Shown here: positions 1 through 64,000 of the stretch, in pieces
Numbering within the stretch: the stretch's first letter is position 1
Layout: each line of letters starts with the position of its first letter
Origin: Rugalucina vietnamica
Taxonomy: Eukaryota > Mollusca > Bivalvia > Lucinida > Lucinidae
DNA: 64,000 nucleotides
NCBI GenBank assembly: GCA_964017185.1
Contig: OZ024878.1
Coordinates: 5,022,151 to 5,086,150, forward strand
Reading direction: 5' to 3'
Program-made: the position numbers and the translations under genes
Notes under the pieces: model-generated
What the model was told of the DNA's origin: nothing
The model's input: only the letters and a program-made list of their open reading frames with translations
Database searches by the model: none

Positions 1-19
1 AGTCATAATTTTATCGATG

Positions 20-297
20 AACACCTTTGTTTACATCAGTCCGTGAAATGTATACCCCCTTTATCCCCACTTTTATATAGCAAAACTGGGGTATGCAGGG
101 GTTGACCTAATTTTCTTATTTTTGATCCAAAACATACATTGTAGGTACTCGTTAGTACTGCCTCGGCGAGGTGGTTCTAACGTGTACCCACAGTGTATGT
201 TTTATGGGAAAATATAAAAAAAAATTACCAATGAAATTTTAAATTTTTTCTTCAGAAAAAATCTCTATATTGCATGGGCAAGTTCTGGTAATGTGGG
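20..297 (+). mobile_element. Palindromic DNA repeat family 4 ('GTATACCCC' family), copy 1
   Basis: Family hallmarks: one end CATCAGGAAAACATGTCCG then GTATACCCC; a middle hairpin 'GTGGGTACnCGTTAGAACCGCC' mirrored by the reverse complement; the other end GCATGGGCAAGTTTTCGTAATG. The first bases of this copy are cut or diverged. Non-coding and non-autonomous. Further copies at 12141-12401, 17359-17606 (reverse), 28468-28741, 30318-30533 (reverse), 30536-30797 and 45195-45470, plus fragments. Confidence 0.75.
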
Positions 298-374
298 GGG
301 AGCATGATGGTCTTGTGCTTTCCGTGTAAATAATGTGGAAACTAAAAAAAAGATGCAAAATCGCAGCTGCTATT

Positions 375-508
375 CCAGCAGGCACATGACGTCAAAATGA
401 CGTCAGATCGACGTCGATGCGACGTCATGACATCCCATCGACGTCGATCTGACGTCATTTTGACGTCATGTGCATCGACGGCGTCATTTTGACGTCATGT
501 GCCCGCTG
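375..508. repeat. Foldback repeat rich in TGACGTCA sites, copy 1
   Basis: Ends CCAGCAGGCACATGACGTCA and TGACGTCATGTGCCCGCTG are inverted copies. The element contains five perfect TGACGTCA octamers (387, 398, 450, 461, 490) and several ACGTCG half-sites. TGACGTCA is the consensus CRE recognised by CREB/ATF proteins. A second, shorter copy lies at 11922-11998. Any regulatory activity is inference. Confidence 0.7.
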
Positions 509-920
509 AGTATGGTACTCATATTCTGAAGTAAAACTCTTTCAATCTCAGCTCAACTGAGCATGAAATTTCAGCTGCTCATAGATGTTGAAATAGTCAA
601 ATTAAATGGTGGAAAATCAGGTTCAAAACTACAGTAGGGGAGTGGAAGTGAACGAAAGTAATGGCACATGCTAGTGTTCAGTGGAGTATCGGGTCTCTTT
701 CTAATTGTACTATAGATAATCGGTCACTTGCTTTTTACATCATCAAAGCAAGTGACTGTACAAATCTAAGATATTACTTGTGTTATATTTTCCTTTTCTT
801 TTCCCTATGTTATATTTTCCCGCTTTTTTGGACAGTTTTGACACTATGTTTTCTTCTGGTTCATGTTCTCAGCAAGTATAACTATATTTGGTGACTATAA
901 CTGTTTTACATCTTTGCACA

Positions 921-1370
921 TATCGTTGGCTCGTTGACAAAACCTCGTAACTGCACTTTTTTCAAAAAATCGTTTTTTCACATGGCGCGATTCAAAATAT
1001 TCAAATTCAGCTTGTGACAAAGCCTTGTAGGTTATGTCCAATGGGAAGTTAGTTTTTCGATGACTGTACAAAACCTCGTAACTACAAATGGTAAACAGAC
1101 TTGAAAAAAGGTGACAAAACCTCTATGCAATTTCAAAAAATTTAAATACAAGAAAATTTTTATCTTTTAGATATGCAAAAGTTGCATATGAATGATTTCT
1201 CATAAATGCATTCTTTAATTCATCATTAGAATCTTTTATCAAGTTTTGTATATACGACAATTTGTAAACATGCACATTTATATATTATTTATATACAAGT
1301 TTTAGTGTTTTGCTTCTCCTGAAAAATTTGTTTTTTGCAGTTACGAGGTTTTGTGAACGAGCCAACGATA
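921..1370. mobile_element. 450-bp TIR element 'TATCGTTGGCTCGTT'
   Basis: Terminal inverted repeats of 34 bp with one mismatch: TATCGTTGGCTCGTTGACAA and onward at the left, its reverse complement ending GAACGAGCCAACGATA at the right. The second copy of the host element has the empty site (TTACACATGTTTTATT near 3265-3280), so the insertion limits are direct. Internal GAGGTTTTGT/ACAAAACCTC words repeat. No coding potential. Confidence 0.88.
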
Positions 1371-1532
1371 TGTTTTATTCGTGTTTACAATTTCAAAAAT
1401 CAACCTTTGTACCATGATAAATGTGTGATCAAAGGTCTTTTCACAGGAAGCTGGCGATGAAATAGCATGTCCCTGTAGTCAAACTAAAGTACATACATAT
1501 ATGTAACTTACTGAAAAGCCAAATCTACTATT

Positions 1533-1730
1533 GAGTGTACCGTATCCCATCGCGGCCACTGAGTTGTTTGGTTGTGTCCTTGAGCAAGGCACTTCACGCA
1601 TTGCTCCTCTCCACCAAGGTGTATAAATGGGTACCTGTGAGGGATATATGCCAGTGTACCGCGGCTGCCTGTGGCGCCATGTGTTAGCAGTCGACATACA
1701 TCTCAGTGACCAGGGGAGTTAATGTGGAAG
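1533..1730. mobile_element. SINE-like repeat fragment
   Basis: Interrupts the CAGTAGGGG element between AAATCTACTA and GACCAGGGG. It contains the 'CCTTGAGCAAGGCACTTCAC' word seen in many animal tRNA-related SINE bodies. No clear A and B boxes, so the class is uncertain. Confidence 0.4.
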
Positions 1731-1843
1731 TCGGTTGAACATTCAGTGAGAGTGGATAACAGACTATAAACCGCTCACCTCTGCTCCCCTACTGTGAAAC
1801 TCAAAAACTAGTAATTTACCCTGCTCATAAATGTTAAAATGCT

Positions 1844-2060
1844 TGAGCGGCTGCATGGGAAAACCAACAATCTGCATACGCGAAAACAAAGGCGCAGATC
1901 GACTTCGCAATACTGCGAAGCTGATCAGCGCCTTTGTTTTCGCTACATGGATAGTACAATTCCTCTACTTTCTAAATCCAAAATTTCCAGCCTGTAACCT
2001 GTGATTGTACAGCCTGGTTTGTCAGAACCCAAATTGTTGGTTTTCTCACGCACAGGCTCA
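1844..2060 (+). mobile_element. MITE-A (long palindromic element), copy 1
   Basis: The family is about 215-245 bp with ends TGAGCC and GGCTCA. The short arm (CATGAGAAAACCAACAAT or AAAACCGG) leads into a central hairpin with GCGAAAACAAAGGCGC and GCGCCTTTGTTTTCGC as stem bases. The long arm follows (AGTACAATTCCTCTTCT, TTCAAGCTTCTAGCC, CTGTACAG, GGTTTGTGTCGGACCTG). No reading frame for a transposase, so non-autonomous. This copy sits inside MITE-B. Confidence 0.9.
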
Positions 2061-2092
2061 TTTATGAGTAGGATAAATTTTGGTCTCAGCTG

Positions 2093-2873
2093 AAAGGCAT
2101 GTTTGTTACACAATTGTTTGTAAATGTCAGTTTTCAAGAGCGCTTAATTTTTTCAAGTTAAAAAAACATATTTGGCCACATTGCAGCTATTATTGTAAAA
2201 ATGACAAAATTTTCATTTGTGTATCATAGTTGATGCTTTTTGATTAACCTGATAATCTGAGTAAAGCAGGGGGATCACCATTTCACTCGAAAATTATTTT
2301 TGGATTGTTTAACAAGGGCAGACTTACACCAGGCTGTACAGATTATCAGCTGTTCGCTTGAAATTTTAGATCAAGAAACTACTGACATTGTACAATAATA
2401 GAGAAAAAGGAGCTGAAGAGGCAATGATCTGTGTGCTGTGTGTTTTTGTGTATCTGTATGCAAAATGCATGTTTATTTATGATGCAGTTTATTTTGCGCA
2501 CCTGCGTGTGCCTTTATCTGGTCTTGGATATAATTTCCTTTTAGTGTCTCAGTCACGATTCATGAGGTTATAAGTTTACAAGTGGATAAAAGGCAAGATT
2601 TTATGCTTGCAAGCGCATATCATAATCTGTAAAATGATATCAATGTTGTTTGAATAAAATGTCACAAAAAGTATAACCATAATCCCACTGATCATGCCCA
2701 AATTTAAAATAGTAAAATGGGTACTGCAAGTAGATAGTAAGACTTGTAGTGTAAAATGAGATAAATATGTTGTTTGAATAACACCTAAATTCAAGCATAT
2801 CACTTAAGTTTTGTAAAATTTAAAATAGTAAGAACAATCTGACATGAAGTGTAGACATTTGTCAGTTTACATG
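2093..2873. other. Unassigned interval
   Basis: A+T-rich DNA. A near-repeated phrase, 'TAAAATAGTA(A)GA' with ATGTTGTTTGAATAA, occurs twice (about 2650-2840). No gene or known repeat recognised. Confidence 0.5.
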
Positions 2874-3753
2874 TGAGCTGGGGCATGAGAAAACCAACAA
2901 TCTGCATATACGAAAAAAAAAAGCTGCAGATCAGCTGTGCAGTAACTGCAGAGCTGATCAGCGCCTTTGTTTTCGCTACACAGATCCATACACAGTAGGG
3001 GAGCGGAAGTGAACGAAAGTAACAGCACTTGCCAATGTACAGTGGAAGGATCGGTCACATGCTTATTGTACAATAGACGCTCGGTCACTTGCTTTTTACA
3101 TCATCAAAGCAAGTGACTGTACAAATCTTGGGTTTTACACGTGTTATGTTTACCATATATTTTGCATCCTTGGACAGTTTTGAAACTATTTTGTTTCATT
3201 TTCTCAGCAAGCATTACCATTTTGTGACTATAGCTTTTAATTCCAGTTTTTTTTTTTTCGACTTTACACATGTTTTATTTGTGTTTACAGTTTCAAAAAT
3301 CGCCTATCAAACCATGATAAACAAGTGATCAAAGGTCTATTTCATGGAAAGCAAGGGATGAAATAGTAAGTTCATGTGGTCAAAATGAAGTGCATATATG
3401 TAACTTACCTATAATCCAAATAAAACTGGTCTACTTTTCCATGTATTTGAGAGAACGTTTTATTAGGTGTAAACAAATAATCAATGCCGCAAGTGACAGA
3501 TTCTCCACTGTACATGATCGCAAGTGACATGACTTTCTGGTCAGTAGCAACTGTCCATGATGGTTCACTTCCGTTCCCCTACTGTGGGTCAGTAGCAACT
3601 GTCCATGATGATTCACTTCTGTTCCCATACTGTGGGTCAGTACAAATCCTGTTCTACTTAGATCCAAATTTCAAGCTTCTAGCCTGCTTCTGTGACTGTA
3701 CAGGCCGGTTTGTGTCAGACCTGTTCGAAAACGGTATTTCACATGACAATGTT
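2874..3753 (+). mobile_element. MITE-A split by a CAGTAGGGG element
   Basis: The left part, 2874-2991, runs to GCTACACAGAT. The right part resumes at about 3639 with GTACAAATCC and TTCAAGCTTCTAGCC and runs to about 3753, where the distal end is lost. The interruption is the transposon at 2992-3634. Confidence 0.85.
2992..3634 (+). mobile_element. CAGTAGGGG-ended DNA transposon, copy 2
   Basis: Starts ACAGTAGGGGAGCGGAAGTG. It has two successive right ends, TTCCCCTACTGTG (to 3586) and TTCCCATACTGTG (to 3634), because a roughly 48-bp terminal segment with GTCAGTAGCAACTGTCCATG is duplicated. It aligns with copy 1 across the body and lacks copy 1's nested insertions. Confidence 0.85.
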
Positions 3754-3875
3754 CATGTACCTTTATTCATTGTTTGGAAAATGAACGTAGTGTTCATGCT
3801 CCACTCAACAGCTAATGTCATATGGAGAAGGAATCTCAGTTTTAAGTCTCAAATGAAAGACTGGAGAAGCCTGGC

Positions 3876-4135
3876 CCCAAGGTTATAAAACTTTTTTTCA
3901 AGCTCAACTTAGCTGAGCATGAAATTTCAGCTGCTCATAAATGTTAAAATGGAAAATTCTGGCTTAAAACCCCAAAACTAGTACATGTAATTTATCCTGC
4001 TCATAAATGTTAAAATGCCAACAATTGTTGGCATGTTAACATTTATGTGCAGGATAATTTTTTACATTTAACATTATGAGCAGGATAAATTTTAGTCTCA
4101 GCTGAGTTGAGCATGAAAAAAGTTTTATAACCTCG
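3876..4135. mobile_element. MITE-B (CCGAGGTTATAAAAC palindrome), copy 2
   Basis: The family has ends CCnnGAGGTTATAAAACTTT and the reverse complement AGTTTTATAACCTCG. Inside are mirrored CAGCTGAG words and a central CCAACAATTGTTGG hairpin flanked by AAATGTTAAAATG. Length about 220-260 bp, non-coding. Complete copies also at 16606-16825, 22599-22836, 27621-27841 and 29138-29361. Confidence 0.85.
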
Positions 4136-4200
4136 AAGTCTGGGCTCAGACTTGCGACCCCTGGTTTAAAAGGCAAGCAGCTTAACCACTGCGTCACATA
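4136..4200 (-). repeat. tRNA-like SINE head fragment
   Basis: Read on the minus strand it shows an A-box-like GTGACGCAGTGGTTAAGC and a B-box-like region near GGTCGCAAGTC. It is too short and too diverged for a tRNA gene. Confidence 0.4.
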
Positions 4201-4465
4201 GGTTTTTGACTGATAATACATGTACTGTTGTAAAAGTTAACAAAAGAAATAAAATAAAGCAAGAGCATATATAGCTGATGATATTAAATAACACTATAAT
4301 TGTGGTGTATGTTTCAATGCTTAAAATGTAACATCTTCGTTAATGTTAAAGCGGAATGAAAACCGTGAGGACAGGTTTTCTCAATGTCTCAAGATATGGT
4401 TTGAAAAGAATAGAATGTCCTCATAAATGTCAAACCTTAGATACTATTCAGACACCCTATATATT

Positions 4466-5073
4466 TGAGCCGCCTCATGAGAAAACCAACAATCTGCATA
4501 TGCAAAACCAAAAAGCGTAGATCAGCTTCGCAGTGATTGCAGTGATTGTGAAGCTGATCAGTGCCTTTGTTTTCACTACATGGATTGTACATTTCTAAAT
4601 CCAAAATTTCCAGTCTCTACGGGTGGCACTTAAACACCACAAACCACCTCAAGCAAACCACAAACCACTTCATAGCACGGTTAGTTATATTTATGGTTAT
4701 TATGTTGGAAAATAAAAAGCTTAAATGCGAATCATGAGAACACATGATATATGTATACTATATTACACCATTTTTAAAAGATGTGTCCTTTTCTTTTACA
4801 TACATAAGCATTCTCTTAAGCAAACATTTTTTTTATTATTCAGAGTTCAATTATATAGTGCAATGTAGAAAATATATTTAGCATGATATAGGATTGAGAA
4901 TATTTTATGCTACTTTGGGGGGTGATTTAGTGTTAGTACATTTTTGCATACTACACTGGTGGTTTGTGGTGTTCAGTGCCACCCATCTCTAGCCATCTTC
5001 TGTGTTTGTACAGCTTGGTTTGTGTTGAACCTGTTCAGAAACCACATTGTTGATTTTCTCTCATTACGGCTCA
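4466..5073 (+). mobile_element. MITE-A carrying a 366-bp inserted element
   Basis: TGAGCCGCCTCATGAG at the left and ACGGCTCA at the right, with TT on both sides as target duplication. The long arm is interrupted at AGTCTCTA by the element 4620-4985. Confidence 0.85.
4620..4985. mobile_element. 366-bp TIR element with TCTCTA target duplication
   Basis: Ends CGGGTGGCACTTAAACACCA and the inverse of TGGGTGGCACTGAACACCAC, about 28 bp with few mismatches, continuing CAAACCACC. The host MITE-A word TCTCTA is duplicated on each side (4614-4619, 4986-4991). A+T-rich, no reading frame. No second copy noticed. Confidence 0.85.
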
Positions 5074-5822
5074 TTTAAAACCTATAACACACACTGGTTA
5101 TCCCGAGAACAACCAGCGCGGATAAATTCATTAAGCAACAATAGGGAGTAATGCGCCAGTAACCACTGTAACCACTTACTTTTGTTACTTTTGTAACCAC
5201 TGCCTCCCCACCTACGGGGAAGGGTTGGGAATAGCCAGGCTAAAGTGCAGGGCAATTACTTTCAGGTTGTCCCCACAGTGCAGGGAAATGACTGGACTTT
5301 GGCATGAGGATCCTTTTCTGTTGCGAAGGGCAGGGCAAAGAGCAAAGTTTTGACCTCCAGTTTGTCCCCTGGGCTTATTGCAGGGCAATCAAAGCTGAAA
5401 AGACATAATCCCTGCCCTTCTCCATAGGTGTGTGTGTGGGGGAGCTGTGGTTACAAATGACCTGATTCTGATCCGTGGCAATACACAGTCTTGAATAGAC
5501 TTCATCTTTGTTGTTTTTTTCTGCAACAGTAATTGCCTCTGGATAATCATTGTATAAGAGTCTCCTAACAATTTGAATCTGAATTTATCAAGAGGTCTTA
5601 TCAGGGGTCCTTCAAGATTAATTTTAGATTTTTGGCTATTGTTAGGACAAGAGCATATTTTATAGGCTGGTGAACTTTTTCGGCTATTGTATATAAGAAC
5701 ATACATGTTATTTTACAGGCTGGTTTTCCTATTGTACAAAGTGTAAATTATAGCAGAGGGATTGCAGGTTCAATCCTTGTATATATACCTAGAATGTTTT
5801 ATCATATTGAACTGATTTATGT
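5074..5822. other. Unassigned interval
   Basis: More G+C than its surroundings around 5200-5460. Partial internal similarity ('GTGCAGGG(C/A)AATnACT' occurs twice near 5250-5295). No gene, RNA or known repeat recognised. Confidence 0.45.
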
Positions 5823-6874
5823 TTTGCATAGTCCCATAATTAACTTTGCATAGTCCCATAATTAACTTTGTATAGTCCCATAATTAACTTTGCATAGTCC
5901 CATAATTAACTTTGCATAGTCCCATAATTAACTTTGCATAGTCCCATAATTAACTTTGTATAGTCCCATAATTAACTTTGCATAGTCCCATAATTAACTT
6001 TGTATAGTCCCATAATTAACTTTGCATAGTCCCATAATTAACTTTGTATAGTCCCATAATTAACTTTGCATAGTCCCATAATTAACTTTGCATAGTCCCA
6101 TAATTAACTTTGCATAGTCCCATAATTAACTTTGCATAGTCCCATAATTAACTTTGCATAGTCCCATAATTAACTTTGCATAGTCCCATAATTAACTTTG
6201 CATAGTCCCATAATTAACTTTGCATAGTCCCATAATTAACTTTGCATAGTCCCATAATTAACTTTGCATAGTCCCATAATTAACTTTGTATAGTCCCATA
6301 ATTAACTTTGCATAGTTTCATAATTAACTTTGCATAGTCCCATAATTAACTTTGCATAGTCCCATAATTAACTTTGCATAGTCCCATAATTAACTTTGCA
6401 TAGTCCCATAATTAACTTTGCATAGTCCCATAATTAACTTTGTATAGTCCCATAATTAACTTTGCATAGTCCCATAATTAACTTTGCATAGTCCCATAAT
6501 TAACTTTGCATAGTCCCATAATTAACTTTGCATAGTCCCATAATTAACTTTGCATAGTCCCATAATTAACTTTGCATAGTCCCATAATTAACTTTGTATA
6601 GTCCCATAATTAACTTTGCATAGTCCCATAATTAACTTTGCATAGTCCCATAATTAACTTTGCATAGTCCCATAATTAACTTTGCATAGTCCCATAATTA
6701 ACTTTGCATAGTCCCATAATTAACTTTGCATAGTCCCATAATTAACTTTGTATAGTCCCATAATTAACTTTGCATAGTCCCATAATTAACTTTGCATAGT
6801 CCCATAATTAACTTTGCATAGTCCCATAATTAACTTTGCATAGTCCCATAATTAACTTTGCATAGTCCCATAAT
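5823..6874 (+). repeat. 22-bp minisatellite, about 48 units
   Basis: Head-to-tail units of TTTGCATAGTCCCATAATTAAC with no spacers. Nearly all units are identical. The main variant is TTTGTATAG in place of TTTGCATAG, at scattered positions, and one unit has TAGTTTCAT near 6313. Every frame is broken by stops in some unit. The homogeneity suggests recent expansion or gene conversion. Confidence 0.97.
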
Positions 6875-7119
6875 TTGATTGAAATTATTCGGATTTTCAT
6901 ACTGTGTTATACACATGCTTTGCTACATTTTCATGTTGTTACTTTTATGCTGTGCATATGTAAATATAGCAATTCCATATAATATATTGAAATAAATTTT
7001 AACAAAATAAATGGCTTCCTAATATAAATCAGATTTCTTGTTTTGCTTTTATCCCAAATACTTCTCAGCCATTTTATGTGTGATCTGAAACAACCAAGGC
7101 ACTTGATAATGTAAGAAAA

Positions 7120-7286
7120 CTATTCAACCTCATTGTAATGTGCCTCACTACAGTGCGGTTTTCAATATAACGTGTCCATGTCATGGTTCCCAAAATGATT
7201 ATTTTACTATATGTCTATTGTAAATAACCTCATTATAACAGTGTTTCCATGGACCCCATAGATAGCATTAAAATGAGACTGACCTT
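7120..7286 (+). mobile_element. pogo/Tigger-like MITE, decayed copy
   Basis: The family is about 190 bp with ends TACAGTTCAACCTCATTATA and TTATAATGAGGTTGACCTGTA, and inside TAGTGCGGTTTTCAATATAAC, CCATGTCATGG and CCATGGACCCC-AAGATAGCG. A CAGT start at a TA dinucleotide resembles pogo/Tigger elements (inference). This copy lacks clean ends. Confidence 0.7.
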
Positions 7287-7504
7287 ATAGATGGACCTGG
7301 AATTTATACACATACTCTTAAATTTAAATACAAGGCGGGAAAGAAAGGAGAGGGCAGCACATATAATATGAAGAGCAAGTTGGCTAGCTCTTTCCCAGCA
7401 AGGTAGCCATCCAGCTAGCAGCATCCAAAACAAAGATGAGATGCACAACAGAGGCAGACAGAATAAAGTAAATATAAATCACAACAGAACATGATGATAA
7501 GTCT

Positions 7505-9655
7505 GTGTACATAGCATTTCTGCAGTGTTTCTACAGTGAAATCAGCCTACAGTCTTTCTGCAGTATAATCAGCAGATACTTTTTCTTCAATATAATCAGT
7601 ATTTCTGCAGTGTAACATGCACATCATGCCTATCTACCATGTAATCAGCAGATAAAAATTTCTGCAGTGTAACATGCACATCATGCAGTTTTACCATGTA
7701 ATCAGGAGATAGCATTTCTGCAGTGTAACATGCACATCATGCAGTTCTACCATGTAATCAGCAGATTGTAATTTTAGCAGTGTAATCAGCAAATTGAATT
7801 TCTGCAGTGTAATCATCAGACAGTACTTCAGCAGTGTAATCGGCATATAGTATTTCTGCGGTGTAATCAGTAGATAGTATTTCTGCAGTTTAATCATCAG
7901 ATAGCATTTCTACAGTGTACTCATTAGATAGCATTTCTGCAGTGTAATCATCAGATAGCATTCCTGCAATGTTATCATCAGATAGCATTCCTGCAATGTA
8001 ATTGTCAGATAGCATTCCTGCAGTGTAATCATCACATAGTATTTCTGCAGTGTAATCATCAGATATCATTCCTGTTGTGTAATCATCAGAGCATTTCTGC
8101 AGTGTAATCATCAGATAGCATTCCTGCAACGTAATCATCAGATAGCATTTCTGTAGTGTTATCACCAGATAGCATTTCTGCAGTGTAATCATCAGACATT
8201 ATTTATACAGTGTTAACAACACATATCATTTCTGCAGTGTAATCATCAGATCGCATTCCTGCAGTTTAATCATCAGTTTTGCTACTGTGTAATCATGATA
8301 GCATTTCTAACGTGTAGTTATCAGATAGCATTCCTGCAGTGTAATCATCAGATAGTATTTCAAATGTGTAATCATCAGATAACATTTCTACTTTGTAATC
8401 ATCAGAGAGTATTTCTACTGTGTAATCATCAGATAGCATTCTTGCAGTGTAATCATCACATAGTATTTCTGCAGTGTAATCATCAGATATCATTCCTGTT
8501 GTGTAATCATCAGAGCATTTCTGCAGTGTAGTCATCAGATAGCATTCCTGCAATGCAATCATCAGATAGCATTCATGCTGCATAATCATCAGATAGCATT
8601 TCTATGGTATAATAATGAGATAGCATTCATGCAGTGTAATCATCAGACATTATTTATGCAGTGTAAACAACACATAGCATATCTGCAATGTAATCATCAG
8701 GTTGCATTCATGCAGTTTAATCATCAGGTAGCATTTCTGTAGTGTTATCACCAGATAGCATTTCTGCAGTGTAATCATCAGACATTATTTATACACTGTT
8801 AACAACACATAGCATTTCTGCAGTGTAATCATCAGATCACATTCCTGAGGTTTAATCATCACAGACTTTCTCTGCTGTGTAATCATCAGATAGCATTTCT
8901 ACAGTGTAATCATCAGATAAGATTCCTGCAGTGTAATCATCAGATAGTATTTCAAATGTGTAGTCGTCAGATAACATTTCTACATTGTAATCATCAGAGA
9001 GTATTTCTACTGTGTAAACATCAGATAGCATTTCTAACATGTAGTCATCAGATAGTATTTCTGCAATGTAATCATCAGATAACATTCCTGCAGTGTAATC
9101 ATCAGATAGTATTTCTGCAGTGTAAACATCAGATAGCATTTCTGCAGTGTAATCATCAGATAGCATTTCTGCAGTGTAATCAGTGGATAGCATTAACGCA
9201 GTGTTATCAGTAGGAAATATTTGTGCAGTGTTGTCAGCAAATAAGGTATCTACAGTGTTATGTAGCTTTTATGTAGGATTCATCAGATAGGATTCCTGCA
9301 GTGTAATCATCAGCTAGCATTTCTAATGTTTAGTCATCAGATAACATTTCTACACTGTAATCACCAGATAACATTTCTGCAGGTAATCATCAGATAGAAT
9401 TCCTGCAGTGTAATCACCAGATAGCATTCCTGCAGTGTAATCACTTCTGCAGTGTAATCATCAGATAGCATTTCTGCAGCGTAATCATCAGATAGCATTT
9501 CTGCAGTGTAATCATCAGATAGCATTTCTGCAGTGTAATCATCAGATAGCATTTCTGCAGTGTAATCAGCAGATAGCATTAATGCAGTGTAATCAGTAGG
9601 AAATATTTGTGCAGTGTTATCAGCAAATAAGGTATCTACAGTGTTATGTAGCTTT
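7505..9655 (-). repeat. 27-bp minisatellite, about 75-80 diverged units
   Basis: The unit is close to AGCATTTCTGCAGTGTAATC then ATCAGAT, with abundant PstI-type CTGCAG. Because 27 is divisible by three, minus-strand frames stay open for up to about 113 codons with a nonapeptide period (YTAEMLSDD), and plus-strand frames also stay open (CNHQIAFLQ). There is no unique sequence, no splice context and a broken frame, so I do not call a protein. Higher-order copies occur: 8005-8140 resembles 8428-8560, and 9190-9270 resembles 9580-9655. Confidence 0.93.
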
Positions 9656-9659
9656 TACA

Positions 9660-10151
9660 CTATGTTCCAAGTGGCCTTTTTAAAGAATTAAAAAAAAAAT
9701 AAAAAAAAATCTTGTTTAAAAAAAAAGAAGGGATAATACAGTCCATCTTCAGCTCAGTGTGTCATCTGGTATTTTGGAAAAAACTGATATTCCATAAACT
9801 GTTTGCCCATTTAGAAAGGATTTCTTTCTTTTCCATAGATACTTGGGCTAAAGTAAATAAATATATTATTGGGGAATCAAAATACAATGTACTGCTTTTA
9901 CCTCATGAAAAACAAATGAAGAAAAAAAACAACAAACAAACAACAAAACATCAACAATCAAAACTGTTGAGAAACAGTAACCAGTACGAACCCTGATCAA
10001 TCTCTTTATGTGAGAGTAAATTAATCTTGGTCTACACATTACTCAGGAAATACAAGATGGTTTCCATTTGGGAAATCATAAAAAATATTTTTTCATGATG
10101 AGCTTAATACCAAGATGTCCTTCAGAAATTGGGAAAATCTAATTTCCAAAA
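9660..10151. other. Unassigned A-rich interval
   Basis: Poly-A and AAC/AAAAAC-rich runs at 9685-9725 and 9925-9960. A 94-codon frame here is rich in Lys, Asn and Gln from the A-runs and shows no family features. No gene called. Confidence 0.5.
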
Positions 10152-10387
10152 TGAGTCGCGTCATGAGAAAACCAGATTTTTGCCTATGCGAAAACAAAGG
10201 CGCAGATCACCATCGCAGTAACTGCAAAGCTGATCAGTGCCTTTGTTTTCACTATTTGAATAGTAGAATCCCTCTTTTTCCTAGATCCAAATTTTCCAGC
10301 TTGTAGCCTGTTTCTGTAACTGTACAGCTTGGTTTGTTTCAGACCTGGTCGGAAACCCGAAGACCGGTTTTCTTGCGTCGCGGCTCA
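10152..10387 (+). mobile_element. MITE-A, AAAACCAGATTTTTGCC subtype
   Basis: Ends TGAGTCGCGTCATGAG and GCGTCGCGGCTCA. Complete short and long arms; CATCGCAGTAACTGCAAAGC loop with partial stem pairing. Confidence 0.88.
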
Positions 10388-10559
10388 AATATTCTTGCCC
10401 AGCAACTATAATAAATTTAGAAGAGAAATCCTTCAATATTGCCTCCTTTTTCAAAACATTATTCAGCCATAGTAATTAATTTTTGGACATTAAAATAAAC
10501 ACCAAAAAGTAGTGTTCAAAGAAATCTACTCTTTGTAAAAAAGCTTTATTGTTATCAAA

Positions 10560-10796
10560 TGAGCCACCACATAAGAAAACCAACAACATGCATATGCAAA
10601 AACAAAGGCGCAGATCAGCCGTGCAAAAACGTCACGGCTGATCAGCACCTTTATTTTCGCTACAAGGATAGTACAATTCCTTTTCTACTCATATACAAAT
10701 TTTCAAGCTTCTAGCTCTTTTCTTTGACTGTACAGGTCGTTTTGTGTCGGACTTGGTCGGAACCACAAATTGTTGTTTTCTTGGTGCAAAGGCTCA
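10560..10796 (+). mobile_element. MITE-A with a paralogous empty site
   Basis: Flanked by AA on both sides. The duplicated segment at 11590-11635 reads TTGTTATCAAAATTTATTC without the element. The hairpin top is GCCGTGCAAAAACGTCACGGC. Confidence 0.9.
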
Positions 10797-10823
10797 AAAT
10801 CGGTCAGACAACCAGAAGTAAAA

Positions 10824-11061
10824 TGAGCCACAAAACTAGAAAACCCATCTTCGAGGTTTCCGACCTGGTCTGACACAAACCGGGCTGTACAGTCACAGAA
10901 GCAGGCTAGAAGCTTGAAAATTCAGATTTAGGAAGAAGAGGAATTGTACTATCCGAGTAGCAAAAACAAAGGCGTTGATCAGCTGTGCAGTTACTGCACA
11001 GCTGATCTGCGGCTTTGTTTTTCGCATATGCAAAAATCCAGTTTTCACATGATGCGGCTCA
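10824..11061 (-). mobile_element. MITE-A with a paralogous empty site
   Basis: Flanked by AA on both sides. The paralogous segment at about 11637-11657 reads AGAAGTAAAATATACCTTGG without it. Stem pair CAGCTGTGCAG/CTGCACAGCTG. Confidence 0.92.
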
Positions 11062-11155
11062 AATATACATGTACCTTGGATACAAAATAATTCTAAGCTA
11101 AATAAATAAACGATAGCCAAAAAGTTTATTTGTTTGTATGATAGCCAAAAAGTTT

Positions 11156-11288
11156 ATTTGTTCGTATTGAGGTTTAACATCCCAGTCAACAATTTTTCTG
11201 TCATTTTGGGATGGAGCCAGCGCTTCCTGTGTATTAACTGGTACATATGCTCTGGGTGTGCCTTGCTCACGTTCACAACTAGGTGCCT
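11156..11288 (-). mobile_element. SINE-2 (GTTGACTGGGATGTTAAAC tail), truncated
   Basis: The minus strand ends GTTGACTGGGATGTTAAACC. The tRNA-derived head is cut off by the SINE-1 insertion at 11289. Such tails are frequent in mollusc SINEs (family knowledge). Confidence 0.75.
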
Positions 11289-11519
11289 ATGGCGGCCCCC
11301 GTGGCTGAGCAGTTAAGAGCGCTGTTTCTTAATCACTCGATCATCTCACCGCTGTGTCTGGTGTGGGTTCGAGCCCCGCTCTGGCCACACTGAGACAAGC
11401 CAAGTTCTGCTTGCAGGTGTGTCAGGTGGTTTTTCTCAGGGTTCTCCCTTTTTGCCCCACCTACCGTCTCATATGAGCTGAAATAATAAGTGACGTTAAA
11501 CTGAATCAAACAAACAAAA
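11289..11519 (+). mobile_element. SINE-1, tRNA-derived, full copy
   Basis: The head GGCGGCCCCCGTGGCTGAGC then AGTTAAGAGCGCTG is an A-box region like Ser/Leu tRNAs. GTGTGGGTTCGAGCCCCGCT contains the B-box GGTTCGAGCCC. The body ends CATATGAGCTGAAATAATAA, GACGTTAAACTGAATCAAAC. RNA polymerase III transcription of the founder is expected; this is not a functional tRNA gene. Other copies: 12675-12914, 23926-24119, 32741-32988, 43135-43372, 44756-44945 (all minus) and 46626-46801 (plus). Confidence 0.9.
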
Positions 11520-11718
11520 ATGTGTTGCCCCAGATTATTCAGCCAACGTAATTAATTTTTGGACAATGAAATAAAGCACTGAAAAGTAGTGTACTTTAAT
11601 TATTGTTATCAAAATTTATTCAAGGTCAGACAACCAGAAGTAAAATATACCTTGGATACAAAATAATTCTAAGCTAAATAAATAACACTTTACATAAAAT
11701 GATAGCCTAAAAGTTTAT

Positions 11719-11921
11719 TTGTTTGTATTGAGGTTTAACATGCCAGTCAACAATTTTTCAGTCATTGCGTGATGAAGCCAGCGCTTCCTGTGTATTAACT
11801 GGTACATGTGCTCTGGGGTGTTTATGTGCCTTGCTAAAGCACACAACTAGGTGCCCCCAGTGGGTATCAAACCCAGGATCTTTCGATTCAGAATCTGATG
11901 CTCTTCCACTCCCACACCACC
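11719..11921 (-). mobile_element. SINE-2, near-complete
   Basis: The minus strand runs from a tRNA-like head (GTGGGAGTGGAAGAGCATCA, B-box region GGGTTTGATACCC) to the tail GTTGACTGGCATGTTAAACC. It abuts the CRE-rich foldback at 11922. Confidence 0.8.
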
Positions 11922-11998
11922 CAGCGGGCACATGACGTCATATCAACGTCGATGCGACGTCATGACGTCGCATCGAAGTCGATCTGACGTCATGTGCC
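11922..11998. repeat. CRE-rich foldback repeat, copy 2
   Basis: CCAGCGGGCACATGACGTCA at the left, TGACGTCATGTGCC at the right; the internal ACGTCGATGCGACGT is palindromic. Shorter than copy 1 at 375-508. Confidence 0.7.
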
Positions 11999-12140
11999 TC
12001 TTAGCCTAAAAGTGAGAAAATCTACTTTTAGGATTTCTGCAAAGATACCATTGTGCTGAACAGCAAGTAAATACAGATTCATTGGTTCATGCATCCACTT
12101 CAGGATCTGTAGGCCGTGAGTTTGTGCCCCGTGTGCAATA

Positions 12141-12401
12141 CATCAGGAAAACATGTCCGCGCAATTAATACCCCCTTGAACCTCACTTTTATATAGAAAA
12201 GCTGGGGTATGCAGGGGTTTACCTATTTTTCTTAATTTTGCTCCAAAACATAGATTGTGGGTACTTGTTAGAACATCCTCAGGGAGGCAGTTCTAATGTG
12301 TACCCACAACCTATATTTTCAGCAAAAATAAGAAAACTTTTCAGCTGAAAATTTTCAATTTTTAAAGCTCAAAAAATCTCTGTTTATTGCATGGGCAAGT
12401 T
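12141..12401 (+). mobile_element. Family 4 palindromic repeat, copy 2
   Basis: Runs from CATCAGGAAAACATGTCCG to TATTGCATGGGCAAG. The middle hairpin words GTACTTGTTAGAACATCC and GTTCTAATGTGTACCCAC are present. Confidence 0.8.
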
Positions 12402-12412
12402 TAAACATGGTA

Positions 12413-12602
12413 CAGTTCAACCTCATTATAATGCGCCTCACTATAGTGCGGTTTTCAATATAACACGGCCATGTCATGGCTCCCAAATTAATTATTTTGT
12501 TATATATCTATTGTAAATAACCTCATTATAAAACGGTACACTTATAACACAGTCTGTTTCCATGGACCCCAAAGATAGCGTTATAATGAGGTTGACCTGT
12601 AC
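12413..12602 (+). mobile_element. pogo/Tigger-like MITE, complete copy
   Basis: TACAGTTCAACCTCATTATA at the left, TTATAATGAGGTTGACCTGTA at the right, with all internal family words. The TA at each end is the likely target duplication. Confidence 0.85.
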
Positions 12603-12674
12603 CAGAAACTACCATTATGGCACAAGCACTGACACCAGTCCTCTTCTCTCTTAAATAAAAACGTAAAAACTTTT

Positions 12675-12914
12675 CTTTTTGATTCAGTTTAACGTCCCTT
12701 TCAAGATTATTTCAGCTCATATGAGATTGGCAAATCAGTAGCTGGGGTGAAAACTGGTGAAACTTGAGAAAAACCACCTGCACACCCACAAGCAAAACTT
12801 GTCTTGTCTCACATGTGCCCGATCTGAGCAGACATAGAGGTGAGATGATCAAATAATTAAACATGGTACAAAGGAAATAGAAGTGTTCTTAACCACTTGG
12901 CCACGGGGGCTGCC
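12675..12914 (-). mobile_element. SINE-1, full copy
   Basis: The tail GATTCAGTTTAACGTCCC is at the low-coordinate end and the tRNA-like head (GCAGCCCCCGTGGCCAAGTG read on the minus strand) at the high end. The B-box region is partly lost. Confidence 0.82.
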
Positions 12915-12958
12915 AATCTGACAACTGTATTAAGCAAGTCTGACACTAATATGATAAA

Positions 12959-13194
12959 TGAGCCGCCGCATGGGAAAACCAATAATCTGCATATGCGAAA
13001 TCAAAGACGCAGATCAGCTTCGCGGTAACAGCGAAGCTGATCAGCGCCTTTGTTTTCGCTACACAGATAGTACAATTCATCCACTTTCTAAATCCAAAAT
13101 TTCCAGCCTCTAACCATCTTCTGTGACTGTACAGCCTGATTTGTGTCGGACCTGTTCGGGAACCACATTGTTGGTTTTCCCATGAGGTGGCTCA
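12959..13194 (+). mobile_element. MITE-A, AA target duplication
   Basis: TGAGCCGCCGCATGGGAAAA is answered at the right by TTTTCCCATGAGGTGGCTCA. Stem CAGCTTCGCGGTAACAGCGAAGCTG. Confidence 0.9.
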
Positions 13195-13311
13195 AATGTC
13201 TGTAATCATTAGATGACAGTATGGAAGACTGGCATTCATGCTTCTAGCTCAGTAGCAAAAGAGCAGGGATAGATCAAATGAACTTCATTTCCTTAATCAG
13301 GATTTCTGGGT

Positions 13312-13535
13312 ATATCCTCATGAGAAAACCAACCTTTTGCATATGCGAAAACAAAGGCGCAGATCAGCTTTGCAGTTACTGTGAAGCTGATCATGCCACT
13401 GTTTTCGCTACATGGATAGTACAGTAACTCTACTTTCTAAAGCCTCTAGCTATCTTCTGTGCTTGTACTACAGGTCGATTTGTGTTGGACCTGTTCGAAA
13501 ATTACATTTATTGGTCTTCTCAAGACGCGGTTTAA
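13312..13535 (+). mobile_element. MITE-A, degraded ends
   Basis: TATCCTCATGAGAAAACCAA to TCTCAAGACGCGGTTTAA. The hairpin core is present; the long arm is shortened. Confidence 0.75.
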
Positions 13536-13947
13536 ATATGTCAATATTGGCACAGTGCGAGACCACATAGCGGAGACGTACTAGAATTTGACGCGAAAAC
13601 AATTTTCAGGCAAATGGTTGGTTACGTATCCCTGTTTAGAAAATTTCAAGTAAGCCCTTCCAGAGAAAATCTATATTTATAAAAAAGCACAGCTAGATCA
13701 GCCGTGCTCTGCCTGCAAATGATTAATGGCATGATCTTTTTCATTTTTGCTATCTGCGTGTAGTATTGTCGAAGTCCAAAATTTCATGGAAAGCTTTGTC
13801 CAGCAGTTGCACACTATCACTTTGCTCTTTTAGTTTTGCATTATAAAGGACAGAGTTGGAAATACTGAAAACAAGCTTTCCTGCGATATTGCTCTAATCT
13901 ACATGCATGTCTACATACCAATTATAATATATAAGAATATTAAGTTG

Positions 13948-16385
13948 TAGTTATGCACTAGAAGACCCACAGCTAGGAGTTATGCAACCAGAGGACCAAT
14001 GGTCCTGTAAACGCTCACCTGAGATCTGCTTCATATACCAATAAACATATTTGAATATTATGGTATTTAACCCCAGTACAGGGGCAGATGAAGCCCTTGG
14101 GCCATTTTCTTTTTTCAGAATAATCAATATTCTGTCCATTTGCAAATTTCCTGCTGATTTTCCCCTTCAAATAACATTTTAAAAGCAGATGAGCCCCTGG
14201 GGTCCATTTTTTTTTCTTCAGAATCATTAAATTTCAGTCCTACTGCTCATTTCCTGCAAGACTTTCACTTACAATGACATTTTAAAAGTTTTCCCCATTC
14301 AAATGCATTGAAAACCTATGTTGACCTTGCTGTAAAATAGGTCAAGGTCACCACAGGGTCATGTTTTATATATACATTGTAGTACTTGAGTCATCCATAC
14401 TTCATGCAAAGTTTCGTTGAAATCGGTTCACCGGTTCTGGAGAAAAAGATATTTTAAGGGTTTTTACCATATATGGGCATGGCGGCCATCTTGGTCATGT
14501 GATCTGGATTATTTATATACAAATTGGTTCCCACTTCCTATAGATGCTTCATATAAAATTTGGCTTTGATTGGCCAAGTGGTTTCAGAGAAAAAAATCTT
14601 TGAAAAGTGTGTATGGACGACAGACCGGCCAAGGTCAAGAGATGACCTTGACCTAAATTAATCATATACCTTCATCTAATCCATTAGTTGTTTGCATCTA
14701 CCACTTTTCAGCTCTCAGGCTGCAATAGTTTTCATAAAATAGCTAATTTCCACTTTTCCCATTATAAGTCTATGGAAACTTAAAGTTACCATAGCAACCA
14801 GAGTTCTTATCCGACTGGAATAAAAAACACAAATTATGTAGAGGCTACTGTCAGGAACATGTATACAAAGTACAGGATTCATCCACGTGACAGTTTCTGA
14901 GGAGAAGATTTTTGAATGTTTTTTTTTCAAAATTTTGCCCTTTATGGGGCCCCAGCAACCAATCAAAATAAAAGGATTAGGACAAAACTCGCAAGAAATA
15001 TCAAACACTACTCAATAAACATTTCTGCAAAAACAAAATTCAAATGTCTGCAATTTTAGCGGAAAAATAGCCGATTTCCACTTTTCCCATTATAAGTCTA
15101 TGGAAACTTTAAGTTGCCATAGCAACCAGAGTTCTTATCCGCCTGGAATAAAAAACACAAACTATGTAGAGGCCACTGTCAGGAACATGTATACAAAGTA
15201 TAGGCTTCATCCCCTTGACAGTTTCTGAGAAGAAGATTTTTGAGTGTTTTTCAAAATTTTGCCCTATATGAGGCCCCTGCAACCAATCAAAATGAAGGAT
15301 TAGGACAAAAGTCACATGAAACGTAGAGGACTACTCAATAAACATTTCTGCAAAAACAAAATTCAAATATCTCCAACAAGACAGCAAAAACTAGCAATTT
15401 TCACTTTTTTCCATTATAAGTCTATGGGAAGCATAAGTTGCCATAGCAACCAGAGTTCTTATCCGATCAAAACAAAAAACACAATTATTCTTTCCCCCTA
15501 CCTGTAGATGGTGTATGTGAAATATGAGAACAATCAGCCCAGCGGTTTCAGAGAAGAAGATCTTTGAAATTGTGGACGACGACGGACGACGGACGGACGG
15601 ACGCCGGAGCATGGGTATACTATAAGCTCACCTATGAGCCTTCGGCTCAGGTGAGCTAATAAAAGACTAATGGCTAGGAGCTTCGCATTAGTAGACCCAC
15701 AGCTAAGAGTTACGCATTAGAAGATGCAGAGCTAGGAGTTAGGCATTTGAAGACCCACAGCCAGGAGCTATGCATTAGTAGACCCACAGCTAGGAGTTAC
15801 GCATTAGAAGACCCAGAGCTAGCATTAACGCATTAGAAGACCAACAGCTAGGAGTTATGCATTAGAAGACCCAGAGCTATGAGTAACACATTAGAAGACC
15901 CAGAGCTAGGAGTAACACATTAGAAGACCCAGAGCTGGGAGTAACACATTAGAAGACCCAGAGCTAGCAGTAACACATTAGAAGACCCAGAGCTAGGAGT
16001 AACGCATTAGAAGACCCAGAGCTGGGAGTAACACATTAGAAGACCCAGATCTGGGAGTAACACATTAGAAGACCCAGAGCTAGCAGTAACACATTAGAAG
16101 ACCCAGAGCTAGGAGTAACACATTAGAAGACCCAGAGCTAGGAGTAACACATTAGAAGACCCAGAGCTAGGAGTAACACATTAGAAGACCCAGAGCTGGG
16201 AGTAACACATTAGAAGACCCAGAGCTAGCAGTAACACATTAGAAGACCCAGAGCTAGGAGTAACGCATTAGAAGACCCACAGCTATGAGTAACACATTAG
16301 AAGACCCACAGCTAGGAGTTACACATTAGAAGACCCAGACCTAGGAGTAATGCATTAGAAGACCTATGGCTAAGAGTTGTGGGTG
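13948..16385 (+). repeat. 29-bp minisatellite interrupted by a hairpin-ended element
   Basis: The unit is TAACACATTAGAAGACCCAG then AGCTAGGAG. Roughly 25 units lie at 15664-16385, and about one and a half units (ATGCACTAGAAGACCCACAG, CTAGGAGTTATGCA) lie at 13952-13987, on the other side of the 1.67-kb insertion. Variants replace AGCTAGGAG with AGCTGGGAG or AGCTAGCAG in an alternating higher-order pattern near 15900-16260. Confidence 0.93.
13988..15657 (+). mobile_element. Hairpin-ended non-autonomous element (family 6), copy A
   Basis: Starts CCAGAGGACCAATGGTCCTG (a GGACCAATGGTCC hairpin) and ends CTTCGGCTCAGGTGAGCT, preceded by a matching AGCTCACCTATGAGCC. Interior of roughly 450-500-bp repeats: CCTTGCTGTAAAATAGGTCA, GGCATGGCGGCCATCTTGGT, TTTGATTGGCCAAG; then a GGACGACGGACG tract. 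AA at both borders. No terminal inverted repeat and no protein. Helitron-like 3' hairpins come to mind, but the 5' TC and the A/T target rule are not clearly met. Confidence 0.85.
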
Positions 16386-16605
16386 CAGCCATGCTTATTT
16401 CAAGTATGGTTTACAAATCTAAGAATTAAATGAGCTATCACCAAATTACTATCCCCTTTGCAAAATTTTATTCATGCAATAAGCATGCTTGTATTTTCTG
16501 CTTATTCTGGTTTTGTAGGTCTATTTGATTGATAGGTAGCTGTTCCATGCACACCTTTAAGGATCATTGTGGTGTCTGTCTGTTTGTTTTTGCCCAATTG
16601 CCTGG

Positions 16606-16825
16606 CCCCGAGGTTATAAAACTTTTTTCATGCTCAGCTCAGCTGAGACTAAAATTTATCCTGCTCATAAATGTTAAAATGCCAACATTTATGAGCAGGA
16701 TAAATTACAAGTTTTTGAGTTTTGAACCTGAATTTTCCAATAATTTGGACTATTTCAGCATTTATGAGCAGTTGAAATTTCATGCTCAGCTGAGCTGAGC
16801 TTGAAAAAAGTTTTATAACCTCGGG
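16606..16825. mobile_element. MITE-B, complete copy
   Basis: CCCCGAGGTTATAAAACTTT to AGTTTTATAACCTCGGG. The central hairpin is shortened to AATGCCAACATTTATGAGC. Confidence 0.88.
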
Positions 16826-16829
16826 ACCA

Positions 16830-17355
16830 GTACTGAGCTGGGAAACCATGGTTAGTGCAAGTGTGTAGATTAGCTGGTGCATTGCCTTGACAAAATTCTT
16901 TGACATATCTCACAAATCTTTTGTTATTAGTAATCTGTCATTTGATATTTTTCCCTTGATTGTTTTGTTCTTGACATTATACATGTATGCATTGTCTTAA
17001 TATGCCCCATATGTGGGCAGAAAATTTGAAACAAAGGTCTTCTATTTTGTTCGTGAATCTGGTAAAGTAGTCTTATTATTATCTATTGTGACCGATTTAA
17101 ACTAAACCGAAAGAGAAACCAACAAGGAAAATTTAGGGAATGATTCCAACCTAGTTTTGTAAAACCTTATTACCTACTTCAACCGATACAGGAATGTCAG
17201 CAGTAAATACAGTAGCAACATCCTGAGGAAAAAGTGTCCTTTTGTAAACTGCAAAAACCAAGTGACAGATCAGCTGCACATAACCAAATCCTCACACCAG
17301 AAATATGCTTTGTTTATGAATTGGACACACTACAAAATGAGCTATCGTGCCAGGT
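16830..17355. other. Unassigned interval
   Basis: No gene, SINE or MITE words recognised. Confidence 0.45.
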
Positions 17356-17358
17356 CAA

Positions 17359-17606
17359 CATTATGAAAACTTGCCCATGCTGTATAATATAAGACTTTTT
17401 CAACTGTAAAAATGAAAATTACATCAGAAAATTTTTGATAATTATGCTCAAAACAAAGATTGTGAGTACACGTTAGAACTGGTACCCACAATCTACGTTT
17501 TGGATCAAAAATAAGAAAAATAGGCATACCCCTGAAAACCCCGGCTTTACACTATAAGGTTGGGTATAAGGGGGGTATACATTACAGGGACATGTTTTCC
17601 TGATCA
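17359..17606 (-). mobile_element. Family 4 palindromic repeat, reverse copy
   Basis: CATTATGAAAACTTGCCCAT at the left to GGGACATGTTTTCCTGAT at the right, with CACAATCTACGTTTTGGATC inside. Confidence 0.78.
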
Positions 17607-17760
17607 ACATGGGATACAATCTAATAGACTAAGATTATGTTGAATACATTTTAATAGTATAAATCAATATCTTTGGAACAATCATATAAAAACTGTCATT
17701 TATACATCATAAATTGCATTTCAATTGAACTGACCATCAGTTTTAATATCAACAAACGAT

Positions 17761-17983
17761 TGAGCCGCCGCATGGAAAAACCAACAATCTGCATAGGCAA
17801 AAACAAAGGTGCAGATCAGCTTCGCAGTTACTGCGAAGCTGATCAGCGCCTTTGTTTTCGCTACACAGTCTACTTTCTAAAACCAAAATTTCCAGCCTCT
17901 AACCATCTTCTGTGGCTGTACAGCCCAGTTTGTGTCGGACCTGGTCGAAACCCCAATTGCTGGTTTTCTCATGCACAGGCTCA
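17761..17983 (+). mobile_element. MITE-A, AT target duplication
   Basis: TGAGCCGCCGCATGGAAAAA to CTCATGCACAGGCTCA. Perfect stem CAGCTTCGCAG/CTGCGAAGCTG. Confidence 0.9.
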
Positions 17984-18356
17984 ATGAACAGCAACAACTT
18001 TCACAATACAAACAGCGCCAAAGCTTCACATAGCAAAAAGCACTATACGATGTTCGTTGAATGATATTTTATTCATTTTAAAGACATAGTTTCATGTTTT
18101 CTAATTTCTATGGGTAGTACGGTAAAAGAAAAATTACAGTATACTTATGTCTCAGATTTACCATTACGATTTAAAATGAAGCCTCCTGGTACAGTGGATA
18201 AGTCACAACTTGTAAACCAGGGGTCACAGGTTCAATCCCAGTGTTTTTCCAGTCTGTCTGATGAGAATTGAACAAGTAATATTATGATCAACAATGAGTA
18301 TTATTGCGATGTCAATCTGTCATGTTCTAAGCAAATCAGTACACCTGGACCTTTTT
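17984..18356. other. Mostly unassigned; tRNA-like fragment at 18178-18262
   Basis: GCCTCCTGGTACAGTGGATA then CACAGGTTCAATCCCAGTG resemble A and B boxes of a tRNA-derived SINE head. No tail follows. Confidence 0.45.
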
Positions 18357-18528
18357 ATAACACGGTTCGTTACAACACAGTTTGGGATATAACACTGATC
18401 ATTGTTGAACCCCAATGGGACTATTTTTGCTATATGTCTATACATTTTACTCTCGTTATAACACGGATTGGATAGCTAACACGGATATTGGCTTGGACCC
18501 CAGCAATAGTGTTATAATGAGGTTGAGA
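18357..18528 (+). mobile_element. pogo/Tigger-like MITE, diverged copy
   Basis: TATAACACGGTTCGTTACAA to AGTGTTATAATGAGGTTGAG. The left terminus is lost. Confidence 0.65.
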
Positions 18529-18734
18529 TGCATTTGCAGCCTGAATAGGTGTCACTTTGCATGAAATGTTATCTTTTGTTAAAATGTTAATTATATTTAA
18601 TACTACAAATATAGTTTCTGTGTCAACAAAATATGACACTATAGAAAAGCTTCTAATTTGTTTCTAACAAAAGCCTGTGGTTGTAAAAAAAATACAACTT
18701 TCACAGACATAAAAATCTAGTTAACTTTCCAGGT

Positions 18735-18966
18735 AAGGCCTAGTTTCTACAGACAATGTTTCTTTGGCGAAGATTATTTGTCACAGAAACTTTGGCAATG
18801 AGTTTGCGTTCACACAAAGCAAAAATTACTTATATTACTTAGCTCTCTCACCTTTGTCACAGATATTTGACAATGAAACTTCGCCACAGAATTGAGTTTA
18901 CACGAGCACATTTTTCTGCGATAAACCTACTTTGTCAAAGAAAAACTGTCCATGAAAACTAGGCTT
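18735..18966. repeat. Possible TIR element with GCCTAGTTT ends
   Basis: TAAGGCCTAGTTTCTACAGACA at the left is answered by TGTCCATGAAAACTAGGCTTA at the right. Between them TTTCTTTGGCGA and TTTGTCAAAGAAA also pair. Single copy in the window. Confidence 0.5.
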
Positions 18967-19212
18967 AAAGAATCAAATTACATGAGAAGTGACATAATTA
19001 ACATTTATAATGCCAAATTTTATGCATAGCACCTCCATTGACTAGACACTAAAAATGATTAGAAAAATGAAGAGGGATCTATATTTCACAGGGGACGTGG
19101 TCATTGGTTTTAGTGGCCACTTTTTTCTTTGTGTTTGTTTTTGAAATCTTTGATTAAAAGTTGCTCAATATAACCCAAAACATTATGTAGAAGCTGCACG
19201 CTTACATCAGAT

Positions 19213-19448
19213 TAGCCGTGACACGAGAAAACCAGTCTTCAGGGTTTCCGAACAGGTCTGATACAAACTAATCTGTACAGTCACAGAAGCAGGCTAGAAG
19301 CTTGAGATTTCGGATTTAAGAAGAAGAGAGAATGTACTGTCCGTGTAGTGAAAACAAAGGCGCTGATCAGCTTCGCAGTTACTGCGAAGCTGATCTGCGC
19401 CTTTGTTTTCACATAGGCAAAAATCCTGTTTTCTCATGATGCAGCTCA
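19213..19448 (-). mobile_element. MITE-A
   Basis: AGCCGTGACACGAGAAAACC to TTCTCATGATGCAGCTCA. Perfect stem CAGCTTCGCAGTTACTGCGA. Confidence 0.88.
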
Positions 19449-19600
19449 GATGTTAGTAAAACATGTATCATATTCTGCATCTGGGCATAAAGTGCAAAAA
19501 AAAAAGATAATACCTCTGTTCACCATTTACAGTCTCATTATGTGTCTTATATTTCAATTTTATCTTCATTGTCATACCTGTCCTCCTGAATAAAAGTAAA

Positions 19601-19830
19601 TGAGCCCTGCATTAGAAAACCAACAATTTGCATATACGAAAACAAAGATGCACATCAGCTGTGCAGTAACGGTGCAGTAAATGTGCCTTTGATTTCGCTA
19701 CATGGATCGTACAATTATTCTTCTACTTATATCCAAAGTTTCAAGCTTCTATCTTTCTTCTGTGACAGGCCGGTTTGTGTGGGACTTAAATCAGAAACCC
19801 AGATGGTTGGTTTTCTCTTGCGAAGGCTCA
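19601..19830 (+). mobile_element. MITE-A, AA target duplication
   Basis: TGAGCCCTGCATTAGAAAAC to CTTGCGAAGGCTCA. The hairpin is degenerate (GTGCAGTAACGGTGCAGTAA). Confidence 0.82.
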
Positions 19831-19916
19831 AATGTAGTTCATCCAGGTCCAGAATCACAAGACTTCATTTTCAAGTACTTGACCCTAATAGGACAACAAA
19901 AAATGTTTACAATATG

Positions 19917-20124
19917 GGTTGCAACGCGAGAAAATGGGTCTTTTCAACAGGTCTGACACAAACCGGCCTGTACAATCTCAGAAAAAGGCAAGAAGCTTGA
20001 AATTTGGGAGTTGGGAAGAAGAGGAATGGTACTGTCCATGTAATGAAAAGGAAGGTGCTGATCAGCTGATCTGCGCCTTTGTTTTCGCATAGGCAATAAT
20101 CCTGTTTTCTCACTATGTGGCTCA
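19917..20124 (-). mobile_element. MITE-A, short hairpin
   Basis: The hairpin top is deleted: GGTGCTGATCAGCTGATCTG joins the two arms directly. Confidence 0.82.
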
Positions 20125-20158
20125 TATGGCAATGAGTCATCTTTGGGTACAGATTTAG

Positions 20159-20385
20159 TGAGCCGCGACGAGAGAAAACCAGTCTTCGGGGTTTCCGACC
20201 AGGTCTCACATAAACCGACCTATACAGCCACAGAAGATGGCTAGAAGCTTGAAATTTCAGATTGAGGGTTGTACTATTCGTGTAGAGAAAACAAAGGCGC
20301 TGATCAACTTTGCAGTTACTGTGAAGCTGATCTGCGCCTTTGTTTTCGCACAAGCAAAAATCTGGTTTTCTCATGACGGGGCTCT
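20159..20385 (-). mobile_element. MITE-A, AG target duplication
   Basis: AG on both sides. TGAGCCGCGACGAGAGAAAA to TCTCATGACGGGGCTCT. The long arm is shortened after TTTCAGATTGAGGG. Confidence 0.88.
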
Positions 20386-20513
20386 AGTAAATACACTACC
20401 TTTGAATGAACCTCAAGGGAGACAATATGATTATATCAGAAGATGCAGCATTTTGACAAGTTTTGATTATTTCCCCTTATGATCCTTTTTTTTCACAGGA
20501 AAAATGAATTGCA

Positions 20514-20703
20514 GTTCAACCTCATTATAACATGTCTCACTATAGTGTGGTTTTCAATATAACACAGTCATGTTGTGGTTCCAAAAATGATTATCTTGCT
20601 GTATGCCTATAGTAAACAACCTCATTATAACATGGTTTCACTTATAACACGGTCAGTTTCCATGGACCTCAAAGACGGCGTTATAATGAGGTTGACTGGT
20701 ACT
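20514..20703 (+). mobile_element. pogo/Tigger-like MITE, complete copy
   Basis: GCAGTTCAACCTCATTATAA to GTTATAATGAGGTTGACTGGTA. All internal words present. Confidence 0.85.
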
Positions 20704-20929
20704 GTGTTTGTTTTACCGTATATGGCTTGTTAAGAATCTGTCATTACTAGTGTGTACATTTATACATCCCACTAAACAATTTTTCGAGTAATTCCCAGAC
20801 TTATTCTGGGCCCACATAAAATACGTTTTCATGCAGAATTGATCTTAATTCCCTAAATATTAAAATGTTCATGTTCCTCTGTTGACTGTCCTTGTTGAGT
20901 TCCAAGTCTCAGCTACAGCTGAAGTCATA

Positions 20930-21145
20930 TGAGCCACGACACGAGAAAACCGGTCTTCGGAATTTCCGACCTGGTCCGACACAAACCGGCCTGTACAGTC
21001 TCAGAAGATGGCTTGTACTATCCAAGTAGCGATGGATTGTACTATCCAAGTAGCAAAAACAAAGGCGCTGATCAGCTGTGCAGTTACTGATCTGCGCCTT
21101 TGTTTTCGCATAGGCAAAAATACGGTTTTCACACAACGTGGCTCA
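20930..21145 (-). mobile_element. MITE-A, TA target duplication
   Basis: The long arm carries an internal duplication of TTGTACTATCCAAGTAGC (21014-21057) replacing the usual TTCAAGCTTCTAGCC segment. Confidence 0.88.
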
Positions 21146-21149
21146 TATG

Positions 21150-21498
21150 GTGACCAGAACTCGATTCAAAGTTTCACCTGAATGACTGGAAAAGCTAAAA
21201 ATTGACTTCTGGTTTACATGATACATTTATGTGGCTTTAAGATTACATCAAAGAAGCTTTTCTATATAGAATATGTACACAATCTGTGAGGCTTAACATG
21301 TGCCGATAACAATAGTAACAGAAACTTATGTACATTTATACAAAACTTTAACAATTAAAAATGAACATACAACAAGTCATAACATTTAATCACAAATTGG
21401 ATGCAAACTTTTTGAAATGCTTATAACACAGAGTTATGATTCTATGAGCTATACATGTTCAAAATAGATCTTTCTTGCCCAACTTTTCTTCTTTCAAA
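21150..21498. other. Unassigned interval
   Basis: A+T-rich. No gene or known repeat recognised. Confidence 0.45.
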
Positions 21499-21735
21499 TG
21501 AGCCTGTGCATGAGAAAACCAACAATTTGGGTTTCAGACCAGGTCCGACACAAACCAGGCTGTACAGTCACAGAAGCAGGCTAGAAGCTTGAAATTTCGA
21601 ATTTAAGAAGAAGAGAGATTGTGCTATCCGTGTAGCGAAAACAAAGGCACTGATCAGCTTCGCGGTCACCGCGAAGCTGATCTGCGGCTTTGTTTTCGCT
21701 TATGCAAATTGTTGGTTTTCTCATGCACAGGCTCA
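21499..21735 (-). mobile_element. MITE-A, AA target duplication
   Basis: Outer ends TGAGCCTGTGCATGAGAAAA and TTTTCTCATGCACAGGCTCA are perfect inverts (20 bp). Hairpin top CTTCGCGGTCACCGCGAAG is perfect. Confidence 0.93.
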
Positions 21736-21767
21736 AATGCTTTCTTTAGATCTTAAAAGAACACATT

Positions 21768-21980
21768 TGAGCCTCTGCATCAGAAAAGAACAAACCACAA
21801 AAATACAGCCGATTAGCGCCTTCGTTTTCGCTCCAAAGACAATACTATATCTATTCTTTCCAAGTCTGAAATTTTAAGCTTGAAGTTATTTTGTTTGGCT
21901 GTACATACCGGTTTGTGTCAATCTTGGTCAGAAACCCAGATTGTTGAGGGTTGTTGTTTTTTTTTTCACGCAAAGGCTCA
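21768..21980 (+). mobile_element. MITE-A, degraded, TT target duplication
   Basis: The left half of the hairpin is deleted: AAATACAGCCGATTAGCGCC joins directly to the long arm. Confidence 0.75.
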
Positions 21981-22104
21981 TTTCATATTTTGGTACGGCC
22001 TGGTAGGCAACCCCTAAGTATGGGACTCAATGTCTTGGCTATTACCAAACAACTGGAATCTATTTGCAAGCCAAGCGAGCTAGTTTCATCAAGCAACCAT
22101 CAAA

Positions 22105-22322
22105 TGAGCCGCGACGTGAGAAAACCGGTCTTCGGGGTTTCCGACCAGGTCCGACACAAACCAACCTGTACCAGCTCAGAAAAGAGCTAGAAGCTTGAAA
22201 TTCCGGATTTAAGTAGAAGAGGAATTGTACTATCCGAGTAGCGAAAACAAAGGCGCTGATCAGCTGATCTGCGCCTTTGTTTTCGCATAGGCAATAATCC
22301 CGTTTTCTCACGATGCGGCTCA
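22105..22322 (-). mobile_element. MITE-A
   Basis: TGAGCCGCGACGTGAGAAAA to TTTTCTCACGATGCGGCTCA. The hairpin top is deleted to GCTGATCAGCTGATCTGC. Confidence 0.9.
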
Positions 22323-22598
22323 ATTTCTACTGGTTACTGTTTGGGCATTATGTAATGATGCGATGACTGTACATACACAAATGCGACTAAATTAGCAACA
22401 AAAATCAACTATCAAAAGATTGCCAAATCAACTGCGAATGCAAACATTTACAATTTTATACCAATATATGCATATTTGAAGGTAATAAGGCATTAAGCTA
22501 CATCCCACTTAAGTACAGTTTCTTCATTATGGTCAGATTTTGACCTTAAATGGATCAAAGGTCAGAGAGTCCATGAAGTAGCATGTGAAAGCAAAATC

Positions 22599-22836
22599 TG
22601 GTTATAAAACTTTTTTCAAGCTCAACTCAGCTGAGCATGAAATTTCAACTGCTCATGAATGTTTGAAATAGTCAGAAATTGTGGACAATTCAGGTTCAAA
22701 ACTCAAAAGCTATTAATTTATCCTGCTTATAAATGTTAAAATGCCAACAATTGTTGGCATTTTAACATTTATGAGCAGGATAAATTTTAGTCTCAGCTGA
22801 GTTGAGCTGAGCTGAAAAAAGTTTTATAACCTCGGG
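22599..22836. mobile_element. MITE-B, complete copy
   Basis: GGTTATAAAACTTTTTTCAA to AAAGTTTTATAACCTCGGG. Perfect central CCAACAATTGTTGG. Confidence 0.88.
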
Positions 22837-22973
22837 CCCAGGTTGAAATAAGAAAAGTTTTTTTCTGTAATGCTTAAGCATTTTTACTGTCACAAGCTCA
22901 ATATCCTCTCACATGCTACTAGGTACGTAGACTCTGATCTTTGATCCGCCAGAGGTCAAACTTGAACTATAAA

Positions 22974-23164
22974 TGAGCTGCCACATGAGAAAACCAACAC
23001 AATGCATGGCGAAAACAAAGGTGCCTTTGCTTTCACGACACAGTACAAACCCTTTTCTTAAATCCAAAATTTCAAGCTTCTAGCCTGCTTCAGTGACTAT
23101 ACAGGCCGTTTTGTATCGGACCTGGTCAGAAACCCAAAATGTTGGTTTTCTCATGACACAGCTC
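22974..23164 (+). mobile_element. MITE-A, hairpin deleted
   Basis: CGAAAACAAAGGTGCCTTTG joins the stem bases directly. Long arm normal. Confidence 0.82.
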
Positions 23165-23267
23165 GTAAATACATAAAACAATGGCACATAATATTTGTGT
23201 ATTTCATCCATTCATGCTACTTGCATAATAAATAACTTGAATTCCATCAAGTAAGTCCCATATAAGC

Positions 23268-23486
23268 CAAGTTATTAGAAGACCGGATTTTTGCCTATGC
23301 GAAAACAAAGGCGCAGATCAGCTGTGCAGTAACAGCTGATCAGCGCCTTTGTTTTCGCTACTCGGATGGTATAATTCCTCTTCTACTTGTATCCTAAATT
23401 TCATGCTTCCAGCCTGCTTCTGTGACTATACAGGCCGGTTTATGATGGATCAGGAGTGGAACTCCCGAAGACCGGTTTTCTCAAAT
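23268..23486 (+). mobile_element. MITE-A, left end lost
   Basis: AAGACCGGATTTTTGCCTAT to AAGACCGGTTTTCTC. Stem CAGCTGTGCAGTAACAGCTG. Confidence 0.78.
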
Positions 23487-23489
23487 CAA

Positions 23490-23925
23490 GTCCCACATGG
23501 AAAAGTAAAGTCTGATTCTGAACACATGCATTTTGATCATGATTTTCTTCTGAACACTCATCTTTAAAACTTGTATCAAAACTCTTTGAAACAAAATTCA
23601 TGAACACTGTCATTATTGAATGTATGCATAGTATAACATGATCTAACATGGCTTCCTTGCATTAATGTTTCTGTAATGTTAAAGTTGTATAAATTCATGG
23701 CTGGAAACCTTGTATCTGGCTTCTGTTTTAGAAGATTCAAGCCATATAGCTATTTGAGTTACTTCTTTAAGCCTGTTTTCATATGCACTACATAGATAAT
23801 AGTAGTTCTTTTTTACAGTGGTGAAGTTTGTATTGGACCTGGTCATATACCCTTAAGACAGAATGACCTTTGTTATAAAATATGCACTGCTATTCATTGT
23901 TTTGGCTTGACCATGATGATTTCTT
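23490..23925. other. Unassigned interval with MITE-A long-arm traces
   Basis: A weak trace of the long arm (GTTTTCATATGCACTACATAGATAA near 23770, GTATTGGACCTGGTCA near 23830). No gene recognised. Confidence 0.4.
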
Positions 23926-24119
23926 TATTAATTCAGTCCCTTAAGATTATTTCAGCTCATATGAGATGGGCCAATCAGTAGGTGGGGCGAAAACTGGAGA
24001 ACCCAGAACTTGGCTTGTCTCACATGTGGCCAGTGCGGGGCTCGAACCCACACCAGACACAGCGGTGAGATGAGTGATTAAGAAACAGCACTCTTAATCG
24101 CTCGGCCACGGGGGCCACC
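23926..24119 (-). mobile_element. SINE-1, near-complete
   Basis: The B-box reads GGGTTCGAGCCCCGCACTGG on the minus strand; the head GCCCCCGTGGCCGAGCGAT is intact. Confidence 0.88.
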
Positions 24120-24424
24120 ATGATGATTTCTGACTGTATATATATCAATGAAGTGACTTTTGGACCTGTACACCTTGAAACCCATGGCTTGGTGTCCACA
24201 AAAGCCTTTCGAATGATCATGTTGACTTACATAACGACTACACATTGTAAATTTATTGGGGTGATTTATGAACATGTACTCCTTGAAAGCCGTGCCGTGA
24301 CAACTGGGCATCCTCGAAAGCTTTTCTTCCTTCCTCTCCTATAAAATAAAATGAAACTGCGCATTTAATATGTCCTTACAATATTTTTACATCTAAATTT
24401 GTCGAGTTAGTTTCATATAGTTGA

Positions 24425-24540
24425 GGCCCATTCAAAAACAATTCTGTCAAGTTGCCACTGCTTCCTGCGTATTAACCAGTAAAATTGGGAGTTAATGCAA
24501 TCGGCTCAAGTCAACAATTTTACAGTCATGCTGAAACAGA
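24425..24540 (-). repeat. SINE-2 body fragment
   Basis: TCAAGTTGCCACTGCTTCCT, GCGTATTAACCAGTA, then TCAACAATTTTACAGTCATG are SINE-2 body words in rearranged order. Confidence 0.5.
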
Positions 24541-24772
24541 GTTAACTCATTTAAGCCTGGCGTCCCTTTTATGGGACATAGGCAAACAGAATAGCCCCAG
24601 ATGTGACGCCGCAGAACGCGGCGTCCCATCTGGGGCTATTCTGTTTGCTTAGAGAATTTTCATCGAAAAATTGAATAAAATTTAAAAATCACTCCTGACG
24701 CCCCTAAAAATGAAAGTGGACTCCCCCTAATGATAATGATGGGAAAATCCATTCGTCAAATATGGGTTAAAC
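24541..24772. mobile_element. Palindromic MITE, GTTAACTCATTTAAGCC family, copy 1
   Basis: A long perfect hairpin: GCAAACAGAATAGCCCCAGA, ...TGTGACGCCGC, and its inverse. An asymmetric tail CATTTTTAGGGGCGTCAGGAG, read on the minus strand, leads to GTTTAACCC. Copy 2, reversed, is at 59018-59239. Confidence 0.8.
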
Positions 24773-24884
24773 ATTTTGCCATCAGCTTAGTTTGATTTGC
24801 ATAAGGACCCAACATAGCAACTGCTATTTCATTGCAAGCAAAAATTTTTCACTCATACTGGGACAGATTTCTCATTCAACCTAC

Positions 24885-24978
24885 CAAGAGAGAGGAGAGC
24901 ATCTTTAGCTTTCTTCTGAACCAGTGTAGACGTGTCTGACTGACATAGGTACGCAAGCTGATCTGTACCCTCCGACGC
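24885..24978 (-). CDS. RIPOR: RIPOR exon 18 (last exon recognised)
   Basis: 94 bp, acceptor tttcaacag and donor CTTG|gtaggt, residues 918-948 plus one base. It encodes ASEGTDQLAYLCQSDTSTLV, then QKKAKDALLSLG, matching vertebrate LVTLCQSDTEEIRNVASE and TLLSLG. The vertebrate protein continues for about 30 residues in a further exon that I could not find. If the donor is not used, the frame runs 11 more codons to a TGA near 24857, which could be an alternative end. Confidence 0.9.
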
Positions 24979-27900
24979 CTGTTGAAAGAAGGGGTTGGTT
25001 TAACAGGGGTTGGTTTAAACATATTAATTTGAATTATTAGCATAACTAACTTTTTACAGACATAAGCATATACAAACATACAAAACGGGATTTGAACTGA
25101 AGCATGGCTTATTAAGTTCAAGGGGTTAAACAGAATTAAGACAAAACTGAACTGCAAGGAAACAGTAGTTGAGCCATGACACGAGAAAACCGGTCTTCGG
25201 GGTTTCAGACCAGGTCTGACACAAATCAGCCTGTACAGACACAGAAGCAAGCTAGAGGCTGGAAATTTTGGATTTAAGAAGAAGAGGGGTTGTGCTTTCC
25301 GACTAGTGAAAACAAAGGCGCTGATCAGCTTTGCGGTTACCGCAAAGCTTTGCGGTTACCGCAAAGCTGATCTGCGCCCTTTGTTTTCGCATAGGCATAA
25401 ATCTGGTTTTCTCATGGCGCGGCTCAGTTAGTATATATGTAGTAAGTGCTGCAGAAATCTTTATGTGACCAAATCTTTCCTTAACTGGCATAAGAAGAGC
25501 AGCAAGATTTCTACCCATTCCCCGACTGAGCAAATTTTTCACAAGTAGGCTTAGGTAGCATACAGGGCCCAGTTGTTCAACACTTTGTTAGCTTAACGGA
25601 GTCTTCAAGCCCTCAATTTGTTAACTATATATCAACTTCAAAAGCAAATACACAGTTATTTTTTTTTTTTGTTGAAAAAATGTGAGAATCCTTTGCAATG
25701 CAAACAGTGTATTTGTAATATTCATGTTTGCACAGCTGATCTACGTCTTTGTTTTCGCACAGGCATAAATGGAGTTGAACCCTGAAAATATCCTATATGC
25801 TAGATAGATGCGAAGCAGCCTTATACATACAGTAAAACCTCATTATAAAGCTATGTTTGTGGTCCAAAGAAACAGACAGTGTTATATGTGAACTGTGTTA
25901 TAATGAGGTTATTTACTATATGCACAATAGGAAAATAGTAATTTGGGAGCTATGTCATGGCCGTGTTATATTGGAAACCGTGTTATAACGAGGCGCGTTA
26001 TAAAGAGGTTGGACTGTATAAATATTATTTTGAGCCTCATATTACCTCTAGTATAGCCAGGGCTGCACAAGCCCCGGCTCTCAACTCCGGCAGTCTGTCC
26101 TCCAACCCCTCCACGTACACTACCATGGCCTTGTCTCTGTTTTCCTTCTTCCGTTGGATCAGGTTCAAATACGAAACTGAAAACAAAGAATGGCATCTGT
26201 GTAAGAGCAGGTCAGATTATGAAAGGGTGTATATCCATGAAGAATCCCAGGAAATTTTGTTGTAAATCCAACTGGATTCTTTAAAGTAAAGTCTTTATCA
26301 TTATTTCTTGAGTAACTGTTAAAGAAAAGACAGAAAAAATTTGTTTGCTTAATTTATATTGTATGACCATGGTATACAGCTGAGGTTCATCTAGAGGTCA
26401 ACTCCTTAGACAAATTGGGCAGTTTTGCTGAGGCAACTTCCAGTAAGTCCAAATCACTTTTTAAAACGTCAGTGGTAGAGAAAAAACACAAAGGAACATG
26501 CAGGAACGAGACTTTAAACCAAGGCCCCATCTCAATATGACACTGGCTGTTGCAAGGATGTTGAACATGAAAACAACAAAACAGCCAACCAAGCTTCAGC
26601 ACTTTGATGCAAATTAACAGCTTACTGGTACACTGTTCGACCTCTTTGTCTGGTGAGATCAGTAGAATACCCAGAACTTTGAGGCAAGGTGGACTAGGCA
26701 AGGTGTCGCGTAACATCAGGATAGCCTTGATTATCACATCTGGGTTGCCGGAGGTGAACTTCTCTATTAGTTTCACTGAAATACGCAGAATAAAATTCTA
26801 ACATTTTCAAGCCACATCCAACCCACATAATATGCCTTGACGCAAGAAAATGGTCTTTGCAATTTCCGACCAGGTCCGACACAAACTGACCTTTGCAGTC
26901 CATGGAGAAGATTAGCAGCTTGAAATTTTGGACTTAAAAAGAAGAGAAATTGTACTATCCAGGAAGCAAAAACAAAGGTGCTGACAAGCTGTGCAGTTAC
27001 TTCACAGCTGATCTGCATCTTTGTTTTCGTATACGCTTGATGCGGCTCATATATTAATCCTGATCCCTATTACATCATACATTTTCAATTTCATACTTCG
27101 GTTCATCATAACTTTTTTAAGTTTTTATTTCATTTTTTTTTTTTTGGTGTGTGTGCTTGACTAGTCTAATGTTCAAAACATGTTTTAAGCCAGAACATGG
27201 AAATCTCAAGACTCCTTTTTAGATTATTCAAGTCTAACTGTCGACAGCGCTATGGATGAGACTAGACTAATCTGAAAACTTGCCTGAGATTTCCATGTGT
27301 CTGCCTCAACCCCATCATAGTTTCGTTTGATCTAAACCTAGGTCTTTATCTGGCAAGAAAGGGTACTTACTTTCTGCAGCTACATCCTCAACATGTTTAA
27401 GACCTCCTTCCTCCGTGAAATACATCATAAACTGGTGAAGCGTCATCACAAAGTTGGCCCGGGATTTCTCTATGTCATAGTCGGAGATGTCTAATACACG
27501 AGTTATGATGTGTTTGCATACTGAAATGACAGTAACATGTAATAGTAAGTCAGCGAAAAATATCATTATAACAAAAACAAAAGAATAAAAACTTCCTGAG
27601 CAGTTTTAAATAGTTCTAGGCTCCGAGGTTATAAAACTTGTTTCATGCTCAGCTCAGCTGAGACTAAAATTTGTTCTGCTCATAAATGTTAAAATGCCAA
27701 CAAATGTTGGCATTTTAACATTTATAGGCAGGATGGTGATCTATACCTGAAATTTCAATTTATTTGGGCTATTTCATCATTAATGAGCAGTCAAAATTTC
27801 ATGCTCAGCTGAGTTGAGCATGAAAACAGTTTTATAACCTCGATTTTGGATTCTGTCAAAAAGTTAAACCACCAGACTATATAGACACAGAGGACAAGTA

Positions 27901-30900
27901 GAAGCATAAAAATTTGAGCTTTCACATGAAAAAAAAAAAACAACAACAATTTTGGATTCTGACCAGGTCAGACACAAATGGTCTGTATAGTCACAGATGC
28001 AGGCTAGAGGCTTGAAGTTTTGGATTTAAGTAGAAGAGGAATTGTGCTATCCAAGTAGCAAAAACAAAGACGCTGATCAGCTGTGCAGTTACTGCACGTA
28101 ACTGCACAGCTGATCTGCGTCTTTGTTTTCGCCTATGCAGATTGTTGATTTACTGATGCAGTGACTCATTTGAATTTGAGAAGAGATGTTGTACAGACAG
28201 ACTGGCAAAATCAAAGACACTGATCAGTAATTATAACTTATCTAGTATATTTGTTTCAAAGATATGTTGTTCACATGTAAATGAGCTAAAGAAACAGCTT
28301 TATATGGAAAAGCAATACAGATAACATTCAAATTGACACCGAATGCTAATCTTTTCCAGGTCACTTGTAATGTTGTATTTGTTCTGCTTAAATCTTGTTC
28401 TCTCAATCAATACTGAACAGATGCCTTCTTTCTCAACAAAATCATTTCAGCTTCACCGATTTTACATCAGGAAAACATGTCCGTGAAATAAATACCCCAT
28501 TAAACCCCACTTTTATATAGAAGAACTGGGGTTTGCAGGGGTATACCTAATTTTATTATTTTTGATCCAAAACATACATTGTGGGTACTTGTTAGAACCG
28601 CCTCTAACGTGTTCTAACGTGTACCCACAATGTATGTTTTGAGCAAAAAATTTTAAAATATCAAAATTTTTCTGATGAAATTTTCAATTTTTACAGTTGA
28701 AAAAATTCTCTGTATATTGCATGGGCGTGTTTTCGTAATGGAAGATAAAAGCATAGAATCAGGCAAAATGTTGTTTGTTTATTTCACAGCTTAACATACT
28801 AGTCAGGATTTTCACTGGAGTAATGTGCAGTTTGACCCTCCTTCCTTTGACCTCTAATGACACCTAAACTTGTCGAGAGGGGTAATGATGCCCTCCCCCC
28901 CCCCCCTCCCCCCACAACCACCATCTCAAATAGGTCTGTTTCTTAAAGTAAATGCCCCCCAAATTCTCAACAATATTGTCACAATGTCCTTCAGAAAGAG
29001 CCAGTATTGGGGCATTGGTCCACTAAATTAAAACTGTATGGGAAAATCCTGGTGCTAGTCAACAATTTTTCATTTGTGTTGGAATGGAACCAGTACTATT
29101 GGAAGTACATGTGTCTTGCTCAAGAACACAAACCTGGCCCTGAGGTTATAAAACATTTTTCATGCTCAACTCAGCTGAGACTCAAATTTATCCTACTCAT
29201 AAATGTTAAAATGCCAACAATTGTTGGCATTTTAGCATTTATGAGTAGCATAAATTACTAAACCCGAATTTGCCATCAATTTTGACAATTTCAGCATTTA
29301 TGAGCAATTTAAACCTCATGCTCAGCTAAGTTGAGCATGAAAAATGTTTTATAACCTCAGGACTAGCACCGGTGGGGTATGATTGCAAGTGTGACAATCT
29401 AAACACTGGGCCAACATGCTCTCCTAATACTGTCAAATGTTTGTTTCTAATCCCTCAACAACTTGACCTATACAAAATGAGCCTCATCGTGAGAGAACTG
29501 GACTTTTGCCTATGCGAAAACAAAGGCGCAGATCAGCTTCGCAGTAACTGCACAGCTGATCAGTGCCTTTGTTTTTGCCATTCAGATGGTACAATTCCTC
29601 TTCTACTTAAATCCAAGATATCAAGCTTCTAGCATGCTTCTGTGACCCACCAGGCCGGCTTATTTCGGATCAGGTCGGAACTCCCGAAGACCAGATTTCT
29701 CGCGTCACGGCTCAAATGAGGACTACAAAGTTACAAACCTATATTTGGGTCAACCTGGTGTTTTTCTGCAATTATTGCCCCATGTTTCTGCTCTAGAGCA
29801 GAGAGCAGCCTGTCCGGGTGGATGTATAGCTGGTGTTGGTCTGTACACTTCACCCAGAACTCTCGCAATGACTTATCATCACATATTGAAGACATCACTG
29901 AAAAAGTAATGTAACAATTTCAGTCAAACCTACACAGCTTTCAACTGAGCCTGCACCTGTATACACCTCAACCTCTTTATAACACTATTGTTGGGATCCA
30001 TGACAATTTCCGTGTTAGCTATCCAAGATATAGATAATTTTTTTAGATATATAGCAAAATTAGACCAATGGTCTGTGTTATATCCAAAACCGTGATGTAA
30101 TGAACCGTGTTGTAAACAGGTCCAGGTGTAAAAGTAAAACACTGCTGATAAACAAAACAAGGCCCATTCATTGTAGTTACGGCTTCAAATATGTACATGT
30201 ATGACTAAAGTGCACAGGTTTCTACAGAACTGAATATGGTCAAATATTGTCTATCTCTTCTAAAAATTGCTGTTGCTCATGTTGAATGAGGTGAACACAT
30301 TTTTGATCATTTAAAGTCATTACGAAAACTTGCCTATGCAATATAGAGATTTTTTCAGCCGTAACAATTGAACATTTTGTTGGCAAAATTTTTTTTTTTT
30401 AATAGTTTTGCTCAAAACATTGATTGTGGGTACACGTTAGCACCGCCTCTATGTTTTGGATCAAAAACAAGTAAAATAGTTATACCCTTGTACACCCCTG
30501 TTTTACTACATAAAAGTGGGGTTTAAGAGTGTATTCATCAGGAAAACATGTCCGTGAAATGTATACCCCTATAACCCCACTTTTATATAGCAAAACTGGG
30601 GTATGCAGGGGTATACCTATTCCAAAACATAGATTGTGGGTACTCGTTAGAGCCGCCTCACCGAGGCGGTTCTAACGTGTACCCACAATCTATGTTTTGA
30701 GCAAAAATAAGAAAAATATCAAAATTTTTCAGCTAAAAATTTTCAATTTTTAAAGCTCAAAAATTCTCTGTATATTGCATGGGCGTGTTTTCGTTATGTA
30801 TTGCATAGACATGTTATCGTGATGGATCATTCAAAGCTGATGTTATAATCTTTACAATAAAGTCCCGGATTAAACTTCACTGGTGTTATTCAGCTCAAAG

Positions 30901-33900
30901 CGCCTCGTTTCAAAGTGTGTCGTAAAGCGGTACAGACTTGTAAGCGTAATAACATACCAGAATGCAGATCTAGTTCTGATCCGGATTTGGCTATCGTTAC
31001 CAATGACTCTATCACGTCTGTCTGTTTTTGTAGTTTATCTAGTGCGTAGATCTCACGACATTTCAGTGGTCCGAACGTACCCAAGTTCTGTACGAAATAG
31101 AAAAACAAATATGAGCCATGATGCAAGAAAACCGGTCTTCGGGATTTCTGACCTGGTCTGACACAAACCAGCCTGTACAGTCTCACAGGAAAGATAGAAT
31201 CTTGAAATTTTGAGTAGAGGTAGAGGAGAAATTGTACTATCTGAGCAGTGAAAACAAAGGCGCTGATCAGCTGTGCAGTCACTGGCTGTACAGCTGATCT
31301 GCGTCTTTGTTTTCGCATAGGCCAAAATCCGTTTTTCTCATGGCGCGGCTCATATGGTTCTGAAATTGATTTTGGCCGAAATCAGCATTTGCATGGGAGA
31401 TAATCCATGACAACACAATAAACTTACTGATAACTAGGTACATGTTATTGTTTCAGATGAATATGACTTATACATGCCAATCTCTTCTTGGAAGCATGAA
31501 TTCTAATTGAAAATCGATCAAGAGAAATTTTGCAAAACTTTTTTCTTTCTTAAATGGGGTACAGGAGGAATCCAAGTTACAAACCAAAAAGTATTTGTAT
31601 CAACTATATCAATGCTTTGAAATGCACAGCTGATCCGCCCCTTTATTTTCGCTCCATAGCTAGTATAATGTCTCTTCTCATTAAATCAGAAATTTCATGC
31701 TTCTAGCCGGCTTCTGTGACTGTAAAACACGGTTTATGTCGGACCTGGTCGGAAACCCAAATTGCTGGTTTTCTCATGTCAGTGCACAGGGCTAACTTAA
31801 ACTTACATCGAGCAATCTTTCACAGTAATTCAGATGATACATCAGACTTTGGTCCACCTGTTCGTTCCCCGTTGTGGGTGGTACCGGGCTCGAGCCCAGA
31901 CTGTCCCCCAGCTGTGTGTCCTCGCTCAGCCGCTGGGCCAAACTCTCAATCCCAGAATCCCCCGTCTTGGCCGTCGACTCGGGGCTGCATAACAGATCGT
32001 CAAATGTTGGCTGACTTTTGGGGCTGTAAATAATGGGTTTATATGGGAAAGGCAAGCTATAACATAGGCAAAGGAAGAATATGTATGAAGAAAATAGGAG
32101 CACAAAGCAGGATGATTGAATCTAAAGCAAAACTGAACAAAATCTTTAAAAGAAAAGAACTTATTCAATAATTTAAAAGCTTTAGCAGCTGTAGTAAATG
32201 TTGACAATAAATCAAATGTCATGTTATAAGCAAGCATTCACTGTTACTCTTGAAAGTTTAAATATTGAGAACTGGTTACCTGCTAAAGCTATGTAGCATT
32301 GTCAAAACAAGACAATTATAATTGAGCCTGTGTGTGAGAAAACCAACAATTTTCGGTTCCGACCACATCCAACACAAGCCAGCCTGTAGTCACAGAAGCA
32401 GGCCGGAAGCTTGAAATTTCGGATTTAAGAAGAAGAGGAATTGTACTGTCTGTATAGCGAAAACAAAGGCCCTGATCAGGGCTTTGTTTTTGCCTATATA
32501 GACTGTTGGTTTTCCTATGCGGCGGCTCAGTTATCATGTTCTTGTTGTTCAACATCCCAGTTAACAATTTTTCAGGGATGTTGGGATGGAGCCTACATTT
32601 CATTGGTACTTTACCAGTTCTAACATTATCAGCTAAACAATCATACTCTTTAATTTAGAACTGTCCTTTTTCCGGCTCAAGAGAAAATATGTATATTGCA
32701 TGGGAGTGTTTTGGTAATGTTATAGATAGAGTTTTTTGGGGTTTTTTTTGATTCAGTTTTACGTCCCTTTTAAGCTTTTTCACTCATATCGAGACGAATC
32801 AATCGGTAGGTGGGGCGAAAACCGGAGTACCCGGGGAAAAACCACCAGACACACCCGCAAGCAGAACTTGACTTGTCCCACATGTGACTCGTGCCCCGAG
32901 CGAGGCGCAAACCAACAGCGGTGAGGTGATCGAATGATTAAGAGCACTGAAGTCAGCGACCTTAACCACTCAGCCACGGGGGCCGCCTATAGATAGAGTG
33001 ATCATCAAGTACACACATCACTGTCGATGAAGACATGCCCATAAGATAAACAGAGATTTTTTTAGCTTTAAAAATTGAAAGTTTTCAGCTGAAAAACGTT
33101 GATATTTTTCTTATTTTTGCTCGAAACCCACAATCTATGGTTTGGAGCAAAAATAAGAACCAGAGGACCAATGGTCCTGTAAACGCTCACCTGAGACCTG
33201 AGATATACACATGTACCAATAAACTTGTTAGACTAGAATGGTACAATGCATGTATATAACCCCAGGGCAGGGTCAGAATAACTCCTGGAGTCAATGTCTT
33301 TTTCAAATCATAAAAATTCAGTCCACTTGCCAGTTAACTGCAATTTTTGTCCTTCAAATGACATTTTAACAATTTTCTCCATTCAAATGCATGGGTGATC
33401 TAAAATGACCTTGCCGTGAAATAGGTCAAGGTCATCCCAGTGTCATGATTTATATAAATTTTGTAGATCTCCATTCCTTAATGCTTCATGCCAAGTTTCA
33501 AAATCATAGGCCTTCTGGTTCTGAAGAAGAAGATTTTTAAAATTGTTTGCTATTTATAGCCATGGCCGCCATCTTGGTCATGTGACCATGACCATTTATA
33601 TAAACTTTCATTTCCTCTTCCTAAGGATGCTCCACATAAAGTTTGGCTTTGATTGGCTAAGCAGTTTCTGAGAACCAGAGGACCATTGGTCCTGAGAACG
33701 CTCACCTGAAGCCTGATCTTGGAGTATTAAGTCATAATGAAATGACCTTGACCTTGAATACTCACACACCTTTATTGACTTCATAAGTTGTCTGCATCTG
33801 CAAAGTTTCAGGTCTCAGGCTGCAATAGTTTCCAAACCCAGTGATTTCTGAGAAAACCATAATTTTAATTTTGATATTTAAATGACCTTGGGCCAAAGTC

Positions 33901-36900
33901 AAGACATGACCTTGGCCTTCATTTATTACTTACCTTCATTGACTCCATTAGTTGTCTGCATCTAGAAACTTTCAGGTCTCAGGCTGCAACAGTTTGTTTT
34001 CGCCTTTTCCCATGTGAAAGCCTATGTTTCCAAAATTGACCTTGCCGTAAAATAGGTCAAGGTCATCATAGGGTCATCATTTCAACAAACTATGATAGGC
34101 TGGAGTCCCAAATGCTACATACCAAGTTTCATGAAAATTGGCCTGCCGGTTCTGGAGAAGATTTTTGAAAGGTTTTTACCATATATGGGCGTGGCGGCCA
34201 TCTTGGTCATGTGACCTGGATTTCGCGATCAAACTTTCGTCTCCCCTACCCATGGATGCTCCACATAAAATTTCACTTTGATTTGCCAAGCAGTTTCAGA
34301 GAAGATCTTTGAAAACTGTGTATGGACAACAAACTGGCCAAGGTCAAGAGATGACCTTGACCTATATTAATCACATACCTTCATCTACTCCATTAGTTGT
34401 TTGCATCTACCACTTTTCAGGCCTCAGGCTGCAATAGTTTTCAAAAAATCCATAGTTTTCACTTCTTCCTATGTAAAAGCCTATGTTTCCAAATTTGACC
34501 TTGCCGTAAAATAATTCAAGGTCATCCAAGGGTCATCATTTTACCAAACTATGATGGGCTGAGGTCCCCGATGCTACATACAAAGTTTCGTGGAAATCGG
34601 CCCACCGGTTCTGGAGAAGAAGATTTTTGAGTGTTTTTTACCATATGAGTGGCGGCCATCTTGGTCATGTGACCTGGATTTCGTGATCAAACTTTCGTCT
34701 CCCCTACCCATGGATGCTCCACATAAAATTTCACTTTGATTGGCCAAGCGGTTTCAGAGAAGAAGATCTTTGAAAAGTGTGTATGGACAACAGACTGGCC
34801 AAGGTCAAGAGATGACCTTGACCTATATTAATCACACACCTTCATCTACTCCATTAGTTGTTTGCATCTACCACTTTTCAGGCCTCAGGCTGCAATAGTT
34901 TTCAAAAAATCCATAGTTTTCACTTTTTCCTATGTAAAAGCCTATGTTTCCAAATTTGACCTTGCCGTAAAATAGGTCAAGGTCATCCAAGGGTCATCAT
35001 TTTATCAAACTATGATGGGCTGAAGTCCCCGATGCTACATACCAAGTTTCGTGGAAATCGACCCACCGGTTCTGGAGAAGAAGATTTTTGAAGTGTTTTT
35101 ACCATATATGGGCGTGGCGGCCATCTTGGTCATGTGACCCGGATTTCGCGATCAAACTTCAGTTCCCCCTACCCATGGATGCTCCACATAAAATTTCACT
35201 TTGATTGGCCAAGCGGTTTCAGAGAAGAAGATCTTTGAAATTGTGGACGACGGACAACGGACGGACGACGGACGGACGGACGACGGACGGACGGACGCCG
35301 GATCATGGCCATCCTATAAGCTCACCTTGTGAGCCTTCGGCTCAGGTGAGCTAAAAAGCTGTTTGAATATTATGGTCATCTACATGTATATAGCTCCAGG
35401 GCAGGGGCAGACAACCCCTGGGCCTAAAATATTTTCATAAGCATAAATCTTCTGTCCATTTGCTCATTCCTAGCAAGTTTTCTGCCATTACATTACATTT
35501 TCCTATTTTTTCCCATTCCAATGCATGGGAGACCTAAGTTGACCTTGTCATAAAATAGGTCAAGGTCATCCCAGGGTCATGATTTATATCAACTTTGTAG
35601 AGCTCCATTCCCAGATGCTTCACACAAAGTTTCAAAATCATAGGCCTTCTGGTTCTGAAGAAGAAGATTTTTTAAACGTTTTTGCTTTTTATAGCCATGG
35701 CGGCCATCTTGGTCATGTGACCTTGACCATTTATATAAACTTTCATTCCCCCTTCCCAAGGATGCTCCACATGAAGTTTGGCTTTGATTGGCCTAGCGGT
35801 TTCAGAGAAGAAGATGTTTGAATATTATGGTCATATACATGTATATAGCCCCGGGGTAGGGGCAGACAAAACCCCAGGGGCTAACATTTTCCATTAACAT
35901 TAATCTTCTGTCCATTTGCGTATTCCCAGTAAGTTTTACCCATTAAATAGCATTTTACCATTTTTTCCCATTCAAATGCATTGGCGACCTAAGTTGACCT
36001 TGCCGTAAAATAGGTCAAGGTCATCCTAGGGTCATGATTTATATAAACTATGATGGGCCCGCATCCCCGATGCTACATACGAAGTTTCGTGGAAATCGGC
36101 CCACTGGTTCTGGAGAAGAAGATTTTTTAAAGGTTTTTGCTATTTATAGCCATGTTGGCCATCTTGGTCATGTGACCTGGACCATTTATATAAACTTTCG
36201 TTCCCCCTTCCTAAGGATGCTCCACATGAAGTTTGGCTTTGATTGGCCAAGCGGTTTCAGAGGAGAAGATCTTTGAAATTGTGAACGACGGACGACGGAC
36301 GGACGACGGACGGACGCTGGAGCATGAGCATACCATAAGCTCACCTGTGAGCCTTCGGCTCAGGTGAGCTAAAAATAGGTATACCCCTGCATACCCCAGT
36401 TTTGCTGTATAAAAGTGGGGTTTAAGGAGGTATACATTTCATGGACATGTTTTCCTGAAGAGTTGTCTTACCCTGTTTTTGTTGTAGGTGACTGTGGGTC
36501 CACCGCTGATCCCTCCTCTGTATCAAGGAAATCAAAAGCTTCCAGAGCACTCTCTATAGATACACTGATACTAGACGATCGAGAGCTACTCCGTGAATGC
36601 TTCTGAAAGGGGAAAGAAAAACTGCTGACTCCATTTCAAGATTCTGTATCAGCTAATCAGCAGCTGGTTTTGGCCACATTTTATTTGAGTTTTGACGCGA
36701 GGAAACCGGTCTTCGGGAGTTCCGACCCGGTCTGACACAAAATCGACCTGTACAGTCACAGAAACAGGCTAGAAGCTTGAAATTTCGGATTTAAGAAGAA
36801 GAGAAATTGTACTATCCGTGTAGCGAAAACAAAGGCGCTGATCAGCTTCGCAGTTACTGCGAAGCTGATCTGCCCTTTTGTTTTTGCATAGGCAAAAATC

Positions 36901-39900
36901 TGGTTTTCTCACGATGCGGATCATTTAAGAGAGCAAAATCCATCTACTTTGTGATTTGAAAATTTCAGGACTCTAAACATATGTGGCTGTACTGTCATAT
37001 TTGTGTCTTAACTGCTCAAATGTCCAAAAGACATTTTCAATTACACATCTCAAATAATAACAATTATAATAGTTGTGTATTCTTACTCAACACATATGAG
37101 AAAACCAACAATGTGGTTTTTCAAAAGGTCTGGCACAAACCAGCCTCTAATCAAAGAAGACGGTTAGACGCTGGAAATTTTGGATTTAGAAAGTAGAGGA
37201 ATTGTACTATTCATGTAGTGAAAACAAAGGCGCTGATCAGCTTCGCAGTTACTGTGAAGCTGATCAGCGCCTTTGTTTTCGCCTATGCAGATTGTTGGTT
37301 TACCGATGCGGCAGCTCATATTTTGGTGTTAATCTGTTGATCCCATCTGTGTATTTTAACATATCGATATGACAAGGGAACTTGTACAAAAAAAGGACAT
37401 CTTGAAATAATCTTAACCTAGACAGAAAATTATGTACTTACTCTAGTAAGTTTTTCTATTGTTCTAAGTAATTCCTCTAATCTTTGTAACTCTGTATACT
37501 GTCCATGGTAATCCTCTAATGCACTACGTAAACTATGTAAACTATCCTCTAACGTTAACACAGAATGGCTGTCACTGGCAGCCGCAGAAGTCTGAGTTTG
37601 TAATGAAACACTCGGGAAATGTAAATGTCTCAGCACTGAGGGAAGAGGTGTGGAAAATATCGGGGTTTGTTGCTGTTGAGTATTCACATCGGGAGTTTCC
37701 CGACTTTCTCGGGAGTCTGTAATATCTCCCGGTAAATATGGACTAGAATGATAACCACCAGGCAAATATGGCACACGCCCGATCACGGCTGCCGACTGGT
37801 CAGTTCTGGCAATGTGATCACTGTGTCTATTTTGAACATGTGGGCTGTCAAAGCCATGATAAGCCTGGGGTATTGAGGTCGGGTGTGCGGGAGTCTGAGT
37901 TCGTAAGATGAAATTGTCATCGGCAGTTCTCTGTAAACCTGAGGGACTGGAAAATCTTCTCTCCGAATCAAACGAAGGGTCCTGAAAAAGGAGAATTTCT
38001 GTAAAGTAATTTCTAAATTGTTTTGTCAAAATGAATGTGTTGGGCAAAACCAGACTATTAAGCTATTACACTAAAAAGACTTCATGTGATGTTAATCAAG
38101 CCTTGCTGATTAATCCGTGACATCTTTCATAACTATGTCATGGTATCAATGGACAGTCATTGAAAGCAAGCAGTTTTTAATTGGTTATTTAAAGCTAATC
38201 TGGCAGCCTAGCTTTTCATAAGCAGGAAATGAAAAATACAATTACTCACATATTCCCCATTCAGAGCTATAACGGACACCGGTCGTCTTCTCGGAGTACC
38301 ATGACCTAACATAGCGGGTTCTACGAACGCCACACTCTCATCCATACCATCTAATGGACTGAAACACACAAAATGTTACCCTAATCTTACATGCATTTTA
38401 AACGATGGGAGCAAGTTCAATTGCTCAAAACAATCAATATGATGTTGATGTGGAGTGGCATACAACCAGATTAGAGACTTCAGAGCTAATGTTGGTAGTC
38501 CTAATTCAGATATTTCCCTTCTTATCATTTTAAAGGCCCACCTGTCTTGTGACTTTAGTATTAAAAGATTAGCTAACATCAACATAGTACAGCAGGTTTC
38601 ATCATGAGGTTCTGGGCTTTTGCCGCAGAACTTTACATTATCTACTGGCAACAGGCCTAGAAATTTTTCTGAGGACCTACTCGTCCTGTGGGGCGAGTTG
38701 TAAACAATTTTCACTCCTCCTTACTGCTGGTGCACTCGTCCTTAAAATCTGGATTTCAAAAGAGACAAAAATCATCAAAAACTAATGTCGCCCTTTTTCG
38801 ACATTTTTTTTTCGTCTACTTTCGATATCAAAATGGAAATTCTTGATTATTTGACTTTTTGTGTAAGCCGTTTTATCACATGGAGATAAAACCCGGGACG
38901 TCTTAAGTCTCGATAGTATGGCGCGCCGTGAATAAAATGACCAATGCTTTCCGGTATTTGGACCATGTACCGGATTTCATTGAATTTCATTTACTGCGGA
39001 CTAGTGACGTAGTGCAAACCTCCGGTTGACAATCGGAAACAAAATCTTCAGCTGATTTTGCATTTACGGACATTTACTGCCTCGAGTCAGTCCCGAAAAT
39101 GCTATTCGTCCTGTCGGGCGAGCCAGGGTAAATTTCCACTCGCCCGTATCGAACTTTCACTCGTAAATACGAGCGGACGTGTGGATTTTTCTAGACCTGG
39201 GCAAGCTCCTGTATTTAAACATGCACAAAGTGAACATTGCTTCCAGTATTTGTATTTGGGTTGACATAGATTTTCTGCAAACATGAACATCTCATCACTT
39301 CCAAAAGATTTATTAAATCCATAAAATGCTAATATCTTAATCAAAGTATGTAAATAATCAAATCAAGTAATGTAAATCATCTTAATCTGCATATTGCAAA
39401 CTTCCATTTTGTTTGCATTTATTCAAGAAACCTAACATTTCCAAGGAACAACTATTTTAAGGTTAAAGCCACGTTGGTTGTGTTTGGTTTAACATCCCAG
39501 TCAACAATTTTTCAGTCAAGTTGGGACAGAGCCACTGCCCCCTGGGTGTTAACCAATTTTATGGTGAGTAAAATTTGCCTTGTTCTAAGACACTACATGA
39601 CAGAGGTAGGACCTCTCCCTTTGGTCAAGTAATCTACCACTAGGCAATAGGGCTTCTCAAGGTTAAAGGATTGAATGAAATAATTATAAACATACATCCG
39701 GATGCTAATAATGCTGAGTTTGAGTGATCTGTTGACGTCAATGCTAACTGTCATTAATTGACAGTTGGCAGAGAACAGGTATAAACTCAGTAGAACGCTA
39801 TCTTTGGGGTCTATAGCAGCAGAAAATGTTATAAGTGAAACCATATTATAATGAGTTTACCTACTATTGGCACATAGCAAAATAATCATTTTATGAGTCA

Positions 39901-42900
39901 TGACATGCCTGTATTATATGAGTCGCGACGCGAGAAAATCAGGGTTTTGCCTATGCGAAAACAAAAACAAAGATGCAGATCAGCTGTGCAGTTACTGCGC
40001 AGCTGATCAGCGCCTTTGTTTTTGCTATTGGGATAGTACAATCCCTCGTCTTCCTAAATCTGAATTTTCAAGCTTCTAACCCTTTTCCTTTGACTGTACA
40101 ATTCGGTTTGTATCGGACCTGGTCAGAAACCCCGAAGATGGTCCTCTCGTGTCGTGGCTCATTTCGAAAACCGCATTATAATGAGGTTGAAGTGTACATG
40201 AAATATTATGGAAGAAACTGAGAGATCAGTACACATTAATGTGTGTTTGTTCCTTTTGAGATTTAATGTCCGCGTCAACAATTTTTCAGTCATGTCGGGA
40301 CGGAACACATAATTTGTGGTTGATAAAGTTCGACATACTTCCATGTTATAATAATGCTGAGCTTGAGGGATCCGTTGACGTTAATGCTGACGGTCATTAA
40401 CTGAGGGTTGGCGGAGAACAAGTCCTTTATCTCACAACTCTTCTGGCCCAGAACAACTGACTTGAATGCTCGCAACTCCACACCCTGCAATGACATTACA
40501 TGTAATCTATAATTCCTTATCATCAAATTTCCTCAAGAATGTTCTGAAATATAGCAGCACTTATGGTGCACATTTTTTAAAGACATTTGAAGAAAAACTA
40601 TAAACATCTAAAAAAAAGATACAAGTAGGCATTGATCAGAAAAAGGCGCAATCAGAAAGAAATTTGCACTCCAAAAACCAAGATGGAAAAAAATAAATTG
40701 ACAATTAGGTACTTATACTAAGAAAACATATCGTATGCCGAGTGAGCAGCTATTGCCCAATAAGCGGCCACTCAGTTCATAAGCCTATTTTACAATGTTA
40801 GATGATTATCGGTTTATTGAGATGGTGTTAAACAGTCCCATCAACAGCTAAGGTAAAATGAAAATTGGGAATTCAAGATAAGGCATAACATGGTTGTCAT
40901 GATTAAATCAATTGAACCTTGTTGACCAATCAAAAAATTAGTTTAAATAAAACTTATCTATGTCTTAATGTTTTATTATGTTGTCTATTTTTGTTAAATT
41001 TCCTATTTATTGATGAAGTCTCCCTCTCCATCTCTCACCTTTATATTAATGATGTCTCCCACAACAGCTTTGAAGACAAATTCTGGGATCTCCCATTTCT
41101 GGTTCCCACCTTTCTCCACTCTGCCCTTAGTTTTCCATTTCTGGGTCCCGTGTCGCACTGTCACTTCAAATACATCTCCAGGACAGAGTCGGGCAAACCC
41201 AGCCATTCCTGAAAATATTATGTATATGTAGTACTATGTTTGTTTGTTTTAATGATTTACATCCACAGCTTATAACAAAGGTCATGTCGGTACAGACAAT
41301 TATCCTAGCAACAGTGAACCTCCAACACACAGGTAACCAGGACTTAGTACAGATTTCTTTCACAACTGACAGATGTTGTTATTGAACCTGCATAAGACAA
41401 AGAGTGACAGTGGAAACTATTTTATGACCATATCTTTATGAAAGAAATGCACCAATCACTGATTCACTTTGTTACCAGTCAGGCACACTACAGATTAAGC
41501 GAACATGTAGTCATAGTACATGTACATGTACCAGATACAGTTCAACCTCATTATAACACATCTCATTATAGTGCGGTTTTCAATATAACACGGTCATGTC
41601 ATGGCTCCCAAATTAATTATTTTGCTATATGCCTTTTGTAAATAACCTCATTATAACATGGTTCACCTATAACACGGTCTGTTTCCATGGAAACCAAAGA
41701 TAGCGTTATAATGAGGTTGACCTGTATGTGGCGAGAGGCAATAATTGGGGGAAAAATCCATTGATGGCCATTGATTACGAATTGTTTTAAAAATGAGCCT
41801 CCTCATGGGAAATCCAACAATCTGCATAGGCGAAAACAAAGACGCAGATCAGCTTTCAGCGCCTTTGTTTTCGCTACTCGGATATAGTATAATTCCTCTT
41901 CTACTTAAATCCGAAATTTCAAGCTTCTAGCTCTTTTCTGTGCTTGTACAGTTCGGTTTGTGTCGAACCTGTTCAAAAACCACATTGTTGGTTTTTCCAC
42001 AAGGTGGCTCAAATTTAAGATGAAAAGATGTGAATCAAATACCTTTGAGTTTGCAGTTAAATGTCCCCATCATGTTTTCTAGCTGGGCCTCTATCTGGCA
42101 CATAGTCTGAGTACACTCCTTATACCCGTACTTCACGTTGCTAAGGGTGTGGCGCTGGTTGCCAGGGGAGGTAACGTAGGCTTGATGCATCGTCCGAACA
42201 CCTAGAAACAAAGTTAAGTTTACAATACAGATATCGCTCTAAAACATAAGATTTTACCGTGATTTATTTTTACATAACTCACAATTTCATGTAATGCTAA
42301 CATTTTCTTTCTCGAATTTTACTTCACCAGATTTTACATGCATTTGAAATAAATGACCTATGGAAATAAAGAATTGAAGTAAAGACTTTTAAAACAGACA
42401 TCAAAAACTACAAATTTTTCAAAGCAAGACTGATTAAATATAGAATTCTGCCTAGCATAGAAACTACCACGATAACATATCCTTTTAATGTATACCCCCT
42501 TATACTCCACTTTTATATAGCAAAACTGGGGTATGCAGGGGTATACATAGACTAGCATCAGTCTCAGAGATAAAGAAATCCCACTACTATAAACACTGTC
42601 AGATGCTTGAACCTATTAATTGATAAACCCTGCTAAAATCTCTGAAATTTTAGCATTTAGAGATTTTTGTTATCACTATCAGTAATCTAAATTTCATACT
42701 TCGTATTAAAAACTTTTTTTTTTATTATTATTTCTTGGACGTTTGCTAGTCTAGGGTATACATGGTTTTCTTTGTTTTGCTCCAAAACATAGATTGTGGG
42801 TATTCCGTGGAACTGCCTTGGCAAAGCTGTTCTAACCTGTACCCACGAACTATGTTTTTTGGCAAAAATAAGGAGAATATCAAAAATTTTCTACTGAAAT

Positions 42901-45900
42901 TTTATTTTTAAAACTTCATGACTATATTGCATGTTTTCGTTGACTAAGTTGCATATGAGCATTGTCACGGGAAAAAATGGCATCAGGATTTTTGGACAAT
43001 TGAGACACAGATCATAACACATTTAGCAGAATTGCTTTGAGCACAGAATCTAGCCAGTTCTCAAACTAAACTATTTACTGTAAATTCGGAACTTTTTGCG
43101 AGAACTTGAAATTTGCGGGGTTTTTTGCCTTTGCATTTTTTTTTAAATTCAGTTTTACGTCCCTTTCAAGATTATTTCAGCTCATATGAGATGGGCCAAT
43201 CAGTAGGTGGGCAAAAATGGGAGAACCTCAAGAAAAACCACCTGACACACCCGCAAGCAAACTTCTCACATGTGGCCAGTGCGGGGTTCGAACCCACACC
43301 AGACACAGCGGTGAGATGATCGAGTGATTAAGAAACAGCGTTCTTAACTGTTCGGCCACGGGGGACGCTACTTTGCAAAATTAAAGCTTCTCACTAATAC
43401 AGAATCTTTATATACCATAAAGACTACAAGAACAACACAGTCGCAAATTCAAGACTTCACGAATAATAAAAAAGAAAATTCGCGAAATAAAATTTCTGAA
43501 TTTACAGTAAGTTAAAAGTAAGCAATGATCAGGAACTGTTTCTGTGTATGGTATGGCACATATTCAAGCAAGTTTAGAGAGTTATTGAGATAATAATCAT
43601 ATGAGCCGCCTCCTGAGAAAACCAACAATCTGCAAATGTACTTAAGTTTACATATGTACTTTGCAAAGCTGATCAGCACCTTTGTTTTCACTACACAGAT
43701 AGTACAATCCCTCTTCTTAAATTTAAAATTTCAAGCCTCTAGCCTACTTCTCAGACAGTATAGGCTGGTTTGTGTTGGACCTGTTCGAAAACCACTTTGT
43801 TGGTTTTCTCATGATGCGGCTCATATATATGTTGGGGAGTGGGGTGGCTCAGTGGTAGAGCATCAGACTCCACAACAAAAAGTGAGGGTTCAAACTCTAC
43901 TGCTATTGAGCATGTCAGCTTTAGTCCCAATAGAACTTGTCAATGGTGGCTCCATACCAACATGACTGAAATATTGTTGACTGGATGTTAAGCAATGACA
44001 CAAATGAGCCGCGACGCGAGAAAACCGGTCTTCGGGGTTTCCGACCAGGTCAGACACAAACCGGCCTGTACAAGCTCAGAAAAGAGCTAGAAGCTTGAAA
44101 TTTCGGATTTAAGTAGAAGAGGAATTGTACTATCCGAGTAGCGAAAACAAAGGCGCTGATCAGCTTCACGGTTACCACAAAGCTGATCTGCGCCTTTGTT
44201 TTCGCATAGGCAAAAATCCGATTTTCTCACGATGCGGCTCAAATAATACACAATATAATATTAGGTACTGTACAGTAATATGTTAGTTATTATACATCAA
44301 TTTTACTAATACAAGGAACTGTAACTCGTTATTACATGGTTCGTTATAGGGTGGTGCATGATAGAGAGTATACATTCAAATAAGCAGCATCTTGTGAAAA
44401 CCTGCATCTTTTCATTTAAAGGTGTGGATAAGGTACTCCTCTCAACTTATCAGCACATTTGCTTTTCATACATACATTGTACAATGGCTTCACTTCCTGT
44501 ATCAACAGTGTCCAGCAAGTTAACATCTTTTGTACTTGTACAACCAAAGACAAAGGCAAGTTTTCATGCGATGGTGTTCAGTTCAAACAGTGGTTTGAAC
44601 CCCAACATACATGTATGTGCAGTTAAATACTGGTTTATTGAAAACCAACTTATTTTTGAGTCCATTTATTTTCATAAAGACAGAAATTTTAGAACTGACG
44701 TATTTAATATGCTAATAGCAGTATTTAATTTTCAGTAAATACAAAACTAGAGATTTGTTTTTCATTCAGTTTTATGTCCCCTTCAAGATTATTTCAGATC
44801 ATTTGAGATGGGCCAATCAGTAGGAGGTGCAAAAACAGGTGAACCCAAGAAAACTACCAGGCACACCCGCGAGCAGAACTTGGCTTGCCTCACGTGCCCC
44901 ATGTGGGGCTCAGACCCACACCAGACACAAGGGTAAGAAAAACTAGACTATGCGAGGGCAAAGTAAAGTATCCCTCTGTTTGATTCCCACAAATGTTCAT
45001 TTAAAAATTTCATGTGTGCTGTTTGAGATATTTTTAAAGCTATCTAAGGATTAATAGCAAAAAGGTGGCTAAATGAAACTATGTGCAGCTAGGGTGTTTA
45101 ACTGTGGGTGGTATAAGTGCCTCTAATTTACCCATGTACTCTGAAAGCGAAGAAACTCTAGATTAATATTTTATCAAACACTAGATTTCAGTTAGCATAC
45201 AGTCATCCGTAAAACATGTCCTTAAAATATATACACGTACCATTTACACCCCACTTTTATATAGTGAAAATGGGGTTTACAGGGGTATAAATGTCTTTCT
45301 TATTTTTGCTCCAACATAGATTGTGGGTACTCATCAGAACCGCCTCCACCAGGCAGTTCTAACATGTACCCACAATTTATGTTTTGAGCAATATTCAATG
45401 AATTTTTCAATGTTTACAGCTGAAAAAAAAAAAAATCACTGATATGGCTTGGGCAAGTTTTCGTAATGGCCACTTAAGTTCTATTTTTCTCATAACAGAT
45501 GACAAATGCATGTACATGTAACAGTTTTACTGGTCTCAATATTCCAGTTTCTTTTGAATGTAACAGCAAGTGGGCAAATAATTATACCAAATTCAGATTT
45601 TTAAAATAAAGAGAAAGAGAAAATATAAAATCTAACAAAATGCACCAAAAATGAAATATAGCTCAAACTACATAGACAGAAAACTGCATACCTCATGCAA
45701 AAATAACAAAAATGTTTAAGAACAAAAATGAAGCAAGCAAAACAAAAACATGCACATATCCGCATGTCTTTGACAAAAAATTTGAGCCATGACTCGAGAA
45801 AAACGGTCTTCCGGAATTCCGACTAGGTCCGACACAAACCGGCCTATACATCCACAGAAGAAAGCTAGAATCTTGAAATTTTTGGTATACCTATAGGAGG

Positions 45901-48900
45901 AATTGTACTATCCATAGAGGGAAAACAAAGGTGCTGATAAGCTGCACAGTTACTGCACAGCTGATCTGCAACATTGTTTTTGCATAGGCAAATATCTGTT
46001 TTTCTCATGATGTAGCTCAACTATTCTGGAGTATCAGAAGAAACCCTACCTTCTCTCATCTTTTGCTGTAGGAGATAATTGTCATGCAGCTCATCTAACT
46101 GAAAAACAAAAGCAAACATGTAAACATTGTTACTCAAAGCAATTCCAGTTTTTTTTAGCTTTTACCAAAATGCCCTTGATGTTAAGTTTCACAAATATTA
46201 ACAGGTACACACATGTTAGAACATGGCACTAATATGGTAAGATTTAGCAAAAGCTTATTGCTTATTTCTAGTTTCTATTTCTCATGGTTTATACCCTGTC
46301 CGGACATTAAAAGGGCTGTAGAACAGGCCCAGATTTGCAGCTTAGTGAGAGGAATAAACATGGATATAAATGAGCCGCCCCATGGGAAAACCAACAATCT
46401 GCATTGGCAAAAACAAAGGCGCAGATCAGCTTCGCAGTAACTGCAAAGCTGATCAGCGCCTTTGTTTTCGCTACTCGGTTAGTACAAGTTCCTCTTCTAC
46501 TTAACTTCAAAATTTCAAGCTTCTAGCCTGTTTCTGGAGCTGTACAGGCCGGTTTGTGTCAGACCTGTTCGGAAACCACAATGTTGGTTTTCCCACGATG
46601 TGGCTCAAATTATGATCAACTTTCTGAAGATGGCTCCCGTGGTTAAGAGCGCTGATATTTCCTTACCGCACTTAAACATTTGATCATCTCACCACTGTGT
46701 CTGGTGTGGGTTCGAGCCCCACATGGAGCAACATATGAGGCAAGTAAAGATCTTATATGAGCCGAAATTATCTTGAAATGGACGTTAAACAGAATAAAAA
46801 ACCAGAGGACCAATGGTCCTGTAAACGCTCACCTGAGATCTGCTGCATATACCAATAAACATGTATGAATATTATGGTATTTTATTCCAGTGCAGGGGCA
46901 GATGAAGCCCTTGGGCCATTTTCTTTTTTCTGAATCTTCAATATTCTGTCCATTTGCCAATTTCCTGCTGGCTTTTCCCTTCAAATGACATTTTAACAGT
47001 TTTCCCAATTCAAATGCATAGGCAACCCATGTTGACCTTGCCATAAACTTGGTCAAGGTCATCACAGGGTCCTGATTTATATATACATTAAAGTACTTTA
47101 GCCATCGATGCTTCATGCCAAGTTTCCTTGAAATCAGTCTATTGGTTTCAGAGAAGAAGGTTTTTGATGGGTTTTTACCATATATGGGCATGGCGGCCAT
47201 CTTTGTCATGTGACCTAGATTATCTATATACACATTGATTCACCCATTCTATAGATGCTTCACAAAAAATTAGGCTTTGATTGGCCAAGCGGTTTCAGAG
47301 GAGAAGACGTTTGAATATTATGGAAATATACATGTATATTGCCGCGGGGTGGGGGCACATGAGCCCCTGGGGTCCAATTTTTTTCAGAATCATTAATATT
47401 CAGTCCTACTTCCCATTTCCTGCAAGACTTTCACTTTAAATTACATTTTAAAAGTTTTCCCCATTCCAATGCATTGGTGACCTATGTTGACCTTGCCGTA
47501 AAATAGGTCAAGGTCATCACAGGGTCATGATTTATATATACATTGTAGTGCTTGAGCCATCAATGCTTCATGCCAAGTTTTGTTGAAATCGGTCCACCGG
47601 TTCTGGAGAAGAAGATTTTTGAAGGGTTTTTACCATATATGGGCATGGCGGCCATCTTGGTCATGTGACCTGGATTATTTATATACACATTGGTTCCCCC
47701 TTCCCATAGATGCTTCATGTAAAATTTGGCTTTGATTGGCCAAGCGGTTTCAGAGAAGAAGATGTTTGAATATTATGATAATATACATGTATATTGCCCC
47801 GGGGTGGGGGCGGATGAGCCCCTGGTGCCCAATTTTTTTCAGAATCATTAATATTCAGTCCTACTGCTCATTTTCTGCAAGATTTTTCCTTTAAATGACA
47901 ATTTAACAATTTTTCCCATTCAAATGCAAAGGCGACCTATGTTGACCTTGCCGTAAAATAGGTCAAGGTCACCGCAAGGTCATGATTTATATACACATTG
48001 TAGTGCTTGAGTCATCGATGCTTCATGCCAAGTTTGGTTGAAATCGGTCCAGTGGTTCCGGAGAAGAAGATTTTTGAAGGGTTTTTACCATATATGGGCA
48101 TGGCGGCCATCTTGGTCATGTGACCTGGATTATTTATATACACATTGGTTCCCCCTTCCCATAGATGCTTCATGTAAAATTTGGCTTTGATTGGCCAAGC
48201 GGTTTCAGAGAAGAAGATCTTTGAAAACTGTGGACGACGGACGGACGGACGGACGGACGACGGACGACGGACGGACGGACGACGGAGCATGGGTATACTA
48301 TAAGCTCACCTTGTGAGCCTGACGGCTCAGGTGAGCTAAAAATTGGCCAAATTACAGCTTCAAATGCAAGATTTTTGTTCTTCTAGAGTTCATCCAAAGA
48401 AAGATTTGCTTTCTACTGTTTTTTTTACCTTTGACAAGTGGAATTCTAATCTCTTGAGGTACCTCTCCGCTGACTTGATTTGCTGGAAGACAGAAACAAT
48501 ATGCTCAAACTCATAATTGAGCCGTGACACGAGAAATCCGGTCTTCGGGGTTTCCGACCAGGTCTGACACAAACCGACCTGTACAGTCACAGAAGCTAGA
48601 AGCTTAAATAAGAGCTGTCGCAGGACAGCGTGCTCGACTGCTTCTGACCTTTGTCAAACATTAGGCCAAACCCGACCAGTAACCTAAAACATTTTGCTTA
48701 TACATCTTTTTGCCTTGATGCAATAAGGCAAAATCACTGAACCATTAAAGTTAACTATAACTACCTAAGATTAAAGGTCTCACTCATATTGTGAAAGAAG
48801 TGTGTTCATATACCAACTGAGTGCAAAGATACAATGCAAAAATCACTGAACCGTGAAATAAGCTCACACTGACCTATAAGTATTTCAGGGTCAAAGGTAA

Positions 48901-51900
48901 AGTCATACTTACTCATAATGTGAAAGAAATATGATCATATACCCATTCAGTGTTGAGATATAAAGCAAAATCACTGAACAATAAACGTAGGTCATAGTGA
49001 CCTATAAGTATGTTTGGGTTAAAGGTCTGGTCATATTCATTCATAATAAGAAAGAAGTATGAAAAATACCAACTGAGTGTTGAGATATAAGGCAAAATCA
49101 CTGACCCATGAAATTAGGTCACAGTGACCCAGGAATACTTTACGGTCTTGTCTTGTCATACGCAAACATATTGTGAAAGAAGTATGTTCATACACCAATT
49201 GAGTGCTGAGATATAAGGCAAAATCACTGAACCGTAAAATAAGGTCATAATGACCTAGGACTACTTTAGGGTCAAAGGTCTTCTCATACGCAAACAAAGT
49301 GTGAAAGAAGTTTGTTCATAAACAACTTGAGTGCCGAGATATAAGGCAAAATCACTGAACCATGAAATTAGGTCATAGTGACCTATAAGTATGTTTGGGT
49401 TAAAGGTCTGGTGATACTCATTGACATTCATAATCTGAAAGAAGTAGGAAAAAATACCAATAAGGCAAAATCACTGAACCATGAAATTAGGTCATAGTGA
49501 CCTAGGAATACTTCAGGGTCAAAGGTCTTGTCATACCCAAATATATCGTGAAAAAAGTATGTTCATTTACCAACTGAGTGCCAAGATATAAGGCAAAATC
49601 ACTGAACCGTGAAATTACATCATAAGGACCTAGGACTACTTCAAGGTCAAAGGTCCAGTCATACGCAAACATACTTTGAAAGAAGTTTGTTCATAAACCA
49701 TTTGAGTGCCGAGATATAAGGCAAAATCACTGAACCGTGAAATTAGGTCACACTGACCTATAAGTATATTGCGGTCAAAGGTCTGGTCATACTCACTCAT
49801 AATCTGAAAAAAGTATACTTATTGATTATCAAGATATAAGGCAAAATCAATGAACCGTGAAATTAGGTCACAGTGACCTATAAGTATATTGGGGTCAAAG
49901 GCCTGGTCCTACTCACTCATAATCTGAAAGAAGTAAGAAAATATACTAATTGAGTGTCAAGATATAAGGCAAAATCACTGAACCATGGAAGGTAGGTCAA
50001 CCGACCCTTACTGTCATGACACACAAGTCAGTGTCACAAAGTCAAAAGATGAAGGACCAACCATCTTCCTAAGTTGTTTCTATTAAGAAATAAAAAGAAA
50101 AAAAAATTCAGGGAGTTCTAGATTTTGACCTCTAGCCCCGCCCCCCTGACTCCGACCCAGAGGTCTGATGTCATGGAACCTAAAGTGTATGAAGTATGAA
50201 TGCTTTATGATAAGTTGTTGTCAAGATATGGACTCCTTGTAAGTTACACAGCAGTACATCTATTTTTTATAGTGTTCTAGTTTTTAACCTCTAGCCCCAC
50301 CCCCCAGGCATGGACCCTGAGATCCGATGCCATGAAATGAAACTCAACCCTTAAGGGTACCTATGGTCCGAGTATGAAAGCCCTCTGATAAAAGTTTTCA
50401 AGATATAGACTTCTAGAATACTATATCACAGAAAAGCCATTATTATTAATGGTGTTCTAGATTTTAACCTCTAGCCCCACCCCCTGGCATGGACCCAGGG
50501 ATCTGATGCCATGGAATGAAAGCCGACCCTAAAGGGTGTCAATGGCCCAAGTATCAATGCTATCTGATGAGTGGTTGTCAAGATATGGACTTCTAGAAAC
50601 AAGAATAGCCATTTTTGAAGGTGTTCTAGATTTTAACCTCCAGTCCCACCCCCTGGCCTGGACCCAGGGGCCCGATGCCATGGAATGAAAGCTAACCCTA
50701 CAGGGTATCTATGGTCCAAGTATGAATGCTTTCTGATGAGTGGTTGTCAAGATATGGACTTCTAGAAAACTTTAACGCAAGTGTGACGCGCACGGGAACG
50801 TGGACAACCGGGGTGACTGCAATAGCTCTATGCACTTCGTGCAGTCAAGCTAAAGAGATTGAACTAACAAGCACGAATGATAAGCATCTTTGGTTTCACT
50901 ACATGGATAGTACAATCACTCCTCTTGTTAAATCCATAATTTCAAACTTCTAGCTTTTTTCTGCGACTGTTTAAGCCGATTTGTGTCAGACCCGGTCGGA
51001 AACCACAAAGACAGGTTTGCTCGTGTCGCCGCTCAAACACAGAGAAAGTTTGTTCTGACTATACAAATTAGATACAAGGGAGAAAACTGTGACAATTAAA
51101 ACTGACAGTACCTTGTTTCAATTAAAATTGATCTGTAAATTCTCACTAAAAACAAAAAAAATCGGCATAATCAGAAATTGTAAAAATTGATTTTTTTTTT
51201 CTTATTAAAAGTGGATATAGATCGACCTGACCAGGCTCCTCTTGTACGAGCAGGGTACCATATTAAGCAGTCTGATTAGGGTCTGAATGTCTTGCAAAAC
51301 CTTTTAGGTTATAAAATACAGGATGACTGAGATGTGATGTCTGATTGACATATCATTTCATCTTGTCTATAATTGATTTTCCTTGTTACAATTTGTAGAA
51401 TTTGTAGTCTAATGTAATACAAAATCAATATGAAGCTACAAATAGGTTTTATTTATATTAAACAACAAACATTACAAAACTGCAAAATGACCCGCCAACA
51501 TAACATGCATATTTGGCATAGCTCAGTTGGTCTATACACCGAAAAAACTTGTAAATCAGGTTGTAGAAAATTAAAAATAAGATCATGTCAGTCTTGAGGA
51601 AACCAGAATATTGCATAATGAAAAAACAGGTTTACTGTGACTATACAGCTGATCGACGCCTTTGTTTTGACTTCACAGCTAGTAAAATACCTCTTCAAGT
51701 GGCTAGCCATTCAACCTAACAGACTGGTTTTCTCATGAAGCAGTTCATTAATAAGGCAACATGCTTGTGACAATGTCATGCTGATTGGGTTTCAAGAAAC
51801 TGCTGCCATGGAAACTAATTATCATGTTAGCTGTCTTTTTTTTTTTCATTATTTTTTTTACTACAGGTAACCAGGTTGTAATTATGAAGAAACATGTCTT

Positions 51901-54900
51901 TAGGCTCCAGGTAGTTTTGCTTGTTTCCTGGTTTCATGTCCCAGTCAACAATTTTTCAACATGTTTAGATCGTGCCACTGCTTCCTGTCTGGGATAAGTT
52001 ATGTGTCTAGCTGAGGGACCATTGTGGTTTGAAACCAGGCCTCTCCTGCAGTCCAAAGCTCTACCACTACTCCAATAGGCCTCTGTGCGCCCTTATTCTG
52101 ATATATGACAATCATAGGATACACTCCTTCCAAAAAGCTCATTCCAAGTTAACAAACATTAATTCGAAGATTTAAAGGCAATAACATATAGTTCAGTGAC
52201 TAAAAGCGAAAATGACAAAATTACCAAAATGCATGAACAAAACCTAAAAAATGTTTTTCATTAGAAAGCGAAAATCAAGCTAAAACGCCATGCTTTTAAC
52301 ATTAACAAGACAAAAGCAACATGTTCATTACCTTGTCCATTTCAAGAAGTTTTCCCTGTAGAAAGTGTTAAAAACTTAAATGGTCTTAATCTTAAACATT
52401 TGGCTAGACTAATTTGAGCCGCATCGTGAGAAAACCGGATTTTTGCCTAGGCGAAAACAAAGGCGCAGATCAGCTTCGCGGTAACCGCGAAGCTGATCTG
52501 CACCTTTGTTTTCGCTACACGGATAGTACAATTTCTCTTCTTCTTAAATCCGAAATTTCAAGCTTCTAGCCTGCTTCTGTAACTGTACAGGCCGATTTAT
52601 GTCGGACCTGGTCGGAAACCCCGAAGACCGGTTTTCTCGCGTCGAGGCTCATTTGGTATATATGTTTGGTGAATATGGCAGAGAACATTCAGAGAGAGCA
52701 TAAAGAGAAAGCTTGCCAGTATTTTCCGTTTGTATTGAGGCTTAATGCCACAGTCAACAATTTTTCAGAACACAGACACAACATGGTGCTGCTTGTCGTA
52801 GACCAACACTCTACGCCACCGCCCTCCCTGCCAGTATTTTTGGATTAAGTAATCTTTGAAACAAAAAATATAGCCACAATAATCAAATGTTTTCTATACA
52901 TATGCAGCTTGTGTGCCATCATCCTTGATCTTGGGGAGTCAGACCCCTTTATTTGCTAGGGCATGGCCCTTGAAATGGTAAGATTTTATCAAATCCCTCC
53001 TGAACTCACAGTAACCTCCTGTACCACCCTGGATCCAAACATGCAAATTAAGATATGAGCCGCCTCGTGGGAAAACAAACAATGTGGTTTCCGAACAGGT
53101 CCGACACAAACTGGCCTGTACAAGCACAGAAAAGAGCAAGAAGCTTGAAATTTCTGATTTAAGTAGAAGAGGAATTCTACTATGTGAGTAGCGAAAACAA
53201 AGGCGCTGATCAGCTTCGCGGTTACCGCGAAGCTGATCTGCGTCTTTGATTTCGCCTATGCAGATTGTTGGTTTTCCCATGAGGTGGCTCATATCACCTG
53301 CAGGCCTGCACCACCCAAAACTGGATAAAGGTAATTGGTGAAGGCCATATGAGCCGCAACGCCAGAAAACCGGTCTTCGGAGTTTTTGACGAAGTCTGAC
53401 ACAAACCGGCCTGTAGAGCTAAAGAAGAAGGTTAGAAGCTTGAAATTATGGATTTAGGAAAAGGAGAATCTATTCTATCTGTGTAGTGAAAACAAAGATG
53501 CTGATCAGCTACTGCACAGCTGATCTGCACCTTTTTCGCATGGCAAAAATCCAGTTTTCTCATGACGCGGCTGATATGTAAAGGTCATGTAATGTAGGTC
53601 AAGGTGACAATATTTACCTGAGCTGTAGAAGTACTGTCAGCCTCTCTCTGTTTTAACTGACTGATGTCATCAGTGGTTGCTTCTATAAACTCCCTGTAAA
53701 ACAAAAGACATTCATTTGAGTTTTGTTTTGTGGTTAAATAGTCATCATCAACTGAGCTGCCTCATGAGTAAACCAACAATATGCATAGGCGAAAACAAAG
53801 ACGCAGATCAGCTTCGTGGTAACTGCGAAGCTGATCAGCGCCTTTGTTTTGGCTACATAGACGGTACACTTCCTCTTCTTCTTAAATCCAAAATGTCAAG
53901 CTTCTAGCATGCTTCTGTGACTGTACAACCTGATTTGTGTCGGACCTGTTCGGAAACCACATTGTGGGTTTTCTCATGAGACAGCTCAAATATGCACAGT
54001 ATACCGCCCTAGGAGTAACAACATGCTTCTTTCACTGATACTGCACAGCTGATCAGCACCTTTGTTTTCACTATAGGGATAGTACAATTCCTCTTACTTA
54101 TATCTGAAATTTCAAGCTTCTAGCCATCTTCTACGACTGTACAGACCTGTTTGTGTCAATATTGATCGAAACCATAATGTTGGTTTCCTCAACATTTTGC
54201 ATACACAAAAACAAAGACGCAGATCAGCTCCGCGAAGCTGATCAGTGCTTTTGTTTTTGCTACAGGGATAATACAATTCCTCTTCAAAATCCAAAATTTC
54301 CAACCTCTAGCCAATTTCAGTGCCTGTACAGCTCGGTTTGTGTCAATGCTGATCGAAACCACAATTTTGGTTTCCTCATGAAGAAGCTCATTTCTTTTGG
54401 CTTGTAAGCAGCTTAGTTTGATTAAATGCCAATATCACGTCATGTTGAACCCGTTGCCTTTAGACTGTTCCTTGAGATGAACCCTTCGAAATCAATAAAG
54501 ATTTGTCATCAGGCAACCAGTCTGCCGCAGTACGTTCCAACTCAAATCTGACATCTCTTTTTCAAAAGCAGCCAAATCAAGAGACTTGAAATTTCAATTT
54601 TAGAATGTCTACAGGATTTTTAGGCATAAACTTTCAATGCAGCTTACAACAAGTGCCAATCAGTGTCGTATGCACAGGCTAAACCACATCCTGCCGGTCG
54701 AGTCTAAGGGCAAAAGCGGATACTTGGAAAACTTGGCGCAATAATGCTTAAGATGTAATACCACTTCATTCTTCTTAAGGAATTGATTTCAGGCAATGTA
54801 AATGTCAATCAAAGTCAAGAAATTTAATAAAGAGTATATGGGCCGCCTCATGAGAAAACCAACAATTTGCATAGGCAAAAGTAAAGATGCAGATCAGCTT

Positions 54901-55966
54901 CGCGGTAACCCCGAAGCTGATCAGCGCCTTTGTTTTTGCTACTCAGAAAGTACAATCCCTCTTCTTCTTAAATCTGAAATTTCAAGCTTCTAGCCTTCTT
55001 CTGTGGCTGTAAAACCCGGTTTATATGTCGGACCTGTTAAAAAACTATATTGTTGGTTTTCTCCAGAGTCGGCTCATATGTAGGAATAACTTCCAATATA
55101 TTTCCAAATTCATTATCAGATCTGTGCATATTTCTTTTAAGTTGCATCAAGAGGCAGTGAGTTGCAGAGTTGTATCCTGGAGAAAGCCACATTTACACCG
55201 CGTGTTGGCTCTTTCCCGACATGACAGAAATATTGTTGACTGGGACGTTAAACCATAATTCAACCCAAGTAGGTCTTTATTGCATAATATTATGAGCCGC
55301 ATTGTGAGAAAACCAGATTTTTGCATATGCAAAAACAAAGGTGCAGATCACTGCAAAGCTGATCAGCACCTTTGTTTTCACTGCACGGACGGTATAACTT
55401 CAGAAGCCTCCGTGGTGCAGTGGTTATGACCTTAGCTGTTGGTGGGACGTTAAACCCCAATCAACCAACCAACTTCTTCCTAAATCCGAAATTTCAATCT
55501 TCTAGCCTGCTTCTGTGACTGTACAGACCGCTTTGTGTCAGACGCAGTCAGAAACACCGAAGACCGGTTTTCTTGCATCACGGCTCATATGATACCAACC
55601 TTATCCCCTTTTTGACACTCTGGAACATCAGCAATGCTCTATTTGGACGTGGAACTTTAGGCACTTTTGGTGATTTCTTCATATGAAAACCACCTCCTGT
55701 CGCTTTACTCGCCGATGACGCTTTCGGATGTGGTGGAAGCACCGGCCCTCCTCGGTGATGCCTGAACGACTCGCCAAGAACAACAGCTGGTGCCCCGCCC
55801 GGGGAACCATCCCTGCTGGCCATGTCTCCTCGGAATGACTGGCTTCGAGTTACGATAATCGCTGATTTTGGTCGACCTCTGTTAACGTCATGGACAGAAT
55901 GTCCGGCTCTAAAGTCATGGCTGCCATTATGGGTTGACAGATCTTTCCTGGTCATCGATGGCAAAT
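24885..55966 (-). CDS. RIPOR: RIPOR/FAM65 family gene, whole locus (18 coding exons found)
   Basis: Family knowledge: RIPOR1-3 (FAM65A-C) are cytoplasmic proteins that bind RhoA-type GTPases and control cell polarity and the cytoskeleton. In the sequence, 18 minus-strand exons splice in frame into about 948 codons; human RIPOR2 is roughly 1,070. Family landmarks appear in order: RSQSF near residue 37; ERYLKRLEFHLSK (about 157-170) followed by DELHDNY; AGFARLCPGD (about 241-250) opening the C2-like region; SLKLSIIITWNPLD; SRSSSISVSIESALEAFDFL (about 564-585); PTTGNE followed by HLNYC; ACAALAILE; LCQSDT and LLSLG at the end. The residues after LLSLG, about 30 in the vertebrate protein, were not found. 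Which vertebrate paralogue is closest cannot be decided here; a single pre-duplication invertebrate gene is likely. Confidence 0.93.
25170..25426 (-). mobile_element. MITE-A, GT target duplication, extended stem
   Basis: The hairpin top carries a tandem CTTTGCGGTTACCGCAAAG doublet, i.e. two stacked small hairpins. Confidence 0.9.
25829..26018 (-). mobile_element. pogo/Tigger-like MITE, reverse copy beside exon 17
   Basis: ACAGTAAAACCTCATTATAA to TATAAAGAGGTTGGACTGTA. It lies 27 bp from the exon 17 donor. Confidence 0.85.
26046..26176 (-). CDS. RIPOR: RIPOR exon 17 (ARM-like region)
   Basis: 131 bp, acceptor ttttcag and donor AGAG|gtaata, phase 1 to 0, residues 874-917. It encodes SYLNLIQRKKENRDKAMVVY, then VEGLEDRLPELRAGACAALA and ILE. 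This matches vertebrate AAASKNQHFREKALLYYCEA and LQKAACLALKILE. A complete pogo/Tigger-like MITE (25829-26018) ends 27 bp beyond the donor. Confidence 0.93.
26626..26775 (-). CDS. RIPOR: RIPOR exon 16 (ARM-like region)
   Basis: 150 bp, acceptor tatttcag and donor ACCA|gtaagc, phase 1 to 1, residues 824-873. It encodes KLIEKFTSGNPDVIIKAILM, then LPSPPCLKVLGILLISPDKE. Compare vertebrate LAPSNLLAQQEVLRTLALLL and TREDNEVSEAV. Paired helices with Leu/Ile spacing fit the ARM-like C-terminus. Confidence 0.9.
26831..27049 (-). mobile_element. MITE-A, degraded left end
   Basis: GCCTTGACGCAAGAAAATGG to ATGCGGCTCA. The short arm has lost its AAAACC segment. Confidence 0.8.
27371..27520 (-). CDS. RIPOR: RIPOR exon 15 (ARM-like region)
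   Basis: 150 bp, acceptor catttcag and donor GAAA|gtaagt, phase 1 to 1, residues 774-823. It encodes CKHIITRVLDISDYDIEKSR, then FVMTLHQFMMYFTEEGGLKH, corresponding to vertebrate TLVSQILDRAEPLL and VVTVFQYYSYFTSHGVSDLE. The reading frame runs on without a stop past the donor, so the donor is chosen by phase and consensus. Confidence 0.92.
27621..27841. mobile_element. MITE-B, complete copy
   Basis: CTCCGAGGTTATAAAACTTG to CAGTTTTATAACCTCG, in the RIPOR exon 14-15 intron. Confidence 0.86.
27915..28168 (-). mobile_element. MITE-A, TT target duplication
   Basis: The hairpin top is CTGTGCAGTTACTGCACGTA, then ACTGCACAG, with an extra repeat in the loop. Confidence 0.84.
28468..28741 (+). mobile_element. 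Family 4 palindromic repeat
   Basis: Complete. The middle hairpin contains a short tandem GCCTCTAACGTGTTCTAACG. Confidence 0.82.
28893..28914. repeat. Poly-C tract
   Basis: CTCCCCCCCCCCCCTCCCCCC-type run, simple sequence. Confidence 0.9.
29058..29137 (-). repeat. SINE-2 tail fragment
   Basis: GTCAACAATTTTTCATTTGT and GAACCAGTACTATTGGAAG. Truncated where MITE-B begins at 29138. Confidence 0.6.
29138..29361. mobile_element. MITE-B, complete copy
   Basis: GCCCTGAGGTTATAAAACAT to TGTTTTATAACCTCAGG; the two ends share the CTGAGG variant. Confidence 0.87.
29478..29714 (+). mobile_element. MITE-A, AA target duplication, beside exon 14
   Basis: The stem is mixed: CAGCTTCGCAG on the left faces CTGCACAGCTG, an uncompensated case. 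Confidence 0.88.
29739..29897 (-). CDS. RIPOR: RIPOR exon 14 (helical C-terminal region)
   Basis: 159 bp, acceptor ctttttcag and donor ATAG|gtttgt, residues 721-773. It encodes SLREFWVKCTDQHQLYIHPD, then RLLSALEQKHGAIIAEKHQV, matching vertebrate LSLLSFWTKCCSPVGVYHSP and DRVMKQLEASFARTVNKEYP. The FW-KC core is diagnostic. MITE-A copy 29478-29714 ends 24 bp after the donor. Confidence 0.93.
29950..30130 (-). mobile_element. pogo/Tigger-like MITE, diverged
   Basis: CACCTCAACCTCTTTATAAC to GTAATGAACCGTGTTGTAAAC. Confidence 0.65.
30318..30533 (-). mobile_element. Family 4 palindromic repeat, reverse partner
   Basis: CATTACGAAAACTTGCCTAT to GGGGTTTAAGAGTGTATTC. The middle hairpin is partly deleted. 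Confidence 0.78.
30536..30797 (+). mobile_element. Family 4 palindromic repeat, forward partner
   Basis: Complete, with perfect GTTAGAGCCGCCTCACCGAG / GGCGGTTCTAACG hairpin. Arranged back to back with 30318-30533. Confidence 0.83.
30958..31087 (-). CDS. RIPOR: RIPOR exon 13 (helical C-terminal region)
   Basis: 130 bp, acceptor cgtacag and donor TCTG|gtatgt, phase 0 to 1, residues 678-720. It encodes NLGTFGPLKCREIYALDKL, then QKQTDVIESLVTIAKSG. This corresponds to vertebrate SKTPFVARNLLEKLSRQ and IQVMEKLAAVSD. A MITE-A copy starts 24 bp upstream of its acceptor. Confidence 0.92.
31112..31352 (-). mobile_element. MITE-A, TA target duplication, beside exon 13 acceptor
   Basis: Starts 24 bp upstream of the exon 13 acceptor, so the polypyrimidine tract lies between exon and MITE. 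Confidence 0.88.
31627..31795 (+). mobile_element. MITE-A, left half lost, beside exon 12 donor
   Basis: CAGCTGATCCGCCCCTTTAT to GTCAGTGCACAGGGCT, ending about 11 bp from the exon 12 border. Confidence 0.75.
31807..32023 (-). CDS. RIPOR: RIPOR exon 12
   Basis: 217 bp, acceptor atttacag and donor CGAT|gtaagt, residues 605-677. It contains TGDSGIESLAQRLSEDTQ, then SSPVPPTTGNEQVDQSL and MYHLNYCERLLD. These match vertebrate LSEALTEDTGVGTS, GSPLPLTTGNESLDITIV and RHLQYCTQLV. It begins the C-terminal helical part. The preceding intron, 4.4 kb, carries the nested hairpin-ended elements. A MITE-A remnant ends about 11 bp after the donor. Confidence 0.95.
32323..32529 (-). mobile_element. MITE-A, hairpin shortened
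   Basis: GCGAAAACAAAGGCCCTGATCAGGGCTTTG: the hairpin top is deleted but the remainder still pairs perfectly. Confidence 0.86.
32540..32605 (-). repeat. SINE-2 tail fragment
   Basis: Minus strand GTTAACTGGGATGTTGAAC. No head. Confidence 0.6.
32741..32988 (-). mobile_element. SINE-1, near-complete
   Basis: The head GGCGGCCCCCGTGGCTGAGT is intact on the minus strand; the B-box GGTTTGCGCCTCG is weakened. Confidence 0.85.
33160..36370 (+). mobile_element. Hairpin-ended element (family 6), outer copy B
   Basis: CCAGAGGACCAATGGTCCTG at the start, GGCTCAGGTGAGCT at the end. Its body is interrupted after CTAAGCAGTTTCTGAGAA by inner copy C and resumes AAAAAGCTGTTTGAATATTA at 35353. Without the inner copy it is about 1.53 kb. 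Confidence 0.85.
33675..35352 (+). mobile_element. Hairpin-ended element (family 6), inner copy C
   Basis: CCAGAGGACCATTGGTCCTG to GGCTCAGGTGAGCT. It has three tandem body units with TGACCTTGCCGTAAAATAGG, GTGGCGGCCATCTTGGTCAT, GATTGGCCAAGCGGTTTCAG, then a GGACGACGGACGGACG tract (35243-35300). Confidence 0.87.
36472..36602 (-). CDS. RIPOR: RIPOR exon 11 (SRSSS / ESALEAFDFL motif)
   Basis: 131 bp, acceptor cctttcag and donor ACAGG|gtaaga. It encodes residues 562-604: KHSRSSSRSSSISVSIESAL, EAFDFLDTEEG, then an acidic/proline tail. Vertebrate RIPORs have [22 protein letters not shown] at this point, a very specific match. The last two bases GG are completed by C of exon 12. Confidence 0.95.
36685..36923 (-). 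mobile_element. MITE-A
   Basis: The left end is diverged (TGAGTTTTGACGCGAGG). Stem CAGCTTCGCAGTTACTGCGA is perfect. Confidence 0.86.
37088..37318 (-). mobile_element. MITE-A, left end lost
   Basis: CATATGAGAAAACCAACAAT to ACCGATGCGGCAGCTCA. Confidence 0.82.
37442..37981 (-). CDS. RIPOR: RIPOR exon 10 (Ser/Pro-rich linker plus helix)
   Basis: The largest exon: 540 bp, 180 codons, phase 0 to 0, acceptor ctttttcag and donor TAGA|gtaagt. Residues 382-561. The first roughly 130 residues are low in order and rich in Ser, Pro, Gln, Tyr and His, including YLPGGYHSSPYLPGD and a TQQQQT run, as expected for the poorly conserved middle of RIPORs. The end, LHSLRSALEDYHGQYTELQ followed by LEELLRTIEKL, matches vertebrate FNGLLLALEPHKEQYKEFQ and LNQEVMNLDDIL. 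Confidence 0.94.
38250..38358 (-). CDS. RIPOR: RIPOR exon 9
   Basis: 109 bp, acceptor gtttcag and donor ATAT|gtgagt. The first T completes Asn of ITWN. It encodes PLDGMDESVAFVEPAM, then GTPRRRPVSVIALNGEY (residues 345-381). The PRRRPVSVI stretch corresponds to PRRLSVLSAL in vertebrates, after the C2-like region. It ends in phase 0. Confidence 0.9.
38651..39205. mobile_element. Possible TIR element with CAGGCCTAGAAA ends
   Basis: CAGGCCTAGAAATTTTTCTG at the left is the approximate inverse of GATTTTTCTAGACCTGGGC at the right. Just inside, CTCGTCCTGTGGGGCGAG matches the inverse of TCGTCCTGTCGGGCGAGCC-type words. More C+G-rich than flanks. It lies in the exon 8-9 intron just upstream of exon 9. 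Single copy in the window. Confidence 0.55.
39474..39650 (-). mobile_element. SINE-2
   Basis: The minus strand ends GTTGACTGGGATGTTAAACC; the head near 39600-39650 (TAGTGGTAGATTACTTGACC) is A-box-like. It lies 3' of the exon 8 duplicate in the gene's direction. Confidence 0.75.
39696..39771 (-). pseudogene. Partial decayed duplicate of RIPOR exon 8
   Basis: About 75 bp align base for base with the 3' half of exon 8, with roughly a dozen substitutions. The same-frame reading is LFSANCQLMTVSIDVN, then RSLKLSIIS, against LFSANPQLMTVSINVN and GSLKLSIII. The donor gtatgt at the 3' end is retained. The 5' half of the exon and its acceptor are absent; in their place is the truncated end of a pogo/Tigger-like MITE (from about 39790). 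It lies about 570 bp downstream of the true exon, in the exon 8-9 intron. It looks like an exon-duplication relic. Rescue as an alternative exon would need a new acceptor, which I do not see. Confidence 0.85.
39790..40197 (-). mobile_element. pogo/Tigger-like MITE interrupted by a MITE-A
   Basis: AACGCTATCTTTGGGGTC to ATGCCTGTATTATA on the left of the MITE-A, CGAAAACCGCATTATAATGA on its right. The low-coordinate terminus is missing where it meets the exon 8 duplicate. Confidence 0.78.
39919..40161 (+). mobile_element. MITE-A nested in a pogo/Tigger-like MITE
   Basis: TGAGTCGCGACGCGAGAAAA to CTCTCGTGTCGTGGCTCA. Stem CAGCTGTGCAGTTACTGCGC, nearly perfect. Confidence 0.88.
40240..40325 (-). mobile_element. 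SINE-2 tail, adjacent to exon 8
   Basis: Minus strand GTTGACGCGGACATTAAATC. It lies between exon 8's donor and the nested MITEs. Confidence 0.65.
40339..40484 (-). CDS. RIPOR: RIPOR exon 8 (C2-like region)
   Basis: 146 bp, acceptor cattgcag and donor GGAA|gtatgt, residues 297-344 plus two bases. It encodes GVELRAFKSVVLGQKSCEI, then KDLFSANPQLMTVSINVNG and SLKLSIIITW. This matches vertebrate GSVTCETKELFAARPQVVAV and GTIKLNLEITW. The split codon AA|T joins exon 9 to read ITWNPLD. A partial decayed copy lies at 39696-39771. Confidence 0.94.
41039..41208 (-). CDS. RIPOR: RIPOR exon 7 (start of C2-like region)
   Basis: 170 bp, acceptor attttcag and donor AAAG|gtgaga. It encodes residues 240-296, opening GMAGFARLCPGDVFEV (vertebrate GLAGFARLCPGDQYEI), then TQKWKTKGRVE and FKAVVGDIINIK. 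The beta-strand pattern and the conserved LCPGD motif place it in the C2-like domain typical of the family. It ends in phase 0. Confidence 0.96.
41536..41726 (+). mobile_element. pogo/Tigger-like MITE, complete copy
   Basis: TACAGTTCAACCTCATTATA to GTTATAATGAGGTTGACCTGTA. Very close to the 12413 copy. Confidence 0.88.
41794..42011 (+). mobile_element. MITE-A, AA target duplication, beside exon 6 donor
   Basis: The hairpin top is deleted (GATCAGCTTTCAGCGCC). The right end GTTTTTCCACAAGGTGGCTC is diverged from the left. Confidence 0.87.
42043..42201 (-). CDS. RIPOR: RIPOR exon 6
   Basis: 159 bp, acceptor tttctag and donor AAAG|gtattt, phase 1 in and 1 out. It encodes residues 187-239: HQAYVTSPGNQ, then YGYKECTQTMCQIEAQLENM and GTFNCKLK. 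These match vertebrate KQAFATSP, FKEYTENMCTIEVELENLLGEF and SIKMKG. It continues the helical region up to the C2-like domain. MITE-A copy 41794-42011 ends about 31 bp after the donor. Confidence 0.95.
42482..42955 (+). mobile_element. Family 4 repeat in two pieces
   Basis: 42482-42547 is the GTATACCCC end; 42755-42955 resumes CATGGTTTTCTTTGTTTTGC and CAAAACATAGATTGTGGGTA. The 200 bp between are unassigned. Confidence 0.65.
43135..43372 (-). mobile_element. SINE-1, near-complete
   Basis: Minus-strand head CCCCCGTGGCCGAACAGTTA, B-box GGGTTCGAACCCCGCACTGG. Confidence 0.87.
43602..43823 (+). mobile_element. MITE-A, TA target duplication
   Basis: The left arm of the hairpin is replaced by AAATGTACTTAAGTTTACAT. 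Right arm and long arm normal. Confidence 0.83.
43838..43995 (+). mobile_element. SINE-2, forward copy
   Basis: GGGGTGGCTCAGTGGTAGAG (A box) and GTGAGGGTTCAAACTCTACT (B box), ending GAAATATTGTTGACTGGATG, TTAAGC. The best preserved SINE-2 head in the window. Confidence 0.85.
44005..44241 (-). mobile_element. MITE-A, AA target duplication
   Basis: TGAGCCGCGACGCGAGAAAA to TTTTCTCACGATGCGGCTCA. Stem CAGCTTCACGGTTACCACAA: one uncompensated pair. Confidence 0.9.
44245..44755. other. Unassigned intronic interval with a 126-codon frame
   Basis: A plus-strand frame (44358-44738) stays open but is rich in Phe, Ile and Asn and shows no motif or splice context. It lies in the RIPOR exon 5-6 intron. Not called as a gene. 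Confidence 0.4.
44756..44945 (-). mobile_element. SINE-1, head truncated
   Basis: The tail TTTTTCATTCAGTTTTATGT is present; it stops after the B-box region GTGTGGGTCTGAGCCCCAC. Confidence 0.78.
45195..45470 (+). mobile_element. Family 4 palindromic repeat
   Basis: CATCCGTAAAACATGTCCTT to GGGCAAGTTTTCGTAATG. Confidence 0.78.
45783..46019 (-). mobile_element. MITE-A, beside exon 5 donor
   Basis: TGAGCCATGACTCGAGAAAA to TTCTCATGATGTAGCTCA. Stem AGCTGCACAGTTACTGCACAGCT. Confidence 0.87.
46050..46098 (-). CDS. RIPOR: RIPOR exon 5
   Basis: 49 bp, acceptor tttttcag and donor GAAG|gtaggg. It encodes LDELHDNYLLQQKMRE plus one base of Gly, matching vertebrate VDELYEAYCIQRRLQDG (residues 171-187). 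The donor lies about 31 bp from the end of MITE-A copy 45783-46019. Confidence 0.91.
46371..46607 (+). mobile_element. MITE-A, AA target duplication
   Basis: TGAGCCGCCCCATGGGAAAA to TTTTCCCACGATGTGGCTCA. Stem CAGCTTCGCAGTAACTGCAA. Confidence 0.9.
46626..46801 (+). mobile_element. SINE-1, body shortened
   Basis: GATGGCTCCCGTGGTTAAGA, GGTGTGGGTTCGAGCCCCAC, tail GACGTTAAACAGAATAAAAA. The family 6 element is inserted in its A-rich tail. Confidence 0.85.
46802..48337 (+). mobile_element. Hairpin-ended element (family 6), copy D
   Basis: CCAGAGGACCAATGGTCCTG to GGCTCAGGTGAGCT, 1536 bp. Three body units begin near 46850, 47310 and 47765 with GAATATTATGG-AATATACATG. The GGACGGACGGACGACGG tract is at 48232-48290. 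Confidence 0.87.
48429..48482 (-). CDS. RIPOR: RIPOR exon 4 (coiled-coil core)
   Basis: 54 bp, phase 0 to 0, acceptor cttccag and donor AAAG|gtaaaa. It encodes QIKSAERYLKRLEFHLSK (residues 153-170), one of the best conserved RIPOR segments (vertebrate QIKTIERYMRRLEFHISK) in the N-terminal helical Rho-binding region. A truncated MITE-A starts 36 bp upstream of its acceptor. Confidence 0.93.
48518..48606 (-). mobile_element. MITE-A, truncated, near exon 4 acceptor
   Basis: Only the outer long arm (TGAGCCGTGACACGAGAAAT to GAAGCTAGAAGCTTA). It stops at the start of the tandem array. Confidence 0.8.
48608..50010 (+). repeat. ~125-bp tandem array with AGGTCAnnnTGACCT palindromes
   Basis: About ten units, each with GATATAAGGCAAAATCACTG, AACCGTGAAATTAGGTCA, GTGACCTATAAGTAT and GGGTCAAAGGTC. 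Perfect AGGTCAnnnTGACCT occurs at 48989, 49242, 49370, 49489, 49745 and 49865; 49116 has one mismatch. GGGTCAAAGGTC/AGGTCAAAGGTC occurs at about 49269, 49516 and 49642. It lies in the RIPOR exon 3-4 intron. Confidence 0.88.
50100..50770 (+). repeat. ~170-bp tandem repeat, four units
   Basis: Units begin GTTCTAGATTTTAACCTCTA then GCCCCACCCCC (near 50115, 50273, 50450, 50620) and contain GATCTGATGCCATGGAATGA and GTCAAGATATGGACTTCTAG. Together with the preceding array it probably forms one composite repeat (48608-50770). Confidence 0.85.
50870..51035 (+). mobile_element. MITE-A, right half
   Basis: CATCTTTGGTTTCACTACAT to CGTGTCGCCGCTCA; the left half is lost at the junction with the 170-bp array. 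Confidence 0.75.
51590..51748 (+). mobile_element. MITE-A, heavily degraded
   Basis: GACTATACAGCTGATCGACG, CCTTTGTTTTGACTTCACAG and GACTGGTTTTCTCATGAAGC remain. Confidence 0.6.
51915..52090 (-). mobile_element. SINE-2
   Basis: Minus-strand head CAGAGGCCTATTGGAGTAGT, GGTAGAGCTTTGG, B-box region GCCTGGTTTCAAACC; tail GTTGACTGGGACATGAAAC. Confidence 0.8.
52332..52355 (-). CDS. RIPOR: RIPOR exon 3 (24-nt microexon)
   Basis: Acceptor ctacag, then GGAAAACTTCTTGAAATGG and onward, then donor AAG|gtaatg. The eight codons read GKLLEMDK, phase 0 on both sides. This fits the vertebrate GVLYDLDK immediately before QIKTIERYMRRLEFH. Too short for gene finders; it is supported by the two splice borders, the preserved phase and the residue match. 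Confidence 0.85.
52415..52651 (+). mobile_element. MITE-A, TT target duplication, perfect hairpin
   Basis: CAGCTTCGCGGTAACCGCGA, then AGCTG: a perfect stem. Ends TGAGCCGCATCGTGAGAAAA and TTTTCTCGCGTCGAGGCTCA. Confidence 0.92.
52727..52850 (-). mobile_element. SINE-2, truncated
   Basis: The minus strand ends GTTGACTGTGGCATTAAGCC. The body is rearranged after ACAACATGG. Confidence 0.65.
53056..53291 (-). mobile_element. MITE-A, TA target duplication, perfect hairpin
   Basis: Ends TGAGCCGCCTCGTGGGAAAA and TTTTCCCATGAGGTGGCTCA. Stem CAGCTTCGCGG/CCGCGAAGCTG. Confidence 0.92.
53350..53574 (-). mobile_element. MITE-A, TA target duplication
   Basis: TGAGCCGCAACGCCAGAAAA to TCTCATGACGCGGCTGA. The hairpin top is shortened to CAGCTACTGCACAGCTG. 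Confidence 0.87.
53618..53693 (-). CDS. RIPOR: RIPOR exon 2 (helical Rho-binding region)
   Basis: 76 bp between acceptor tttacag and donor CAG|gtaaat. The first base completes AG|G (Arg) from exon 1. It encodes EFIEATTDD followed by an ISQLKQREAD helix, corresponding to the LDEYLEVHQTELDKL segment of vertebrate RIPORs, residues about 119-144. It ends in phase 0. MITE-A copies sit 43 bp after its donor (53350-53574) and 59 bp before its acceptor (53753-53988). Confidence 0.88.
53753..53988 (+). mobile_element. MITE-A near exon 2 acceptor
   Basis: TGAGCTGCCTCATGAGTAAA to TTTTCTCATGAGACAGCTCA: the variant GAGCTG/CAGCTC is shared by both ends. Confidence 0.9.
54030..54191 (+). mobile_element. 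MITE-A, left half lost, joined to the next copy
   Basis: CTGCACAGCTGATCAGCACC to AATGTTGGTTTCCTCA, running straight into the following copy. Confidence 0.75.
54192..54390 (+). mobile_element. MITE-A, outer left end lost
   Basis: Short perfect hairpin CAGCTCCGCGAAGCTG. Right end CCTCATGAAGAAGCTCA. Confidence 0.8.
54839..55076 (+). mobile_element. MITE-A, TA target duplication
   Basis: TGGGCCGCCTCATGAGAAAA to CTCCAGAGTCGGCTCA. Stem CAGCTTCGCGGTAACCCCGA, one mismatch. Confidence 0.88.
55130..55262 (+). mobile_element. SINE-2, head degraded
   Basis: Ends ATGACAGAAATATTGTTGAC, TGGGACGTTAAACC. Confidence 0.72.
55293..55587 (+). mobile_element. MITE-A with a nested SINE, beside exon 1 donor
   Basis: TA target duplication. 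TGAGCCGCATTGTGAGAAAA to TTCTTGCATCACGGCTCA. Interrupted at ATAACTT by the 70-bp SINE. Confidence 0.9.
55401..55470 (+). mobile_element. Short SINE with AACTT target duplication
   Basis: CAGAAGCCTCCGTGGTGCAG, TGGTTATGACCTTAG (A-box-like), then GGTGGGACGTTAAACC and a CAACCAACC tail. AACTT on both sides (55396-55400, 55471-55475). The B box is missing, so it is an internally deleted copy. Confidence 0.87.
55600..55966 (-). CDS. RIPOR: RIPOR exon 1 (N-terminal, candidate start at 55955)
   Basis: The acceptor ctgctttcag ends at 55967 and the donor AAG|gttggt begins at 55599. The exon has an in-frame ATG at 55955-55953, giving 118 codons plus two bases. It contains RSQSFRGD (residues 37-44), matching the conserved RSQSF motif near the start of vertebrate RIPORs, a basic Lys/Pro-rich stretch (about 93-105), and RALLMFQSVKKGI (106-118), which corresponds to the VYRALKNG segment. 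Because a good acceptor precedes the ATG, a further upstream exon is likely. It may be only 5' untranslated, or it may supply one coding base. MITE-A copy 55293-55587 ends 12 bp inside the intron after the donor. Confidence 0.88.
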
Positions 55967-55989
55967 CTGAAAGCAGACAATCAAAATGT

Positions 55990-56120
55990 TTGTTTTGTTG
56001 CTTTTTAAGGTCCACGTCAACATTTTCAGTCAAGTTGGGACGGAGCCAGCGCTTCCTGGGCGAAAACCTGTACCGCTTCCTGGGCATTAACCTGTAGTAT
56101 GGGGAGTAAATGTGTCTTGC
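55990..56120 (-). mobile_element. SINE-2 upstream of RIPOR exon 1
   Basis: CAACATTTTCAGTCAAGTTG, GGACGGAGCCAGCGCTTCCT; a CGCTTCCTGGGC segment is tandemly repeated. It begins about 24 bp upstream of the exon 1 acceptor. Confidence 0.7.
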
Positions 56121-56349
56121 TCACCAGAAAAACATTACCATGAAAAGTATACCCCCTTTAACCCCAAGTTCATATAGTAAAACTGGGGTTTACAGGGCTA
56201 CAGCACCTCATCAGTTGAAAAGTATCACAGAAAGCCTTACTGGAGTAGGCTTTTACCTTGATTTCTTGCCTGAAAAGCAAATAATGTCTTGTGAACATAA
56301 TTTCAAAATATATAAAAACAAAGTTCTCTTGAAGCCTATTTTTTCCAAA

Positions 56350-56500
56350 CTTACCAGAGATATATTTTAACTGTAATCCCTTTTACAACCAAATTTTTTA
56401 TCAAAACTTACCAGAGCTATATTTTAACTATAATCCCTTTTACAACCAAATATTTTTTCAAAACTTACCAGAGATATATTTTAACTGTAATCCCTTTTAC
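56350..56500. repeat. Short direct repeat, three units of about 60 bp
   Basis: AAACTTACCAGAGATATATT, TTAACTGTAATCCCTTTTAC, AACC recurs at about 56348, 56404 and 56460. Confidence 0.85.
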
Positions 56501-56790
56501 AAACACTATCTAAATGCTTTGTTTTTCCGTATGATATATCTATAACTACTTATTCCAATGAACCTGAATGGTAATGTTTTTATGACTAATCACTAATAAA
56601 TATTTACACTACAGGGATCGATACCCTCGATAGCGAACAAAACAATCCAACATTCGATCTTAATGACTTTTTTTTTTACTACGCATTTTTAAACGATGAG
56701 TATTTTTCCACCAATTCATTCATGATTCAAAACTGCAAAAAGAAAAGAAACATGTGAAATAGAACTTGTTTGGTCACAATTGTATGACTG

Positions 56791-57010
56791 TATAAAAACC
56801 GGTCTTCGGGGTTTCTGACCAGGTCTGACACAAACCGGCACGTACAGTCACAGAAAAGGGCTAGAAACTTGAAATTTCGGATTTAGGAAGAAGAGGAATT
56901 GTACTATCCGAGTAACGAAAACAAAGACGCTGATCATTTGTGCAATTACTGCACAGCTGATCTGCGCCTTTGTTTTCGCATCAGCAAATGTTTTTCTCAT
57001 GACGAGGCAC
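56791..57010 (-). mobile_element. MITE-A, left end lost
   Basis: TATAAAAACCGGTCTTCGGG to CTCATGACGAGGCACA. Flanked by the direct repeat CACAATTGTATGACTGTAT (56776 and 57008), about 18 bp. Confidence 0.83.
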
Positions 57011-57026
57011 AATTGTATGACTGTAT

Positions 57027-58166
57027 GAAAATGCTTGTTTAACAAGATTATTTTGTCAGTATTTCATGTTGTACTTTTTTTCATACCAGCAAGGCCAAGA
57101 GAATTTTTTTTCTTTGAAAACAAATATAAACAAATGTAAAAAAAAACAACAAAGTGACTTTAAAGTAGGCCTCGTGAAATTATGACAAAAGATGAGAGTC
57201 TAGACTGCCTATACTTATGGGTTGATTTTGGCTTTTCTTACATTGACCGACGTTTTACAATCACATCAGGTTTTGGCAAGACGAGTCTCATTCTTTCTAA
57301 CAATGTAAAGTAAAAAATTCTAACAGTATCAAGTCTCTTAAAAGCGAAGTATCATGAGTATCATCTTTACATGAATAAACTGATTGAAAAGGAAACGGAA
57401 ATTCAACAGGCAGGGACAATAGATAATTAATGGCAATGCTCCTTTTTGTGGTAGCCCTTTATGATGTTTTTATACTATTAATCCCATTGTCAAGTAATGC
57501 AGCAGCTCAGTCAGTAACAAGGCTGCTTGTTTAGCGAGTGACCTTTGAGATCAACTCCCCAAATCAAGACACATAAACAGTCGATTCATAGATGCATGAT
57601 AATAAGGGGAAACCATTTTTAGCATAGGTATAGACTATAAGTAACACTAAACAACTGTAATCAGTACCGATGCATTCTAGCACCTTGGATAGTGTTGCAT
57701 GTTGAAAGTAATATTTAATTTTGTGGTAAATATGTCATACCTGTAAATCCTAAAACGCAGATGAGTCAATTTTCTTTGTTTATAACAGTTTCCTTAGATC
57801 TCTGAAAGATTTATACAATTCTTCTGTAAACATTGCAGCGAGAAAATAAACAGCCTTTCTTTTAATTCAAGAAGAGGAGCTGTTCATCTTTGTTTTTAAT
57901 TAATGGCAAAACCATGTACACTAAGTACTGGTAAACTTCCAAAGGAAAATTTGCCCAGGAGAAGTGTGGTAACTGTCAGTTTACAATAAATATAACTTTA
58001 GCAATATGAAAATATGCAGTGATCCTGTAGTACTATACAGCTGTTTTAAACTGACAACAATTATGGCTAACAATCACCCATTGATTTATTGACACAGATA
58101 CTACAGTCGGGTGTGGTTGATATAATTTTTTATTGATTAACGATTCTAATACAGCACCTAAATATA
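57027..58166. other. Unique upstream DNA, no feature
   Basis: A+T-rich, with few recognisable repeats. No exon with family features seen. It could hold RIPOR regulatory DNA or a 5' untranslated exon (inference). Confidence 0.45.
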
Positions 58167-58403
58167 TCAGCCGTGCCATGAGAAAATCGGATTTTTGCCT
58201 ATGCCAAAACAAAGGCGCAGATCAGCTTCACAGTAACTGCGAAGCTGATCAGCGCCTTTGTTTTCGCTATAAAGGAAGTACAGTTTCTCTTCTTCTTAAA
58301 TCAGAAATTTCAAGCTTCTAGCCATCCTCTGTGGCTGCACAGACCGGTTTATGTCAGACCTGGTCGGAAACCCCGAAGACCGGTTTGCTCGTGACGCAGC
58401 TCA
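58167..58403 (+). mobile_element. MITE-A
   Basis: CAGCCGTGCCATGAGAAAAT to TGCTCGTGACGCAGCTCA. Stem CAGCTTCACAGTAACTGCGA. Confidence 0.87.
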
Positions 58404-59017
58404 TAGCATAGCTTACAGTTTTTCATTTAGAACCAACAGCTGAAACAATTCATATTCCACTAAAAATCTTTTCATGTTCAGTTTAGTTCCATTTAAACGT
58501 TACTATTCAGTTACTAACAGAACTAGCCAATGCTACCGTACTTGACTATACCATACTACTGTTATTTGCCAAACAAGCAGAAATGATATTGACTGTCTTA
58601 GGTGTGGTCTTTGATGAATTTCATTATCAGAAAATATGAATTAGGTCAGAGCTCCAGACAAATTGATTTTGCATTACGATTTTTTCCTCATTTCCTACAA
58701 AAAATCTGCAAAATTTACCATAACGATGATTTAACATAGAGGACACAATATACTCCTCATGCCTTACCCTGAAAACCATTTACACATTTTTCATATTTTG
58801 CAAATATCATTAATATGCGCAAGTATCACCTATTTAGGGCTCTTACTGACGACCAATAAAAATGACAGCATAAACCACTGATCAAGAAGCTATGATCAAA
58901 GTTCAGCCGAAAGTCAATAGATAATAGTCCTTCAATATCATCCATCATTGTTTTAGGTAGCTAGGGGATAATGATAGGGTTTTGCTTATTTCTGTATGAC
59001 ATCTAGGCCATGGAGTT
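58404..59017. other. Unassigned interval
   Basis: No gene or repeat family recognised. Confidence 0.45.
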
Positions 59018-59239
59018 GTTTAACCCTTTTTTGATGAATGGATCATGTATGTGGAAGAGTCCACTTTCATTTTTGGGGGTGCTAGGTGTGATTTTTCATT
59101 TTTATCCCATTTTTCGATGAATTTTCGTTAAGCAAACAGAATAGCCCCAGCTGGGATGCCGCATTCTGAGGCGTCACATCTGGGGCTATGCTGTTTGCCT
59201 ATTTCCCACAAAAAGGACTCCAGGCTTAAATGAGTTAAC
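59018..59239. mobile_element. GTTAACTCATTTAAGCC palindromic MITE, copy 2 (reversed)
   Basis: GTTTAACCCTTTTTTGATGA to GGCTTAAATGAGTTAAC. Hairpin GCAAACAGAATAGCCCCAG and its inverse CTGGGGCTATGCTGTTTGC, with one variant. Confidence 0.8.
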
Positions 59240-59429
59240 ACAAGCGCTACAGAAGACCCGTCTTCATAACTGTAAACATGATGACGGAGAACCTGCAACA
59301 CAGCGTTTTGTAGCACTCGTGTTCAGCAACTCAGCTAAGTTTTCGAGTACACATTACTGAGACAAAATAACGAGTCAATTTTATGGTTTTATACAGAAAT
59401 GAAATAACAGGTCACTCGACCTATCACTA

Positions 59430-59645
59430 ATATTTTTGTTTGTTTGTTAGCACTGAGGTTTAACATCCCAGTCAACAATTTTTTGTCATGTTGAGACAGA
59501 GCCACTGCTGCCAAGGTATTGACCAGTACTCTGGAAGTTATTGAGCCTTGCTCAATAAGACACAACTCAGTGCCGCCAGTGGGATCAAAACCAGGACCTC
59601 TCATATCAGTTCAAAGTCCGTTATTCTACCACTAAGCCTTCATGC
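59430..59645 (-). mobile_element. SINE-2, near-complete
   Basis: Minus-strand head GAAGGCTTAGTGGTAGAATA; tail GTTGACTGGGATGTTAAACC. The B-box region is GGTCCTGGTTTTGATCCC. Confidence 0.82.
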
Positions 59646-60289
59646 TTCCGTACTAATATTTTTTTAGGAGAAATTATCCCAAATTTAGATCTTTAAATGC
59701 TTATAAAAATAAATGATTATTTTCCATAGAATTAACTTCATTATTCAATGGCAATATCCTCTCCTGCTTGGAGAATCATTTATATCCATATTTACCACTG
59801 GTCCTAACACATGGACAAACAAACGCTTCACAGCAAACAGGGCTCCTCAATACGTAATCCATTCATTCTGGTCGAAATACAAACAACGCTAAAATGAGTA
59901 ATCCCAATATTTACCATGTCAAACGTAGAAACAATAATTTCAATATAACACTCTGCAAGCTGCCACCAAACCATGATGCGCCATGTTGTAATCAAAGTCG
60001 GCAAGAAGACTGGAAAGTCAATAGTCGGCAATGGAATCATAGCTCAGTTGAAAGAATCAATACTCCTAAATGCTTACTTAGTTATGACATGTTCCTATGG
60101 TAAATGATTCTGAATTTTCTCGACAAACCCAGATAAGACTGTACACAAGAGGAGGAGCATGATTATGGTCTGCACTGTTTGCCCATTTCAGCATAAAAAA
60201 TATATAAACTGCATAATAAGTCTACCATACCAATACAAAAGCTAGAAATATGCTTCGTCCTTGATGAAAGATGATTTGTACATGCCCAT
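59646..60289. other. Unassigned interval
   Basis: Unique-looking DNA between the SINE and the inverted duplication. No exon recognised. Confidence 0.4.
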
Positions 60290-60851
60290 CGTGTCCATTC
60301 GAAACGCATGAAAAGAGGTCGTAACGCATGATCGGCGGCATTTTCACGTATGATTGCGGTAGTTTCCTTCGGATTCGCCGCCATTTTTGGAGGAAACTTT
60401 AGCGGTAAGTTTTTACAAACTTTTATTTGAATTATTTAAATAGACCTTTCCAACGAACGATCTAGCCTATCCGGATCTACGTACATGCCTCTAATTGCCG
60501 AGTGTTCTACTGATGCATAGGCTTCGATAGGACTCGCAAACATTCGAGGAGATTATTGTTTTGCAAGTTCGGCCATACACGAAAATAACATTCGCCCAAA
60601 AACGTTTCGTACTTTTCTCATTTTCTTCAAAGTTTTGACTAACTGTTGGATGATTTTGCTTTTTGACATCACACTTTAACTTAAGAAGCCAATTTCTCAT
60701 GATTTTTTTCCCGAACAACCACGGGTTAAAACAAAATACGTCAAAATTAAAGTAACGCACGATAATACGGCAACCTGGTCTTTCGAACTTTGCAAGTATT
60801 TACAATGAATAACATATTTTAAGGGGTAAAAGCAAGCCAAACGCTCATTTG
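60290..60851 (-). repeat. Left arm of a 562-bp inverted duplication, with an ATG reading frame
   Basis: Near-identical (a handful of differences) to the inverse of 62553-63114. On the minus strand ATG at about 60384 follows AAA (AAAAATGGCGGCG, reasonable start context) and opens MAANPKETTAIIRENAADHA, LRPLFMRFEWTR. On the plus strand the same arm has a strong donor AGCG|gtaagt at 60404. A weak minus-strand donor GCAT|gtacaa just outside the arm would give the phase required by RIPOR exon 1, so this could be an upstream RIPOR exon. That is speculative; I do not recognise the peptide. Confidence 0.8.
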
Positions 60852-62552
60852 TCTCCAGTTTACACGTTTGGTGCTCGTCAATTGTACAAAGCTGAATCCT
60901 TGCTGTAAAACAGTAATTTGCTGACCATGTTCAGTGCTCGGTAGCTCTGTTGGCATAGCTATCAAAGAAGCAGAAGAAGATGTTGGCCCGACCAGGGCAC
61001 GAACCAAGGGTCTCTCTCTTACCGTTTGAGCATATACAGCTGTAGTTAGTCCATTATTTTGAGACTGTCAGTAATAAATTACAGAGAGATTAAATCAAAT
61101 ATATGGACAAACCTCCTCCCTTTCTACAATTTATCTATATTCTGATGTTGACCGAGTCATATAAATTACTGGAATGACCCCGAGTGGGTACTCTGACATT
61201 TTCGCCATCTCTATACATAGGCATGGGCTTTTTTTAGTTTTTTTTTTTTTTGAGTCAACATTTCGAATTTCGGTATTTTTGGGGTTTTCAGAAAAATGGC
61301 TATCTTGGGGGTAGGGAGATTTAAATGGATACTTTGTTGCCCATTGTTTATTTATTTCTTTTTTTTTTTTTTTTTTTTTGGGGGGGGGGTTTGTTTAATG
61401 TCAAATTTAAGTTGTTTTTCATTGTTTTTTTTTTTGCAATTTCAAATATCTTTTTGAAAAGGTTAAGATTTCATTAATTGGGGGGATAGCCCGTCATACC
61501 CGCTATTTTAAGGTTGTACAGAGCAAGGTAGGTGCTGGAATCCAGCAACTCTCAGATTAGCCCCCGGGGGAATTACCTCTCATTCTCTGATTTCCTGTGC
61601 TGAAATGTCAAACGACTGTGTGTCCAACTTTTCATCTCTTGTGAGAGACTAATTTTTCCCAGGCGCACTTCCCCTATTGAGGTATTGTCTCGGGGGTGGG
61701 GGAGGGGGTACTCTGAGATTTTGCCTATAAAGAGGTTCGGTCCCACTATCTACTCTGTAACCCAAAAGTCAAACATATCGGATACGACGGAGCACCTAAA
61801 AAATATAAATAATTTTGACCATACCCTAGAAAAATACCAAATTGCTGAAAATACCCCACTAAAATAACCCCTTTTGACATTAAACAGCCCCCCAAATAAA
61901 TTTTTGTGAGAACCCCAAAATATCCGCAAAAGTGTCCCTACCAAAAAAAATATTTTTTCTGACCCCCTGATCTTTGACTATTCTGCTATTGATGATGGTT
62001 GACACATGATCATACACTTAAGATAGCGATGTGAGATTGCGAGCATCTCTTGGAAAAGCTTAACTTTTGTTGAATATACATTGTGCAAAGATGATTGAGC
62101 GTATATGCGGCGTGACTATTTATGCAATGCGCTCTAGACCAGGGGTCCATAACCAACTCGCACATGCACCTGGCACATGAACACACTATGTTAATATGAC
62201 CTATGTTTATCTCATCAAGATTGACACAGAGATTGACGAAAAAGAGGACAAACAAAATTTACGCGCATGCCTCTTACAAAGATTGGCTTTTGTTCTATTG
62301 GCTACCGACCTCAGACCTTGCTGCCCTCATAGTCCAGGTGCACATGATACGGTATTTTATTTAAGATTAAACTATGGAATGTTAATTAATGTTAAAATAA
62401 ATAAGACGTCACACAGAGTCAACATTCATAAATTGTTGAAGCCCTTTTATATGCTGTTTATGGACAAGGAATGGAATGCAACTTCAGTAAGATATTACAC
62501 CTGGAAATGAAGTAACCTGGACCTTACTTCAAACTACAACGGGACTTGACAA
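60852..62552. other. Spacer between the inverted arms
   Basis: 1.7 kb. Contains poly-T/poly-G runs (61231-61252, 61360-61392) and two related stretches with GGGTACTCTGAnATTTTnCC (about 61187 and 61710). A tRNA-like patch (GGCCCGACCAGGGCACGAACC near 60990) is inconclusive. A 104-codon plus-strand frame (62196-62510) has no recognised features. Confidence 0.5.
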
Positions 62553-63114
62553 CAAATGAGCATTTGGCTTGCTTTTACCCCTTAAAATATGTTATTCATT
62601 GTGAATACTTGCAAAGTTCGAAAGACCAGGTTGCCGTATTATCGTGCGTTACTTTAATTTTGACGTATTTTGTTTTAACCCGTGGTTGTTCGGGAAAAAA
62701 ATCATGAGAAATTGACTTCTTAAGTTAAAGTGTGATGTCAAAAAGCAAAATCATCCAACAGTTAGTCAAAACTTTGAAGAAAATGAGAAAAGTACGAAAC
62801 GTTTTTGGGCGAATGTTATTTTCGTGAATGGCCGAACTTGCAAAACAATAATCTCCTCGAATGTTTGCAAGTCCTATCGAAGCCTATGCATCAGTAGAAC
62901 ACTCGGCAATTAGAGGCATGTATGTAGATCCGGATAGGCTAGATCGTTCGTTGGAAAGGTCTATTTAAATAATTCAAATAAAAGTTTGTAAAAACTTACC
63001 GCTAAAGTTTTCTCCAAAAATGGCGGCGAATCCGAAGGAAACTACCGCAATCATACGTGAAAATGCCGCCGATCATGCGTTACGACCTCTTTTCATGCGT
63101 TTCGAATGGACACG
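62553..63114 (+). repeat. Right arm of the inverted duplication, with the same reading frame
   Basis: Mirror of 60290-60851. ATG near 63018 (CAAAAATGGCGGCGAATCC) opens the same roughly 32-codon frame ending FEWTR, followed at the arm edge by ACACG|gtgatg, a possible donor. Beyond the edge the two sides are unrelated. Confidence 0.8.
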
Positions 63115-63194
63115 GTGATGCCGCATAGGTTCGATGACAGTTTTTAGAATGTGTGTGTGTGTTTGTTTTTTTTTGCTTGTTTTTGCTGGGTTTT

Positions 63195-63243
<49 letters not shown>

Positions 63244-63464
63244 TGCATGATTTTGATCCAGAAGGTTACCTAAAGAGACCAAAAAGGTTTCAAGCATATT
63301 ATGGCCAAAATCCCTGTATCTTTTGATGTCTGATAGCAAAACCAGGTAAAATTTAAGAATGTTAAACAAAATAAACAAAATTTTAATAAGGTAAGATTAC
63401 AAGGTGTTTACAAATATCAGACAAAGCTTATAAATGATACAAATTATATTTATTTTTGAGATTA
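63115..63464. repeat. GT and poly-T simple sequence plus unassigned DNA
   Basis: GTGTGTGTGTGTTTG and long T runs at 63151-63240. The rest is A+T-rich with no feature. Confidence 0.8.
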
Positions 63465-63706
63465 TGAGCCGCCGCATGTGAAAAAAAAATTAACAATTTG
63501 CATATGCGAAACACAAAGGCGCAGACCAGCTTCGCGGTAACCGCGAAGCTGATCAGCGCCTTTGTTTTCGCTACACAGATAGTACAATCCCTCTTCTTCT
63601 TAGACCCGAAATTTCAAACTTCTGACCTGCTTCTGTGACTGTACAGGCTGGTTTGTGATGGACCTGGTCAGAACCCAAATTGTTGGTTTTATTATGCACA
63701 GGCTCA
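63465..63706 (+). mobile_element. MITE-A, TA target duplication, perfect hairpin
   Basis: CAGCTTCGCGGTAACCGCGA, then AGCTG. Ends TGAGCCGCCGCATGTGAAAA and TTATTATGCACAGGCTCA. Confidence 0.9.
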
Positions 63707-63833
63707 TATAAACCTTAATGCCTGAAGACAGGAATAGAGAAAATAGCAATGATCAGGAACTGCCAAAAGCCCAAATGCCATTAAAAATGCCAATGTTTGG
63801 TTTCAAGTTGTCAATAGTTATGCACCAGACATT

Positions 63834-64000
63834 TGAGCCACCTCGTGGGAAAACAATGTGGCTTCCGACCAGGTCCGACACAAACCGACCTGTACAGTCA
63901 CAGAAAAGAGCTAGAAGCTTGAAATTTCAGATTTAAGTAGAAGAGGAACTGTACTATCCGAGTAGCGAAAACAAAGGCGCTGATCAGCTTCACGGTTACC
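63834..64000 (-). mobile_element. MITE-A, cut by the window end
   Basis: TGAGCCACCTCGTGGGAAAA, long arm, then GCGCTGATCAGCTTCACGGT at the edge. Confidence 0.88.

What the first reader, a model, noticed from the sequence alone, without database searches (positions are those of the whole stretch)
13988..48337. A hairpin-ended, TIR-less repeat that inserts at AA, into a minisatellite, a palindromic repeat, a SINE tail and itself
Copy A splits the 29-bp array; copy B splits a family 4 repeat; copy C sits inside B; copy D sits in a SINE-1 tail. All start CCAGAGGACC, end GGTGAGCT, and meet AA on both sides. Four independent host contexts define the same borders. The structure (end hairpins, internal 450-bp units, a GGAC-rich tract) matches no TIR class and only loosely resembles Helitrons.
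Basis: partly seen in the sequence, partly recalled or inferred. Interest (0 to 1): 0.75.

Follow-up and report, generated by a model that had tools for sequence, protein, structure and literature searches.

The report
Non-coding Helentron with its coding partner
The repeat is a very abundant non-coding Helentron, a known kind of rolling-circle jumping gene; the same genome carries protein-coding elements with matching ends that probably move it.

Summary
The four copies are real and their borders hold. Read on the minus strand they are non-autonomous Helentrons (HINEs, the DINE-1/Pearl kind), not an unclassifiable repeat. The left border is exact. The right border should move 2 nt: empty sites show that the element adds CCAG...AGCT plus AA (7 of 8 testable insertions). 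The target on the element strand is TTW^T. The genome holds 11,150 exact 36-nt 3' ends and 18,068 exact 23-nt 5' ends. A protein-coding partner exists: a 15.3-kb element with matching ends and an unbroken 2738-aa frame (Rep, PIF1 helicase, C-terminal endonuclease-like stretch). It is a new family of a known kind; mobilisation by that protein is inferred. The extra is a well-resolved target site, which a Helentron paper left open.

The parts
13988..15659 (-).
   Evidence: Ends; empty site at +2; the 18 A-type copies among the 20 fetched loci that have both ends align to it at 92-98%, 13 of them end to end
33160..36372 (-). HINE copy B, diverged subfamily, interrupted by copy C
   Evidence: empty site at +2, 93% over 74 nt to L051
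33675..35354 (-). HINE copy C nested in a ~455-bp unit of B; own ~461-bp units (TRF 33996-35240)
   Evidence: empty site at +2, 90% gapless over 80 nt to B's own later unit at 35770-35849
46802..48339 (-). HINE copy D at the tail of a tRNA-SINE-like repeat
   Evidence: no spanning empty site at +2 among held sequences, so its right end is set by analogy with A, B and C
15645..15656 (-). 5' subTIR of A, itself palindromic (GCTCA-CC-TGAGC)
   Evidence: Sequence checked; 5' hairpin z -6.0, -6.2, -7.1 in A, C, D (B not folded)
15625..15633 (-). inverted repeat that closes the 5' hairpin of A
15573..15603 (-).
   Evidence: Sequence; similar tracts of C, B and D found by TRF
14736..15484 (-). central tandem units of A (328 bp, 2.3 copies)
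   Evidence: TRF
14013..14023 (-). 3' subTIR of A (CTCAGGTGAGC), 25 nt from the 3' terminus
   Evidence: part of the 36-mer with 11,150 exact genome copies
13992..14006 (-). 3' palindrome of A (AGGACC-ATT-GGTCCT), 4 nt from the 3' terminus CTGG|T
   Evidence: folds weakly on its own (z -0.7 for A)

Best explanation
The repeats are HINEs: non-autonomous Helentrons, rolling-circle DNA transposons, lying on the minus strand. They have a 5' terminus TT-AGCTCACCTGAGC (hairpin), a GTCC microsatellite, central tandem arrays, a 3' subterminal repeat and a palindrome ending CTGG. Shown: the anatomy, the borders, insertion into TTW^T on the element strand without target duplication, the very high copy number, and a coding Helentron in the same genome with matching ends. 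Inferred: the coding element's Rep recognises the shared ends and nicks in a run of Ts, perhaps helped by the C-terminal endonuclease-like domain; PIF1 helicase peels off a single strand; the 3' palindrome marks its end; and the strand joins at a TTW^T target. The tandem units probably grow by slippage or repeated rolling-circle copying.
For: Anatomy agrees with HINE definitions seen as passages of PMC4067079 and PMC7492417: subTIR 3 nt from the 5' end counting the TT (published: about 2-4), palindrome near the 3' end, GTCC microsatellite, central repeats, T-rich target, no TSD. Empty sites: all 22 two-ended copies were searched against held sequence, 8 had a spanning paralogous site, and in 7 of these the gapless best junction is 2 nt after AGCT. 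A 2-bp TSD is contradicted by 5 of 22 copies. Genome-wide: 11,150 exact 36-nt 3' ends and 18,068 exact 23-nt 5' ends, reversed-pattern controls 0; T follows 98.9% of the former, and TTWTT precedes 14,496 of 18,068 (80%) of the latter. Coding partner 1: 15,301 bp, first 36 nt of the 5' end identical to copy B, GTC/GTCC microsatellite, 165-bp repeats, unbroken 2738-aa frame with Helitron_like_N (1.2e-27), PIF1 (5.4e-18) and a C-terminal endonuclease-like region with NAR, GDFN and SDH motifs. Coding partner 2 (L035/L062): 3' end 35/36 identical to copies B and D.
Against: The endonuclease matches of partner 1 are below Pfam's cut-offs (0.0016 and 0.0037); related frames L063 and L064 pass clearly (5.6e-12, 7.2e-11). 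The 3' palindrome is hardly more stable than shuffled sequence when folded as DNA (49, 18 and 21 of 200 shuffles fold as well in A, C and D). Partner 1's 3' end lacks 3 nt and has 2 changes against the HINE end (88.6% over 35 aligned nt). Partner 2's own 5' end was not pinned, and its frame is broken near the C-terminus. One of the 8 testable insertions, L056, does not favour +2 (best score at +1 with gaps, gapless only at +3). The 3' terminal CTGG also fits the Helitron CTRR rule (recalled). Mobilisation is not shown.
Confidence: 0.95

Rival explanations
1. A cut-and-paste element (foldback or MITE) with subterminal inverted repeats and a 2-bp AA target duplication.
For: Filled sites gain 2 A beyond CCAG...AGCT in 7 of 8 testable cases, which a 2-bp AA TSD would also give; 17 of 22 copies fit it. 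DINE-1-like elements have been annotated as MITEs before (PMC4067079, passage).
Against: 5 of 22 copies have TA or GA on the left but AA on the right. The two inverted repeats lie at different distances from the ends (3 nt and 25 nt). RepHel elements with such ends exist. No transposase partner was searched for.
Confidence: 0.03
2. A canonical Helitron (5' TC, 3' hairpin plus CTRR, insertion between A and T).
For: The 3' terminus CTGG (CTAG in partner 1) fits CTRR, and a palindrome lies upstream.
Against: Insertion is T^T, not A^T, in most copies; the 5' terminus is TT-AGCT, not TC; subTIRs and a terminal 5' hairpin are present; partner frames carry a C-terminal endonuclease region. The TC and CTRR rules are recalled.
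Confidence: 0.02

Closest known systems
HINE families and DINE-1 (non-autonomous Helentrons; PMC4067079)
   Same: SubTIRs (palindromic ones in mite and mosquito families), 3' palindrome, T-rich target, no TSD, microsatellite or tandem repeats, RepHel-endonuclease partner with shared ends
   Different: Other sequence; 3' subTIR 25-36 nt from the end (published about 38-60) and palindrome 4 nt from it (published about 8-35); the Ts at the 5' end look fixed at two here rather than variable. Sequences were not compared directly
Cg_HINE elements of the Pacific oyster (PMC7492417)
   Same: GTCC/GTCY microsatellite, 11-12 bp subTIR with a complementary IR, satellite-like central arrays, TT target, no TSD
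   Different: Central units of 328-486 bp seen here, against Cg170-related and other repeats there; a coding partner is identified here. Sequences were not compared directly
Pearl elements CvE and MgE of bivalves (as described in passages of PMC7492417)
   Same: HINE-class, with short arrays of central repeats
   Different: Pearl central repeats about 160 bp; sequences not compared

Membership tests
Helentron / HINE | Subterminal inverted repeats near both ends | tested here: met
   GCTCACCTGAG / CTCAGGTGAGC in A, B, D; C has one change in the 3' copy
Helentron / HINE | Palindrome near the 3' end | tested here: met
   AGGACC-NNN-GGTCCT, 4 nt from the end in all four window copies; weak as a DNA fold
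Helentron / HINE | Insertion within T-T, no target duplication | tested here: met
   (7 of 8)
Helentron / HINE | Partner encoding Rep and PIF1-type helicase, with matching ends | tested here: met
   15.3-kb element with both ends of this type and a 2738-aa frame
Helentron / HINE | Endonuclease fused to the C-terminus of the RepHel protein | tested here: inconclusive
   Partner 1 below Pfam cut-off but with NAR, GDFN and SDH motifs; the two other RepHel families scanned there pass
Helentron / HINE | HINE form is non-coding | tested here: met
   Longest stop-to-stop frame 147 aa in 22 copies
Helentron / HINE | Published rule: same family if at least 11 bp of subTIR are identical; same subfamily if at least 80% identical over the last 60 bp | tested here: inconclusive
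   11-bp subTIR identical to partner 1, so same family; similarity was found only over about the last 35-50 nt, so the subfamily rule is not shown
Helentron / HINE | Rolling-circle, single-stranded intermediate | not testable with these tools
   Needs an assay
Canonical Helitron | Insertion between A and T | tested here: not met
   T follows the 3' end in 98.9% of 11,150; the host base before the 5' TT is T in 17, A in 4 and G in 1 of 22 (read on the element strand)
Canonical Helitron | 3' CTRR (recalled) | tested here: met
   CTGG in the HINEs, CTAG in partner 1
TIR transposon / MITE | Terminal inverted repeats at both tips with a TSD | tested here: not met
   Inverted repeats lie asymmetrically; no consistent TSD

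The most novel reading that the evidence does not exclude
This Helentron family has a fixed rather than variable border: exactly two Ts carried at the 5' terminus and a defined target word TTW^T, so that its endonuclease or Rep reads a specific 4-5 base site. That would answer the question, left open for Helentrons, of how the flanking Ts are divided between element and host.
Probability: 0.4. Interest if true: 0.45.

Novelty: new member of a known kind. Interest (0 to 1): 0.35.

Why it matters
More than ten thousand identical ends, nested insertions and unbroken partner frames make this genome a good natural system for Helentrons, whose flanking Ts have been hard to assign (PMC4067079 section 6). 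Because insertions often lie in repeats (8 of 22 had a paralogous empty site even in the little sequence held), the junction can be read to within one base. It also shows how such elements spread tandem 300-490 bp units through a genome.

Tried and rejected
A 2-bp AA target duplication: judged unlikely because 5 of 22 copies break it. Borders as truncations: rejected. The right end of copy D (window 48226-48337) as a DNA query: no hit, probably skipped as simple repeat or very common words. Partner ends in the 30 RepHel loci with 1.5 kb on each side: none at the mismatch limits used; the elements are too long. L063, L064 and L065 (RepHel families L025, L020, L011): no such 3' end of their own in the 8 kb read downstream; the complete ends in L064 pair up as two nested HINEs, and L065 has one diverged 5'-like end whose other end was not seen. 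An RPA gene beside the frame: none recognised among the short open frames listed, by eye only. Partner 2's 5' end: the candidate found probably belongs to a diverged C-type HINE with a decayed 3' end of its own. A count of the 36-mer followed by TT did not complete. PMC10294476, on bivalve transposons, was looked at for Helentron passages only and gave nothing specific.
Full report
Observation. The four copies and their ends are present at the stated coordinates. A lies in the 29-bp minisatellite, C inside a ~455-bp unit of B, B in a repeat with other window copies, and D at the tail of a tRNA-SINE-like repeat.

Anatomy. On the minus strand each copy reads: (TT)AGCTCACCTGAGCC..., a palindromic subTIR that folds with its inverted repeat into a stable terminal hairpin (z -6.0, -6.2 and -7.1 for A, C and D, 0 of 200 shuffles as stable in each; B not folded); a GTCC/GTC microsatellite; central tandem units; then the 3' subTIR CTCAGGTGAGC (one change in C), a spacer, the palindrome AGGACC-NNN-GGTCCT and CTGG. 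The 3' palindrome is a perfect inverted repeat but weak as an isolated DNA fold (z -0.7 to -1.3; 49, 18 and 21 of 200 shuffles fold as well). The copies are of several subfamilies: A-type copies align to A at 92-98%, while B, C and D are alike in their ends but only about 70-92% alike in blocks inside. No long frame is present (longest stop-to-stop 147 aa in 22 copies).

Borders and target. The set is biased towards A-type copies, since only 40 of 2,203 first-look candidates were scored. With the window they gave 26 left ends, 22 of them paired with a right end; the 4 left out have no right end found within the stretch. In one search the right flank of B was by mistake taken from C; searches have the 22 right and give the same counts. 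On the plus strand, A precedes the left end in 26 of 26; the base before that is A in 20 of 26; AGCT is followed by A, A, A17/T4/C1, A21/T1, A, then by no preference. Joined flanks of the 22 were compared with all held sequence: 8 had a spanning paralogous site. These 8 and D were tested at offsets 0 to 5. In 7 (A, B, C, L042, L053, L055, L057) the best junction is gapless two bases after AGCT; for A this leaves out a slightly higher score at +1 that is its left flank matching itself. A few lesser gapless matches exist at other offsets (in B, C, L042, L057). L056 is ambiguous and D has no such site. So the insertion adds CCAG...AGCTAA. A 2-bp duplication would need equal dinucleotides on both sides; 5 of 22 fail, 17 fit. 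One base of ambiguity (A on either side) remains. On the element strand the target is TTW^T.

Genome-wide counts. The exact 36-nt 3' end occurs 5,609 + 5,541 = 11,150 times, its reversed control 0 times; with a T following, 11,023 times (98.9%). The exact 23-nt 5' stretch occurs 18,068 times, 14,496 of them (80%) preceded by TTWTT. The 39 other scored A-type copies are 94-99% identical to A over the 413 bp, so that subfamily looks fairly young; this is an inference from the best-scoring copies. Nesting in its own kind is seen in C-in-B and in L042, which lies in a copy of its own family.

Coding partner. A search for Helitron_like_N scored 150 of 409 candidates; all 150 were above the cut-off, 146 without stops in the match, many in frames of 1,500-3,500 aa; 14 control genomes gave none. 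For L036 I read 22 kb around the gene in contiguous pieces. It holds a 15,301-bp element: 5' end CCTTTTT-AGCTCACCTGAGCCGAAGGCTCACAGGTGAGCTTATAG, identical to copy B over the first 36 nt from AGCT; GTC/GTCC microsatellite; 165-bp repeats; an unbroken 2738-aa frame; and 3' end CTCAGGTGAGC-TACAGGACCAATGGTCCTCTAG|T. Its protein has DUF6570, the Rep domain, a PIF1 helicase and a C-terminal endonuclease-like stretch that is below Pfam's cut-offs but has NAR, GDFN and SDH motifs; in solved structures the helicase part matches PIF1 and, weakly, Helraiser (1e-06). Frames of the two other RepHel families scanned at that end pass the endonuclease cut-off. A related copy (L035/L062; 85.8% over 5.8 kb) ends CTCAGGTGAGCGTTTGCAGGACCATTGGTCCTCTGG|TTTTT, 35/36 identical to B and D. 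Between its gene and that end the only 5'-subTIR-like word has 2 mismatches and no hairpin partner next to it, so I take the end as the coding element's own. Its frame is broken near the C-terminus, and its 5' side is occupied by what looks like an old C-type HINE (79% to C over 1.6 kb), so its own 5' end is not fixed.

Comparison. These features match Helentrons and HINEs as described in PMC4067079 (passages, sections 6 and 16) and PMC7492417 (passages). PMC4067079 reports that it is unclear how the flanking Ts are divided and proposes indiscriminate cleavage between Ts. In the present family the division looks fixed: two Ts on the 5' end, target TTW^T, in 7 of 8 testable insertions. The canonical Helitron target rule is not met; the 3' CTRR is (recalled).

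Mechanism. Shown: matching ends, target, absence of duplication, and a coding partner. Inferred: Rep nicking at the T run, helicase peeling, palindrome-guided termination and strand transfer into TTW^T.

Verdict. A new, very abundant HINE family of a known kind, with its likely autonomous Helentron. Whether this family already bears a name in a repeat database was not tested.

Noticed in passing
window 48612-50851: A second HINE-like family after copy D, with other ends: a GCTGTC-GCAG-GACAGC palindrome and GCTCGACTGC subTIR on the left, a hairpin and GCAGTCAAGCT followed by AA on the right, 128-bp tandem units inside. A copy about 90% alike is inserted in L058.
   Followed up: partly
L044 1096-3424; L051 1798-3267; L049 (reverse strand) 1242-1880: Long insertions inside A-type HINE copies, with internal tandem repeats; L044 and L051 inserts have inverted stretches near their ends. 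Probably other repeat-carrying elements.
   Followed up: no
L009-L038: Five pairs of RepHel copies 99% or more identical (L011/L012, L016/L018, L026/L027, L031/L032, L036/L037), many with long frames, suggesting recent activity of several lineages.
   Followed up: partly
L036, L011, L020, L025, L031: A DUF6570 domain (PF20209) precedes the Rep domain in five of the six RepHel frames scanned; not found in L009.
   Followed up: no
window 5823-6875 and 7601-9629: A nearly perfect 22-bp array (48 copies, 98% matches) and a long 27/54-bp array.
   Followed up: no
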